Positions 1 to 64,000 of a stretch of DNA of 64,000 bases are shown in pieces. Positions within the stretch are counted from its first letter, which is position 1. Each line of letters starts with the position of its first letter. The notes under the pieces are model-generated. The model saw nothing but the letters and a program-made list of their open reading frames with translations, made no database searches and had not been told where the DNA came from. Origin of the DNA: Taxawa tesnikishii (nom. ined.) (Eukaryota; Ascomycota; Dothideomycetes; Dothideales); the NCBI GenBank assembly GCA_030247885.1, contig JAPDRO010000027.1, forward strand, positions 124,001-188,000, given 5' to 3'. A program made the position numbers and the translations under genes.

Positions 1-698
1 CACATCCTCGCCATCTCCATCGCAGTCTCAAACATCTCCTCCGGCTTGGCTACAGCATCCACGATCCCGTCCTCAAGCGCTTGCTCGCCCGTCCACCTAT
101 GCGCCTCCAACAGCATTTTGCGTGCAATCTGAGGGCGCAGCTTGAGTCTGGGCAAGGCGCCGATACCGGGGAAGTGCAGGCCTAGGTTTACGGGCGGCAT
201 GGAGAGAAAACCGCGGGATGAGTTCATAACACGATAGTCGTGCGCGAGTGCGAACGGGCAAGCGCCGCCAAAGGTGTGGCCGGTCAGCAGCGCGATGGTC
301 GGGTAGGGAAAGTCGAGGATTGTGGCTAACAGAGGGTAGAAACCGTCGCTATTTGCGAACGGATTTGTGTCTGATTCATCTAGCTCGAGGCCCTGCGTAC
401 GGACAATGTCAGTTGCTATGTGACTTGTCCGGTGCTGAAGGTGATCATGGCGGTCCGAACAAAGGTGTTCATGAGCTTACAGTACACCAGAATTTAGCAT
501 CGTTGCCTTTTGTAATCACAGCCCCTCGGCATTGGGACCGAGCAGCTTCTGGATTGAGTGAAAGGCCTTGATCAGTTTTTGGCAGTAGGCAGAGTTGAGT
601 CTGTTCTCTGGCGCTTTCCGCATGGTGATGACGAAGATCTGGCCATAACGATCGATGGCGAGGTCGTTGTCGGCAAGGATTGAAGCAGGATTGGCCAT
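1..698 (-). CDS. Enoyl-CoA hydratase/isomerase (crotonase) family protein, 3' part outside window
   Basis: Partial gene: ATG at 698, exon 1 481..698, intron 393..480 (GTAAGC...GCAG), exon 2 from 392 running off the left edge. The family hydrates or isomerises enoyl-CoA in fatty-acid oxidation, usually in peroxisomes or mitochondria. The protein shows the APENRLN start of the crotonase fold, then FWCTGLELDE after the splice, TGHTFGGACPFALAHDYRVM (the oxyanion-hole region) and PPVNLGLHFPG, as in fungal delta3,delta2-enoyl-CoA isomerase-like members. Exon 1 changes frame at the C4/G4 run at 522-525: NAEG is followed in the next frame by AVITKGNDAKFWC. One more G would restore the family sequence, so I read it as an assembly error rather than a pseudogene. 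The peroxisomal signal and exact substrate cannot be judged because the C-terminus is missing. Confidence 0.88.
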
Positions 699-2490
699 TG
701 TTGGCTGTCTTCGGAAGCGAGCTCAGCCCATAGTGGGAGGTCGTCAATGTCCACAACAGAGAGGATATAACAACAACAACAGCAAGGCTGAGTGCAGAGG
801 GGTTCGGGGAAGAGATGCGGGGAAGAGGAGGAACCTCGGGATTGGGGCGTACGATTCGTCAAAATGGAAACGTGATACTGATGCATTTAATATGAAATTT
901 TTGGCCTTGTCTGTTCCAGTGGCATGGCACTTGACTACGAATTTACTGAAATCAAGAGATTGCAGGTTCGATCATTGCCGCGGTCATATTTTCGTTTGTA
1001 GAACTCGTCTCATGGAACCGGCATCAAGCCGAAATCGTGGGATGAATCGATTGCTAGGTAGCGATGCGCTTAGGTACTCATCGGGCATCATCGTATATAT
1101 AACATAAAATATTCCATCTTGGAATAGAGTACTTATACTTGTCTAAGTCAAACTTGCGTTAGACTCTCGCAAGCTGTTATATAGTCGCATACAGCGCGTG
1201 TAAACACAATAAACAGCGTTCTACAGGCCGCAAAGAACTTCCATCTATGGCCTAGGTGGCCTCGGCTTTCGATGAATCTGTAATGTGGTTCGTCATGCTG
1301 CTTCCATGTATCAGCGACAGTGTCTTATTCTTCCGTCTGTAAGCATGAGAGCTGGCTTCAAAACGCCGATCGGTCTGCTCCTGCTCTCTTGCGAGCACCT
1401 GGTCAGGATGAGCTGGAAGTCCAAGAAGAAGGCCCCTGCCTGCCACAAGAGTTGAATATGCACAACGCCGTGGTTGCTTTCCTGTTTTTGTACCGCGAAA
1501 CCCACAACACAACGCTCAGCCCAACGATAAGAGCCCAAGCGACCCGCATCTGAAAACAAGTGCGTAATCTTCTGTCAATGGCGGTTTCTGTTGATCGGGC
1601 ATGTGATTTGTCCTCGAGGAACCAGAGAGACATGCGGCGTGCAATAGCCCTATGTGGGTGCACGTGAGGTAGCTCGTGACAAAAACCACGATTTGTACGC
1701 TAGACAGCTTCACGAATGATTAGAACTGACTCGCATGGCTAGACAAAGGGTTCTCAACGAATAGCATGGATCACCTAACGTTCAGACAAGAGCAAGCGCT
1801 AGCAGCTTAGGTCATGGAAGAACCAAAATCGTTACGCGTGAAAGACTAGCGTACTATGTGGCAAGATAGGAGCAATCTATTGCATCTGTGTAGATACGGT
1901 AGCTTTAACGTCCAAGGCGCAAGCGATTTGCCCCTCGTGACGAGCTGTAACGAAGGAGCGACAAGAAATCTAATGCGATCGATCTAGAGGAACTAGGACA
2001 TCGTCCTGGTTTTAGGACGAAGGATGTGCTCGCGTGGCCCACAATGACATGAAGATCAGAAAGCCGCACTACCAGGCTGCGGGTCGAGCTGTAGAGGTGA
2101 CTTGCCAATTGGGAAAGAGTGCAGGTTCTGCTGCGCAGAGGAATGTACTGTACGCACTGCTGAAGGTAGGAACCTCATTCCATAATATGCCAACTGTTTA
2201 CCGGCTTGGGAAGCACAGAATAGAGATTTAGGGTGTTCACTTGTAGTATAGCTATGGTGGCGATGCTAAAGTACAGGTGAAATGAAGCAGTCTTTCTCTC
2301 TCCCTTCCGACTTAATACATATACCCTCTCCATCGTAACCTTGGCCTGCCGCTTTTGAGTCAGGTCTTCTATGCAGCCAAGCAGGCATGTTTCAGCGCTT
2401 CTTGACCGCACGATCAATGCCATCCGGACATTGATATAGCAACTCTGGCAGTGTGCATAACTATATCTGAGACTAGACTACATGCCTGAC
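699..2490. other. Intergenic region with no gene seen
   Basis: About 1.8 kb between the start of the crotonase gene and the 3' end of the EDC4-like gene. Only short ORFs on both strands occur, without recognisable domains or plausible splice chains. A short minus-strand ORF near 1552 begins with a hydrophobic stretch but lacks other support. Part of the region must hold the crotonase promoter. Confidence 0.5.
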
Positions 2491-5400
2491 TCACGCGGTC
2501 AGGGTCTTGATCTCGCCAATCTGTCTCGCAAGCGCAGAGAGCTTGCGCAGAGCTGGGTCGCCGGGGTACTTTTCGGCAATCTGCATGTAGGCGCCCTGCA
2601 TCCTCTGCTGCAGCACGTCGACAATCTTAGGCGCGACTTCGAAGATCTCAGGATCCTGGAGGTCGGGACGTGAGCGAATGAGCGAGAGGGGAGAAGAGCT
2701 TAGGATACGACGTACCTTGAGGTCCATGGTGCCGATGATGATGCCAAGCCACTCGAGACGCTCGTGGATGTTCTTCTCGAAGGATGCAGTAAGGGCAATG
2801 GAGACGGAGAGCGTCACGAGTGGAGACAACCTGGTCAGGTACTGTGGATTGACACGGACAAAAACTTGTCAAAGAGATCGCCCTGGCGAGGAGATTGGAG
2901 CCACTGTGGATGAGTTAGCTATCTTCAAGCAGTCAAGCAACAGAAAAGATACACACAGCAATGGTTGCTTCCTCGTACTTTCCGTCGGTCATAAGCTGGG
3001 TGACGGTCTGCACTTCGAGATCCTCTTGCGACGGAGCGGCGGGCTGCGAGCGAACAGAAGCAGCCGATTTGTCGGAAGCCTCGCGAGCTGCGTTGCTTGC
3101 GGCAATTTGGCTTTGCAGCTGCAGAATCTGCTCCTGGAAGGCAGCTTGACCAGCAGACACGGCCTGGATAATATCGGACATGCCGCGTGCAAGGTCGGTA
3201 AGCTCTGCGATCTTGGCGTTATCGCTGAGGCGCCGTGCTTCGACCTGGCGAAGCTGCTCGGCGAAGCGGCGCTCGGCATCGGCAGCGGACTTTTGTGTGC
3301 TACTCGAGAGATTGGTGACCGCCGGCAACACGAGGTTGCGCACGGCCGCGTTCACAGTCTGGTCGATGTGCGCAGTAAGCTTGCTAGCAGTCTGTTCGCT
3401 GATAGAGCGGTGTACATCCTTGTCCTGCATGGCACGTGGGACGGCGGAGGCAAGCGCCTGTGAGAACGTATGTTCGATAGTGGAGTTGATCTGACTGGTG
3501 AGGGCAGGCAGAAGAGTTTGTTGGATGCCGGCAGTGATCATCTTCGACAGACTCTTCTCAACATTGTCGGTGAGCGTACTAGAGACCAGGCGCAGGACTG
3601 CATCCTGCTTGGCCGCGGCTGCTGCATCCTGCACACGTCGGTCATCATCGAAGTGCTTGTACAGTGCGTCGAGCTCTTTCGAGAATATGCCGCTCATGCT
3701 TGATGTGACATCCTTGGTAATGCCATCGATATCCGACTTGTTGAAGCCAGAAGCGGCGGCAGGAGATTTTGCTCGCGTCTCAACAACCGGAATTGATGCA
3801 TTGACTTGAACAGGCTCCGGCTCAGGGATGGAGGGCTTCGCGCTCTGTGCGGCCATAGCGTATGAGGCAGGAGTGATGATTGGTGGGTTGACAGCAGGTT
3901 GGCTTGCGGCCGGTGCAGGCTCCTCAGCTGCAGCTTGCTTCTTCTTGCTAGCTTTGTTTGTGCCGTTGACAGCGCTGATTTCTGGCTTGTCTGCGCGAGA
4001 CAGAACAGACTTCGTGGTTTCGCTCTTTTGGCGCGCCGGTGTCTGCGGTGCAGAAGTGTCTTCAGTAATTGTAGAGCGAACCTTCGCAGGAGTTTCGCCG
4101 GTGACGTCACTAGCTACTGGAGCAGGTGGCACGCGAATGTCGTGAACAGAGATCACACCAGCATTCTCAGCATCAACAGGGTGCTGCACCTTGTTGTCCG
4201 GACCCCAGCCCAAATCGGTACGGTTGATCTTGAGGCAAGTAACGCCCTTCGAGTGCATAGCATACAATTCGAAGAGTAATTCCTCCTCCGAGTCGGACGG
4301 GTTGGCAGGCGTCTTGAGCATTTCCACGCTGCGCAGCTCTCCCTTCTGCGCGAAGGAATATTCACGAATACCGCTCATGATAGCGGTCGACTCCGGACGA
4401 GGCAGATGCGTGTCTTGGGCCGCCACCATCGTGACGTAGCGCGCTTGATCCAAGTTGGGAATGTGGTAGCGCGGTGCCGACAGATGAATGAAGTAGATGG
4501 AGTTGCGCGTGGGGTGGCCGAGAGCAATGATACCAGACTTGGGGTGGTAAGCAATGCTGCAGATGGCATCGGAGTCCTTGTCGTGCGGGAAGTGCAATTC
4601 TTGCACAGGCTTGCCGAGACCGAGATCCCACAGCTGCAGGATGTGGTTCTGCTTCAGACCCACGATCAAGTAGCGGAGAGCAACGCCCTTAACGCATGGT
4701 CTCTCCTTGTCCACAAACATCACAGAGGATGGTGTAGCTTTCTCTGCAGGGCTTGTTGTGATGAGCGTCATCAGTGGAGCCTTCTGCTCAATAGAGTTGC
4801 GTTTGCCGGGGAACGCGTCGCGAGCCCTCTCAGCAATCTCGCGAATGTCCCAGAACTTGATACGGCCGCTCTTGTCAAGAGAGACGAGCAGGCTGTCATC
4901 CTCACTGAACGTGAAGTCTTTGCCAGCCTTGCCCGTCACGATCTTGAAAGAGTGGTCTTGGAGAAACTTCTCGTGATCCACAATGCGAGTCTTCGGATCC
5001 GTATACGACGCCGAGCGTGCGACCAGTGGTGCAATGATATAGATGGATTTGCCCCTGGAGATACCGAAGAACTCAACGTGGCGAGAACTCATCTTCGCGC
5101 GAGTCTTGACTGGGCTACCGGAAGTGTTATCGTCTTGCACTGGAACAGGTGGGAGTACGAAACCTTGCGACTCTGGATTGCTGTCGACGAACTCCTCTCC
5201 AGTCACGGATTTGCTGAAGGTAGTCCAGTAGACGGAGCCGTTGACTCCGGTGCCCAAGACAGATTCGGTATCCTTGACGGAGCTGCTCGTGGTGCACATC
5301 TGGAGATTGAAGATGCGCTCACTGCCCGAACGGAAGACACTCTTGTCGCGACCTGTCTCCTGCTGAATCACGCGGAAGCCACTGTTCTTGGGCAGAGCGT

Positions 5401-6781
5401 ATACGATGTGGTGTTGCGATGCAGTGACCAGGGAGCGGTCAATCTGGTCGAAGTCCTTCTTCATCCTGGCAATGTCGACGAGACTGTCCGAGCGGAAAGA
5501 GGAAGGTATACTCGTCTTGTTAATCTGGATAGAGACAAACGGCCTCATTGGGAAGTTGTAAACCAGCACCTTGCCGCCATCCTCCTTGGGGGTCTCTTCG
5601 AGATCGGCGCTCTCCCAACTATCAGCGACATCTTCCTCTGTGTTTCCGGTTGCAGCTGCTGCAGCGGCGGTCGATTGGCCTGCGCTAGCCCCTCTGCCTG
5701 TGCCAGCACTTCCTCGAGTTGTTTGTCAACCCTCTCGCCTACTCCACTGAGGGCTTCAGCAACGCTTTGGTTCTTTGGTTCAGCGCCGATTCCCATAAGC
5801 GACTCGATCTTGCTACGACCATCGGGAAGTGGGGATGGTGCAGGCGATGCCAGCTTGCGGGCCTTCGCAGCTGGGGCAGCGTCAGCATCACCGTTGGCGC
5901 CAGAAGCTGCATCGGCAGCCGCCTTAGAAGTAGGTTTGGGTGTAAGCTTTCGAGGAGAAGAAGCAGAAAGCGCCTCAAAGGGGTTGACGTAAGTGAAGAT
6001 GCCGGGCTTGCTGGCAGGTTGTGGTGGACCTTCAAACGACGGTGTGGCTTCACGCGACTCGGTTGTGCCGAAGAGTCTGGCAGGTGTAGCTTCCCTTGAT
6101 GTTCTTGACGGCTCTACCTTTGCCTTTTCCAATTCCGAAGCAAGAATTGTGTCCGCAAGATCCTCCGCGAGCTTCTCTACAGAAGCGCTGGGCTGTTGTG
6201 GCTGCGGGGCCTGCAGTGGCTCGCTAGAAGCTTGCTTAGGGCGATTCAGAAGGTTGAGAAGAAAGTCTTGTGGATTGCCCACAGGAGACGTGACGCCTTC
6301 CTGTCTGAAAGGCGCGGAAGCAAGAGGCAACTGCATAGTTGCTGATGGAGATGGCTTGTGGTGAAACGAAGCGACTACATCAGAAGCTGAGACGCCGCGT
6401 GCTGAACCGCTTGGGACAGCAGATGGGGTCGACTGGCCCAGGGAAGGGCTGCGTGGGGCATTGATGTTCTGCATGGCGGCTAGCGGGCTTGAGGTGCTCG
6501 CAGAGACATTGGTGTTGAACTTCAGCAGGTTGAGGAGGTTATTCGCCTTTGGGTCTGGTGCGGGTGTGTTGTGTGCTGGGCTCATGATGGCCGACGAATG
6601 GACTGGGTTCGGAGTTTGGAGGGAGGCGAAAAGAGCGGCGAGGATACAGAAGGCGGTTGGTAAGAATTCGAGGATGGCTGTGCCCAGATTGATGGCTGCT
6701 GTTGAGCGCTGGACGACTGGGGGCGCCCTCATTCGCAGTTGGGCTCTTCAAGCGACTAAACAGCTCCTGCAGGTCCGCCAT
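2491..6781 (-). CDS. EDC4/Ge-1-like WD40 scaffold of mRNA decapping
   Basis: Exons 2957..6781, 2716..2903 and 2491..2655; introns 2904..2956 and 2656..2715 (60 bp, in frame). About 1,390 aa. The start MADLQELFSRLK at 6781 is typical of fungal Ge-1 proteins. The first 400 residues are low complexity and carry NNLLNLLKF. A WD40 region opens with VLVYNFPMRPFVSIQI near residue 405 and includes FWDIREIA. A Pro/Ala-rich linker follows, then a long helical C-terminal domain (FSKELDALYKHFDDDRRVQ, later FEKNIHERLEWLG). Ge-1 proteins hold Dcp1/Dcp2 in cytoplasmic P-bodies through this helical tail. Four frame breaks (runs at 6719-6723, 6615-6617, 5689-5692 and 2860-2864) each need one added base. With them the protein reads through without gaps. 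Identification rests on domain order and motifs. Confidence 0.9.
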
Positions 6782-7767
6782 CGTGAGCGAGTCGGCGCGT
6801 CGGACGCGCAGAAGTCGTGTTGCTGCCGCTTGAGTGGTGAATTGGTGAAGGATGGGTGGAATGCGGTAAGCTGGACGGAGAACCACTGAATACTGTGGCG
6901 GGTGTGAAGTGAAGGAAGGTTAAGGTAGAGACGTAAAGACACCAAATATCAGAAGGAAGAAGGATGAAAGCTGCGAAGGTGAAGCAGCTCAATCGACGGC
7001 AGTGCCAAGACTCCACATCCGCACCGCGACGCAATGACGTTTACCGAAATCGATTCTATCCAATTCCAACGATAGATACAGTGCTGCAACGGTCGGGCAT
7101 CAGAACTGTTGAACAGATTGGACCTGTCTAAGATACCTCCTCAAGTTGTGTTTGACCCAACCGAACTGCTCGGCTCTGCGGCACCTCGAAATCCCGCATA
7201 TCAAATATCCGATACACAATGCAACTGTCTATCTCAGATCGAGGAGTGTCCGAAGCACGGACACGCTCGTCTCCCTATGGTCTAGACGTAGCCATGTCTA
7301 TATGATGTACGATCCACCATTTAGTACGTGGTGGCGGACAAAACAACGTGAGACGTCAGTGTTCTTAACAGGCCGTCAGCGTCACAGGTCGGCCACTTGT
7401 TTCCAGACGGACATGGGAGCAGGCACAACTAAAGCATACCGTTCCAGCCCCTTCTTACGCCTCCAAAAGCCTGCCTTTCCATATACTGTTTTGCCAAATC
7501 GGGGGACATCGCTTGGAAACACCTGCATGATTAAGTCTCGAAGGCCGCAATTTTGGACCGCCCAAGGAACATATCCACATGTGACATGCTTGTCTTCAGT
7601 CGAGCTGGGAAGGTAAATCTTTGCATGCTCTAGTTATTCTGATTTGAACTGCTCCACTGAAAACTTTGTTGCTTAGCTGGTCAAGCTGGGTATCTGTCCG
7701 TAACGCCACCATTTCCTAGAAGAAGAAGAAGAAGAAGAAGAAGAAGAAAAATCCACCGGGTCATTCC
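6782..7767. promoter_or_regulatory. Intergenic: EDC4-like promoter and DCAF4-like 3' flank
   Basis: No gene recognised. The right part, just past the stop of the next gene, holds the GAA-type microsatellite. The left part is the presumed promoter and 5' UTR of the EDC4-like gene. No specific factor site is claimed. Confidence 0.45.
7718..7748. repeat. (AGA)n trinucleotide microsatellite
   Basis: About ten uninterrupted AGA units just downstream of the DCAF4-like stop codon. It is a purine-rich tract in the 3' flank and likely length-polymorphic. Confidence 0.95.
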
Positions 7768-9701
7768 TCATCGTCGTCTCGTCCGCCTCACGTCCGCATA
7801 CGTTGCATGGAGCTGACGCCCGGTGCTGGCTGCTGACGCGCCAGTCTTCTTGTCCCCTCTCTTCAGCGGCACAATCGGGTCGCCTTCCTCCTCATCATCT
7901 TCCACATTGTGTTCATGGTCGCCATCGCGACCCCACTTCCATTCAAACAGCTTCCCGCCTGCGCAGCCCTTCAGAGCCATGTTTCCCTTCTCGTCCTCTG
8001 CGAACCGTAATCTACGCACATACTCCGGGTTGCGTTTTGCAAACGAAGTCTGGCGCGGCCGGCTTCGGAGGAGAGAGCCGTGCGCTCTCGAGGAATCCGC
8101 GTCGTCCGAGACATCGCCCTCGCCAGCATCTGGTGGCGGACTCTTAGTCGCAATGTGCTTTCCCGTGGTCAGAGAGTAGATCTGCACCTTGCCAGCTTCT
8201 CCGTCTCCACTAGCTGCGTCTCTGATGGCGAGCATCTTTCCTTCCGCCCACACATCCATGGCGCCGATAGGGTAGTACGTCGCTAACTCCACCCGCCACA
8301 GCGGCATGCTTACGGGCTTCCGCTGAGGCCACTTTTGCTTTGACCCGAGCTCGGCGACCGGCATGCGCACATCATAGAGCGCCGCTCCATCGAAGCCTGA
8401 GACGACGATCTGTTGGTCGTTTCCGGCCGAGCAGATGCCAGTGACGCCGGTGGGGTGGCGAAAGCGCTGCGATTTACCGCCGGATCGTGTATCCCAAAGC
8501 AGTACCGTTCCGTCCGTGGCGCCGCCGAGGACGACATTGGGCGAGAGCCAGGAGACGGCTTTGACAGCTCTGGGCGTGGCGTGATTTTGCATTGTATCGG
8601 TGTTTGTGTTGAGAGCCCACATGCCACGATCAGAGGAGATGGCAATCTTGTTGTCCACGTTCACAGCCGAGGCCCAAATGGTGGTATCGAGGGGCCCTAG
8701 TGATCGAAATTGAGGTGTTGTATATTCAGACCAGTCAAATGTCTCCTTGAGAGAATTCAGGGAAACCAGGAAGACGTTGCCCGGGCCCTGGTTGATCAAT
8801 GCCGTAGCGACAACGACGTGTGATTTCGCAACACTGATGGAGGAGATCTCCGAGTTGAAGAATGCAAGATCTTGGGATACACGCCGTGTAGGGCTGATCC
8901 ACTGTAGACGTCCAGTACCAGAGGAACCGACACCCCAGACAACGGCTTGATCGTCGACTGCGAAGTCGTATACTATTCCACGTCGACCGCAGCTCGCGCA
9001 TTCTCCTGCGTCTTGGTCCAGCTTAGGGAGCAATTGTGATGCGATGGCCGCTGTACGAGCGGGACCGTAACCCTTGGATTGACCCAGCTCTCTCATCAAC
9101 GTGATGCCAGAGGCAAGTGGAGAACGCAACGTGCGAGATCGAGTCACAGTCTCCAATTGTTTTTTCCGCTGTTCAGCTGCGGCGCGTTTGCGCTTCTGGG
9201 ACGTGGATCAGCGACTTGTTCAGTACGATGAAGCAGCGGTGCCGACAGGGCTTCAACAGTCGGTTGAGATGGCTGACTGACTATTACCACGAGGCAGCGG
9301 CAATAGCACAGCATACGCAGACATGGACTGTTTTGTGCTTGGCCTGAGTGCTTCGCCATGGCCATAGAGACAACAAGACTTGGCAGTTCGGCCTCGACAA
9401 CGCCTTTGTAGGTGCGGAGTTCGCGTTGCAATGGCAGTCAGTCAGTCAGTTGGCTCAGCTGACTGTCGAAAACAGTGTTGTTTCCCTGCATATGCGGATA
9501 ACCAGATCCGTTGTAAAGATGGCAGGGGAACACACGCTTTTCGGGGAACGACCAGTCACTCACTCTTGAGGCCTCGGTTTCTTTCTTCACGTTTTCTCTG
9601 GAGTACTTTGCGCCCTCTGGTGCGACATGGTTCGCTTGGATTTTGAAATACTTCTTCTTGTCGTCGTCCCAGTACATGCCAGGGAGGTCACCACGGAACA
9701 T
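7768..9701 (-). CDS. DCAF4/WDR21-like WD40 protein
   Basis: Exons 9564..9701 and 7768..9195 with one intron, 9196..9563 (GTGAGT...CCCAG), unusually long for this window. About 520 aa. The N-terminus GDLPGMYWDDDKKKYFKI is the conserved opening of DDB1-CUL4-associated factor 4, followed by a basic helix (RKRKRAAAEQRKKQ) across the splice and a C-x2-C pair (CASCG). WD repeats include GTVLLWDTRSG, a canonical WD-R blade end, and the final FEWKWG blade. Such proteins act as substrate receptors for CUL4-DDB1 ubiquitin ligases; that role here is inferred from the family. The tail is acidic then basic, hinting at nuclear location. It lies head to head with SelO across a repeat-rich 0.7-kb promoter. 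Start at 9701 is the first ATG; an upstream exon cannot be excluded. Confidence 0.82.
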
Positions 9702-9726
9702 GACCGGAATCTCCTCGGTGGAGGGC

Positions 9727-9761
9727 TGCTTTCTGCTTTCTGCTTTCTGCTTTCTGCTTTC
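9727..9761. repeat. Heptamer minisatellite (TGCTTTC)x5
   Basis: Five exact copies of a 7-bp unit, pyrimidine-rich on the plus strand, in the 5' leader/promoter of the DCAF4-like gene. Confidence 0.95.
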
Positions 9762-10030
9762 GATGGTATCTGGCCTACGGTATGGTGTTGTCGAGATGTT
9801 GTGCGTGTGGCTTCACTTGTTGGTTGGTCCAACAGATCGAAGAAAACTGGCAATGACCGGCACTGCACGAATGAAGGGAAGACAAACGAATGAAGTAAAA
9901 GGAGCAAACGGTCAGACAGAGGCGAAAGTGATGATGAGGTGTGGTCAGGAAAGGCCGAGCCGAGCTGCAGTGCCCCCATTAAGGTGTGGCTTTTGCCTGG
10001 TCTCTGCATGCAGCGACGGCGGCGGCGTTT

Positions 10031-10058
10031 GGTCCTTGGTCCTTGGTCCTTGGACCTT
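10031..10058. repeat. Heptamer repeat (GGTCCTT)x4
   Basis: Three exact units and one variant (GGACCTT) of a second 7-bp unit, 270 bp from the first array and unrelated to it in sequence. Confidence 0.9.
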
Positions 10059-10250
10059 GGACTGCCGCTTACCCCAGACCCGGACCCAGACCCCGATTTA
10101 TCAGAATGACATATTTGCCCCCTCCATCATATCCATATCACCGACAGAACCGCATTTGTAATGTACCATCTATATACCGGAGTGGCCCTAAGCTATTCCA
10201 TACACTTCGCCCACCAGTCGCAGCCTTGTGCTACCTTTGCATCATCGCCA

Positions 10251-10292
10251 CCTATACCTATACCTATATCTATACCCATACCTATACCTATC
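10251..10292. repeat. Hexamer repeat (CCTATA)x7 in SelO leader
   Basis: Seven near-identical hexamers. If translation began at the in-frame ATG 10161, this tract would encode alternating Pro-Ile, so it bears on the choice of SelO start. Confidence 0.9.
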
Positions 10293-10376
10293 TGCACCAC
10301 CTCGATTGTGTATGCTACCACGCACCCTCTCATCACCTCTACGAAGGACCTCGCCCCCCGCGCACGCCTCGCCGCA

Positions 10377-12373
10377 ATGGCAGCCCAGCTCAGCAACGGC
10401 CACACCAACGGCCACCAGCAGACTTTCTCCATGACTGATCTCCCCAAATCGAACAACTTCACCAGCCACCTTCCTCCAGACCCTCAGTTCCAGACTCCCG
10501 CATCATCGCACTCCACTGAGCGCAACAAACTTGGCCCACGCCTCGTCAAAGGTGCACTGTACACCTACGTCCGCCCCGAGCCCACCGCGAACCCGGAGCT
10601 CCTCGCTGTCTCGCCTGCAGCGCTCGAGTCCCTCGCGATTGATCCCTCGGCAGTCGATACCCCGGAGTTCAAGGACACAATTGCGGGGAATAGGATTTTG
10701 ACGTGGGAAGAGGGCAACGGCAAGGCCAAAGAATCCGGATCTGAAGACCAGCAGCGCAAGGACCAGATATACCCTTGGGCGCAGTGTTATGGCGGCTACC
10801 AATTCGGACAATGGGCAGGCCAGCTCGGTGACGGACGCGCCATCTCGCTGTTCGAGACGACTAACCCGAGCACCAAGATACGGTATGAGATCCAACTCAA
10901 GGGCGCTGGAAAGACGCCTTACAGTCGGTTTGCGGATGGCAAGGCAGTGCTGAGAAGCAGCATCCGTGAATTTGTGGTCAGCGAGCACCTGAATGCGTTA
11001 GGCATTCCCAGCACGAGGGCCCTGAGTCTGACGCTGTGCCCCGAAGCCAGAGTACACAGAGAAAGAGTTGAGCCCGGTGCGATTGTGGCAAGGTTTGCGC
11101 AGTCATGGCTGCGTATCGGAACATTCGATTTGATCAGGTCGCGCGGTGACCGTAACCTGTTGAGACAGCTCTCGACTTACGTGGCAGAGCAAGTGTTCCC
11201 AGGTTGGGAGTCTCTACCCGGGAAGCTAGAATCAGGCGAGCTCAGAGACACCGCCGTCGACCCCAAACGCGGCGTCCCGACCAAAGAACTGCAAGGCGAA
11301 GGGAAGGACCAAGAGAACCGCTTCACGCGCCTGTACCGCGAGATCGCCCGCCGAAATGCCAAGACCGTCGCCCACTGGCAAGCTTATGCCTTCACCAATG
11401 GCGTGCTCAATACCGACAACACTTCCATCTTCGGTCTCTCGATCGACTTCGGCCCCTTCGCCTTCCTTGACAACTTCGACCCGAACTACACGCCCAACCA
11501 CGACGATCACATGCTGCGCTACAGCTACCGCAACCAGCCAGGCATCATCCGGTGGAACCTGGTTCGTCTAGGCGAAGCCTTGGGTGAGCTGATTGGCGCG
11601 GGCGCAAAATGCGATGAGGATGAGTTTGTCAACGAAGGCGTGAGCCGCGCCTGGGCCGACGAGCTGGTCGAGCGTGCGGAGAACCTGATCGAGAAGACCG
11701 GTGAGGAGTACAAGGCCGTATTCATGGCCGAGTACAAGCGGCTCATGACGCTCCGTCTCGGCTTGAAAGAACACAAAGACGAAGACTTTGATACCCTTTT
11801 CTCCGAATGGCTGGATACCCTCGAGGCGCTGGAGCTGGATTTCAACCACTCGTTCAGGAAGATGAGCAACATCTCAATGGCGGAGCTGGAGACGGAGGAA
11901 CAGAGGAAGAATGTTGCGCCAGCGTTCTTCCACCACGAGGGCCTGACGGCTAGGACGAGCGAGGATGATGCCAAGACCAGGATCGCGAGCTGGCTCGACA
12001 AGTGGCGCGCCCGCGTTCTGGAAGACTGGGGCGAGGGCAAGGACGAGGAGCGTATGGCGGCCATGAAGAAGGTCAATCCGAGGGTAAGTTCCATCCTAAG
12101 CATGGTTTCAAGCACTGTCCTTAGATACCCCCTGCCGTAACACATGAATCGTCACTGACTGAGTGCAAACAGTTCATTCCTCGAGGCTGGATCCTCGACG
12201 AACTGATCGACCGCGTCGAGAGAAAGGGCGAGCGCGAGATCCTGCAGCAAGTCATGAACATGGCGCTTCACCCCTTCGAAGAGTCGTGGGGCTGGAACAG
12301 GGAAGAAGAGGAGCGCTACTGCGGCGATGTGCCCAGGTACAACCGCGCGATGCAGTGTTCATGCAGTTCGTAA
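10377..12373 (+). CDS. SelO family protein adenylyltransferase (UPF0061/YdiU)
   Basis: Exons 10377..12083 and 12173..12373, intron 12084..12172; 635 aa. SelO is a pseudokinase-fold enzyme that transfers AMP to Ser/Thr/Tyr of target proteins, mostly in mitochondria, in response to redox stress. Visible motifs are YGGYQFGQWAGQLGDGRA (nucleotide-binding loop), QLKGAGKTPYSRFADGKAVL, the metal-binding NTDNTSIFGLSIDFGPF, and RYSYRNQPGIIRWNL. The last residues are CSCSS: the first C aligns with no fixed site, but C-S-S replaces the Sec-Ser-Ser of animal SelO, the usual Cys form in fungi. I chose ATG 10377. An in-frame ATG at 10161 would add 72 residues including a Pro-Ile repeat and could supply a mitochondrial presequence. 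The second exon is needed for the conserved FIPRGWILDELI segment. Confidence 0.93.
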
Positions 12374-12524
12374 AAAAAAGGCTTGCAAAATTGCAGCTGT
12401 TGGTATTCCAGCGAGGGGTATCTCTTGCTCTGTAATGACTTTTAATGAAACGAAATCCGAAGCAAATTCCTTGGTCAACATGTTTACGGAGGCCATGACA
12501 TGATCGCGCGCGAGCAAGAACACC

Positions 12525-14405
12525 TCATTCTGCCACGTAATCTAAGATGTCGAAGCTCAACCCTCGCGCGATTTTGAGCACGTGTTCCCATCCATAGTTG
12601 ACTTTCCACCTTCCACCCGGCTCCAAGGCGTCTCCGCCCACAGTACCGCTTCTTAGCAACAGCCGCAGCGATCCCAGGGTAGCTACCTGGCGGAAACGTT
12701 AGTATGCTGATGCAACTCTGAACTTTGAGAGCAGAAAAAGTGTGTCGAAGTGTCCAACAAGCCGTCCGCTGCATGGAAGACCCTTCAAAGATATCGCCCG
12801 TAAAGAGTGATAGTCGACTGGGTGGTCGTTCGCGATGTCCTCGAGCATTGCTACGAGGAGGCATCGTAACAGTCATTTGGTGGCCAGGCCGACAGCCTTC
12901 TAAGATCACCACATACCTGTGTGTAGATATCCGACGTAGGCACGACGTCGTGTGGGAGAATTGCGTGCAGGATGGCGAACATGCGGTCCAGCGTGAAGGC
13001 AGATGGTGACAGCAGATGCCGCGGTATTTTCCTGTGTTTCGACGGACGAGAGGCGCTTTTTGCAGTGCCACCGCCCTTCTTACGGCGTTTGCGCTCACTG
13101 GCCTTCATAAAGAAAACAGAATCCTGACGGGCGGGGTTGTAGGAGGCGAGGTAGGCGGCGCAGAGAAGCCATTGTGAGTAGTACGGCAGGTCGTGGCTTA
13201 TAGCACCAGCCGTAGCCGCCGACATGGCGGTAGTGGTCGCTGTCGGCTCGATCACGTTGTCGAGCAGATATCCTTCATCTTGGAACAGCTTCCTCTGCGC
13301 GACTAGCAGCCTACTGAAGTCTCGCGTGCCGAACGCGCCGTCAACGATGGGTTGAACAAAGGGCCTCCATATCCTCTCGGCCACGGAACGGAAACTAACG
13401 ATGTCACGAGCGGAGCCTTTGGCCAAGGAGTCCCAAACAGCGGCGCAGAAGCGGCTCCATAGCCATGCGTTGTCCGCGGCTTCGAGCTCGGGAGAATAGT
13501 CGAGTGAAGGCGAGGGCGTGCGGGGAAGATGTTGGGTGGCGTGGTGGAAAGGATTGCAAGAGCCTGATCCCGGTTGTATGGCGGGAAGTAGAGGTGCGGC
13601 ACTCCTGATGCATGCAGGAAGCGCGGGGGCGGGTGTGTGACAACAAGCACGAGCGTCAAACCGGGGATCTGCGAGGATTGTGAGTTGTTGTTGTTGCTGG
13701 CAGTTGTAGCGAGGAGCGATGACTGAAGGCGGTCGTTGCTGTGATTTCGAGCGAAGCCTACAGGGGATGGCTGCGATGTGTTTGCTTTGTCTTGTGATAG
13801 GTCACGGTGTTGCAAAGGCGGGCAGACGGTACGAGACGAGAGTGGAAGGTACTCACCAGACTGCCCAGACGCGCCAGTGCAGGCAGCAAAGTGGGCGGTG
13901 CCTCGCATTGCTCATCGACGCCGTCAAGGACCAAGACGAACTGCTCTGTACCCTGCAAGGCACGCTGTAGCTCGTTGCAGAAGGAGCTCAGATTCTCGCA
14001 TCGGGGATGGGAGTATGGCTGTCGGTCGAGGCCGGAATCGGCATCGGCATCGGCATCGGCATCGGGATTGGGATCGGGATCAATGGCGCGCAGACAAGCG
14101 GCTACGGTGCGCTCCAGGAGGTGCCTTCCAGTGATGCTTTCTTTGCAGGCGACGATGGCGTGTGGAAGCTGCACTGCCTTCAAGTAATCCTTCAGCACGC
14201 CGGTCTTGCCGGTCGCTTCAGGCCCGTGGACGACGACTGTTGGCGGACAGGGCAGTCGCGGCTGGTTTCACGTCAGTCGCATGTCGTGGCGTGCCATGTG
14301 CTCGCTCTTGCCATGTTGGCTGCTGCTGCTGCTGCTGCTGCTACTTACAGCAAGCACACCTGCCAGCTGTCGGACCTGGCTTTCTCGACATGGCCACGCA
14401 TCCAT
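12525..14405 (-). CDS. ORC5: Origin recognition complex subunit 5
   Basis: Exons 14349..14405, 13857..14261, 12917..13668 and 12525..12686; three introns (87, 188 and 230 bp). About 460 aa. Orc5 is an AAA+ subunit of the complex that marks replication origins and loads MCM. Exon 1 gives MDAWPCRESQVRQL, the ORC5 start. Exon 2 gives Walker A GPEATGKT (residues 32-39) and Walker B-like VLVLDGVDE. Exon 3 holds the lid (DIVSFRSVAERIWRPF) and the diagnostic LPYYSQWLLCAAYLASYNPA followed by HLLSPSAFTLDRMFAILHAI. The last exon ends FDILDYVAE. One frame break lies at the C3 run 13514-13516, where one added C restores the family sequence. An Asp-Ala/Asp-Pro tract encoded by a hexamer repeat sits after Walker A. 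The gene is head to head with TAD3, 100 bp away. Confidence 0.92.
14034..14081. repeat. Imperfect hexamer repeat inside ORC5 (codes DA/DP tract)
   Basis: About eight 6-bp units, GGCATC then GGGATC/GGGATT on the plus strand. They encode alternating Asp-Ala and Asp-Pro on the minus strand, within Orc5 exon 2. The tract is acidic and likely a length-variable loop between the Walker motifs. Confidence 0.9.
14319..14342. repeat. (GCT)8 microsatellite in ORC5 intron 1
   Basis: Eight trinucleotide units lying immediately after the GTAAGT donor of ORC5 intron 1 (donor at 14348 on the minus strand). Expansion would alter intron length but not coding. Confidence 0.93.
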
Positions 14406-14505
14406 CGACAATGTCAACACAAACTCCGCTGGAAGCTTTGTCTTTATGACCGTCAAGAATCCCGTCGATTTCCTGTTATTGTGAGGATAGGAGTACTCGA
14501 CGACC
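14406..14505. promoter_or_regulatory. Shared divergent promoter ORC5/TAD3
   Basis: Only 100 bp separate the two start codons, so both transcripts must start from overlapping promoter DNA or have very short leaders. No clear TATA box or MCB (ACGCGT) site was seen. Confidence 0.6.
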
Positions 14506-16154
14506 ATGGCTGCTCCGAAGATGGAGGTTACCGGCGTCCGCACCGACCGCGTAAAGTGGAACGCCAAATCACGGGTCCGCTTCGCTGACAAGCCGACCTA
14601 CGCCGCCGTCCTGGTTTCGACTGTCAAAGTTATTCCCGAAGAAAATGTTATGGACGACATCGAGCGGCGCCTGGCATCGTTTGATGTCGAGGCAGAAGAC
14701 AATACCCCGCCGAAGCCTTCGCTTTCACACTTGAAGACAAAAGCAGAAGCACGCGCGGGCACAGAGACGATTCAAGTCTGGATTCTCGAGCTGCCCAAGG
14801 CGTCTGCTAACGATATATTGAAGTACGTGAGTTTTCACAATTCGTTGCAACACTTCTGTTCGATCGATGTGGAAGCTGGGACGCGTTTCATCCGATTTCA
14901 CTCTACCTCTTCTCCACTCTCCCATCTGCTCACATGACGCTGACGTTTGATTGCAGTCTGCTGAAACAGAAAATCCCCGGACAGGATTCCGTCGACCTAC
15001 AGCATCTTCGCCGATTCGCAAAGTCCCGCTTCCTACCAGCCTATCTTCAGCCGACACCAGAGCCCAGCCCTCCCGCATCCGAGTCTGGAGGATCTAGACC
15101 AGCCAGCAGCAATGGCAAGCTCAAGTCGCGGTCGCGAAGCAACAGCGGAAAGTCGCGATCTCGGAGCAATAGCAACAGAGGACGCTCACGCAGCAACAGT
15201 CAGCCGTCGATTATGTATCTTCTGGTCTGCCCCGTCTCCGTGGCGTCACGCGACGAACTATGCGCCGTCTTGAGCGCCAATCCGCTTTACTCGGATAACA
15301 CTTTCCCGCTGAACCTGCGCGAGATCACCGCACCCCTCTTCGCCCCTACCACACAGGAGCAGGCGGATAAGTGGAGTGAGCAGTACTGGCCTACCATCTA
15401 CAGGAAGTCCAATCCGTTTGGTCCACACCCGTCTATTATTACGCGTGCTCAGGAGGAGATCCAAGCGGACGATGGCGTCGAAAAGGCACTGGAGCTGGCC
15501 CGCAAAGTAGCCGAGGAGACTTCAGAGGAAGCGAAGTTCGGTGTCCCGACTGGCTGCGTGGTCGTAGAGCGAGCAAATGGTCAGCGTAATATCATCGCCG
15601 CGGCAGGCGATGCACGCGACCATCAGTCCTCCCAATCTTCCTGCAGCACCTCCTCCAACCCTATGGCACACTGCGTAATGCGCGCCATCGGAATGGTCGC
15701 ACGCAAACGTGTCCGTGCTGCCGGAATTCCCAAGTCGCCCTCTACCCAAGATGGTCATCCACTGGAAATGGCCACTCAACCCTCCCGTAGAGCTGTTTCC
15801 GCCAACAATGACCTCAGCGTTTCAGAATCACTGCTCGATTATCCACTCACAGCGACCGAGCGCGAGCACTTCGAGAAGGACAACCTGGTTCCGAACGGCT
15901 ATCTCTGCGTCGACCTGGACGTCTACATCACACATGAGCCTTGCGTCATGTGCTCTATGGCCATCTTGCACTCGCGTTTCGGACGCTGTGTGTTCGGCAA
16001 GCGCATGCCTGCTACAGGTGCGCTGTATGCCGAGAATAGCCTCGGATACGGACTGTTCTGGCGTCCCGAGCTGAATTGGAAGTTTTTGTGCTGGGAGCGC
16101 ACCGATGGTGCTCAAGACGAGGACGCGAAACTCGAGGAGGTGGTGCAGGTTTGA
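14506..16154 (+). CDS. TAD3: tRNA-specific adenosine-34 deaminase subunit Tad3
   Basis: Exons 14506..14822 and 14957..16154, intron 14823..14956 (GTACGT...TTGCAG); 504 aa. Tad3 is the structural partner of Tad2 in the heterodimer that converts A34 to inosine in tRNA anticodons. The C-terminal cytidine/deoxycytidylate deaminase fold carries NPMAHCVMRAIG near residue 340, where the catalytic Glu of active deaminases (HAE) is replaced by Val. This is the hallmark that separates Tad3 from Tad2. It also carries the zinc ligands HEPCVMCSMAIL near residue 432. The N-terminal half has a conserved RFLPAYL segment and an inserted Arg-Ser repeat (RSRSNSGKSRSRSNSNRGRS), possibly phosphorylated. No frame break. 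Confidence 0.93.
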
Positions 16155-17075
16155 GTAGTGCGCCTACTACATGCATTGATACGACGAGAACGAATGACGT
16201 GGGATACGGCATAGAATACTGGTGGGCATGAAATGCATGGTGGCATATGTAAGGGGCCGGTTTTCTGGATGATGAAGCAAGCGAACGCTGCAGAGATTAG
16301 GTATTTCCCGTCCGCATTATGCGCCCTGTAGCTCAACAAGGCAACAGCATGAGATAGCGAAGCCCAAAGGCTCGCGACAGGAATATAAAAAGAGACACCT
16401 TTCATGACATCCAGTACGCCAACCTCTTCATACATGAACACGGCTCTGACCTTCATCTGAGGCGGTCCTCGAATGCTTGGGATGGGCCAGGCAGTACAAT
16501 CCAATCTATGGTTTTCTCATCCATCGGAACACACTACCACGCTAGCCTAGGCGGTGAACAGCTAGCTCAGAACAAGGACCCATATGCGGCTGAAGACTTG
16601 GCGATGTTGTTGGTGCTTCGGCGTACGTTAATAGCTAGGAGAGAGAAGAAGGTGGGTGCTGGAGTGTTTAGAGCGATAGCGCTAGCGCGGGCGGTGAGCA
16701 GCAGCGTGACGAGCTCTTCCTGCTAAACCAGAAACTACTCCAAGCAACCCGGTGCGTGGACCTTATCTCCTCTCCTCCTTCTTCATTCTTGCAACGAGCA
16801 CGGGCTACCAGAAACTGGTTTTTGAAGTTCAGCAGAACACTCTAGGAGGTCTACGTCGCACGTACTACTGGTACAAAAAGATCTGCATCCCCATCGACGC
16901 CATTGTCCGGGTCAAGTAAGAGGGTATCCCGCACCCGCCGTTTTCGCTCGCGCCTTGCCCATGCATGTCCTGTTCGCTAATCATCGCCGAACGCCCAGGC
17001 CGAAAGGTGAACTGATGAATGCGCCATCACAGACTGCAAGCCTGTTCTCCCGTGTACGTCCTCGCCGTCAGATCT
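16155..17075. other. Intergenic between TAD3 and ERD2 (convergent 3' ends)
   Basis: No well-supported gene. The stretch contains a 72-codon ORF (16508..16726), listed separately because a diverged copy lies near 29.7 kb, and two copies of the GCTAGCG/GGCGGTGAG motif family. Confidence 0.5.
16508..16726 (+). CDS. Short ORF, possible small gene or gene remnant with a diverged copy at 29.6-29.8 kb
   Basis: 72 aa, function unknown. The reading frame contains DLAMLLVLRRTL and VFRAIALARAV, ending SVTSSSC. At 29.59-29.76 kb the same strand encodes, partly out of frame, DLNPFLLVLMRR-like and VAIGIALARAVRAGSVT segments. The resemblance is in protein sequence as well as DNA (both contain GCGCTAGCG then GGGCGGTGAG), which suggests two relics of one small gene or repeat family. 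No signal peptide, no known domain, no upstream exon found. Confidence 0.25.
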   Translation: MVFSSIGTHYHASLGGEQLAQNKDPYAAEDLAMLLVLRRTLIARREKKVGAGVFRAIALARAVSSSVTSSSC

Positions 17076-17910
17076 CTACACCGGCAGGTTGAACTTCTTA
17101 CCCTGCATGACTCTACACGCATCTATCAGTAAAACGTTCTCTTGGCGCCAAAACCTCTGGTATTTACGCACTTTGTGTAGTAAATGTAAAAGAAGTCGGA
17201 ATAGAGAACCGTCTGAATGACGCCAGCAACCACGGGAATAAGATCGAACCACCCCTCAACCAAGTACCGATAGATCCAGTTCGGGATGTACAGCGCCCTG
17301 TACGCGCCAAGGGCCGCAATGTAGTGCACAGTAATTGTCTCCGCCTCGCCCGTCCTTTGCAGCATAAACAGCTGCGGCAGAATGGCTACGGATTCCAGCC
17401 AAATGCTAAATGCCCATAGCATCTCCGATGGCGTGTACTTGTACGGGAACACTATACCCATGAAAGCCGCACCAGCAAGTAGGTACTGCACCTTGAAGGT
17501 ATCGAGGTTGGGATCGTGGGTAGGCTTGTAGTCGTTCAGCATCAGGTAGATCGTGTAGGCGGAGGAGCCGATGAAGAGTATCTTAAAGGTGGTATTCCAG
17601 AGGGATCTTGTGGGATCGGTCCAAAGCAGATCAAGGTACCGGGTTATGTAGACGATGAGGTAGAGGAATTGCGATTTGAACGATATGCCGGATGCGCTCT
17701 GCAGGGGCGTTCAGTGGATGAAGGGCAGGAAAGGGATGAGATGGAATGGTCGTACGCTTGAGGTCTTCATCTTGTGTAGAAGGATGAGGATGGATAGCAG
17801 ATGCGACAAGTCGCCTGTATAGACCCAGCATGTCAGTTCGTCGTGTCTCCGACCAACAGAGTGCAGCGACTCGGCTCTCCCAAGCATACCTAATATCCTA
17901 AAAGATTCAT
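17076..17910 (-). CDS. ERD2: ER lumen protein-retaining receptor (H/KDEL receptor)
   Basis: Exons 17890..17910, 17756..17814, 17170..17698 and 17076..17110; about 214 aa, the normal length. Erd2 is a seven-helix membrane protein that returns escaped HDEL proteins from Golgi to ER. Diagnostic segments are LGDLSHLLSILILLHK, SCSGISFKSQ-like SASGISFKSQFLY, YLDL, IGSSAYTIYLM, WLESVAILPQLFMLQRTGEAE, YRALYIPNWIYRY and the C-terminal GKKFNLPV. Exon 1 needs one extra T in the T4 run (17900-17903) to read MNLFRILG. The last intron is unclear: the exon ends AAGT|GCGTAA, so a GC-AG intron (17111..17169) gives TKFMQGKKFNLPV. A GT donor one dinucleotide on (with acceptor at 17103) gives the less typical TKCGKKFNLPV. 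Divergent from the ENGase gene. Confidence 0.93.
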
Positions 17911-18399
17911 GATTGCGTTGTTATTGCGGCCGGATGGCCAGTGAGGTCGGAGATGTCAATTTCAGAGGTCGTACGATGAGAACAGAATGGAGAGACAAAG
18001 GTTCCAGCTTAAGTAAAAGGTGTCAAGAAAGGAGCAAGGAGGTTGTGTTCCGCCAACGTTCTGGAGGCTGAAAGTTGTTCACATCTCGCTGAGCAATCTG
18101 AGCTCCATACAGCGCACGGGCCGTAATCAGCGATCCCTGCGTTGGTGGCTTTACCCCGGACGCGTCTAATTCGGGCGGCCCTGTACCTCTTCTACCTCAC
18201 TCTTCCACCACAATGTCTTGATACAAATCACTGAACTGAAGCCTTGAGGATCGGCTTCCAAGATGACAGTCGTTGCTTTGGTCGAGTCATTGCTGCCCGA
18301 ACGTGGCTCGATGTTACAGCTACTCTTTGACGAAACTTGAGTGGAAGCTGTATGCTCCCATCATTGGACTCGATACTCATCGGTTAACCTATATTAACT
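17911..18399. promoter_or_regulatory. Divergent promoter ERD2/ENGase
   Basis: 489 bp between start codons of two genes linked to ER-derived glycoproteins (retrieval and deglycosylation). It contains an ACGCGT hexamer about 240 bp upstream of the ENGase ATG. No UPRE-like site was identified with confidence. Confidence 0.45.
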
Positions 18400-20780
18400 A
18401 TGGGCTGGAAGGACATCCTGCGTCCAATTCGTGATCGCCTGCGGGACAACCTGCCCTCGCACAGAACTCCAGACAAGAACGAGGAGGCGCGACGCCGCGA
18501 ACAACAGCAGAAAGATGTATTGAGGGGCTTTGCGTACTTCTACACCTTCGAGGAGATCGAGAAATGGACTCCAGAAGACGTCGATCCGTTGCAGTGCGCC
18601 AACACGCCACTGCTCCCTCGGCCATCCCAAATCGCCCCGGGCGCACCTCCGGAGAAGGATGGCAAAGCCGGCATCACGATTATACATGACTTTGCAGGCA
18701 ACTACCACTCTTACGAAGACTGCCACGGCACACAAACCGACTGTCCGAGTTACAGCTGCGAGTATCTGCAGTTTGTCGATTCCTTCGTCTACTTCTCACA
18801 TAAATTGGTCTGTGCACCACCGCCTTCGCAGACAAACACACTCCATCGCAACGGTGTCCGATCGTTAGGTACGTTCATAGTCGAACCACAAACTTCTGGT
18901 ATCGAAAAGATGCTTGAGGCTCGCCAAGATACCACTACCGGCGCCTGGGAGTACCCTCTCGCTCGCACCCTCACCCAAATGGCTCATGTCTACGGCTTCG
19001 ACGGCTGGCTCCTGAACATTGAGAAGACTTTCCCGGTCAAGGATTGGAATTCTCGGCACCTCGAAGGCTTCTTGTGCCAGCTACGCGCTGCCCTCGGCCA
19101 GGGAACGTCATCTGGTAAGTCCGAGGCCCTGTGGACAGTTGAGATGGCATTTAATCGTGACTTAGGTACGATGCACTTACCGACAAGAACACTGTGAATT
19201 ACCAGAACGGACTTACTCCCCGCAATGTCCGCTTCGCGAAGGCAGCAGGTTCGGTGCTGACGAATTATGCCTGGAGCGCTAACATGCTTGCGGAAGCACA
19301 GCTATTCGGTAAGTTACAGGGGATGCCGCCACCAACCATCGCATTTGGCATAGACGTTTGGGCCCAGAATCGACCTCTATCCGATCCACCACGGAAGACC
19401 TTTCCCGAAGATGGGGGCGGCGGCACAGGAACAGGCTGTGCTGTGAAGGCTTGCGCCGCGGTCGGATTCACCGCAGGGATCTTTGCGCCGGCCTGGACGT
19501 ACGAGCATTTTCCAAACCATGGAAGGGACGTTGAGCGTGCAATGTGGGAAGGTGTTGCATTGCCTGACGCGCTGCAATGCGGCTGCGATACGCCTGATAC
19601 ACACAGCAAGGCGCCTTATCAAGATATGCCGATTGCGAGATTTGCTCGGGAATCTGCTGCCGGCTCTGGGAGGTTCTTTTATACCAACTTTGAGAGGGCT
19701 TTCCAAGACCGCCAGGACTGCGATGGAAGGTCACAGTTCGCTCACGTAGGCGCACAAGCCGTGCTGCCGCTCATAGATGATCCAAACAGAAAAGCAGAAC
19801 AAGTAGCTCGCGATTGGATATCAGAGTTTGACAAGACACGTGGTGGGATACACGTTCACTGCATCGAACTCCGCTCCAACCCGCCCCGAGCAGCTTTCCT
19901 ATTGAAGACGTTCGCACCGCCTTCCGGCTCCATGCACACGTACCCACCCGACCACCTGTTTGAAGTCAGAGACAAGGCTGTCAGACTGTACAACCTCTCC
20001 ATTCACGACACCACCGACCTAGACTTCTCTATCACGTACACTAAAAGAGCGACACCGCGCGCACTGGATCTCTCGATACACCTAGGATGTCCGCACCCGC
20101 CAATCATCCTACCGAGCCGTGCTTGCAACCGCGAAACTCTGGTCGTTCCGCTGGACGATCCATCTCAAGACCGGTTGTACCGGCCGATCGAAAAGGCACC
20201 TGAGGACTTGCTGCACTTAGATACGAAGGACAAGTTCATCTCGCATATCAGCGTCATGTGCGGAGGTCTTTTACCCAAGAGCCAACTGCAGCCTGGCACC
20301 GTGACCGAACTCTTCGAGATACACGAGCTGTGCATCAAGAAGCGGACCCGTAGCTCGCCACACAACTCTCTTACAAACTTACGTCTGGTGCGTCGAGCGG
20401 GCGACTGTATGTCCCACACGCGTCTTGCATGGAACTACCTCGCAGACGAAACCCAGCGCGGGAGGAGTGGGATGCCGTATAGCGACTGCACAGGGCCTTT
20501 CTCGTACTTTCGGGTCTACGTGGGTGAGGTACTGATCGGTCGTGTCTACGCTTTGGCGTGCGTTGTGCCGGAGAAGGAAACCTGGAGACTTGAAAGGGGT
20601 GGAGAAGTGAAAGTAAGGATCGAGGGATACGGGTTTGATGGCAAGGTGCTGTGTGAGATGGAACACGTGTTCGGTTGTACGGAGCAGGATCTCGATGCCG
20701 GAAGAAGCGAGAGTGACGAGTGGCAGATGGTGCGGCGATCCGGGTCCCTGTACGCAGAGAAGATGCCGCAGTCTTCATGA
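18400..20780 (+). CDS. Cytosolic endo-beta-N-acetylglucosaminidase (GH85)
   Basis: Exons 18400..19114 and 19166..20780, 51-bp intron; 776 aa. GH85 enzymes cut between the two core GlcNAc residues of N-glycans. The cytosolic form releases free oligosaccharides from misfolded glycoproteins. No signal peptide is seen at the start, consistent with the cytosolic ENGase type. The catalytic segment GFDGWLLNIEKTF places the Asn/Glu pair at N206 and E208. IWYDALTDKNTVNYQNGL after the splice and TNYAW are further GH85 signatures, with the C-terminal beta domains to residue 776. Exon 1 has a frame break at CC 19098-19099: one added C gives LGPGNVIWYDA and an in-phase splice. The shorter downstream ORF starting MNYQNG is therefore not a separate gene. 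Confidence 0.9.
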
Positions 20781-22582
20781 GCAAGCCAACCGTCCATATT
20801 TTGCGCTGGAGTACTAATGTGGGATCTTTGTGCAGGGACCTGGAATAGTGCCATAGTTGAGTCCATATCGTGAAGTCTATATCGAAAAGGGACCGTGTCG
20901 CGCTGAGTGACGTCAACGGCTATATCTGCGACATACAATGTACGTTGGCAAAGCTTCATGGGATTGCAACAGAGCATGTCGGCTTGACGGATGCACTGCC
21001 CTAGTCCTGACTCTGACGCGTGATTCGCGACTTCAGCTTAGCGGACGACGATATTCACCCTTTCAAGACCAGCGATGGAAAGCTGGTGCAGTGAATGGGA
21101 CGTTATCCTCATCGCACACCGGGAGTGATTGTCGAAGGACGCAGTAAGTCGACCATTGTGTAGTCGTGAGAGCCATCCAAAATGCAAGGTCCGCCTGAGG
21201 AGTGTTACACTACAGACGTTGCAATCCATCCAGTTAGTTTGGGGATGTTCTACTGGTCGGAACTGGTAACGATGGAATCGTGCAGGCAATCAGCAAATGC
21301 GCCGGGGTCGGCTCTTTCAAACAAGTCTTTTGTCGTCGTTGTCGAAGAAGTCAGTGAAGGTGGACGGTTGTGTGTATACACTAAGATATTTCGTCAACAA
21401 TCGGAAGCGAAAAATTGAACGAAGCCTAAGCGAAGCTTGCGTGAAGTTCCAATAATGCTCCAGTGAGGGCGAAGTGAAGCTGAAGCGAAGCTCAAGTAAG
21501 GTCTAGCGAAGTGCAAGTGAAGTACGATAATTGCTGTGCTTTCGAATATTGGTGGAATAGAAGTTCAGCCCAGACCGGCGGTAAAAGTGTCAGCTCTCTG
21601 AGCACCGCTTCAAAGCGTTGTCACGCTATCGTTGTTTCCGCTCGTCACCTTCCTTGGATGAGCTTCACCGCTGTGCACACGAGCGGGTGCTCAAGGTGCT
21701 CAGAGCACCCGTGGCCTCGACGCGGCGGGCCTCCATAGATCCATCAACTAGGCGTTGATCTTCGAAGAAAGTGCACTTGAGGATTGGCGATGGAAGGTTG
21801 GTGATGAGTGTTCGAACGGAGTAACGTGTCGTACGTTCGCAACTGAAGAAGGCGAGACGTGAGAATTGTTGTGGATGCGAAGTTTAATGGTGAAGTGCAG
21901 GTGAAGGTGAAGACCGCAAGGTGCAGGTGAGGAAAGTGACGGTCGAGCGCTAATTCCAGCCGCTACACGTGATGTGCGTGCGATGAAGGGTGTCAAGTCT
22001 CAGTCTCATAGAATCTGGCTGATTGGAAGGACATGTTGAATCTATCGAAGTTTGCTGCATTGATGCCGCATGTAGTATAATGATATGCGAAAAGGCGTCA
22101 CCACGCGGTCGGAATTCAGGACGGTTTCATGTTGGTATTGTTGAGAAAGGTCAGGGTCATTCTGTAAGATCGCACCGGACTGTTTTCTTAATGCACGAGG
22201 TGAGGGAATGGTGAAAAGCCGAAACTGCTGCCTATGGAATTCCCCAGATGCGACCCCATCGAACCTGCATTGTGTCGCAAGCTCGCTGGCAGGTCTCCAT
22301 TACGCCTTTGCCGCACGAGAAGATGATGGCGAATTTTTGTGTAGCCGAAAATCAAAACCTGGCTGGTCCTACCGAAGTTGCTCTTGTCGCGCAACCCCGG
22401 AATAGTGGTACAGTCGCAGAAAGAGGACATGAAAGCTGAATAGTACAGGAGGTGCTGAAAGGAAGTCGGGATTGCAGAATGCTGATCATCCGTGTGCTCG
22501 TGCGCGCTCTTGCGTTCAACATGAAGTATGCCTCCAGGAAGAAGTACGCCTCTCGTATGGAGGTCTGTAGGATAGTCAGTTC
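20781..22582. other. Intergenic, 1.8 kb, with degenerate GAAGCT-type repeats
   Basis: No gene recognised between the convergent 3' ends of the ENGase and RRM genes. The stretch 21410..21530 and, more weakly, 21840..21950 consist of irregular direct copies of AGTGAAGCT/AGCGAAGCT. A short hairpin (GGGTGCT...AGCACCC) lies at about 21684..21711. Confidence 0.5.
21410..21530. repeat. Degenerate direct repeats, core AGYGAAGCTNA
   Basis: Roughly eight imperfect units with spacing near 10-12 bp (GAAGCCTAAGC, GAAGCTTGCGT, GAAGTGAAGCT and so on). A related tract in the opposite orientation lies near 61.5 kb (AGCTTCACTAAAGCTTCACC). Confidence 0.6.
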
Positions 22583-23617
22583 CTAACGACGTTCATACCT
22601 GTCAGCGCCGCGGTCCTCGTAACCACGGCTACCACCACGAGCGGCTGGGTCGGCACCAGCGCCGCCAGCGCCACCAGCGCCACCGTAGCCGCCAGCTGGA
22701 GCGTCACGAGGTGGGCGGTCATAGCCGTAGCCTCCACGGCGGTCTTCACCACGGCTGCTGTAGCGGTCTTCGCGACCTCCACCGTATCCACGGTACTCGT
22801 CACGGTCACGACGTCCTCCGTAACCACGGTCGTCGTAGCGGTCGCGGTGGCCGCGGCTTCCGCCATAGTCGTCACGTCTGCCACCGTATCCGCGATCATC
22901 GTAGCGGTCTCTGTAGCGGTCACCTCCTCCGTAGCCACGGCGAGGGCGGTCATCTAGACAATCATCAGTGTTCATAGCAATCAAGCTTGATCGAAAGACT
23001 AACCTCTTTTCGGGGGCCGAAGTACTTGCCAGGCGTGGGAGTCCTAGGTTTGGCGCGACGAGCCTTCTCGATGCTCAAGGTGCGACCCTCATAGACTTCG
23101 CCCTGAAGACCGTTCTTCGCAGCGTCGGCTTGCTCGGCAGTGACCATCTTGACGAAACCGAAACCGCGCGACTCCTTGGTGTGAGGATCGCGCATAATGT
23201 TGCACTTCTCAACTTCTCCGTATTTCTCGAAGAGACGCTGGATCTCATCCTCAGACAGGGATGGGTGGATGCCAGTGACGAACAGGTTGGAGCCAGGGTT
23301 GATGGATTCATCGTCTCCGCGAGACGCTGGTGGCGGGCCGCTGTTGTTTATCAGAATGAGGCGTCCTACAATAGTTGTTCTACATGCTCTTACCGGTCAT
23401 CGCGTCCGTTTGGAGAAGCGCTTCTGATTCTGATGTCGCCGTCGCGGTCGGCACGAGGAGAGCGTGAGCGCTCACGAGGGTAGGCCGGCTCATCTATTGA
23501 ACGCGTCACACGTCAGCTACTGCGCTCTCCACGTTCTATCGGCAAAGGAGTCCGATCGTGAGGACGACGCATACCGGCGTAGCCGCGCTGGTCGTTCTCG
23601 TAGTCGACGTCGGCCAT
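22583..23617 (-). CDS. RRM plus RGG/Tyr-Gly-rich RNA-binding protein (Tra2-like architecture)
   Basis: Exons 23575..23617, 23394..23493, 23004..23340 and 22583..22953; 283 aa. It probably binds pre-mRNA in splicing or mRNP assembly. The N-terminus is short and RS-like (PRERSRSPRADRD). A single RRM has RNP2 NLFVTGI and RNP1 RGFGFVKM, and ends at ARRAKPRTPTPGKYFGP. The C-terminal third is a tandem RYDDRGYGGRRD-type repeat with RGG-like boxes, expected to drive RNA binding and phase separation. The last splice is in frame only if one base is added in the G5 (23012-23016) or T4 (23007-23010) run, giving GPPKR or GPRKR then DDRPRRGYGG. Otherwise the exon enters a meaningless Thr-Ala-Val-rich frame. 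Introns are 50, 53 and 81 bp. Confidence 0.88.
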
Positions 23618-24293
23618 TGTTCGTGCGATGCGTGGGTACTGAGGGAAGCTTCAGACGTGAAACGTGATGTATGGTGCTGATGTTCGACCGCGCGTGAGCG
23701 AGTCGTGATGTTGCAGAAGGTTGTGCGACGAATGTGCAGTCAGGAGGAAGGACAGAGGGATGTTCAGATGAGAGGAAGAGGGTGTTGTTATTGTTGTTGC
23801 GGAGAGAGAAGAGAGAAGAGAGCAGAGGTAAGGGATGAGCGTTTGCGGTGTTTCTTTCTTTCGTAACTGGAAGCCCAGCAGCGAGGAGCAAGGGGAAGGA
23901 ACGCTCAGACCTCGCCGCTGATGTAATGATAGTCATCATTACAACGCAGCTCATCGCGCCTCCCTTGCTTCACAAGATTGTCGCGAGGTGAGCAAACTGC
24001 AAGACAAACATCCACACGCCTGCGGAGCGTCGGAAGAGGGCCCATCTGTCGGTCGGTCTCAAAGTATGTCGCATCCTCGTCTCTCTGTCCGATGCAGTAC
24101 GCACATATTGTGTTTGTCGCAAACCACTCGGTGCTTGCTACTGTGCTGTGTCGTGGCGCGCCATGGGCCTGCTTCTATCGCAGCCATGGCAAACAGAACA
24201 TGGCTAACCATTTATGCGTCCCAGGCACTACCGCATGTAGCACTCTTTCCAGTCTGACCACTCACTTGTTGTTGCTACAGAATCGTCGCCCAG
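23618..24293. promoter_or_regulatory. Divergent promoter between RRM gene and conserved unknown
   Basis: 676 bp, no further gene seen. Purine-rich GAGAGAAGAGAGAAGAG stretch near 23801..23823 on the plus strand, in the expected 5' leader of the RRM gene. Confidence 0.45.
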
Positions 24294-25830
24294 ATGACGT
24301 CCAACGGGCCTTACTACCAGGCCATCCCGGCACCGGATCACCAGCTGGACAAGGATGACTTTACGCTGTCACAGAATCTCATGCAGTACACGCAGTCCAC
24401 CACCTATCCGGAGCCGTCGACCGACTACAACCAACAGCAACAGCATTCCAGCGAGGCCGCTCAGCTTCATGACCTCGTAGAAGCTGCAACAAGTGCAGCA
24501 GCCCAAGAGCGCGCTCGTCAAGAACAGTACGCACACTATCCAGCCGATGGCGCGCCGCACCACGACCACGTCCAACGCATCCAGCCAGAGCTCGACACCC
24601 ATACTCCCCTCACTAGCGCTCCAGAAGACCAGGCGCTCGAAGCTCTGCTGCGTAGTGGGGTGCAGTAGGCACGAAACGCAAACGCTCGAACTCGCCAAAT
24701 GCGCAGGAAGGTGCGCAGCAGCAGGTGCAATCAGCAGCTTCTACGAGGTCTAAGAGACAGAAGAAGACGGCTGGAGGACGCAACACGGATGACAACGGTG
24801 GCGGTACATACAACGCACTCGATTCTCCTCATCATCTCGAGGCGCGCGCAGCCGGTGTGCATTCAGCTGCTGCTCTATTTCGCCCGGCGAGTGAGAAGTC
24901 CAAGAAGTACACCCGACCACCCATGTCAAAACTCTTCAACTCCCTCGAACTATCTCCTGAGAATTTCCTGTACCTTCAGGCAGCAGCAAAGAAGTTCATG
25001 CTAGACCCAGAGCATCCGGAGAGGCAGGAGTGTGTCGGAAATAGGGACAAAGCGGATCATGATATGGTGAAGCTGAAGATGATCAACACCGTGAGGACAT
25101 TCTTGAAAGATGAAGGTCATGGGGAGAAATACTTTGGTGTGAACGCGCCTCCGCCTGGCGAAGGAGAAAATGGCACACCGGGGCTGCAGCGGCGCTGGGT
25201 GTGGCCGCGCGACGAGACCAAGATCATCACCTTGTGCACGCCTTTGCTTCGTCGCATGCTCACGAACGAACGGCAAAGACAGTACGCTTCTGACACTCGC
25301 AAGCCGGGAAGGGCAGCCAAAGGGGATATGCAGACGGAAGAAGAGCACAACGAACCTCAGCCGGAGGATGCTCAGGTAACATGTTGCACATGCAGTCTCA
25401 ACATAGAATGGCATACTAATTTACTGTTTAGAACTTTCCAAGCAATCCGTACGATCAACGCTGGGGTTACACTACCGGCATCCAGATCTACATGCTTGAC
25501 GGCCACACTGGGCAGCCTGTCCACGATCGTATCGATATGCCTCTGGACAACAACGTTAACTGGGACTTCTTGAGTGACGTGATTGACCGCCATGGCAGCA
25601 CCCACAACAGTGCTCGTCAAACTCCCGATGGCTCCGTGGGTGACCTGGCAGAGAAATTCGATATCAAAGTACTCGCTTCTGCTGGCCTGATGTATGTCTC
25701 CAGCGAGAACGATTGGCGACACGCTCTTGAAGAAGTTCATCAAACAATCTGGCTGGAAGGTGTTGTAAAGGTGATTGTTCACGTCAAACCTCCGCCACCC
25801 GCTGAAGAAACGCCGCGAGACCAGCCTTGA
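24294..25830 (+). CDS. Conserved fungal protein of unknown function
   Basis: Exons 24294..25375 and 25432..25830, 56-bp intron; 493 aa. Not recognised by function. The N-terminal 120 residues are Gln/His-rich. A basic segment (GTKRKRSNSP, STRSKRQKK) looks like a nuclear localisation signal. It is followed by a conserved-looking globular block (PMSKLFNSLELSPENFLYLQ, DPEHPERQECVGNRDKAD, RRMLTNERQRQY) and a C-terminal domain with IQIYMLDGHTGQP and a closing VVKVIVHVKPP strand. These blocks resemble Pezizomycotina proteins annotated only as hypothetical. A G4 run at 24657-24660 breaks the frame: one added G joins ALLRSGG to AVGTKRKRS. Without it the gene would appear as two ORFs. A nuclear regulatory role is inference. 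Confidence 0.8.
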
Positions 25831-26186
25831 AGTTCAAGCCGGGCAACGCAACGTTTGTTTAAACCACCAATCAAGGAGTGATTGTCATATGGTAGCACTC
25901 TATGTGACGGACCGAGCGCGATACGGTATGGGGCAACTCCGCGTTTTGCTGTGCTGATCCCCCGCCGGAAGCCCGTCGGAAGCAGGAACCCACAAAACCG
26001 CATCATAGGCGGAAATGAACTGACACGAAATGCGGAGAAGTTGCACATGGTGGAATGTCTATCGATCAATGTCCGGTTTGCTGGGTGAGGGGAAGGGAAA
26101 CGACAACGTCGATATAACGACCGCATCGCCGTACAGCCCTTGTAAACGGTTTCGTTCTCGTTTTGTAGTTGCTACAGCTAATTACA
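25831..26186. other. Intergenic, 356 bp
   Basis: Presumed promoter and leader of the secreted glycoside hydrolase gene. No other feature recognised. Confidence 0.4.
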
Positions 26187-28867
26187 ATGCTTACTTCCCA
26201 TCTGCAGTGGGGTATTGCTCTCTTTTCTTTGCTTTCTACTGTTGTATCAAGCGACCCTGTGCGTCCGTATCCTCTCGTTGACAGCCGTTTGACTGGGACC
26301 AACTTCCTGAACCACTCATCATACATTGAAAGTTTCGATGACCAGCAATGGTATCTTGATAACATTCCCTTTGTGGACTTCCCGGATCAGTCTATGCAAG
26401 ATGTCTATTACTACCGCACTTCGGTCATCAAACGCCACCTCCGATGGGCTCATGAAGGCCATGGATGGGTAGTAACAGAGTTCATCCACCCAGTCGCTTG
26501 GGGTATGCATGATTCTACCCCTCAAGCTCACGTCTCGTCACTGACCATCACCTGCCTCCAAATTCCAAACCATCCCAGACTCCGCGGCCTACCACGTGCT
26601 CGAGACGCGCTGGCTACGTGATCCAAACTATGCAAAAACCTAATAGAGGAATACACGAGAGGTGGTGTCGAGAAATTGAGCTTCATTACCTACACGCACT
26701 ACATGCACCGCGCGATTCTCGAGCACGCGCAAGCTACCGGCGACGTCGACTTTCTAACCTCCCAGCTGCAGGGCATGATCGAGAGTTACTACCTCTGGAA
26801 TACCACGCGCGACAATGCTACAGGACTGTACCACCGCACGCCGCTGAGCGATGCCCAGGAGTACAGTTTGCCGGGCTACCTGACTGGTGGACCGGGTGGT
26901 GGGCCAATGCAGGAATGGGACGATTTTGGACTGGCATTTGGTGAGGGAGGTGGGAATGACTATCTGACGATCTGGCTGGGTCCGGAGACGTACAGGCCAA
27001 ATTTCAATGCCTACATGATCGCTGGAGCTCGCGCAATCTCCGAAGTGGCTACTTTGGTTGGAGAGTAAGCTTCGCTGAGTGATGATGGAAAGTGTGGCGT
27101 ATACTGATAGGATGCAGCGGCGCCACCTCGACGGTGTTCAGCAACTACGCGGACGACCTGTACACTAAGATGGAGAGCTTCCTCTGGAGCGACGAGCTAC
27201 AATTCTGGATCGATGTGGTTGAGGGCACCAACCTGCGCTGTCTTGGTCGCGAACTCATCGGTTACTTCCCATACCGCTTCGATGTCGGCACCAACGAGAC
27301 CTTCGTACGAGCGCTGGAGGCTGGTCTTACGCCAGAGCGTTTCCTGACCGAGTTCGGCCCAACCACACTTGAGCAGACGAACCCTTATTTCACGGCTCTG
27401 AAGAACACTACTTACTGTTGCATGTGGCAAGGCCAGAGCTGGCCTTTCAGTACAGCAATCTATCTCGGAACTCTGGCCCGTATGGCACGGGAGAACGTCA
27501 GCAGTGTAGTAACGCCAGCCTTCTTTAACCAAGAGCTGAACAAATACGTGCGTACGAACTACAAGGATGGCGTGCCTTATACAGCCGAATCGCACTACCC
27601 GACCATCGACGCATGGAGCGGCGACACTACAAACCACAGCGAGAACTACCTGCATTCCAGCTACCTGGACAACATCTTCACGAATTTGCTCGGTATCATC
27701 CCTACGCTTGATGACCGGTTGGAAATGCGTCCACTGGTGCCGGAAAACTGGACTCACTTCGCCGTGGAAAACCTGCCCTACCACGGCAGCCTTCTCTCTA
27801 TCGTCTGGGACAGCACCGGCTCTTACTACAGCAACAGCTCCAGCTCCGGCCTGCGCATCTACTCCAACGGCAGCCTGATTCACACTTCGTCCACACTATC
27901 GCCTTTCAACTGCAGTCTTCCCTTCTCTAGCCAGTCTGCAGCCAGCGCTCTCGCAGCTCAACCGGAGTACCAGAACATAGTCGCAAATCCCAACTCGCCC
28001 TGGGGTCTGCCCAACGTCAGCGCCGACTACACGTTCAGCACAAACGGCGACTACTCGCCTTACGAGGCTTGGAAAATGAACGACGGCCTGTTGTGGTACG
28101 ACACCACGCCGGACAACCGCTGGACCAACAATCAATCCACCACGCCTTACAACACCATCACCGTGACGCTGCCAAGAGCGAGGAACATATCCAGCGTCTC
28201 GCTCGCCATCTTCGATGACACGCGCAGAGAAGGTGAGGGTGAGGCTATCGCCTGTCCTGCCGGTGTGCGCATTACGACACGTTCTGGCGCCGTTGTCGCG
28301 GAGAGGAGGAATTGGACAGAGTGCGTACCCAACGCGCTCAACACCATCGCCTTCACCTCGCCCGTTCCCGCAGGCTCCTTCGACAACAGCACGACTCCTG
28401 CTTCCGGCACAGTCGTGCTGACAGACCAACTAAAGATTACACTCAACACGCGCCTTGGGTACGCGGTCGCGGTCTCCGAAGTCCAGATCTGGGTTCCTCC
28501 GACCACGGGTCCGCGCTGGGAAGTCGAAGACGGCGTCATCGGAACCTTCATTGGGTCTTTCGAAGGTCGGAAGACCGGGTTCAATGGCACCATCACTAAC
28601 GGAGGCGTGCAGTTGGGCGATGGTGGATGGGTGGAACTTGCAGGCGTCAGGACTACCTCTGGTCAAGGCGGAGCGGCGAATTTGACGCTGATTGGTGCCG
28701 GACATGGGACGCTGGAGGTTGGTGTCAATTGGTTGACCAACCATACGGTTACGTTTGCAGGTAACGGAAGCAAGACTGTTGAGGTGGACCTTTTGAGAGG
28801 AAGCAATGTGATTACGTTGTTCCAGACGGAGGGCAGACCGTGGATTGATGCCGTTGTGGTTGGCTGA
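26187..28867 (+). CDS. Secreted multidomain glycoside hydrolase ((alpha/alpha)6, MGH1-like) with C-terminal carbohydrate-binding domains
   Basis: Exons 26187..26502, 26579..27064 and 27118..28867; 850 aa. The start MLTSHLQWGIALFSLLSTVVSS is a signal peptide. The catalytic half (about 30-500) shows six-hairpin glycosidase features: RTSVIKRHLRWAHEGHGWV, GPMQEWDDFGLAFGEGGGN, GRELIGYFPYRF, and the late CMWQGQSWPFST and HSENYLHSSYLDN. Residues about 578-718 resemble an F5/8 (discoidin) module (YSPYEAWKMNDGLLWYDTTP), and 729-850 a CBM6/35-like module (VEDGVIGTF ... RPWIDAVVV). Numerous N-x-S/T sites fit secretion. Likely acts on plant or fungal cell-wall glycans; substrate unknown. Exon 2 has a frame break in the A5 run 26634-26638: one A restores NYAKNLIEEY. 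First exon joins at WD(SAAYHVLE) with a 76-bp intron. Confidence 0.85.
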
Positions 28868-28937
28868 GGGTGTTGTGGAAAGTTGGCAGAAACACGAGGT
28901 GATTAGATATAGCAAAGCTCAGTGACAAGTACGAACC

Positions 28938-29392
28938 CTACAATCCTCTCAGAGAAGTCCCCTTTGTCTCAGCAGTTCCATCAATCTCACTGGTCTCGGG
29001 CCCGTCTGCTGCGCTGAACGCCTCGACGGCTGCAGCCACATTCTCGATCTGTGACGGTGCAGCAAGATATCCCAACTCGAGCACAACAAGGCTCAGTTCA
29101 GCTTGCTGTTGATAGGGTATTGCCATTTGGAGTTGAAGCTGAAGGGTTTCAGGAAACCGATGTGCTCAAGTTGGTATTCATTCTTTCGCGAAATGCGAGC
29201 CGTGTTTTCGTTATGCATCTTGCTGACAGATCTCCATTCAGAACGCATTAGCAGCATCGGGGAGCGTACACCCGCGTCAAGAATACACACAAGAAATGCG
29301 AGGAACCGGGGAGAATCAAATCTGCTCACGCCCCAGTCACGTCCAAACGCGGTGATGTCGGTTGGCTTGGCGGAACGCGACCTCTCATACAA
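28938..29392 (-). CDS. Small protein of unknown function
   Basis: About 150 aa, ATG 29392, stop 28938. Not recognised. The reading frame gives TDITAFGRDWGVSRFDSPRF, a hydrophobic FLAFLVCILDAG, then EWRSVSKMHNENTARI and KNEYQLEHIGF. Near 29148-29153 the sensible sequence moves to the next frame (LQLQLQMAIPYQQQAELSLV, VVLELGYLAAPS), as if one base were missing in CC or AAA. Amphipathic and protein-like on both sides of the break, with a good hydrophobic pattern, so I favour a real gene, possibly with an upstream exon. It is tail to tail with the glycoside hydrolase (70 bp between stops). Confidence 0.45.
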
Positions 29393-30313
29393 GCACGTGC
29401 ACCACTTCTCCTTTCCTGACCTTCATCCTATACATCGAAGCCATACATCCGTATACTGTACTGCGCTACTAGCAGCGAGGCTGGTCGGCTCTTGCTCGCA
29501 CTCTAAAGGCAGTGATGTATAACGCGTCGACAGCCGATAATCCCACCGAGTAACCTCCTTTCAAGACCAGCGACGAACACTCGTTGGGATGAATGGTGTC
29601 GCCTCGTCCGCGTCGGACTTGAACCCCTTCCTGTTGGTGTCCTGATGCGAAGGAATGGAGGAAGTTGGTGGAAGTTGGTGTACATGTGGCTATCGGGATC
29701 GCGCTAGCGAGGGCGGTGAGGGCAGGGAGCGTGACCAGGTGTCCTGCGCGACAGCCTCTTCCACTGTACTATTCGCTTTCACTAGGACGGGGCAAAGGAA
29801 AAGACTTTGTCCGATCTTCATGTAAGGCAAACAATTCTGCCCGATCCATCCCTCCCGCCGCGTTTGGTAAAGTACAATGCCTCGAGGAGATTCTTTTGAC
29901 GGTGAATCAGAACATCGCCGGAAGTGGACCGCATGCTTTGAGAACGCAGCTCTTTGTGCCACTCGAACAATATTAGGCGTTCTGACATCCAAATCTGGAA
30001 AATGAGATATAATGTATGGCTCTATTATACCAACGCTTCTTTCAAACTTTGGCAACATCACGAACAAAGAAAGACACCCCTTGTGGACTTGATACTGACG
30101 CTTAATATTGTTCTCCGTCACCATTCGGGGCTGATACCAATGTGGGTAACAAGACGATCTAATCTCTTTATCCAACTATATAATCAAGTCCTTGATCTGT
30201 CCGTACTTTCCTTTTCCACAGTCAGGAACTGCAATACCAAAGCCACTCCGACAAACCACATCGAACATACCTTTAATTCGCCGAGCGAATTCGTTACAAC
30301 GCATACATTCATC
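29393..30313. other. Intergenic with gene/repeat relic at 29.59-29.76 kb
   Basis: No intact gene. A segment at 29590..29760 resembles the small ORF at 16508..16726 in DNA (GCGCTAGCG, GGGCGGTGAG, AGCGTGAC) and in translation (IALARAV, SVT), but the frame is interrupted. The right part is the promoter of the small secreted protein gene. Confidence 0.4.
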
Positions 30314-30778
30314 ATGCTTTTCAAACAGCTCATCACGATCACCGCTCTGGCAGCGACCGCTCTGGCGGCACCCAGAAACGCCACCGACTACGGCGAGCTC
30401 ATGCGCCGGTGGGCCAAAGACGACGACGCCAACTGGCACGCATGCGACGCCAAGGACCACGTTATCAATCGTGCAATCCAGGACTTTTGCGAGACCAACA
30501 ACCCGGACGATAATCTCCACGTTCCATCTTACTATTCGATTGCTGGCCAGGTCAAGACCAACGTCGAGACGGGCCAAGTGCGTATTAAGATTCTCGGACC
30601 AAAATGTATCATCAAATCTAGCTGGAATGAGCCTCACGACCAGCAGGGCCCCTGGGTACCTAGGGAGTTTTGCTCGAGCCAGTTCTGGCACGTCTGCGCT
30701 CATGGGGACAAGACGGGCAGAGGAAAGGGCTACTATGGTGGGGACGGCTGCCAGCAGTTCATCATCGAGGATGCATAG
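30314..30778 (+). CDS. Small secreted cysteine-containing protein, candidate effector
   Basis: Single exon, 154 aa. The start MLFKQLITITALAATALA is a clear signal peptide with a likely cut after ALA (ALA|APRN). The mature part of about 136 aa has six Cys (HACD, DFCE, PKCI, EFCS, HVCA, DGCQ), an even number that could form three disulfides, plus one N-glycosylation site near the mature N-terminus (NAT). No known domain was recognised. Size, signal peptide and Cys content match typical fungal secreted effectors or antimicrobial-like proteins; this role is inference. The gene sits isolated in a gene-poor 2.5-kb stretch beside other unknowns. The longer in-frame ORF upstream from 29954 is leader sequence. 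Confidence 0.7.
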   Translation: MLFKQLITITALAATALAAPRNATDYGELMRRWAKDDDANWHACDAKDHVINRAIQDFCETNNPDDNLHVPSYYSIAGQVKTNVETGQVRIKILGPKCIIKSSWNEPHDQQGPWVPREFCSSQFWHVCAHGDKTGRGKGYYGGDGCQQFIIEDA

Positions 30779-31483
30779 GTGCGTCCATGAAGTGCAGCTA
30801 CAAGACTGACTCACGGATTGGTGGGTTCATTGGCCGAATCCATGACGAACGTGCTGGTTTGTCATACTGACTAGTGAATGACAAGTGTCTCTTTGCTTTC
30901 TGCTTGTTTCTCAGTTTCTCGGTCTTCGCGAAACGGTCACAGTCTTGTGTCTGTTGCTCTTCCAGGTAGAGCTTGGAATGAACTCTCATTGTTCACATTC
31001 ATGTACATTCCAGAATCCCTTTCTCCACATCCATTTTACCCATCCATTTTACCCACAATCGTACTCCAGCCCTATTCACGCTCGTGATGTTTATAGTCGT
31101 GCACGTTAACCTCTTTGAAGACAAGTGGTAGTTTGCTAATGCAGTCGTACTTGGTGGGCTCATGCAAGATAAGCACGTGCGATCACACACTTGCTGTCAC
31201 CCGCCTCACTGCTTTCCTTAGCGTGGTCTGGGTGGACATATAGACAGCAGACATTTCACCTTCTTCGAACCACATCAGCCACACCAGCAAGGCACTACCT
31301 AACCGGTCCAAGCATGTAGCTACCCACTGGCCCCATTCACCGCATCCGCTGTCCACCGCTGGTCTGAAAAGGGACGATAACTCTTTTCAAGCACCATAGA
31401 ACATGACGACAAGAGTTGTTCGTATAGAGTCTGTTATCTGCACCCCTACGAGCATGATTCTGTAAGTGGACTACGAGTCATAT
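30779..31483. other. Intergenic, 705 bp
   Basis: Convergent 3' flanks of the small secreted protein gene and the Gln/Pro-rich gene. Nothing recognisable. Confidence 0.4.
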
Positions 31484-32281
31484 CTAATCATCGATTCCTG
31501 CACTCTCTGTCTGGTCGAGAGCAGCTGCAATTTCAGTACCACCGTCATTCAAATCATTGACTCTGATTTCTCCGTCCTTCAGTGTTTCGACCGTTTTCTC
31601 TTCCCGGTCGACGTTCGGAGCATCCTTGTCGCGTTGGTTGCCCACGGTTGGTAGCTGCGCCGACCCTGTCGACGGTACGGCTGGCAGTTGCCGAAAAGGC
31701 CCTTGAGAACGGGTGACGTATGGGGCATAAGGATTGCCGTAAGGACCATATGGCTGTGGAGGATACTGTCGTTGACCGTGCTGTTGTCCATAAGCCATCT
31801 GGCTGTATGGGTGTTGCCAGTACAATGCTCGTTGGAAGAATGACGCCGCCGTTGAGATCTGGGCTGCAGATGGCTGAGCTGCACTCCTCTGCTGGTCATG
31901 TGGGTCCTTGAGACCAAATGGGTTATTCACAGAGTACGGAGTCTGTGGCGTAATATGGGCTGTTCTTGGGTCAGGATAGGTGCTTTCCATCAACCCTTCG
32001 GGGTCGCCAGTGTCTCTCCATTGGCTGACAGTGTTCAAGTCAATGTCTTCCGGTGGTACTGGCTTCGATTGAAGAATCTCGCTGCTCGTATTGCCGCTTG
32101 GCACATGGGTTAAGGGAGATCTCTTCCTCGGTGTACGTCTTGGTGTACTTTGACTTGAGGTCGCTTTACTTCTACGCGGTGTACTCGCCATGTTCATGAA
32201 TGTCTTCCTTCTCAGGGGACGTGAGTTGAGCGCTGAACAGGGGATAGCAACCTGTTGCTCTGCTTGATTTTCGACACGCAT
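31484..32281 (-). CDS. Hypothetical low-complexity Gln/Tyr/Pro-rich protein
   Basis: Single open frame of 265 codons with ATG 32281 (an internal start at 32197, MNMASTPRRSK, is equally possible). The N-terminus is basic and Ser/Thr/Pro-rich (TPRRSKATSSQSTPRRTPRK). The centre carries a Tyr/Gln/Pro/Gly-rich prion-like run (YGQQHGQRQYPPQPYGPYG). The tail is acidic (DREEKTVETLKDGEIRVND). No domain is recognised. Composition fits an intrinsically disordered nuclear or cell-wall-adjacent protein, but it could be an orphan gene. No frame breaks. Confidence 0.5.
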   Translation of the reverse strand: MRVENQAEQQVAIPCSALNSRPLRRKTFMNMASTPRRSKATSSQSTPRRTPRKRSPLTHVPSGNTSSEILQSKPVPPEDIDLNTVSQWRDTGDPEGLMESTYPDPRTAHITPQTPYSVNNPFGLKDPHDQQRSAAQPSAAQISTAASFFQRALYWQHPYSQMAYGQQHGQRQYPPQPYGPYGNPYAPYVTRSQGPFRQLPAVPSTGSAQLPTVGNQRDKDAPNVDREEKTVETLKDGEIRVNDLNDGGTEIAAALDQTESAGIDD

Positions 32282-32662
32282 TGCTCAGAGCAGGCTATTT
32301 ATCCTTCATGAACTTGTTTGCTTGGCTGATCAGCAGAACCTTCCATTGGCTTTGAGTTGTCTATTTACGACATGATATCGGAAGCTTTGTTTGTGGCCGA
32401 CGAGAACACGTTCATTCTCCTGACCTCCGGTCGTATCGGTCTTCGTCCCTCTCATTTTCTATTCTTCCACTTTTCCTTCTGTCCTGAGGCAAAGATCCCT
32501 GCAGGCACTGAAGCACGGATCGCAGCTCTAGCCTTTCTCCTCTGTTCCTTGTGGACCGTTCTGTCAGCGGCTCGGCAATGATTTGGCTCCAGGATCGGTC
32601 TCTGACACCCCTGTGGCGGCGCGGCAGGGCTTGCCACACCGAAAGCACGTCAGACACCCTCT
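32282..32662. other. Intergenic, 381 bp
   Basis: Promoter side of the Gln/Pro-rich gene and 3' flank of the MITE-interrupted ORF. A minus-strand stretch encodes CLTCFRCGKPC-like and, out of frame, other plausible segments, but no consistent gene could be built. Confidence 0.35.
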
Positions 32663-33148
32663 CTATACCTCGTTGGGAATGCGCATCCACACAGCAGCTG
32701 CGGGCGCACCTGAAGTCTGGGCCGCAGCGCCCGGCAGAACGGGTTGCAAGATGCCGACCATGATTTCCTGCGTCTGCAGCAGACGTTGGACTAATGTTTC
32801 GTGCTCCGCGGTGCGGGCGTCTTAGGGGTGATGGTGGCGGCGGCCGTTTGCAGGCCTAATTGAAGCTGTGCCACCTGCGTGGGCAGCATGGCGAGGGACA
32901 GGAAATCTACGTCGATGTCAGCGTGGATTGCTGCATTGGAATAGGCAGCGGTGGCCAGGGTGGGCAATGACTGAATACTCATCATTATAAATCACTGAAT
33001 AACAACTGAATATTCAGTATATTCAGTGTATTCAGTTGTTATTTACTTCTTTATGATGTATAAATATCCATGCATTGCCCACCCTGGCGGTGGAGATGGC
33101 GGCAGCAGTGTTGAGGGCACCAGCGGCGGAGGCGAAGTTGGCGGGCAT
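32663..33148 (-). pseudogene. Hypothetical gene interrupted by a MITE
   Basis: Minus-strand coding sequence in two parts around the 131-bp element. Upstream part from ATG 33148: MPANFASAAGALNTAAAIST. Downstream part: AAYSNAAIHADIDVDFLSLA, LPTQVAQLQLGLQTAAATI, then, after a one-base frame break near 32822, DARTAEHETLVQRLLQTQEI and a stop at 32663. Taking away the element and one target-site copy joins the halves in frame (STA|AYSN), which argues that the ORF existed before the insertion. The frame also stays open upstream of ATG 33148 (QDTTIIVDSAGQTTI), so a spliced upstream exon is possible. Function unknown. The AT-rich insert could in principle be spliced, but its stops in all frames suggest loss of function. 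Confidence 0.5.
32956..33086. mobile_element. 131-bp hAT-like MITE
   Basis: Perfect 14-bp terminal inverted repeats CAGGGTGGGCAATG (32956..32969 and 33073..33086). Flanking 8-mers GCGGTGGC (32948..32955) and GCGGTGGA (33087..33094) match at 7 of 8, as an aged 8-bp target-site duplication. The interior is AT-rich with a nested palindrome around TGAATATTCA (AACAACTGAAT...ATTCAGTTGTT). No coding capacity. CAGGG termini plus 8-bp duplication are the signature of non-autonomous hAT transposons. It sits inside a minus-strand ORF. Confidence 0.85.
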
Positions 33149-33341
33149 GATTGTGGTTTGACCAGCAGAGTCCACGATGATGGTGGTGTCTTGTGATCTG
33201 ATACTAATGATGCCGTTGTTGTGGACTGAGATAGAGACTCAGGAGCAGAGCGTATACCATTGGGAACAACGGAGATCTTTGTATTGCGTGGTCTAGTATT
33301 GTAGGGAGACTTCTTTCCACACCAATAGCCCTATTGTTTCA

Positions 33342-34871
33342 TCACAATGGTGTCAATTCTCCAGGATAACTATCGATGAGTGACGTCCAGTTCCAGTATT
33401 CACCATCGTCCATGGCTTTCCATACACGATCCCTAAGAAACATTCGGGTACGCAGGACGGTTGTCAATCCACGGCCGCGATAAATCTTCTCAAGGACATC
33501 CAGGATTGTTGATCGATCCTCATCATCTTTAAGCTCGCAGCCTGCGACGAATGTAGGCCAGAGGAACATTCTCATCTCCGCGTCTGTACCGTGGAGGTGA
33601 GACATCACGTCGTACGCCATGTTGAGAGCCACATCATCTGCCTCCGAAGAGCTTTGCGGAGGGTACAGCAGGTGGTGGAGATAGAGGAGCGCCGCAGAGC
33701 GATACGCGTACGCTTGTAAGAAGAATTTCTGTGAGCTCCGGAACGAAGATGACGGTGGGAGTACTGGACGCCATGCATCTATGCGCGCACGCAGATCGTT
33801 CGAGCGGTAGGAGAACCGATACAGTTGGTCAGGACTCAGCATCTGGAGATTGCTTGATCCCTGCTCTCCATTGGTGATGCGTAGTGTTGTGTATCGCTGC
33901 TTTACCTCTTCAGCAAGAGTAGATAGCTCTTCTAATAAGGGCATAAAGGTCATAGTATATCCCATGAAGCGGTCTGCAGAGCGTCTGGCGTCGTCATCCA
34001 ACCAGGCCGTACTCTTGACCAGGGGTCGACGTCGCTTCATAAGCGCAATGATCATGTCTTGACGGGCCACGCTGCGCACTAGGAATCTTGCTAGTGGACT
34101 GATCTGCAATCCCAATTGGGCAGATTGCGACACTAGCGCAGCTGCATACGCGACAAAGACAGGTATGGATGAACCATCAGCATCCGGTCTGGTATCAAGA
34201 AGCTCGAGAGCACATAGGCCGCAAACCATTAGTAGCATTGATTCCAAATTGTAGATTGGATTCTTCGTTGTGCGCAGCCGTGCCAGGACTCGTGCACGCC
34301 GATCGAGGACGGGCACTAGGGACCCGTTTCCGGTTCGGTGCAGATAGGTTTGTCCGATTGCATGGAGTATGTCGCCGAGAATCTCAGGGTACTTGTGAAG
34401 CACCATAGAGACCTGTCTGTTGTCGTATTCCACAAACTCCTCTCCCATCGATATCTGACGCATATGTCGATCGAAGTATACCTGTATCGCCAATTGCTCT
34501 GCGGGTGGAAAGATGCCTTGAGGCACAATACTACTGCTGAGCGCAGGTCTTAGTTCGGGAAGCAATAAGAGCTGTCCGCATGGATGCTGAGCTGTTGCTG
34601 GAGAGGCTGTCAATGCACCTGTGGACGCACACGCATGCTGCTCATGCCTTGAATGTACCAGAGCCGGCGGATGAGGCGATTCAACACCGGTGGCCTGGCA
34701 CTCCACCTCCTGAGCTTGCTGAGCTGAAGATCGAAGGTGAGCCGGAATCTGTTTATAACCAGGGCAGACACGGTCGCGTCGGGCGCATGTTCCGCACGAT
34801 GGTCGCGCTTCATCGCATTTGATCCTGCAGCGTCTGCACTCTTTGCAACCTCCTCTAGACCTCTTGATCAT
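33342..34871 (-). CDS. Zn(II)2Cys6 transcription factor
   Basis: Single exon, 509 aa. The N-terminus KRSRGGCKECRRCRIKCDEA continues RPSCGTCARRDRVCPGY, a complete C-x2-C-x6-C-x5-C-x2-C-x6-C binuclear cluster starting at residue 9. A Pro/Ser/His-rich linker of about 90 residues follows, then a long helical middle-homology region typical of the Fungal_trans_2 class (QVYFDRHMRQIS, YNLESMLLMVCGLCALE, FLWPTFVAGCEL, LEKIYRGRGL). Such regulators bind CGG-containing sites and often control neighbouring catabolic or secondary-metabolism genes. The only close neighbours are the MITE-interrupted ORF and the amidase tail, so its target is unclear. No frame break and no introns. Confidence 0.92.
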   Translation of the reverse strand: MIKRSRGGCKECRRCRIKCDEARPSCGTCARRDRVCPGYKQIPAHLRSSAQQAQEVECQATGVESPHPPALVHSRHEQHACASTGALTASPATAQHPCGQLLLLPELRPALSSSIVPQGIFPPAEQLAIQVYFDRHMRQISMGEEFVEYDNRQVSMVLHKYPEILGDILHAIGQTYLHRTGNGSLVPVLDRRARVLARLRTTKNPIYNLESMLLMVCGLCALELLDTRPDADGSSIPVFVAYAAALVSQSAQLGLQISPLARFLVRSVARQDMIIALMKRRRPLVKSTAWLDDDARRSADRFMGYTMTFMPLLEELSTLAEEVKQRYTTLRITNGEQGSSNLQMLSPDQLYRFSYRSNDLRARIDAWRPVLPPSSSFRSSQKFFLQAYAYRSAALLYLHHLLYPPQSSSEADDVALNMAYDVMSHLHGTDAEMRMFLWPTFVAGCELKDDEDRSTILDVLEKIYRGRGLTTVLRTRMFLRDRVWKAMDDGEYWNWTSLIDSYPGELTPL

Positions 34872-35460
34872 GGTTGGGGTTCATTCCTAGTCAGACTCAA
34901 ACCCGAGGCCAGTACTGTATGGAAGATGGAAGGAAAGAAGGCTTTTCCGCCCACGTTGCGCGATCTGGATGACTGACATTGCAGAGCTTTTTCGCAAACT
35001 ACGAACGAGCAGCAGTCTACGAGGACAGCAGTGCTCAAACGTTTCATGGCATGATACTCGTTGAAGAAGACGGTCTACGCAAATACCGACGCACTGCCAA
35101 GACCAAACGCTACCCGCCCCTGCCTTCGCCTTCTCCAACCTCCTCCTTTCCCATCTTGCATCTGGTGATTCATTCTACAACTTTATCGTTTTCCAGATCG
35201 ACCACATCGCCCTGCTCCGAATCGGATGTTGGCTGAGCCATTGTGGATGGGTCCTTCGCAATGTCTGTCATGTCGTCTCAGGTCGTGTTTCGCGAGCGAG
35301 AGGAAGCGGCCCGAACGGTTTGCTCGAGCAAACGAAGGGATTTCTAGAGATGTGTACCACCGGGCACAATCACACATCATATATAACGACACAATGCGTC
35401 TTGTCTACAAGCTTGCTTCAACGTCCGAACCATGCATTGTATGTGTCAGATAAGCAAATT
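34872..35460. other. Intergenic, 589 bp
   Basis: Promoter of the Zn2Cys6 gene plus sequence where the missing 5' part of the amidase gene would be expected. No amidase-like peptide (no GGSSGG serine motif) is found in any frame. Confidence 0.45.
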
Positions 35461-35791
35461 ATGTCGTTCCCTTGGCACTGCGTACAACTCTGGGGACAAC
35501 AGTATCCGGCCGCCATTCTTCCCTATTCACTTGTCGATCCGGAAGTGGATCACAAGGATGAGACGTTCGTCCCAATGAAGGGTAATGCCGCGCTTGATGA
35601 GAGTATTCAAGCACTGTGTGAGTTACTCTCTAGCAAAGGGCATGTCCTTGCGTTCCGCGATACTGATATACCCAGTCGACTCCAAATTACTAAAAGGAGC
35701 GCCCATAGCTCTTCAACTCGTCGGGCCGAGACTCGGTGACGCTCAGTTGCTCCGTGACGTAGAGCTCATTGACAGGGTATTGCGTAAATGA
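35461..35791 (+). pseudogene. C-terminal remnant of an amidase-signature family gene
   Basis: Two exons survive, 35461..35617 and 35676..35791, with an intact 58-bp intron (GTGAGT...CCCAG). They encode YPAAILPYSLVDPEVDHKDE and, after the splice, LLKGAPIALQLVGPRLGDAQ to a normal end LIDRVLRK and stop. This is the last 90 or so residues of fungal general amidases (about 550 aa), which hydrolyse amides through a Ser-cisSer-Lys triad. The triad region is entirely absent upstream. I interpret it as a 5'-truncated gene relic left by a rearrangement. An alternative is an assembly gap. The 3' splice and stop remain clean, so the loss may be recent. Confidence 0.7.
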
Positions 35792-36385
35792 GTAGAAGAG
35801 GAGAGATGGATCCATGCGGAGAGAAAATGCACTAACGGAGGCGGTGAGGACGAAAGCGGAAGGCGTGCTGGCAATGCCTCACTGTTCTGGATCTTACATG
35901 CTGTCTGCGGCTGAGGTTACCTAAACTCGAACATCAAAATACCAGTATGATATAGAACGACGTCATGAATAGTCTTCCCAACAGTTAGCTTAAATGACCA
36001 ACTGACTGACTGTTGTCGCAAGGCAGCGACATCGCACCGTAAGCGTTGAGAGATCTAGGTGTTGAACTTCTAATATCCTGTAGCTCCCCTCAATGGCTAG
36101 GGGCAAGCATGGCGCACTCAAGCTATGAATATCCGTACAGAATACACAAAAGAGCTAGCGATGTGGCTGCATTGCGACAGTACTCCCTCAGTCAGTTGAG
36201 TTGGTGGTATGAACAATGCTGATTATAAAACTTTTTGTACATTCCATAACCTTCTCGGCCGTTAATACAGAAAGGACGCAGGCAACTGTTGCCCGCGGAC
36301 TCAAAATTCGCGCCTGGGTATATTCTTCAGCACATCATATCCATAAGTCGGAACCAAGAAAATCAAAAACGCAGCGCTCATTCCT
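35792..36385. other. Intergenic, 594 bp
   Basis: No gene. Near 35832 a copy of the dispersed motif occurs (CTAACGGAGGCGGTGAGGAC). Confidence 0.4.
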
Positions 36386-39077
36386 TCAAGCCCTCCCATC
36401 CCGAACGCCACGTGCAATTACCCATGCACTCAAACCGCCCTCAAGACTCCTAAAGTAAGAGCTTAGGGGCATATTTGACCCCTGCTTCTTGCACCACTCA
36501 TCCAGCAGCGCGCGTCCGAACCGTACGGCCTGCAGCGGTCCCGTATCCGCGCCGATCGGCAGTGTGAACCCGCCTGCATACTTGCCAGGTTCAGGACCGA
36601 CACCTTCGTCTGCGGTGTGAACCTCAGTCGCCGCTCGCCAGATTGCCGGATATTCATGCATGAGAACGTCGAGCCGCAGCTTTGCATTCGCGTCGGCGGA
36701 AGAGGATTTGAGAGTGTTCCACGCATCCCTCAATCCGCTTCCGGTCTTCGTCGCCGCGCAAGCCTCGATGATGCGTGAGTTGTACACGACGCCAAGGTGG
36801 CATACGAGGCCGTAAAGATGCGGGTAGGGTGTCGTCAATCGTTTGACGAAAGCGTAGAAGCTGTGCAGCGTGCTCCAGGAATTGAGGCAGTTGGACAGTT
36901 GTGGAGGGTTGCGCGATACGTAGGCAAGCTCGTCACAGTAGAAGGCCAGTATGAATGTGAGAAAGCTCTCTACGGCGGCGATGGCGGCTAAGTCGCGTTC
37001 TTTTTGATTTCGTGGTCGCTGGCGAGGTGTTTGACCTTTCTGCCTAGGGTGATGAATCGCGTCTTCTCCTCTTCCCAGGCTTGTGTTTGTTGTGTCCTCA
37101 CACCTGAGGAGGGAGAGGGCCGTATAGTGCTGTTCTCTCGCGCCAAGTGTGAGCTAGTGGCAGAAGTGTGATTGGCGGCTGGTGTGTGGGCTGCTGCTGA
37201 TGGTGAGTTCCCAACGCTGTCAGTAGACTCAACCCGCTGCATGGCAATAGAGGTACGAAGATCCCTTCGTGCTGTCGGAGTGACTTGTTGCGATTGAGCT
37301 CTTTGCGAGTTTGTCAGGGTCGGGGATTTGAATGCGGGTTCAAGTGGGGTGCTCGAGTTCCTTTCGAGTTTGATGCTGTCGGGTCCCTTCTTTCGTTTCG
37401 CTTGTGGCTGGGATGTCGGATCCTCCTCATCTGTTCTCGAACGCTTAGTCGTACCAGATGACGTGATAGAAGAAGCGCGTTCTCGCTCCAACGTCTTGTA
37501 TGCACCGCTGCTTGCGGGTACTTTTCGTGCGATGCCTTTGATGGGCTCTTCCTTGGTGTCAACGCTGCGCTTTAGAGCCTTTCCGGCAAGTCTGGGCGCC
37601 GTTTTTTCAGACACGCTGTTTCTTTCCACATGAGCATCATCCCGAGCCTCAGCTTCGTACCGAGCCATCTTGTCTTTCCAATGCTGCGGCGAAGGGCGCA
37701 TTCCCAGAAGCCGCTTAACGGCTGTTCGAAGGGTCTTCGGGATCTTCAATGTGACAACAAGCGTCTCCCTCTCATCCTGCGAGTTCACCGGTCGGTCACC
37801 AGTGATTCTTCTAGAGTCATCCACTACGTTCGGTAACTCCTTTTTCAATGGAACAGGCGCTTCCCCAGGAGAATGCGCCTTATTTTTATGTTCCTTTTGA
37901 GGGAGCTCTGCCTGCTTTGTAGAACGTGGGGAATGAGCGCTGGTCTGACCTTGTTCTTTTTCCTGTGGTGGGTTTTCCTTCTTGACCAGAACGTCCTCTG
38001 AAGACAGTTTATCCTGAACAGAATCCGTACTGTTTGAGACTACAGAATCGTGCTTGGAGTTGGATCTCTGCATGTCCACAATGGAAGGCTTTCCAGAGCT
38101 GGAAGAGCTGCCGGATGTAGAACGCTTGTGCGCACGCGCTTCTAATGCTGCAACAATTTTGGGTGGTAGCGTCGGCGAGAGACGTTCGGGAAGGTGGTGG
38201 AGGGGAGATAATCTGCTCGGCAGTTGTTGAAGAGGAGAAAGCTTGCTTGGTAAATCTCGCTTTTTGGGCGGAGAAGGCAATGGAGAAAGCGGAGGCGGTA
38301 AAGCGTTAGAGCGTGGAGTTGGAGACATGCGTGGCTTTTTAACCGGAACGGTGGGCTCTTCTTTCTTGCTCTGTGATGCAGAGGTTGGCTTGTCGGCATC
38401 CGCTTCCCTGATAAGCAATCAGCGGGTGTTCTCGTACCATCGCCCAAGTTTTGAACATACCTCTTGCGCTTCAAGACGTTTTGTGCAGAACTGTCCTTTG
38501 GTGTCTGTGAGACGGCCGGTGCCTCCTTTCGCACAGTGCCCTGCCGCTCCGAGGTCCTCTTCGACTCTTGCTCCTCCGTCTTGACCGCCTTCGCACGTGC
38601 ATTTTCCGTGGCTTGTGGTTCTGGAGTATTGTCCGCGCCACCTGCTTGTTTGTTCTTGTACGCCGCAAGACTGATCTTCTTCTTTGGTCCAACGTTAGGA
38701 GTACCTACGGCGCTTTGCGGTGCACTGCTCTTCACCGGAAGATGTTGTGGAGCCTCCTCCGTCCTCATCGACCGCTCGAGATAAATACAATTGGAGTGAG
38801 GTTCATGGTAGATCCAGGTCTGATATTGAATGTTCGGGTGTTCGCGACGATTGAAGGGGGTTTCACGGAGCCATTGCTCGGCCGACTGTTGGGAATAATG
38901 GTGGTATCTTGGCTCGTCTTGCGGGATGGTCTGTACATATGGCACATCTGGTAGGCATGTGCGCATGCGATCCACGGTAGCGTCGAGCTGTTTCAGTAGC
39001 TCCTTGTCCTCGGCGCTCAGATCTGGGTAATAATCCTGTGGGGCAACCTCGTCGGTACTCGCGATTGCAGAAGGCAT
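36386..39077 (-). CDS. Conserved, largely disordered protein of unknown function
   Basis: Exons 38461..39077 and 36386..38407, 53-bp intron; about 879 aa. Start MPSAIASTDE at 39077 (a further ATG at 39107 is possible). The N-terminal 100 residues look folded (DYYPDLSAEDKELLKQLDAT, CLPDVPYVQTIPQDEPRYHH). The middle is Ser/Pro/Lys-rich with repeated LSPLxxLPxRLSP units (PSKLSPLQQLPSRLSPLHHL). A short conserved strand-helix LVVTLKIPKTLRTAVKRLL follows. The C-terminal 230 residues are helical (FITLGRKVKHLA, VESFLTFILAFYCDELAYVS, WSTLHSFYAFVKR). The frame changes at the T5 run 37001-37005; one added base reads EIKKERDLAAIAAVESF and fuses what would otherwise be two genes. The pattern matches unnamed Pezizomycotina proteins; a nuclear role is inferred from basicity only. 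Confidence 0.8.
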
Positions 39078-41103
39078 GATTGCGCAAAGATAGTGCCCCA
39101 GTCGCAAGGTGAACCCAGTTTTTGTCGCGACTACGCAAGCGCATTCATGTCCTGAAAGAGCCGCAAGGTCCTAGTGGAGGAAGCAGTATCTCAGAACGGT
39201 TCGGAGTATTTGTGAAGTGTGACGCGAAAGAGGTAACAATAGGCAGGCATGCTTGTTGATATATTAGTACTGGTAGCGGATGGACAGTAGAAGACAACAC
39301 CACGCACTGACAACCAATGGCGCAAGTGAAGGGGTCCCGGGCGTCCTCGAGCGCCTAAGTGGGCGTGTCGGTCATTGAGGGAGCAGCTGAGCGGAGCAGC
39401 TGAGCGGAGCGGCGGAGATGCCTTTGTTCGCTCTGCAGGCAAATGTGTTCGGTTCACATGCGACAGCAGCAACGACGTTGCGCAGTCAATTGCAAGGATG
39501 GCGAGGCGAGGCAAGGCGATGATGGGTCAGTATGCGTGTCAGGCGGAGATGTTTCTTGTGGGTGTTGGCAGGGTCGTGCGCGGCAGCGATGATGGAAGCC
39601 GATCGGAGGCTTCTGTCGCTCACCCCGATTGGGTTCAGCCCTGCACGACGGCCAAATGCAGAACACACCCGAGTCTACACAACTTCAGCATTTCTGTTCA
39701 TTTGCTGCCATGTGAAGACCACCATCATTCCGGACAACGTCTTTTTGCATGTTCATGTCGCTCTCGCAGCCAGATCATCGACCGACGGACAATTCCGGGT
39801 ACCCGTGCGGGTTCGTGCCTCTTTCGTCGATCCCGCTGCCATGCAGGGGTACGCCGTACGCGCGAACCTAACCCGGATAAACTCTCGGCTGTCGTCCGAG
39901 ACCCGAGCCCACTGCTGGACCCTTTATACCATCGTCTCCAGCTCGTCTTCCCCTCAAGAAGTTCTACACGCATGCTGCGTAGGCGTTCAATCGTCGCTCT
40001 ACCCCGGGGTGAGTCTCTGTCCGGTAACAGACAAGTATTAACGACCACGGCGAAAACACCAAGCCACGCTAGCCTCGCCGCCCTCGCTAGTGTACTGACT
40101 GTGGACATGGATGGATACTCACTGTCTGTCCTGTTCAGCTTGCTTTATACCACAGCAACAGGGCAGAACAAGCTAGCCAACCAACTGCTACGAGAGAGCC
40201 CAACTAAAGACGCTCACAGCCCCATTCACTACACCAGCAATTCATCACTAATCATCAAAGGGGCTGCACCGTGCTACTGACCTCTGTCGGCGCACTGCCG
40301 CCGCCAGCTCACCCACTGGTCCAACTCAGCATCCAGAACTTTGATGATGCGGAGTGCAATCCGACCACTGTCTCGAAGTTCATGAGGTAGGAACATGTTG
40401 TCGCTGTACTTGCGAAGTCAACGAAGAGTTATAGAGCTTGCGTATCTACATCTCCATCCCCTGTTGTTCGTCCGAACTTATACGCGCACTAGCTTCTCAC
40501 CGCCTACGTTAGCATGCTAACGTGGAATTCATATATACACCAGCTGTTTACCGCTTCCATATGCTAGCTACACACCGCCTACACTGTTGTACTAATGTGT
40601 AAAACATTCTCACACTAGCTGCTCGCCGTCAACGCAGCTTGGCTGTTTACCGCCCACGCTAGCGTACTAATCCTACGTGGGCGGTGAGCCACGTTCACGT
40701 TGAGGAGACGCACTAGACCTTGACAAGTCGAACCTAACGAGTCATTTAGATAGTAAGTCAGAACACTTGGTACTTGATAACGTACTTTGACAATTTAAGA
40801 ACAACATGCCTTCCTCGACATACGTACCATAAGTCAGATACGGATCGTGTAGTGCTTGATCCCGAAGGTTCGCCGTAGCGATAGAAGAATCACAACTTAA
40901 ACGTTCAGACGCTACTAACACCTCTACAGCAAGACTGCTGCCCTGCAATGATGATCAGTTAGATTTCCAACTGCTAGTGAGCGGACCTGTTGGAGCTCCG
41001 TTTCATTGCCGGCCTATCGACTACCTGACAGCGTTCATTGTTTTCCTTGATGCGGCAGCGGAGCAGAGCAAGCCAGGTGGTGTTTCGAAGTAGAACCGAA
41101 CTT
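39078..41103. other. Intergenic, 2.0 kb, repeat-bearing
   Basis: No supported gene; a 301-codon plus-strand ORF (39375..40280) is compositionally random and is rejected. Contents: a 14-bp tandem duplication (GGAGCAGCTGAGC) near 39383..39413, one copy of the GCTAGCG motif near 40067, and the motif cluster at 40488..40692. Confidence 0.5.
40488..40692. repeat. Cluster of about six degenerate copies of a GC-rich motif in both orientations
   Basis: Copies of CTCACCGCCNACGCTAGC (or its complement) occur at about 40488-40516, 40538-40562, 40565-40592, 40613-40640, 40645-40667 and 40676-40692. The set includes a perfect 18-bp palindrome ACGTTAGCATGCTAACGT (40506..40523). It also includes a perfect 10-bp inverted pair ACCGCCCACG/CGTGGGCGGT (40649..40658 and 40676..40685) around a 17-bp loop. 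Single copies elsewhere: about 16547, 16681, 29703, 35833, 40067. Confidence 0.75.
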
Positions 41104-42318
41104 TCAGAGTTCATCGTCTGTCTCCTCATCCTCATCCTCATTGATCCCAGTCTGCGACTGGTTTGCAGCAGGAGGAGACGGTTTCTTTGGCAGAAATCCA
41201 GCTCTCTGTAGATTCCTCCTCCCGAACGGTAATTCCCTCCTAGGTGGTGGCTCAATACCCTCTGATTCCGGCTCTGGCTGTGGCTCTGGAGTCTTCCTTC
41301 TAGCCTGAACTGTTTCGATCGCCTTGCCCTTATTTCCCACACCTCCTCTGGGTGCTTGAGAAGAGACAGGTGCGAGTGCAAAGCCATCTTCACTGCTGTC
41401 TTCATCCTCCGTTTCGTCCAGATCAGACTTCTCTGGAGTTTCCGCATCCCGCATCTGCTTTGCTATTTCCTCGTCGTCATCATCAACGTTCCGGTCATCC
41501 ACACCTATGCGATCCTCAACGTCATCCTCCGTGTCCATGGTTGCGCCGTTGGCTTTGCGTTTGCCTGCTCCGGACGCGCCGGCTTTCCGCTTGCCTGCGC
41601 TTGCTCGCGCGCTTTGAATTTGAGCAGCAGTCTTGGGGTCAACCTTTGCGTCAGATAGCAGCCTTTGCTGATCCCGTATCTTCAGCTTCTTCGTATTGAG
41701 AAGCTCCGCGAATTTCTGTAGAAGCTCGTTCTCGTGCTCTTTTTGGCCTTGACGAGATCGTCCAGTTCAGCAGAAAGCTTGGCCACAATGTCCTGTTGAG
41801 CGTGGACCGATGTCTGTAAATCATGAAGCCGAGTCCGGAGATCGTTTGCGTGCAAGGCAGCTAAGCCAGTCCATTCAAATAACTGTATCTCTTGGTCTTC
41901 ATCCTGGCTCAGTTTGATCTCTCCCAGGCGTTGCTGGACTGCTGGTTAATTTGCTTGTAAACACAACCGAACGCACAACTTACAGTAATGCCACTGATGT
42001 TCTTTCTGATGACTAGCGTGATCTGATCATCGACTGTAGCAACCAGCTCCACGTCCCGGATTGCATTGGACTCGTCTTTTTGCAGTAAAGCAAAAGCCAA
42101 AGTGTCTGACCATTCCGAATCAGATCCGCGATAGTTTGCTGCACGTAGACCGTTGATGTTTTTTGCGAGACAACGGCCACAAAAGGTGCTTCACCATCAG
42201 TACCTAAAAGTTGCAAATCAAGCGCAGCCGGACCGTTTTGGGTAGCGTTGATCAGTATGAATGCTTCGTCACTCGGCTGATCCGTCCGACGAACGCGTAG
42301 TATGTGTTGGGTTGGCAT
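41104..42318 (-). CDS. XRCC4/Lif1-like DNA ligase IV partner
   Basis: Exons 41984..42318 and about 41104..41938; about 390 aa. XRCC4/Lif1 stabilises DNA ligase IV in non-homologous end joining. The N-terminal head reads HILRVRRTD, FILINATQNGPAALDLQLLG, then GLRAANYRGSDSEW and ITLVIRKNISGIT. A coiled-coil stalk follows (QQRLGEIKLSQDE, LVKAKKEHENELLQKFAELL, KKLKIRDQQRLLSDAKVDP), then an acidic disordered tail with basic GKRKAG motifs. The order head, stalk, ligase-binding coil and tail is that of XRCC4. Frame breaks at the T6 run 42159-42164 and T5 run 41740-41744 each need one base. The splice after SGIT is in phase only if the donor is GGTAAGT rather than GTAAGT, a possible third missing base. 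Confidence 0.85.
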
Positions 42319-43120
42319 TTTGCAGGCAGCGTTTCGTTTGCATGTGGCTACTGTGCAGATGGCCAGGATTCAACGGTTGGCAGAGACGAGGTTGGCTAGC
42401 ACACAACGAAGAGGTAGGCAACAATGTAGCGGTTTTTGGTTGGGACGATAGTCGCTAGACATTTGGAGAAAGGGCGCGGAAAACGGACAAAGACGTTGTC
42501 TATCCTGCTGCCTTGGCGACGGTGATATCTGGCTGGCAGCCGTTGCTTGCGTTGTATGGTTCGGAGGATTTTTATGCGCGCCGTTCATATGCCGTTATGT
42601 TGTGCATGCGTGTGCGTGTGCGTGTGCGTGCGCGTGTGCGTGCGCGTGTGCGTGTGAGGGGAACAGCGCCCCACTCGAAGCTTGAGCGAGAAGACACCAA
42701 CCGACTGCAGCCTGCAGAGATTTTGGCTATGCGCATGAAGCGGAAGCGAGACTGGGTTCTCTTCTTACTCCTTGCTGTTGTCCGAAAACAAAATAGACTG
42801 GTGTCATTCCTCGAGGAGGTGAAACAAGCGCGTAGCCCGACGCTCGATCGATACAAGCAAGAGCAAGAGCAAGCGCGACCCGTGCGCCGTGCGCTGGTGG
42901 AGAGCAGAAAGAAGCTAGGCACGCCAGCCATCAAGTTGATCGTTTCTACCACTCCACCGCGCACCTGCACCTGCACCAGCCTCGGACGTACTACGTGTCG
43001 ACCCTGCATCGACAGCGACACCTGCATATACACCGTATGCGACAGCACACCGCCGCGAGGAGTCGCTCGAGTACACACCCGTCTCACTAACCCTCTACAC
43101 AGCACCGCCCGAACGCCGCA
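42319..43120. promoter_or_regulatory. Divergent promoter XRCC4-like/Byr4-like
   Basis: 802 bp between the two start codons, containing a long alternating purine-pyrimidine tract (separate entry). A 244-codon plus-strand ORF across it is antisense/leader noise. Confidence 0.5.
42601..42656. repeat. Alternating purine-pyrimidine tract, (TG/CG)28
   Basis: 56 bp of strict pyrimidine-purine alternation made of TG and CG steps with a single CA. Such tracts are prone to Z-DNA and length variation. It lies mid-way in the divergent promoter. Confidence 0.92.
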
Positions 43121-45605
43121 ATGGCCGCCGCGGTCGAGAATTGGGATGACGACGTCGATTTCCAGGGGGACCTCTTCACCCATTCCGTCTCAACCGTCCA
43201 CACATCGCTGTCTTCTCGCATGTCGCTGCAATCCGAGTCCAACGTAGGCGACGAGGACTGGCAGGTGTTGTTGACGCCCAACGATGACAACTCGACCACC
43301 AACGCGATCCAATCGGCGAAACAGGCCGGCATCCCAATCCCCACCGATGTCCCTTCCTCCGCCCTGCTAGGTGGAACAATCAAACGCTTGGGAAAGAAGA
43401 CTATGCGACCGAAGATAGATGATGATTGGGGTGACGACTTGGAATTACCAGGCGGTGGACTGCAACTGAAGATGAAGAAAGAACCACAACCCAGCCAGCT
43501 GCCCACGCCCAGCGAAGAGCAGGATGGCTTCTTTGACGACTTTACAGAAGGAAGCCTTGGGATACGCCTTGCCGGCACGCGGCGCGACGCAAGGAACAGA
43601 AGCTCTTCCGTCTCAGCCATGAGCCCCAGCCTGGGAAGCAGCATCGCCGAGAGCGAAGCGGACGACCTCGGTGGACTCGAGCTTCCGGAAGGTCCTCTTG
43701 ACTTGAAAGCCATACTCCAAAAGAGACAAGCTACAGATGAGATGGACCTTGATCCGGTCAAGGAACTACCGCTTGAACAACCGAAAGCCAAGACGCCTAA
43801 CAAACCTGCCGTGTTGTCCGAAGACAACGACGATTTCCTTCAAGGTCTCGATATCGGAGGTGGTGAAGCGTTTGACCCTCGAAAACTCACTATTCACCGC
43901 AACGTGAAGCAGAAGACCTCGAAGCTTTCACCTCCCACCGCCACCCGTGCCCCAGCTACAACCTTGACTTTCACCGACAAACCGCAAGCAACACGAATTC
44001 CGCGTCCAATTGCTGGAAACAAGCCCGGATCTCGGCTAGAGCCAGTCTTCGAGTCTGGTGCAACACAAATCACCCGTCAACGTCCGCAACCTACTACCAC
44101 CGGTTCACAAATGCTTCGCTCCAAGCGGTCAATGCCTGTGCTCCGGAATCGTTACGACAACGCGCCAAAGCCTCCCGTCCCTTTCATCCCAGCTGGTGGC
44201 CACTCTTCTGCCCACTCCCATCACGTTGCTCCAAAGCCGGTGGCATACCATCTCCGCCGTGAATCCGACCCCAGCCGTTCGCAGTCGCCACCGCCGCGGT
44301 CGTACTCGCGCATGTCTAGTGCTTTTGTGCCCGATACACCATCGAGGACATCACGTCGTCCGGATCTTGCCCCAGCAGCCTTGGCAAGAGAGGCAGCCGC
44401 CAAGCGCACAGTTACCAAACCCACCCGCAAGCGGAACTTTGGTGACGGCACCGAACTGGAGGTTTTTGACGACCTTCCGACGTCTTCGAGCAAAGAGGCC
44501 AAATTCATGAAACAGCCAGTCGCTCGCGGACCGCCCAAAACCATGCGCAACATCCCAAGCCGTATTGACGTTCGTGAAGCCAGCATCAGCAAACTTCCGA
44601 TTCCGGACAGAATGACTACTCCTATGCCTGTTCCGATGACTCCAAGAAGCCCAATGAAGGTTTTCCAAGAGCCATCCAACACGCCCCGCTACCTCCGCGA
44701 CACTGCAGCGAGCAGGATAGCACGCGAGTCACGTTTAGCCAACGGACTCAATCCACGTCCTCGAAGTGAAGGCCCACTGATGCCGGTTACCACAAACTGG
44801 AAAGCACAAATAGCAGCAAAGAGTCCTCACACCAGCCCAAGCGCGCAGCGCAACAAAGGCAAACGTGTACAGCCGCAACTGATCAAAGCTATTGGCGCTC
44901 AGGTGTCGAAGAGTATGTCTGATCCACTGAACTTTCACTTTTTCCATCACTAACGCGTTTCACGCAGCTGAGAAAGGCATGACGTACAACCCTAGCACGC
45001 TCCGTTGGGAAGGCAACGAGAACAGTGTCGCTGCCTTCGACCTTCCACCTCTACAAACCCCTACACCGATGCCCCATCACGCGCACGCCAACTCCTACCT
45101 CACCCACCACAATCGCGGCCCACCGTCCCCGCCACGGCCGGCCCTGATCGCACCAATGTCGACAACAAGCGCACACAACGTGCAGGTCGTTGGCGGCATG
45201 GTCTTCGACCCTCAACGCATGTGCTGGCTCAAGCTGAAAAAGAACCCCAACGACACCAAAGGCCCCGGTAACGATACTTTGATCTCCCCATCTGCGACCG
45301 ACAACGAGGAAGAAGAGGACGTCTTTGCCGGACTTGACGACCTGAAGGACGCCCCGACCGCACCCGCAGCAAGTACCAATGACGCAAAGATGGGCGGCAC
45401 GACGAGCGGAGGCTTGACCAGCGATGAGTGGCTCGTGGGCGAGGAGTTCGATCTCGGTCCTGCGTTCATCAACAGGCAGAGGGAAGAAGAGCTAGCCTGG
45501 AGAAGAAGGTGCGAGGCTTGGTTCACGGACGAGGGATTGGGAAGGACCGCCGAAGGCGAGGGATGGAGGTGGGCTATCAGGGACATCGCCGGTCGGATGG
45601 GATAG
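43121..45605 (+). CDS. Byr4-like subunit of the septation-network GAP
   Basis: Exons 43121..44912 and 44968..45605, 55-bp intron; 809 aa. Byr4 (with Cdc16/Bub2) forms the two-component GAP that restrains the Spg1/Tem1 GTPase and so controls septum formation from the spindle pole body. The N-terminus ENWDDDVDFQGD matches the family opening. Acidic motifs DDDWGDDLELP and DNDDFLQGLDIG flank a Ser/Pro-rich middle. The conserved C-terminal block spans the splice: KGMTYNPSTLRWEGNEN, then VQVVGGMVFDPQRMCWLKL and FDLGPAFINRQREEELAWRR, which is the diagnostic Byr4 C-terminus. No frame break. It diverges from the XRCC4-like gene. Confidence 0.88.
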
Positions 45606-46818
45606 ATGGAAGATCAAGGCGACAAGCATCTATCGTTGCATATTATTTCGGAGATGGTGGAGGATGACAAATCTCGTATTTTGCTCTTTCCTTTCTTGAC
45701 CGGAGGAGTCTAGGGACACTTCTGTTCCCTCTGCTCCCCCTTTGCTTTTGCTTTCGATTCGGGCTAGGGACAACGGTTAGGGGATCTTGGGGTTTGTTTC
45801 TTTGGGGTCACTTCACAGGAATTGGGGTCATTGCTGCATGCGAAAGCGATGGCGCTGTGCATTCATTCTTACGCGACTACCCCTCCAAGCGAGCGACTCA
45901 CGTTCATAGACACATGATGGAATGACTCAACGACAGCTGTTCTTCTTGCACTAGCCCCCGCCTCTCCTTTGCATTGCTTCCCGGGAAACCCTAACATTCC
46001 CCTACCGCTCTCGTTTCATGTTCTCGATAGTCGCTTGACTTGGTTGACTGCCGTCTCAACATCACGATAACGGTGAAAGACTTAGTTTGACATAGCCTAA
46101 GCGAGATTTTGATGGCTGTCGGTACTGCATGAAGAAAAATCACATGTTGTCTGGCATTGCCCAACGCATCAGAAATTTCCACCTTTCACACAGAAGAAGT
46201 CATCTCTCGTACGCCCTTCCGCAGCAAGCACACGGCTGGAGATCGGCTGCTTCGCCATCCCCAACACCGTGCTCGAGAACGACAGGATTGTCGCATCGGC
46301 CATCGAGATATCCTACATCAGCCTCGCAATAGCCGACATCAGCACGTAGTTGTTCGACCGACTAAGCGGGACGCTCTCGGGGCATACTGGGCTGAGTCAA
46401 GACTGCGCATCCCCAGGCTGACCGCGACTGCATTTGAGTCGGTTCTGAGAATTTGAAAATCCGCAACTCGCTGATGTGAGGGTTTTGTACGTATGGCTAA
46501 CCATCGCTACGGGCTCGAGAGGTTGTGAAGGATGGAGTTCGAGCTGAGCAGGTTCGGAGCTGGGACCAGGTCAGGACGCCGTGGTTTCGCCGACGAGCAC
46601 GATCCTTGTCTTAGCTTGCCATTTGCGATTGACGTTTTCTACTTTATCTACCTTGTCCTCCTTAGCACTCGGTCCAGTTGAACTTGTCGATAGCAGAAAT
46701 TGGATCGCGTGGTTGAAACTATTTCTAGATACATGCTACAAGCTGACCAAGTCGAATACTCCGAGACACTCAGTCTGAACAGAGGAAGCCGACAGTAATC
46801 CACACCAAGACAAACGCA
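45606..46818. other. Intergenic, 1.2 kb
   Basis: Convergent 3' flanks of the Byr4-like and MFS genes. Short ORFs only; nothing recognised. Confidence 0.5.
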
Positions 46819-48456
46819 TCAGTATATGTACCTGAACTTCTGCTCCGCTGCATGAGGATCGGCAGGCGCATCCACGATCTCATTGTCAGGAGAGGGGATC
46901 AATCCGGCCCTCTCCATCTTCCTGTTCTCTCTGATCAGGTAGGCGCTCAACGAAGCGCTGAGGACAGTGACAAGAAGACAGAAAGCACTACTAATCCACA
47001 TTCCCTTGCGGTAGTACGGACCCTCGCCTGCCGGGAAAAGGTTTGTCCCAAGCAATGGACCACATTGTCCGAGTGTTGCGAGGATTGTGTATCCGCCCGC
47101 ACGCTTTGACTCCGTTGCATGGATGTTCGCTGTCCAGGACAGGAGCAAGGCCACCGAACAGAAAATGTTGATGGCGAGGAAAACTCCGACATATCGAGCT
47201 GCGACAGACTTCGTTGTGGCCAGCAAGATGAAGCCGATCGCAGCAGTCAAGGCCGCCAGACCGCAGAATGGACCGCGCATGCGGAACCTGTCGGACAGCC
47301 AGGACAGTGTGATGATGACGAAGAAACAGAGCAGATAAGGCGGTGCACTCAATCCGTTAGATTCGATCTGCGAAAAAGCGCCAATTTCACTGATGATGGT
47401 TGGCGTGAACAGCGGCAGGGATGCGTACGAGACGTTGCAGGAGAAGTACATGAGTCCAGGAATATAACCTGCCGCAGGATCTTGTCAGCAAATCACAGCA
47501 CACACAACCTGAATACAACATGCAAAACATACTCTTGGGATCCTTGAAAGCTTCAAGCAGCTGGTGGAACCGGATGCCGGTCTTCTCATCCCCGGAATCC
47601 GGTCTTTGGTTTCGAGCCACAAACCGCTCAGCGACAGCCTTCTCACGATCATTTAGAAAGCGAGCTGTTGCGATCGAGTCGGGTAGGAAGAACCAAGCCA
47701 CCACCGCCATGACACACGTGGGCAAACCTTCGATAAGAAATAGGATCTTCCACGGTGCCAAAGATCCTTTTATGTGAGAGAGGCCGTAGGCAAGCGCACC
47801 GCCATACGCGTTGGCCATTGCCGCGCCAGAGATGAACATGCCATGTCGGAAGCCCACTCTTTCTCGGGGATAGAAGAAGGATAAGTAGAGAGGAACTCCA
47901 GGACCGTACATCGCCTCTGCAATGCCCAGGAATGCTCGACAGGTCATCAACCCACCCCAGTTCGAGACCGTTGCTTGGATCGTGGCGACGAAGCCCCAGA
48001 AAAGGACTACGATCTACGTCGGCTCATTAGCGTTCCTCTTCTTCCTAAGCGATCATCAAGCGACATACAGCGCAAAACCTGCTTGGTCTGAAGTGCTTCC
48101 AACCGATGATGGTCCATTGGAAGAGGATGTCTGACAACGTTAGACCGGAACCTTCCATGCAAAGTAACATTCGTACAGAAAATGTAGAACAGGGTCCCCA
48201 ACCAGTTGTAGCGCCATCCAGTCAGATCGACGTCCTTCGCCAGACCAGCGAGTTTAGCATTGCCCAGATTCGATCTGTCAAGGACAGAAAGAGAATAAAG
48301 AACGAAAACCAATGGTATCAGCCGGAAGTCGATTTTGCGGATGACCGCCGCTTCTTCAGCAGCCGAAGCTGGAACGAAGTCGTCTGTTGGCACATTGCTG
48401 AGATCGATATTGTCGATGTACTCCCTCTCCCCTTTCTCAGCAGCTGGTTTGCTCAT
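46819..48456 (-). CDS. MFS transporter of the anion:cation symporter (Dal5/Tna1-like) family
   Basis: Exons 48177..48456, 48069..48130, 47533..48013 and 46819..47468; introns 46, 55 and 64 bp; 490 aa, typical length. Twelve membrane segments are expected. Signatures: VLDRSNLGNAKLAGLAKDVD after TM1, FWGFVATIQATVSNWGGL, RAFLGIAEAMYGPGVPLYLS, the loop WLSDRFRMRG, and the C-terminal YRKGMWISSAFCLL. Members import carboxylates, allantoate, nicotinate or vitamins with protons. The gene is divergent from a TcuA-like flavoprotein 408 bp away and near a Zn2Cys6 regulator, so uptake of the acid used by that enzyme is the natural inference. Start at 48456 (MSKPAAEKGE). All exon phases close without corrections. 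Confidence 0.92.
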
Positions 48457-48864
48457 GATGTTGTCCGATATGTAGATTGAGGGCTTCGCAACGATGGGTC
48501 CTAGAAAAGAAGGGGACCGTGAGAGGAGCCAAGGTAAATGCAGATGCTTGGTGATCTTAATCTCCACCGGGGCGAAATGCGTGGACTTTGTCGAGACGCG
48601 GAGACCCCACATCCGCGGCCCGCACTCTGTTTCTTCCGTCGGAAACTCTGTGCCGTGCGACAATCAGCTACCCAACATGGTTAAATGCTCCCTGCTTCCT
48701 TCCGTGGATATTTAAAGTTCCGCGGCAGCAAGACTGCAACTTCTTCAAGTCATGGTCTACGAACAACTTTCACATAAGTACCGTTGCCTGCCGCTTTACG
48801 CTCACTTATACGCAAAACACTGGCTGTCATTGACACCTTTTGTTCACTTAGTTGCCTAACAGAC
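48457..48864. promoter_or_regulatory. Divergent promoter of the MFS/flavoprotein pair
   Basis: 408 bp between start codons. It contains CGG/CCG-rich DNA including CCGCGG near 48613 and the palindrome at 48634. Co-regulation of the two genes by the nearby Zn2Cys6 factor is inferred. Confidence 0.55.
48634..48644. promoter_or_regulatory. Palindrome TTCCGTCGGAA, candidate Zn2Cys6 operator
   Basis: Perfect 5-bp inverted arms around one base, containing CCG and CGG triplets as bound by Zn2Cys6 dimers. It is placed between the transporter and dehydrogenase genes. Only the palindrome is observed; binding is inferred. Confidence 0.35.
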
Positions 48865-50445
48865 ATGCCCGCCCAGACATACGACGTCGTTGTTGTTGGA
48901 AGCGGCAATGCTGGCTTCTCCGCTGCTGCTTCTGCGATTGAAAACGGTGCATCCAAAGTCCTTCTGCTCGAAAAAGCTCCTGAGGTGTGGGCTGGAGGCA
49001 ACACCACATTCACAGCCGGTGCATATCGCACAGTGTTCCACGGCCTCGAGGATGTCTTGCCACTGGTCAACAACGTGACACCAGAAGTGGCAAAACATAT
49101 AGACATGCAGCCCTATACAGAGGATGACTTCATGGCGGATATCAAACGAGTCACAAACAACCGATCAGACCCTGTACTGGCCAACACACTCGTCAACGAA
49201 TCCAACGCGACTACGAAATGGCTGGCCAAGAACGGAGTGAAATTCCAGCTATCTTTCAACCGCCAGGCGTACAAGATTGGCGACCGCTTCAAGTTTTGGG
49301 GCGGCTTGGTACTAAAGGTAGAGGACGGCGGCAAAGGCCTCACCCAGCAGCATCAAGCCAACGTGGCCAGGAAAGGTGTAGAAGTCAGGTACGAAAATTC
49401 TGTCATCGACATCCTAAGGAATGCGGCCGGCGAAGTGACCGGTGTGGCGGTCCGTCGGAAAGACAACACCACTTACGATGTCTTGGCCCGTGGAGGAGTC
49501 ATCCTATGCGCTGGTGGATTCGAAGCCAACTCGAGCATGAGAGCGCAGTATCTTGGACCCGGGTGGGACCTCGCGTACGTCCGTGGCACGCCGTACAACA
49601 CTGGCGACTTGCTCAAGCTGGCTGTCCAGCTCGGAGCGAAGACTGCAGGAAACTGGTCAGGATGCCACTCTACCTGCTGGGACGCCAATGCGCCGACAGA
49701 CGCCGGAGATCAGGTACTCACAAACCAATACACAAAGTCAGGGTACCCTCTGGGTCTGATGTTGAACTCAGACGGTGTTCGCTTCGTTGACGAGGGCGTG
49801 GATATGCGCAATTACACGTATGCCAAATTCGGACGGGAGATCCTGCGGCAGCCGGAAAGCATCGCTTTCCAGGTCTGGGACGCGGATGGCGCAGGTTGGC
49901 TTCGGTCTGAGGAGTATGCGGACGACGTCGTTGAGAGGATCTCTGCAGACTCCATTGAGGAACTTGCACGGAAGCTGGGCCAGAAGGGGTTGAAGAACCC
50001 ACAGGGCTTTGTGGCTACTGTTCAGGAGTACAACGCCGCGGTAGAGGCGCACCGGAAGGAGAACCCGAACGCCGAATTCGACCCCTCGAAGAAAGATGGA
50101 CTTTCGACCAGGTCGTCTGCCGGTGGCCTCAAGCTGGACAAGACCAATTGGGCGTTGCCCATCGTCAAGGCGCCTTTCTTGGCTGTCAAAGTCACTTGCG
50201 GAGTCACGTTCACCTTTGGTGGATTGAAGACGGATTGTGCCACATCAGCGGTAGTCTCTGAGCAGACTGGCCGGAGCATACCGGGCCTGTTCTGTGCGGG
50301 AGAGATGGTGGGCGGCTTATTCTATGATAACTACCCTGGAGGAAGCGGCTTGACTTCCGGGGCTGTGTTTGGGAGGAAAGCAGGAAGGTCAGCAGCACAA
50401 CGTGCTACTGGAGCCTCACAGGCGCCAGTTCGGGCGAATCTATAG
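48865..50445 (+). CDS. FAD-dependent dehydrogenase, TcuA (tricarballylate dehydrogenase)/fumarate reductase-like
   Basis: Single exon, 526 aa, ATG 48865 (the open frame extends upstream but lacks domain sequence). The N-terminal Rossmann motif YDVVVVGSGNAGFSAAASAI and LLLEKAP bind the FAD ADP moiety. GGNTTFTAGAYR, VILCAGGFEANSSM and the closing GLFCAGEMVGGLFYDNYPGG with SGLTSGAVFGRKAG are typical of FAD_binding_2 flavoproteins of the TcuA/fumarate reductase/3-ketosteroid dehydrogenase group. TcuA oxidises tricarballylate to cis-aconitate in bacteria; fungal members carry that name by similarity, and the real substrate is unknown. No signal peptide. A divergent transporter and a downstream regulator suggest a small uptake-and-oxidation cluster. 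No TcuB-like electron-transfer partner is present. Confidence 0.85.
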   Translation: MPAQTYDVVVVGSGNAGFSAAASAIENGASKVLLLEKAPEVWAGGNTTFTAGAYRTVFHGLEDVLPLVNNVTPEVAKHIDMQPYTEDDFMADIKRVTNNRSDPVLANTLVNESNATTKWLAKNGVKFQLSFNRQAYKIGDRFKFWGGLVLKVEDGGKGLTQQHQANVARKGVEVRYENSVIDILRNAAGEVTGVAVRRKDNTTYDVLARGGVILCAGGFEANSSMRAQYLGPGWDLAYVRGTPYNTGDLLKLAVQLGAKTAGNWSGCHSTCWDANAPTDAGDQVLTNQYTKSGYPLGLMLNSDGVRFVDEGVDMRNYTYAKFGREILRQPESIAFQVWDADGAGWLRSEEYADDVVERISADSIEELARKLGQKGLKNPQGFVATVQEYNAAVEAHRKENPNAEFDPSKKDGLSTRSSAGGLKLDKTNWALPIVKAPFLAVKVTCGVTFTFGGLKTDCATSAVVSEQTGRSIPGLFCAGEMVGGLFYDNYPGGSGLTSGAVFGRKAGRSAAQRATGASQAPVRANL

Positions 50446-50759
50446 AATACAAATGCGGATGCGGATGCGAGAAGAATACGTCGATGTGTTGTGTTCACGG
50501 TGCGACTATAATTGCACGCCTTGCCTCGTAGATACCCAACTCAACTCTTAACTTTTCAGATAATCGCGAGTCCACCAATCTCTCTGTGGCAGAACGTGCG
50601 AACAATCTTCGGTCGTTGATCTTCCATGGCTGGAATATACTTTTCCAGTATTAGGTTACCGCGGCAGGCTGAGTGGTTCCCCTCATCTTCATACGGAGGC
50701 CAAAACAGCCGCGGAAGCCCAGCCACATCGTGCATACATTCCCGACGCGACTGGCAGCA
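50446..50759. other. Intergenic, 314 bp
   Basis: Terminator of the flavoprotein gene and promoter of the Zn2Cys6 gene; nothing else seen. Confidence 0.4.
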
Positions 50760-53264
50760 ATGAACACGAGAACCAAAGCGGCTTGCCAGTTCTGCCGCAC
50801 TCGAAAGGTCGGCCATCTCGCGGGGTTTGAGCAACACCTTCTGACTGCCGCAGCTGAAATGCGACAACAAACAACCGCGTTGCTCAGCATGCGACTGCCG
50901 GGATCTTGAGTGCATCTACATCCGCCGCGAAAGGCGGCCCAGGTTCGTCGCGTATCACGCACCACAATCGACCAACTGACGACGGTTTGATGGAAGAGCT
51001 TCACAAGCCGCTTTACGGGCACTGCAGGATGAGAATCGGCGGCTCCGTGAAGGCTTCGTTGGCCTACAGCATGAGCAACCTTCGCCAACTGATCACCTGC
51101 AAATTGAGCATACGGACCCGACAGAGCCTGTTTCGCCAGGCAACCATACGCATACAGAAAACAACTCAAGACTCGATATTCAACAACGTGCTTCACCAGA
51201 TGCCTTGGGAACGAATGAGCTGAACGCCACTCCGTCTGGTGGTGATACCGTCCGGGAGGTGGAGGATCCCGTATCCCAGATCAATGAGTCACGTCTACAG
51301 ATGACAGAAACCGGCCATTCAAGATACTATGGCCCTACCAGTACTCTGTTTGATATCGACCATTCGGTGGATGCAAGGGCCACGGAGCTCGACAGCTTTC
51401 CTGCTGAGCTGCTCTCCAATGCTTTAGTGGGAGCAACGTTGCGGCAAAGTATGTATGAAGAGGATTTGCTTGTCCATTGTCCACGCTCATAACAAAAACA
51501 GGACAAAAGGAAAGCCTCAGCCATATTGCGCAGACATACGATTTTGACGGTCACGATCCGGATCTGGTGTTCCACCTTCTCAATATACACTGGAACCGCC
51601 AACACCACAATCTACTCATGGTCTACAGGCCGCTTTTCATGCGCGACATGGCCTGTGGTGGGCCGTACTTTTCCAAAATGTTGCTGAACGCAATCATGTT
51701 CGCTGCATCCAAGTTTTCTCCAAGAGCGGACATCCGGACTAACTCGGAAGATCCTAGTACAGCTGGCACTCAATACCGGAGCCGCGTCAAGCAGTTGTTA
51801 GGCGACGCGATGGATGAGAGTAGTATTCCCACTGTTCAGGCCCTCATTACAGTGGCAAGCAGCGTCTTTGCCGTGGGCGACAAAGGATCAACATCCTGGC
51901 TCTACTCTGGGACAGCCTTTCGGATGATAATAGATCTGGGCTTGCACGTCGACGGCGTGGATCTCTTCAAGCTAAAGAAGATCTCCATCGAAGATCTTGA
52001 ATGCCGGCGGCGCGTATTCTGGGGCGCCTTCATCTACGACAAGATCCACTCCATGTACCAAGGACGGCCAGTGACGTTGCAAGAAAAGGATACTCGTGTG
52101 CCGATAGAGTTTCTTGACGACTATGAGGAAAACGAGCTCTGGGTTCCACTAGAGCCCTACAACTACACAGACGCCAGTTATGAACTCCCTAAGCATCCCG
52201 GCGCACCCACGCACAGCGTGACAACCTTCTCGGCCTTCTGCAAGCTTAGCCTCGTAATGAACCGCATCCTGAATGAGGTGTATTCAGAAGAAAGCCTCCG
52301 TCACAAGCAGGATGGGAGACCAGGAAGTCCATACGCAGCATCCACTTTGACCGTTTTGCGCATGGATTTGTCAAACTGGTGGACGGGACTACGGCCATGG
52401 TTAAAGTTCGAGCCGTGGGCTTTCACTACACCCCTTGAAATGAGATCCATACCGAATCCGACAATCTTGAGCTTGAAGTGAGTCACAAGCAACACACATG
52501 AGGCGAATTGCTGATGTTGCGCTAGCTGCATGTACCATATATACATGATCCTTCTTCACCGCCCTTTTCTCACCAAAGTACATCACTACTCTCCAGAAAT
52601 CAGTATACTCTGTTTGGAAGAGTGCATTAGTGCAGCAATCCGCATATCATACATCGTGCATTGCTACTGCGCCGCATTTACGGTCCGGCGGGCACCTTAC
52701 TTTATTGCATACTCTGCCTTTGTCGCAGCAACGATCCTGATACGGGTTGCTGCCCTCCCGCAAGTGGGAGCTTCGCGCTGCCGGGAACGTTTGAAAGTGT
52801 GCCTTTCGTTGCTCCAGCAAAGTGAGAGAACGAACTCCGGTGCGAAACGCGCAAACGCTGTCGTGAGACGGCTTTGCAGAGGCGCACGACTGGATCGAGA
52901 ATCGCAAGGCGATCTGCACGATCTGGCTCGATTACCTGATATCCTTGTCGGCGAGACACACTTTGATCTTGCGCAGGCAAACGTCATCATTGATGGCTTT
53001 GCCATGACAGGCCGGGATGCTAACACAAGAAGGCAGCCCTCTACGCAGCATACATCTCCACGCCATACGCCATCAGGAGCGGACAGGAACCTACTTCCTA
53101 CTGGCGTGACACAGGATCTGCAAGTATACCCACCAGCAACGAACGATGCTGCTGTGCAACAAGGTTTAGACGGCTTTAATGACATGATCTTTGGTTTGCA
53201 TGGGGACTTGCTGGATCAGTGGGCGGATCTGAGTCCTTACGCTGAACATTTTCTCCATCATTAG
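50760..53264 (+). CDS. Zn(II)2Cys6 transcription factor with Fungal_trans domain, probable cluster regulator
   Basis: Exons 50760..50807, 50854..50942, 50997..51448, 51502..52477 and 52526..53264; introns 46, 54, 53 and 48 bp; 767 aa with all phases closing. The zinc cluster is split by intron 1: AACQFCRTRK joins LKCDNKQPRCSACDCRDLEC, giving C-x2-C-x6-C-x6-C-x2-C-x6-C. A coiled coil follows (LRALQDENRRLREG). The middle-homology domain includes VYRPLFMRDMACGGPYFSKM, SWLYSGTAFRMIIDLGLHVD and CRRRVFWGAFIYDKIHSMYQ with GRPVTL, the classic Fungal_trans core. Intron 2 is required because the direct reading hits a stop just after RRPR. Position downstream of the flavoprotein, in the same orientation, suggests it controls the transporter/dehydrogenase pair, possibly in response to their substrate. 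Confidence 0.92.
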
Positions 53265-55287
53265 GACAGTAACACGCTGTTCCATCTGTGCAAAGAGTAG
53301 ATAAATGCAAGCAGACGTTTACATACTTCACTCAAGCCCCACTGAAATTGTACCTGGGGTTTCTGATGCTCTATTTTGCTCTGATGAACTGTTCGCTTGC
53401 GATCGTGTGTTTCTAAGCAGTTGAGAATACGGACAATTGCCGGCAGGTATACATTATGCCCCCTGCACCGGACAATCCTTTCCCTCCTGCCGTGGCATGC
53501 ACGCTCGTCGAGCGGGCTTCCGCATTATGGCAATACCCTGCAAGCCAAAGCCATTACCTGACGGAAGGACTTTCCAAGCAGTGGAGGGTACTGACCGCCG
53601 TTGGCAGGTATGTATTCCGGTCTTCTAAGCCTGCCAATCAATCTCTGTCATGCCGTAGCATAAGATCGACTATAGAAGATATCTCACAATGTCACAGAGG
53701 TTGATGAAGAATATACAAACGCTTGATTGACCCTCTTTTGTATCGTTGGGCATGACTTCTAGTCCTCATCCTGGGTGAGACTGTTCCATGACCGCTCCAA
53801 AACATCCGGTTGCAACTCTGGAAGGCCTGGAGTGGAAAGACTTTTTCCGTCCAGTAAGCTGGAGAGAAAACAAGAACTCTGTACATGTTGCTACCCGTTG
53901 TGTCCTGACACGCTGCCATTCCTTATACTTTATTTCTCTTTGAACTGCGCAACAACTTCCATGAGGACGGACCCTGGGAAGTCTTGTTCAAACGGGGCAA
54001 ACAATGACGCGGGCCGGTCTCTCGTGCTTTGCCGAGGTTGAGGCATCAAGATGGAGAAAATGAGGCTCTAGCGAACCACTTCATCTCGCCTCTATAGAAC
54101 ACTTGCTTCCGATGCTTTGTATTGCTGTCGCAAGTCGGTGCTGAGATGATCTCTTTGACCTTTAGTTGAAAAAATCGGCGCAAAGGTCGTCTCTCAGGAT
54201 AAGTGCCAAGACCAAGCCCGATACGGAAGTCCAACCACTCTCACCCAGACGAACAGCTTCCGCCTCACCCACCAGCAACACGCCAGACGAACATTAGAAA
54301 ACAATTGAGATAAGTCCCAAACACAAAGATTCATTAATATCAGTATGCGACACGTTGGTATCGATCTTTGACGCGAGACAATCACGGCATCGAGGCGCAA
54401 GCATCAAAGGACTCGCAGATCGGGTTGCACAAGCAATATAGTAATCACAGGCGAACAAGAAAGCGTAGAGTAGCATCGCTGGTGAAACGAGAACAGATGA
54501 GCGAAACGGAGAAGGCCCGAAGCCAGCCAGCGGCATCACGTGGGCGTCGTCCAGGGCGAAACCGAGAACGCAGCAGCGAGGTCGAAATAAGCTTGTTCGA
54601 CCACATGGCAACTCTGCGGGGAGATCGACGGCAGCTAGGGTAGGCGACAGGAGGGAAGAATGGTTCCTGATGCAGTGTGAGGACCGGTCGCTTTGGAGAA
54701 CGGTATGATGGGATTTGGGGTCCGAAAATGCTGTGGATCAATTGAGGAGTCTCACTTCGACCGGATCGTCAACTTTTTGGATGACTTTCCCGCCTTGTAT
54801 GCATCGAATATTGTGGTTGTAAAATGGCATATTTGAGGCTGTTCTTCTGACCCTTGTTTGGTGATGCATGAAGATTCGTGGGCGGACTCTAAGCGGGGCT
54901 TGGCGTTATCAGAATCGCAAGCTCGGCGCTAAGCGAGTCCGTAGTGTCAACAGCCGGGCTGCCTGTTCCCTCATCCCAGTTCCCTCCTTTACACGCCCTG
55001 CACTTGTTCTCATGACTTGATCCTTCTTGTCGCATCACCTGTACACCGCCAGGCATCCGCAAGTATCATCAAACGAGCTATACACGCTTCGCGACGCTTC
55101 CTACGTACCTTCTCTCGCGTGCCCTACCGAACGCACTCCTGCAGAAGCGTCGCGCGACCCTGACTACATGCGCAATCCGTGTCTTCCATTTTAGCATTGG
55201 TGGAGGACTCTATCGCAACCTGTTCATCATAACGTTCTGTGTGGGAGGCTACTTTGACGGAACTTGTCCGCTATTCGCGCACCGACA
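53265..55287. other. Intergenic, 2.0 kb
   Basis: Only short ORFs in all frames, no recognisable domain, no RNA gene noticed. The right-hand part is the promoter and leader of the AAA+ bromodomain gene, with an in-frame TTG at 55264 ahead of the chosen ATG. Confidence 0.5.
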
Positions 55288-58200
55288 ATGTCACACCGGA
55301 AACGCAAGCTTGAAGACTTCGACCCGAACAAGAGCGACTCTGCAGACTCAGACTTCGACATACGCGCCCAAACACAGTCTACCCCTCGTTCTCGCAAGAA
55401 CAAGCTGTCTAAACCATTCAAGAACCGCTCTCGACCAGCGCCGAAGCGGAGGAGAGAGACCTACGCAGACAGCGAGGACGATATTGTTGACGACGACGAA
55501 GAGATAGACGAAAGCGAGAGATCGTTCCAGGAGGACTCTGCGTCTGAAGAAGAGGCGGAAGTAAACCCGAGGACAGGCCGTAAACAACGCAGGGCTACGA
55601 AGAAGGAAGTGAAGTACGAAGAGCCAAGTGAGGACGATATCGAGGAGCCTTCCGATTCGGACGAGCCTCAGATCTCACCCAAGAAGATCCAGCGAGGTCA
55701 GCGAAGTCAAAGAACCCAACGAGTTGAGTCGGTCCAGCCAAAGCAGACGCTCATTGTCAAACTCCACGTCCCATCGCTGTACAGGACGCATCCCATAGTA
55801 CATCCGACTACAGAAGAGATGCACAATACACGTACCACACGGTCAAGGACTGGCAGCAAGACTACAGCAACACGACCGACACCAGAGCGCCTCCTTGGTC
55901 AAAGGCGCAGTAGTCGCTTGTCGCACAATGACGAAGAACCACTTATAGCACTTACGGACTCCGGCAGACATGCGCAGGTCACACGTCCTGGAACCGCGAC
56001 GCCTGAGCCACCTTCCTCTCGGCCGACGCGAAGCAACAAGGGCTTGAAGCAGTTGCCAAGTACGGTATTCGAAGACTCACAAGAGGTGTCAAGGGAAGAT
56101 CTTGGCGCTGGTCCTGAAGACATCATCTCACAGCTGCAGCAGCATGCATCGCAGCTCGGAGCATTGACTGAAGCCGGGGCAAGCGACAGAGGCTCACCAA
56201 TCACATATGAAACACAAGCGGATACCGATGTTGATGCGCCGGGGAGGATATCCAGATGGATGAAGCCGCCGCGGAGGAGGCTGAAAATGCGGATGACGAC
56301 GATGATGACGACGAAGGTCCCATCAAGCGACGGGGCAGTCGAACGCTTAGGGTAAGTACCTTCTTTGCCATTCGCCTGACCATTAACGCTAACGGGTCGT
56401 CAAGTCTCGCACTAAACCGAGCAGTCCGGAAAAGCCACTGCGAAGATCCTTGCGATCGCGCAAGTCTGGTGGTGAACAGAGCAGTGACTTTGAGCCAGAG
56501 GCCGAAGGGAAATCTGGAGATGAGAATATCTCAAGCGACGACGAGCTTGCGAATCCGAAGCAGCGCACCCAGAGGAGTGATAACGACTCCAGCAGTGGCA
56601 CAGGTGGCCGCCGTTCAAGGCGGCTGGCAAGCAAGAGGGCACGCGACTCCCAACACTCCGATGAGGAGCTGGATCCGGATGAGATCGCAGACGAGGCAGC
56701 GGAGCTGGACGAAGACCGCCGACGCAACAAGCGGCCAAGAAGAAGTAGAAGAGATGAGGGTCTCTCGTTCGAGCCTAACCTACGCACTCGCAGCAAAAGA
56801 CCGGATTATCGCGTTTTCCGCCCAGAACTACTCATGCAAGACCAGGAAGAGGATGTTGCTGTTCCAAGTGCGTCGCAACAACGCCGCAAAGCTGCAGGTC
56901 CTTACAAGAGCCTCTTCTCAACTCTAGGACCTTTCGGTGGCGCTGGTGGCCCAGCACCGGTATTTGGCGGGCCGGAAGGTACAGGTGCAGCTGGCGGCGC
57001 TGATTCCGATAGCAGCGACGATGACCTGCAGCAAAAGCTTCCCCGTGGTGTTGGAGGTACAGTCGGAATGACACCTACATCAGCTGCCGCGCACAACTTC
57101 TTCCCGCAAACTCACAATGCAGATCCGACACAAACATCCGGCGCACCTGCGAACCTTGGGAAGGTCAAAGACAAGAAGGCTCTTGCCGATGCTGATCCAC
57201 TCGGTGTCGATCCCAACGTCAATTTTGACGGCGTGGGCGGCCTTAGCGACCACATCGATCGGCTCCAGGAAATGGTCGCATTGCCGCTGCTGTATCCAGA
57301 GGTGTTCCAGCGCTTTCACGTCACACCACCCCGTGGTGTCCTCTTCCACGGACCTCCGGGTACTGGTAAAACCTTGCTTGCTCGAGCACTCGCGTCAAGT
57401 GTGAGCTCGCATGGCAAAAAGGTTACTTTCTACATGCGGAAAGGTGCCGATGCATTAAGCAAATGGGTCGGTGAAGCAGAGCGACAGCTGCGACTCTTGT
57501 TTGAGGAGGCGAGAAAGAATCAGCCCAGCATCATCTTCTTCGATGAAATTGATGGCTTGGCGCCTGTCCGGTCGAGCAAGCAAGAGCAGATTCACGCTAG
57601 TATCGTCGCAACCCTTCTTGCGCTGATGGACGGCATGGATGGCAGAGGTCAGGTGATCGTCATCGGTGCCACCAATCGTCCTGACTCTGTTGATCCCGCC
57701 TTGCGACGTCCAGGCCGCTTCGACCGCGAGTTCTACTTTCCCCTTCCAAACCAGCAAGGTCGCAGAGCCATCATTGACATTCACACGAAAGGATGGGACC
57801 CACCGCTCAAGCCGGAATTCAAAGACAAATTGGCAGAGCTCACCAAAGGCTATGGCGGTGCAGACCTCCGCGCTCTCTGCACCGAAGCCGCGCTGAACGC
57901 CGTACAAGGCACATACCCGCAGATCTACTCCAATCCCAAAAAGCTTCTGATCGACCCTGAGAAGATCAAGGTTCTGGCTAAGGATTTCATGATCTCTATC
58001 AAGAAGATGGTGCCATCATCAGAGAGATCTGCTTCATCTGGTGCTGCTCCGCTCAAGAAGAGCATCGAGCCTCTACTCCGTGACGCTCTGAACGATATCA
58101 CGAGGGTGCTAGAAAACATACTTCCTCACGGAAAGAAACTCACCGCCTTGGAAGAGGCTATGTTCGATGACCGCGAGGATGAACGCGGGTTCGAAAAGGA

Positions 58201-60670
58201 GAACATGCAGAGAGGTCCGTCTTTGTCGTATCAGTTGAGTATGTTAGCGCGTGCTAATGTGTCAACACAGAGTTCGAAAGCGCGAGGATCTTCCGACCAC
58301 GGTTACTCATTCGAGGCACGCCAGGCGCAGGTCAGCAGTACATCAGCGGAGCGCTGCTCGCGAAATTCGAAGGGCTGCACGTACAAAACTTCGGTCTTCC
58401 CACTTTGTTGAACGATTCTACCAGGGTAGGTTTGGCAATTATTTGTGCCGCGCTTGACCACAACTGACTTGCTATTCCAGGCTCCTGAAGCCGCTGTTGT
58501 GCAGCTGTTCGAAGAAGTCAAGCGGCACAAGCCAGCTGTCATATACATTCCCAATGTGGATATATGGTATCACACTCTGAGCGAACAGACCATTCGCACG
58601 TTCACAGGCTTGCTGAGAACTTTGCCGCCTACGGATCCAGTCCTCCTGCTCGGAGTTATGGAGTCTCCTCCACCCGAAGGCGAGGACGAGGAGAGGCGCG
58701 AAAGATTGATGATCCGGGATCTCTTCGGGTACTCATTAAAGAATGCCTTCACCTTGCGTGATCCTAGCAATGTAGGTTTCCGCCCCTGTCTCGCTTTTCA
58801 ATCACATGCAGCTAACATGCCATCACAGGCTGCGAGATCCGAGTATTTTGCAACCTTGGTTGCGTACATCAAGCAATCACCTGCAGATTTCCCCAACCCC
58901 GACAATCGCAAGCGAAGGGTGCTTCCCACTCTTCCAGAAGCGCCTGCTATTGAGCCAGAGAAGAGGGAGCCTACCAAAGAGGAGTTGAAGCTGCAGAAGA
59001 AGCAGGATAGGCATACGCTCAACATGCTGAAGATCAAGATCCAACCCGTTATGGATCAGATCAAGCTCAAGTACAAGAAGTTTAGACAAGCCATCATCGA
59101 CGAACGGGAAATCAGCTACATCTTCGACGAGCAAGATCCATCTGTCGTTACGACAGACCTTGGTCACGAGGAAATGCAACAAATTGACCCGAACCGGCCG
59201 TACAAGCTGTCAACAGACGACAAGGGAGAGAAAGGTATTCTCGAGACTGCAACAAACAAGTTCTACTACAACCTGGACATTGTCATTATCGAACAGCGGC
59301 TGTCGAACGGCTACTACAAGCGGCCGAAGGATTTCCTTGCAGATATTCGGCGACTTGCAAAGGATGCAAAAACGAGTGGCGATCCGGAAAGGACACTGAA
59401 AGCGAACGAGATGCTCGCAAATGTGGAGGTTGACATGACGACCATAGAGATGTTCGAGCCTGCTCTAGTCAAGGAGTGCGAGGCTGTGTACGACCGCGAA
59501 CAAGCGCGTGCGAGTGCAGAGAAAGAAAAGGAAGAACAGGCCCGCCGCGAAGGTCAGGATGTGCCCATCATCCATCCCAACGTGCCACCTGCGCATCCAT
59601 CAACAACCACAACCGAGACGACAGGGCCTGTGCATCTTGGTGAGGCGGTACCTGGAGTGCGTGGTCTTCCTCCATTCACTCCACAGCGTCTACCAAGACC
59701 AAGTCCGCTGTCGAATGGCTATTCCGTCAGCAACGGCAGTCATCATCCGCAGAGCAACGGCTCAACAATTCCTTCGAGGTTCCAGGAGGACTCAGAGATG
59801 ACTGACAGCCAGAACAATTCGCTCCTCCAGAATCCACAAGAACGTGCCGGTTGGCAGCAGCAAACGTACACTCCCAGCAACCAAGACACGCAGCACACCG
59901 GCTTCTCGCAGACAGGCGGCCACACAAAGATGCCCATAGGATCGCATGTCGGCCAATTCTACAACAGCGCTTCCACCACAACGTCAGGGCAGAAGACCAG
60001 CGACCGCAGCAACAGGAGCAGCGGGCCTTATACCCAGAACTCCAACGGCAATGGCCCCGCCGAGTTCCACCCTGCATTCTTGCCTCCCGTGGAAGGCGGC
60101 AGCCAGCTCCCCGACACGCAACCAGAACAGCTAAACTTCCAAAGCTCGCAGTCGCAACCATCGCAGTCATCGCAGGACATGGGACCGCCGGCCGTACCGA
60201 CGTCACACCAGCAACGTCACGCTGCAGGCATCTCCGCACTGCTGAACCCCGAAAACGAAGCCGAGAGCAAGGCGTCCGCCACATCGCAACCGCAGCCCAA
60301 ACTCATCGCGCCCGACGAGCCACAGTACACGCACCTCTGTGGGTACATTGTCGACAAGTCCACCGGACTCTCCGTTGAGCAGCTTGAGCAGGTCATGGCG
60401 GCCATGATGGAGGCGATATGGCAGACCAAGACGGACTGGAACCGGAACCACGCGATGAATGCCGTCCGCATGGCGTTCAACGAGACGATCAAGGACATTG
60501 AAGAGATTCAGGGCGTTAACAAGCCCAGCCAGAAGGCGCTAGAGAGTATCAGGCAACGCGAGAGGGAGGAGAGGAGGTTGATGGAGGAGATGGGGCCGGG
60601 GCCGCAGACGCAATTTGAAATGGGCGGGCAGACGCAGTTTGCGGGCACGCAGTATGCGGATGCGTGGTAA
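55288..60670 (+). CDS. ATAD2/Yta7/Abo1-type AAA+ ATPase with bromodomain
   Basis: Exons 55288..56351, 56405..58214, 58271..58425, 58481..58771 and 58829..60670; about 1,720 aa. These nuclear ATPases handle histones H3-H4 and regulate nucleosome density and heterochromatin boundaries. The first 580 residues are acidic/basic and disordered. AAA1 has Walker A GPPGTGKT (about residue 670), Walker B IIFFDEIDG (about 731) and the arginine-finger region NRPDSVDPALRRPGRFDREF. A degenerate AAA2 lies near FRPRLLIRGTPGAGQQYISG. The bromodomain region carries FYYNLDIVIIEQRLSNGYYK (about 1250). The C-terminus is Gln/Ser-rich with a final helical domain. Exon 1 breaks frame at G4 56241-56244: one G yields APGEDIQMDEAAAEEAE. 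The 57-bp intron 58772..58828 has no stop and keeps frame if retained. Confidence 0.92.
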
Positions 60671-61703
60671 ACGAAGCATTCTCTAGAGATCGGACGAGGG
60701 GTGGCGCCTGTCGGAGTCAGGGTATTGAGACGGGCTGCGTTCTGACGGTCATTGACGGGTTTGGGTGATGGGTGACTGCTAGGTTGGCTGCAGTGAGGGT
60801 ATCAGCAGCATGCAGTGTCTAGGGATCTGTTTTGCCAGCGAGCCGCAATTGAATCGAAACGAATGATGTTGACGATGTATGCTGACTTTTCTCCTACTCA
60901 AAGCTCTGAAAATGCAGTAAAACTGCCTGACTTGTCGATTGTCCTCAGCTGTAAGGTAGTAGCCTTCATTGAATCAGTGAATCAACCTCGGCAAAGCCGG
61001 TTCTTGGCACAGGTCGACGAGCACTGCCCAGGTTTCGTACCCGATCTTCCATTCTCCTTCTTCCCCTTCAGTTCAAAACGTCGAGTACGTGAAGAGTCTG
61101 CAGACTTGTTAGCTCCTCGTTGTGATAGATTTAGTAGTTTTCGGACGAAGCAATCATGCAACAAGACTATAATAGCTACCCGCAGCTGATCCTTTGCATT
61201 ACTCAAGTATATAGCGTACAGCTGCTGCGCCTCACGCTTGGCGCATGCAGCCGTACCAACAATTGTTTGCTCCCTTAAAATCCTCGTCATCCCCGCTCGA
61301 GAGCAGTTTCCATATCCCTCTTCTTTCTCATTCGTGTTTTCTGAGTCCATCCTTGACTCGGAGGCTATCTCCTTCCAAAGTCTATTGGTTAGCTCCCGGC
61401 GGGATCCCTCTACATCTAGCGTACAACTTCCTCCAACCAAGGGCCGAACGTGCCAGTAAGCACCCGACCGCTTTATCCAACGCTCGGGTCAAGTTACATG
61501 CGCTCACTAGGCCATCATTCGAACTGATTAAAGCTCCACTTGGGCTCTATCCCAGCTTCACTAAAGCTTCACCAGAGCTGTACTCCAACTTCAATTGTGC
61601 CTCACTCACGCTGTCCGCTCTTAACTGTTTCTGGAATACGAGAAGCACAGTAGACCACTGGTTCTTATGTCAACTAACCCCAACTCGTTAATTACCCTAC
61701 TAC
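60671..61703. other. Intergenic, 1.0 kb, with AGCTTCAC-type repeats
   Basis: No supported gene; ORFs at 60982..61440 (-) and 61245..61691 (+) look random. About 61500..61610 carries degenerate copies of AGCTTCACTAA, the complement of the repeat unit at 21.4-21.5 kb. Confidence 0.5.
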
Positions 61704-63092
61704 ATGCTCAAAATGGTACGCGCTTTGATAAATCGCAAGCTGAAACCCGAGCCTCAGCCGGAGCCTCAACCGAAGCCCGCCAAGCCCCTCGCGCTGGAGC
61801 TCCTCAAGAAAGGAAGCATTGATCCGCAGAGTTCATCACCGCTGTTCAACTTCATACCAAAGGAGATCCGAGACCTGATCTTCGAGCATGCCCTCACCGC
61901 GTATCCGGATCCCGCTCGACCGTACGGCAGCGATCAGCGCTACGTTCGACCGGGCGTAGCCGGCCACCTTCGTGTAGCTACCGAGCTGCTCTTAGTCTGC
62001 AAAGCCATTTACATCGAGACTTACCAGTTACCCATTACACTCAACCCTGTGCTCGCCTATCATGGGTTTGCAGATGATGTCCCACCCCATGCGCAGCGGG
62101 GTCTTGATAACTTACGCCGGCTAGCACCGTGGCAGTATGCTGCTCTGCACATGATTGACATATCCATGCAGCAGGTACGTGCTGTCCGACGAGACACAAT
62201 CAGATGCAGTGTTCTCAACAGGTCGTCGGTGTTGAACGTCGACTGCTTGCCAGATTGCCATATACAATACTTGTATAGGACAGTTAGCGAGCGACCTTGC
62301 ACAGACTGCTCCGCTTACTGGCCGCCTCCTTAGAGGGTGCTCTATGTGCTAGACGGCCTGTGCAGAACACCAGTGTTTGACAAATCCATGAGATACATCA
62401 AAAACTGTCCGTAGTATTCTGACCCCTGCTAGACACAACTTGAGGGCTATACTCTCAGCGGCTACGCCCGCCAGCTGCATGCCGAAGAGAGGTACGAAGG
62501 TGCCAGAGTTAGCGCCGAGATTCCCATGCCGCCTGGACAGCCACGTGCGAAACATGGAAAATTCGTACTCTTAACACACACCGATCTGCAGAAGCTGGAT
62601 TCTTCTTCGACGCCGGAGGCATCCTCGGCTCATTTCCGCGAACGTGAGCGCCTCAGCGGACTGCAGCTGCCGCCAAGCGATCCGACCGTTGCGCGAGTTA
62701 TCGACAAATTGACTCTCCGTCTAGGACGTACGGAGTGGTGGACATGGGAAGACCCACCCTTTCCTGGGGGTCAGTATCCGCAGTTAATGCTCGACCCTGG
62801 TATGAAGGGAATCAATCCAGGATTTATGCAGCATCAAGCTGAGCAGCGACGTCGCGGACTCTGGACCGGCTGGCAGGGCGATTGCTGGGGCGCACAGATA
62901 GCCGAATTCAAGGGGCTCAGATGTCTCGAGCTGGTTTTAGAGACCTTCACCGCCAAGAAACAGCAGCTGGACGCGGTGATTGAATGTGCTAAGACATGGA
63001 GGTTCCCCATGGAGGATGACTGCGCCCTTGTGTGGGATGGAAACGTCGAAATCAGCAGCTGGACGGGTGGCGGGGCGTACGGTTATGAATAG
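61704..63092 (+). CDS. Conserved fungal protein, member of a lineage-expanded family of unknown function
   Basis: Exons 61704..62174 and 62433..63092; 376 aa. The 258-bp intron (GTACGT...CTGCTAG) is long for this window but closes in phase (SMQQ|TQLEGYTLSGYARQL). The N-terminus has a Pro-Glu repeat (PEPQPEPQPKPAKP), then SPLFNFIPKEIRDLIFEHAL, an F-box-like opening seen in many fungal paralogues, followed by ELLLVCKAIYIETYQLPI and RRLAPWQYAALHMIDI. The second exon carries GLRCLELVLETFTAKKQQLD and WRFPM. Such families are common and variable in Dothideomycetes and are usually annotated as hypothetical; an adaptor role in ubiquitin ligases is speculation. Start could also be ATG 61713 (MVRALINRK). 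Confidence 0.75.
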
Positions 63093-63728
63093 AGAAACCA
63101 ATGGTTGTATGCGCAGGGCATGCCGGATGCTAGGTTATTCGAGGTTCGGACAATCAGATTTCGGCGAAGACGGGCGGATTAAGCGCGACATGGACGATGA
63201 TGATGGCCGATGTTCGATGTCTGTCAGCTGTTCCGTTTCGCTTTCTAGAAAGGTCCTTCTTTATACGGAAGCGTTCTTGTTCAGCCGATTGATCTCCATA
63301 ATCTCGTTTCAAGGCAGCAAACGGGCGGCGTCAGCCCCTTGCATCTTGTACAACTGTCGCTGCAAGGTGTCATTTGCCACAGTATGTTAGAACAAAACGA
63401 AGAAACCCAAACAAGCTGATCCACATCTGTTGTCCACATGTTTCAAAACAATTCCTTTCTTGACGTTCAGAGCAAGTCCGCATGTCAAACGATCCAAGAC
63501 AGCAGATATAGTGGACTCTGACCGGCAATCATATTAGAGGGTGCGGCCCTCTTCTTCTCGTCTTGATATATAACAATGCTACACCTACTCCCCTTCGCAG
63601 GTCAGTCTGTTTCGTTCGATGTAATTTTTCCCCGGCTTCGAGATTGAAACAAACCGTTTTTGCTGTCCAGATTTTGGAACACCGCATATCACCAAAACTT
63701 GCCAGACACATACACGATAGAAGATCCA
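63093..63728. other. Intergenic, 636 bp
   Basis: No gene recognised. Promoter and leader of the partial gene at the right edge. Confidence 0.4.
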
Positions 63729-64000
63729 ATGAAACTTCATTCGCACTTCTCCGACCAGTCGCAAGACGACAGCCCTGCGATTTCGGCGCACATTGAGATA
63801 CTACAGCTTGAGACGGCCGGTTGCTCCTTCCCGGTTTCCGTCTCCGTGGTAGATAGTCCACTGGTCACTGCCCCAATCTCTGGACCACCAGAACCAGCAT
63901 CTCTACGCGAATCCGAAACAGAGTGGAAACAATTTATGCACCAGGCAAAAGCTGTCCACAGTGACCGATCGTTGAACTCGCACATAGTCGGCACTCGTGA
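63729..64000 (+). CDS. 5' part of an unidentified protein-coding gene, runs off the window
   Basis: From ATG 63729 the frame stays open for 90 codons to the last base, so no stop is seen. The sequence is protein-like: MKLHSHFSDQSQDDSPAISA, then HIEILQLETAGCSFPVSVSV and PLVTAPISGPPEPASLRES, followed by ETEWKQFMHQAKAVHSD. No signal peptide or domain is recognised. The antisense ORFs in the same place (63529..63861 and 63737..63994) have poorer composition. An alternative is chance openness; extension of the sequence would decide. Confidence 0.45.
   Translation, partial: MKLHSHFSDQSQDDSPAISAHIEILQLETAGCSFPVSVSVVDSPLVTAPISGPPEPASLRESETEWKQFMHQAKAVHSDRSLNSHIVGTR

Follow-up and report, generated by a model that had tools for sequence, protein, structure and literature searches.

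The frame breaks that interrupt conserved genes in the public genome assembly of Taxawa tesnikishii strain JES_119 are almost certainly sequencing errors and not biology. Our analysis centres on a window of 64,000 nt (positions 124,001-188,000 of contig JAPDRO010000027.1), in which an initial annotation had listed 15 breaks, each resolved by adding one base to a run, and had attributed them to under-called homopolymers. This attribution is supported by a reading frame that stays continuous in an independent assembly at all six breaks covered by its proteins, by heavy Nanopore coverage and by a lower BUSCO value for Nanopore. T. tesnikishii belongs to the Dothideales and was obtained from desert soil crust (PMC11195213). 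The assembly examined here consists of 34 contigs with 29,367,862 bases, and the window lies on a contig of 456,699 bases (C20 in our numbering). The figures published for JES_119 are 29,383,553 bases and 38 scaffolds (PMC11195213), so that the copy examined is 15.7 kb and four contigs smaller.

Frame breaks in the window

Three-frame views of all 15 listed sites were read by eye, and all 15 show the missing-base direction (Table 1). Five of the listed sites are supported by same-species proteins, three by homologues, two by a codon model and five by frame reading alone. The protein comparison described below moved two of the listed positions by 6-9 bases, from 6615 and 13514 to the places given in the table. 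One break had been overlooked, at 36479-36482, and resolving it gives the gene at 37001 a proper C-terminus.

Table 1. Single-base frame breaks in the window, with the run of identical bases as it stands in the assembly and the evidence at each site.
Gene	Positions	Strand	Run (bases)	Evidence
Crotonase-like	522..525	-	4	frames by eye; weak ECH_1 match downstream of break (E 0.00012, below cut-off)
EDC4-like	2860..2864	-	5	relative P0003 carries on across frame change (by eye)
EDC4-like	5689..5692	-	4	P0001 walk, P0001 in one frame throughout; codon-model call
EDC4-like	6621..6623	-	3	P0001 walk
EDC4-like	6719..6723	-	5	P0001 walk
ORC5	13522..13525	-	4	P0121 walk
ERD2 (KDEL receptor), first exon	17900..17903	-	4	frames by eye
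ENGase (GH85)	19101..19103	+	3	just upstream of intron; placed by eye
RRM gene, 3' end of exon	23007..23016	-	4 and 5	just before intron; frames by eye; RRM_1 match upstream of break
Uncharacterised	24657..24660	+	4	codon-model call at 24658; frames by eye; no Pfam match on either side of break
MGH1-like/GH65-type glycoside hydrolase	26634..26638	+	5	frames by eye; domain match downstream of break only
Ebp1_C-like (Ell-binding), near C-terminus	36479..36482	-	4	P0241 walk and frames
Ebp1_C-like (Ell-binding)	37001..37005	-	5	P0241 walk; weak match to Ebp1_C downstream of break (E 2.6e-05, narrowly below cut-off)
XRCC4-like	41740..41744	-	5	frames by eye; weak XRCC4_CC match in the gene (E 0.019)
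XRCC4-like	42159..42164	-	6	frames by eye
ATAD2-like AAA/bromodomain	56241..56244	+	4	codon-model call at 56244; AAA match and sub-threshold bromodomain match, both downstream of break

The most direct evidence comes from proteins of the same species. Fragments of three genes from the window, used as protein queries, each gave as best match a protein of 100% identity from the source 'lgn', which we take to be Logan. Logan consists of assemblies of public read archives, and the 'lgn' sequences probably represent a short-read-based assembly of T. tesnikishii. The proteins are P0001 (1,318 residues, from a contig of 8,640 bases), covering the EDC4-like gene, P0121 (266 residues, from a contig of 25,303 bases), covering ORC5, and P0241 (541 residues, from a contig of 36,488 bases), covering the gene at 37001. 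Each was walked along the window codon by codon, starting at residue 2. Over the 2,122 residues compared, the walk located six breaks (those marked as walked in Table 1), every one of them a missing base, and neither extra bases nor substitutions were found in these residues. Five of the six were on the earlier list, and the sixth is the newly found break near the C-terminus of the Ebp1_C-like gene. A comparison with a close relative had been proposed as a check on the listed breaks, and the same-species proteins lack the break at all six sites covered. All six breaks touch a run of 3-5 bases in the assembly, and although a break located by protein is resolved only to within a few bases, the lost base was probably part of the run itself.

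These results bear on the possibility that the breaks are real one-base deletions in pseudogenes, that is, in genes decaying in this strain. The deposited sequence does hold broken frames, and the 'lgn' assembly could in principle stem from a different strain, which protein identity alone cannot tell. Against this, the independent assembly carries intact copies with zero residue differences at all six covered sites, and the stretches compared show losses at runs only and no substitutions, a pattern that argues against decay. The genes hit moreover include ORC5 and, outside the window, the RNA polymerase beta subunit, both of which are held to be essential. We therefore consider pseudogenes a most improbable explanation, and one that is refuted at the six covered sites provided that 'lgn' stems from the same strain. 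Counted against the reading as sequencing error is the reach of the same-species proteins, which cover 5 of the 15 listed sites and not the other 10.

Programmed -1 ribosomal frameshifting, in which one base is read again, would formally shift the frame exactly as the loss of a base does. It would fit the uniform direction, and slippery-type heptamers are present at the XRCC4-like break at 42159 (AAAAAAC) and at one of three further sites that had been listed as weaker cases (GGGTTTC at 29150). Such a heptamer is, however, found near only one of the 16 strong sites (the 15 listed and the new one), where it is out of the zero frame by eye, and neither the broad range of genes affected nor the continuous frame in the independent assembly at six of six sites is expected from it. 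As a general explanation it is thus very unlikely. There is an equally slight chance that one of the 10 listed sites beyond the reach of the same-species proteins, most likely 42159, represents a real shift with -1 frameshifting.

Hidden introns might likewise cause apparent frame breaks, and in one instance they appear to do so: the weak case at 41983, which had been taken for a possible lost base, reads by eye as a 50-base phase-0 GT-AG intron (41934-41983). This intron was not called by the codon model. The remaining weak site, at 32822, may represent a lost base. Introns also adjoin the breaks in ENGase, ERD2 and the RRM gene. In ENGase the Glyco_hydro_85 profile is matched from position 6 to 133 and then, in the next frame, from 141 to 297; the two matches lie just 7 profile positions apart, which speaks against an intron, but the site is not decisive because splicing from a poor donor (GTCATC) would, by eye, restore the frame too at the cost of a few residues. 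The main exon of ERD2 has an ER_lumen_recept match, and its alignment to KDEL receptors begins at their residue 27. The N-terminus should therefore be encoded by the upstream exon, the one with the break, in which what we take to be the N-terminal motif can be read by eye. Two observations count against hidden introns in general. At six sites the protein crosses the break without loss of residues, and introns would shift the frame both ways, whereas the wider scan described below yielded 30 missing and 6 extra bases. It is accordingly scarcely probable that hidden introns explain the breaks, and the reading as lost bases is retained.

Extent across the genome and dependence on run length

In order to look beyond the window, a codon-usage model was trained on the window together with 20 samples of 10 kb from 18 contigs outside it. 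The model includes introns and penalises missing and extra bases equally. Over 264 kb the model made 36 calls, with 25 missing and 5 extra bases in the outside samples. Inside the window it called 5 missing bases and one of the opposite sign, compared with 16 breaks known or listed, so that its counts miss much. Of the 36 calls, 25 scored at least 5, and 24 of these were losses, closely paired calls carrying one common score. When single-base changes were implanted, 135 of 150 losses and 128 of 150 gains were recovered; as both were found about equally, the asymmetry between missing and extra bases is not produced by the method. The implants were limited to 41 stretches in which the model itself had found no break, and were kept 200 bases or more away from the ends of each stretch; the sensitivity therefore applies to the interior of long exons.

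The earlier claim that the direction is never that of an extra base holds for all six directly tested breaks, but not for the wider scan, where 6 of the 36 calls were extra bases. Three of these were re-read by eye as losses: the sole strong extra-base call, in an HSP20 gene (L010 4775), resolves into two losses, L017 3795 into one, and the call at 23012 in the window, which the model had made without the adjoining intron of the RRM gene, into one or two missing bases. A fourth, at a TC repeat in COG4 (L017 6961), can be read as either one gain or two losses, and the other two scored low (L021 2686 with 1.5, L015 9682 with 0.6). The possible two-base loss at the TC repeat and the loss at 6621, where the run has only 3 bases, are atypical for long-homopolymer error and count against the reading as sequencing error.

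Among the 25 missing bases called in the outside samples, 14 had both flanks scanned against Pfam. A domain bridged the break in 3 of these 14 and none ran across it in the other 11; at the two breaks in L009 a scan of a single flank gave an ambiguous outcome. The three bridged breaks split conserved genes on other contigs between frames: the RNA polymerase beta subunit (Rpb2_6 profile 1-328, then 332-373), a DAHP synthase (profile 4-189 in one frame and 193-351 in the next) and a histidine phosphatase (profile 4-258, then 282-354). The match tables of a TCP-1 gene (C1:528264) and an HSP70-like gene (C3:494622-494625) each contain one clean one-base register change, while most other gaps between matches are of intron-like length; in the HSP70-like gene an in-frame stop lies inside one of the two matches. 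The calls in the samples outside the window indicate that Nanopore homopolymer under-calling is genome-wide and not local.

The losses depend on the length of the run. In the 6,369 bases covered by the protein walk, losses affected 0 of 4,882 runs with a true length of at most 3, 1 of 29 at length 4, 3 of 9 at length 5 and 2 of 3 at length 6. For the true length, one base was added to the assembly run at each of the six sites; the affected runs were assigned by hand, consistent with the walk. The loss rate per kb is biased upward because the genes were picked for being broken; the trend with run length is less affected by this choice. Long runs are also scarce in the window as a whole, with 6 runs of at least 6 bases. 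Markov copies contain approximately 31 (order 1), 20 (order 2), 17 (order 3) and 10 (order 4), so that the depletion varies with the null model, and the higher orders were themselves fitted to this sequence.

The 200 kb sampled elsewhere in the genome contain 31 C/G runs of 5 in coding sequence compared with 73 expected from log-linear extrapolation, and 54 compared with 76 in noncoding sequence. For C/G runs of at least 6 the counts were 1 compared with approximately 18 (coding) and 5 compared with approximately 21 (noncoding). A/T runs of 5 were mildly depleted in noncoding sequence (86 compared with 102 expected) but not in coding sequence (45 compared with 42 expected). The A/T figures are counted against the reading as sequencing error, since A/T runs host 6 of the 15 listed sites.

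Origin of the losses

In our explanation, Nanopore reads shorten runs of one base, a consensus left uncorrected by accurate reads retains these losses, and every retained loss then shifts a reading frame. JES_119 was sequenced to a coverage of 25.38x with Illumina and 194.58x with Nanopore, with base-calling by guppy 3.4.4, and the BUSCO rows list 92.9% for Nanopore and 97.4% for Illumina (PMC11195213). The gap of 4.5 points is a sign of the same problem. The initial annotation spoke of an unpolished assembly, which we can only infer because the assembly method is described as a MaSuRCA hybrid with Illumina reads (PMC11195213). The Illumina data in fact count against the reading as error, as a hybrid assembly should have removed most errors of this kind. 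Short-read polishing was probably omitted or ineffective; the words homopolymer, frameshift, indel, Pilon and Medaka do not occur in the main text of the genome report (PMC11195213).

The artefact is an ordinary one, and its kind is already known from Nanopore assemblies of fungi (PMC7500977) and microbes (PMC8011154). In ONT assemblies of the fungus Drechmeria coniospora, run-length errors shift the frames of conserved genes, as they do in T. tesnikishii; they were fixed by short-read polishing, and the damage was under-reported by BUSCO (PMC7500977). The two cases differ in direction, as the errors in D. coniospora are more often over-predicted runs, found after long-read polishing (PMC7500977), whereas all six tested breaks in T. 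tesnikishii are losses. Systematic Nanopore indels are also the subject of the Homopolish paper, which, unlike the present case, is about a method that uses homologous genomes for correction; the residual homopolymer indels shifting coding frames are common to both (PMC8011154).

Consequences for the annotation

The predicted damage to automated annotation can be seen in the deposited model of ORC5, the only one checked. This model (P0122, H2203_009019) has 397 residues, compared with 449 in the relative P0123. It joins approximately position 13854 to 13486 and thereby omits the stretch that contains the break, whereas P0121 reads through there. At least one damaged gene model is thus already present in public protein databases. 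Scaling the 25 missing-base calls in the 200 kb of outside samples to 29.4 Mb suggests approximately 3,700 breaks genome-wide, a rough figure that misses many and is uncorrected for false positives.

The deposited genome (JAPDRO000000000) is the first for its genus according to PMC11195213. Our finding adds no new biology; its use lies in a caution about the quality of this reference, since claims of gene loss, pseudogenes or domain loss drawn from its annotation would be unsafe until the assembly is polished.

Two sites within the window

Close to the C-terminus of the gene broken at 37001, comparison with P0241, a protein with 100% identity to a window gene, placed a further frame break that the initial annotation had not listed. 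For the weak case of a missing base that it had suspected near 41983, reading by eye gives a normal intron, although the codon-usage model did not include this intron among its calls.

Features read in two genes of the window
Feature	Position	Gene	Basis
Frame break, sixteenth	36479-36482	Gene broken at 37001	P0241 reading through
Intron, 50 bases, phase-0, GT-AG	41934-41983	XRCC4-like	By-eye reading

Frame changes elsewhere in the assembly

In the 10-kb samples from outside the window, a frame break at L016 4785 interrupts Rpb2 domain 6 of the RNA polymerase beta subunit gene. The frame change at L017 6961 in COG4 has the register opposite to that of the missing-base breaks, and represents either a two-base loss at a TC repeat or a one-base gain. 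At L017 8016-8112 a different frame carries the continuation of the COG4 middle domain, which may reflect an intron or an additional break.

The whole assembly analysed comprises 34 contigs and is 15.7 kb smaller than that described in the genome paper (PMC11195213), which gives 38 scaffolds.

The deposited ORC5 model

The deposited ORC5 model (P0122) leaves out 13486-13854 of the window, apparently avoiding the ORC5 frame break, and is therefore about 50 residues shorter than the relative P0123.
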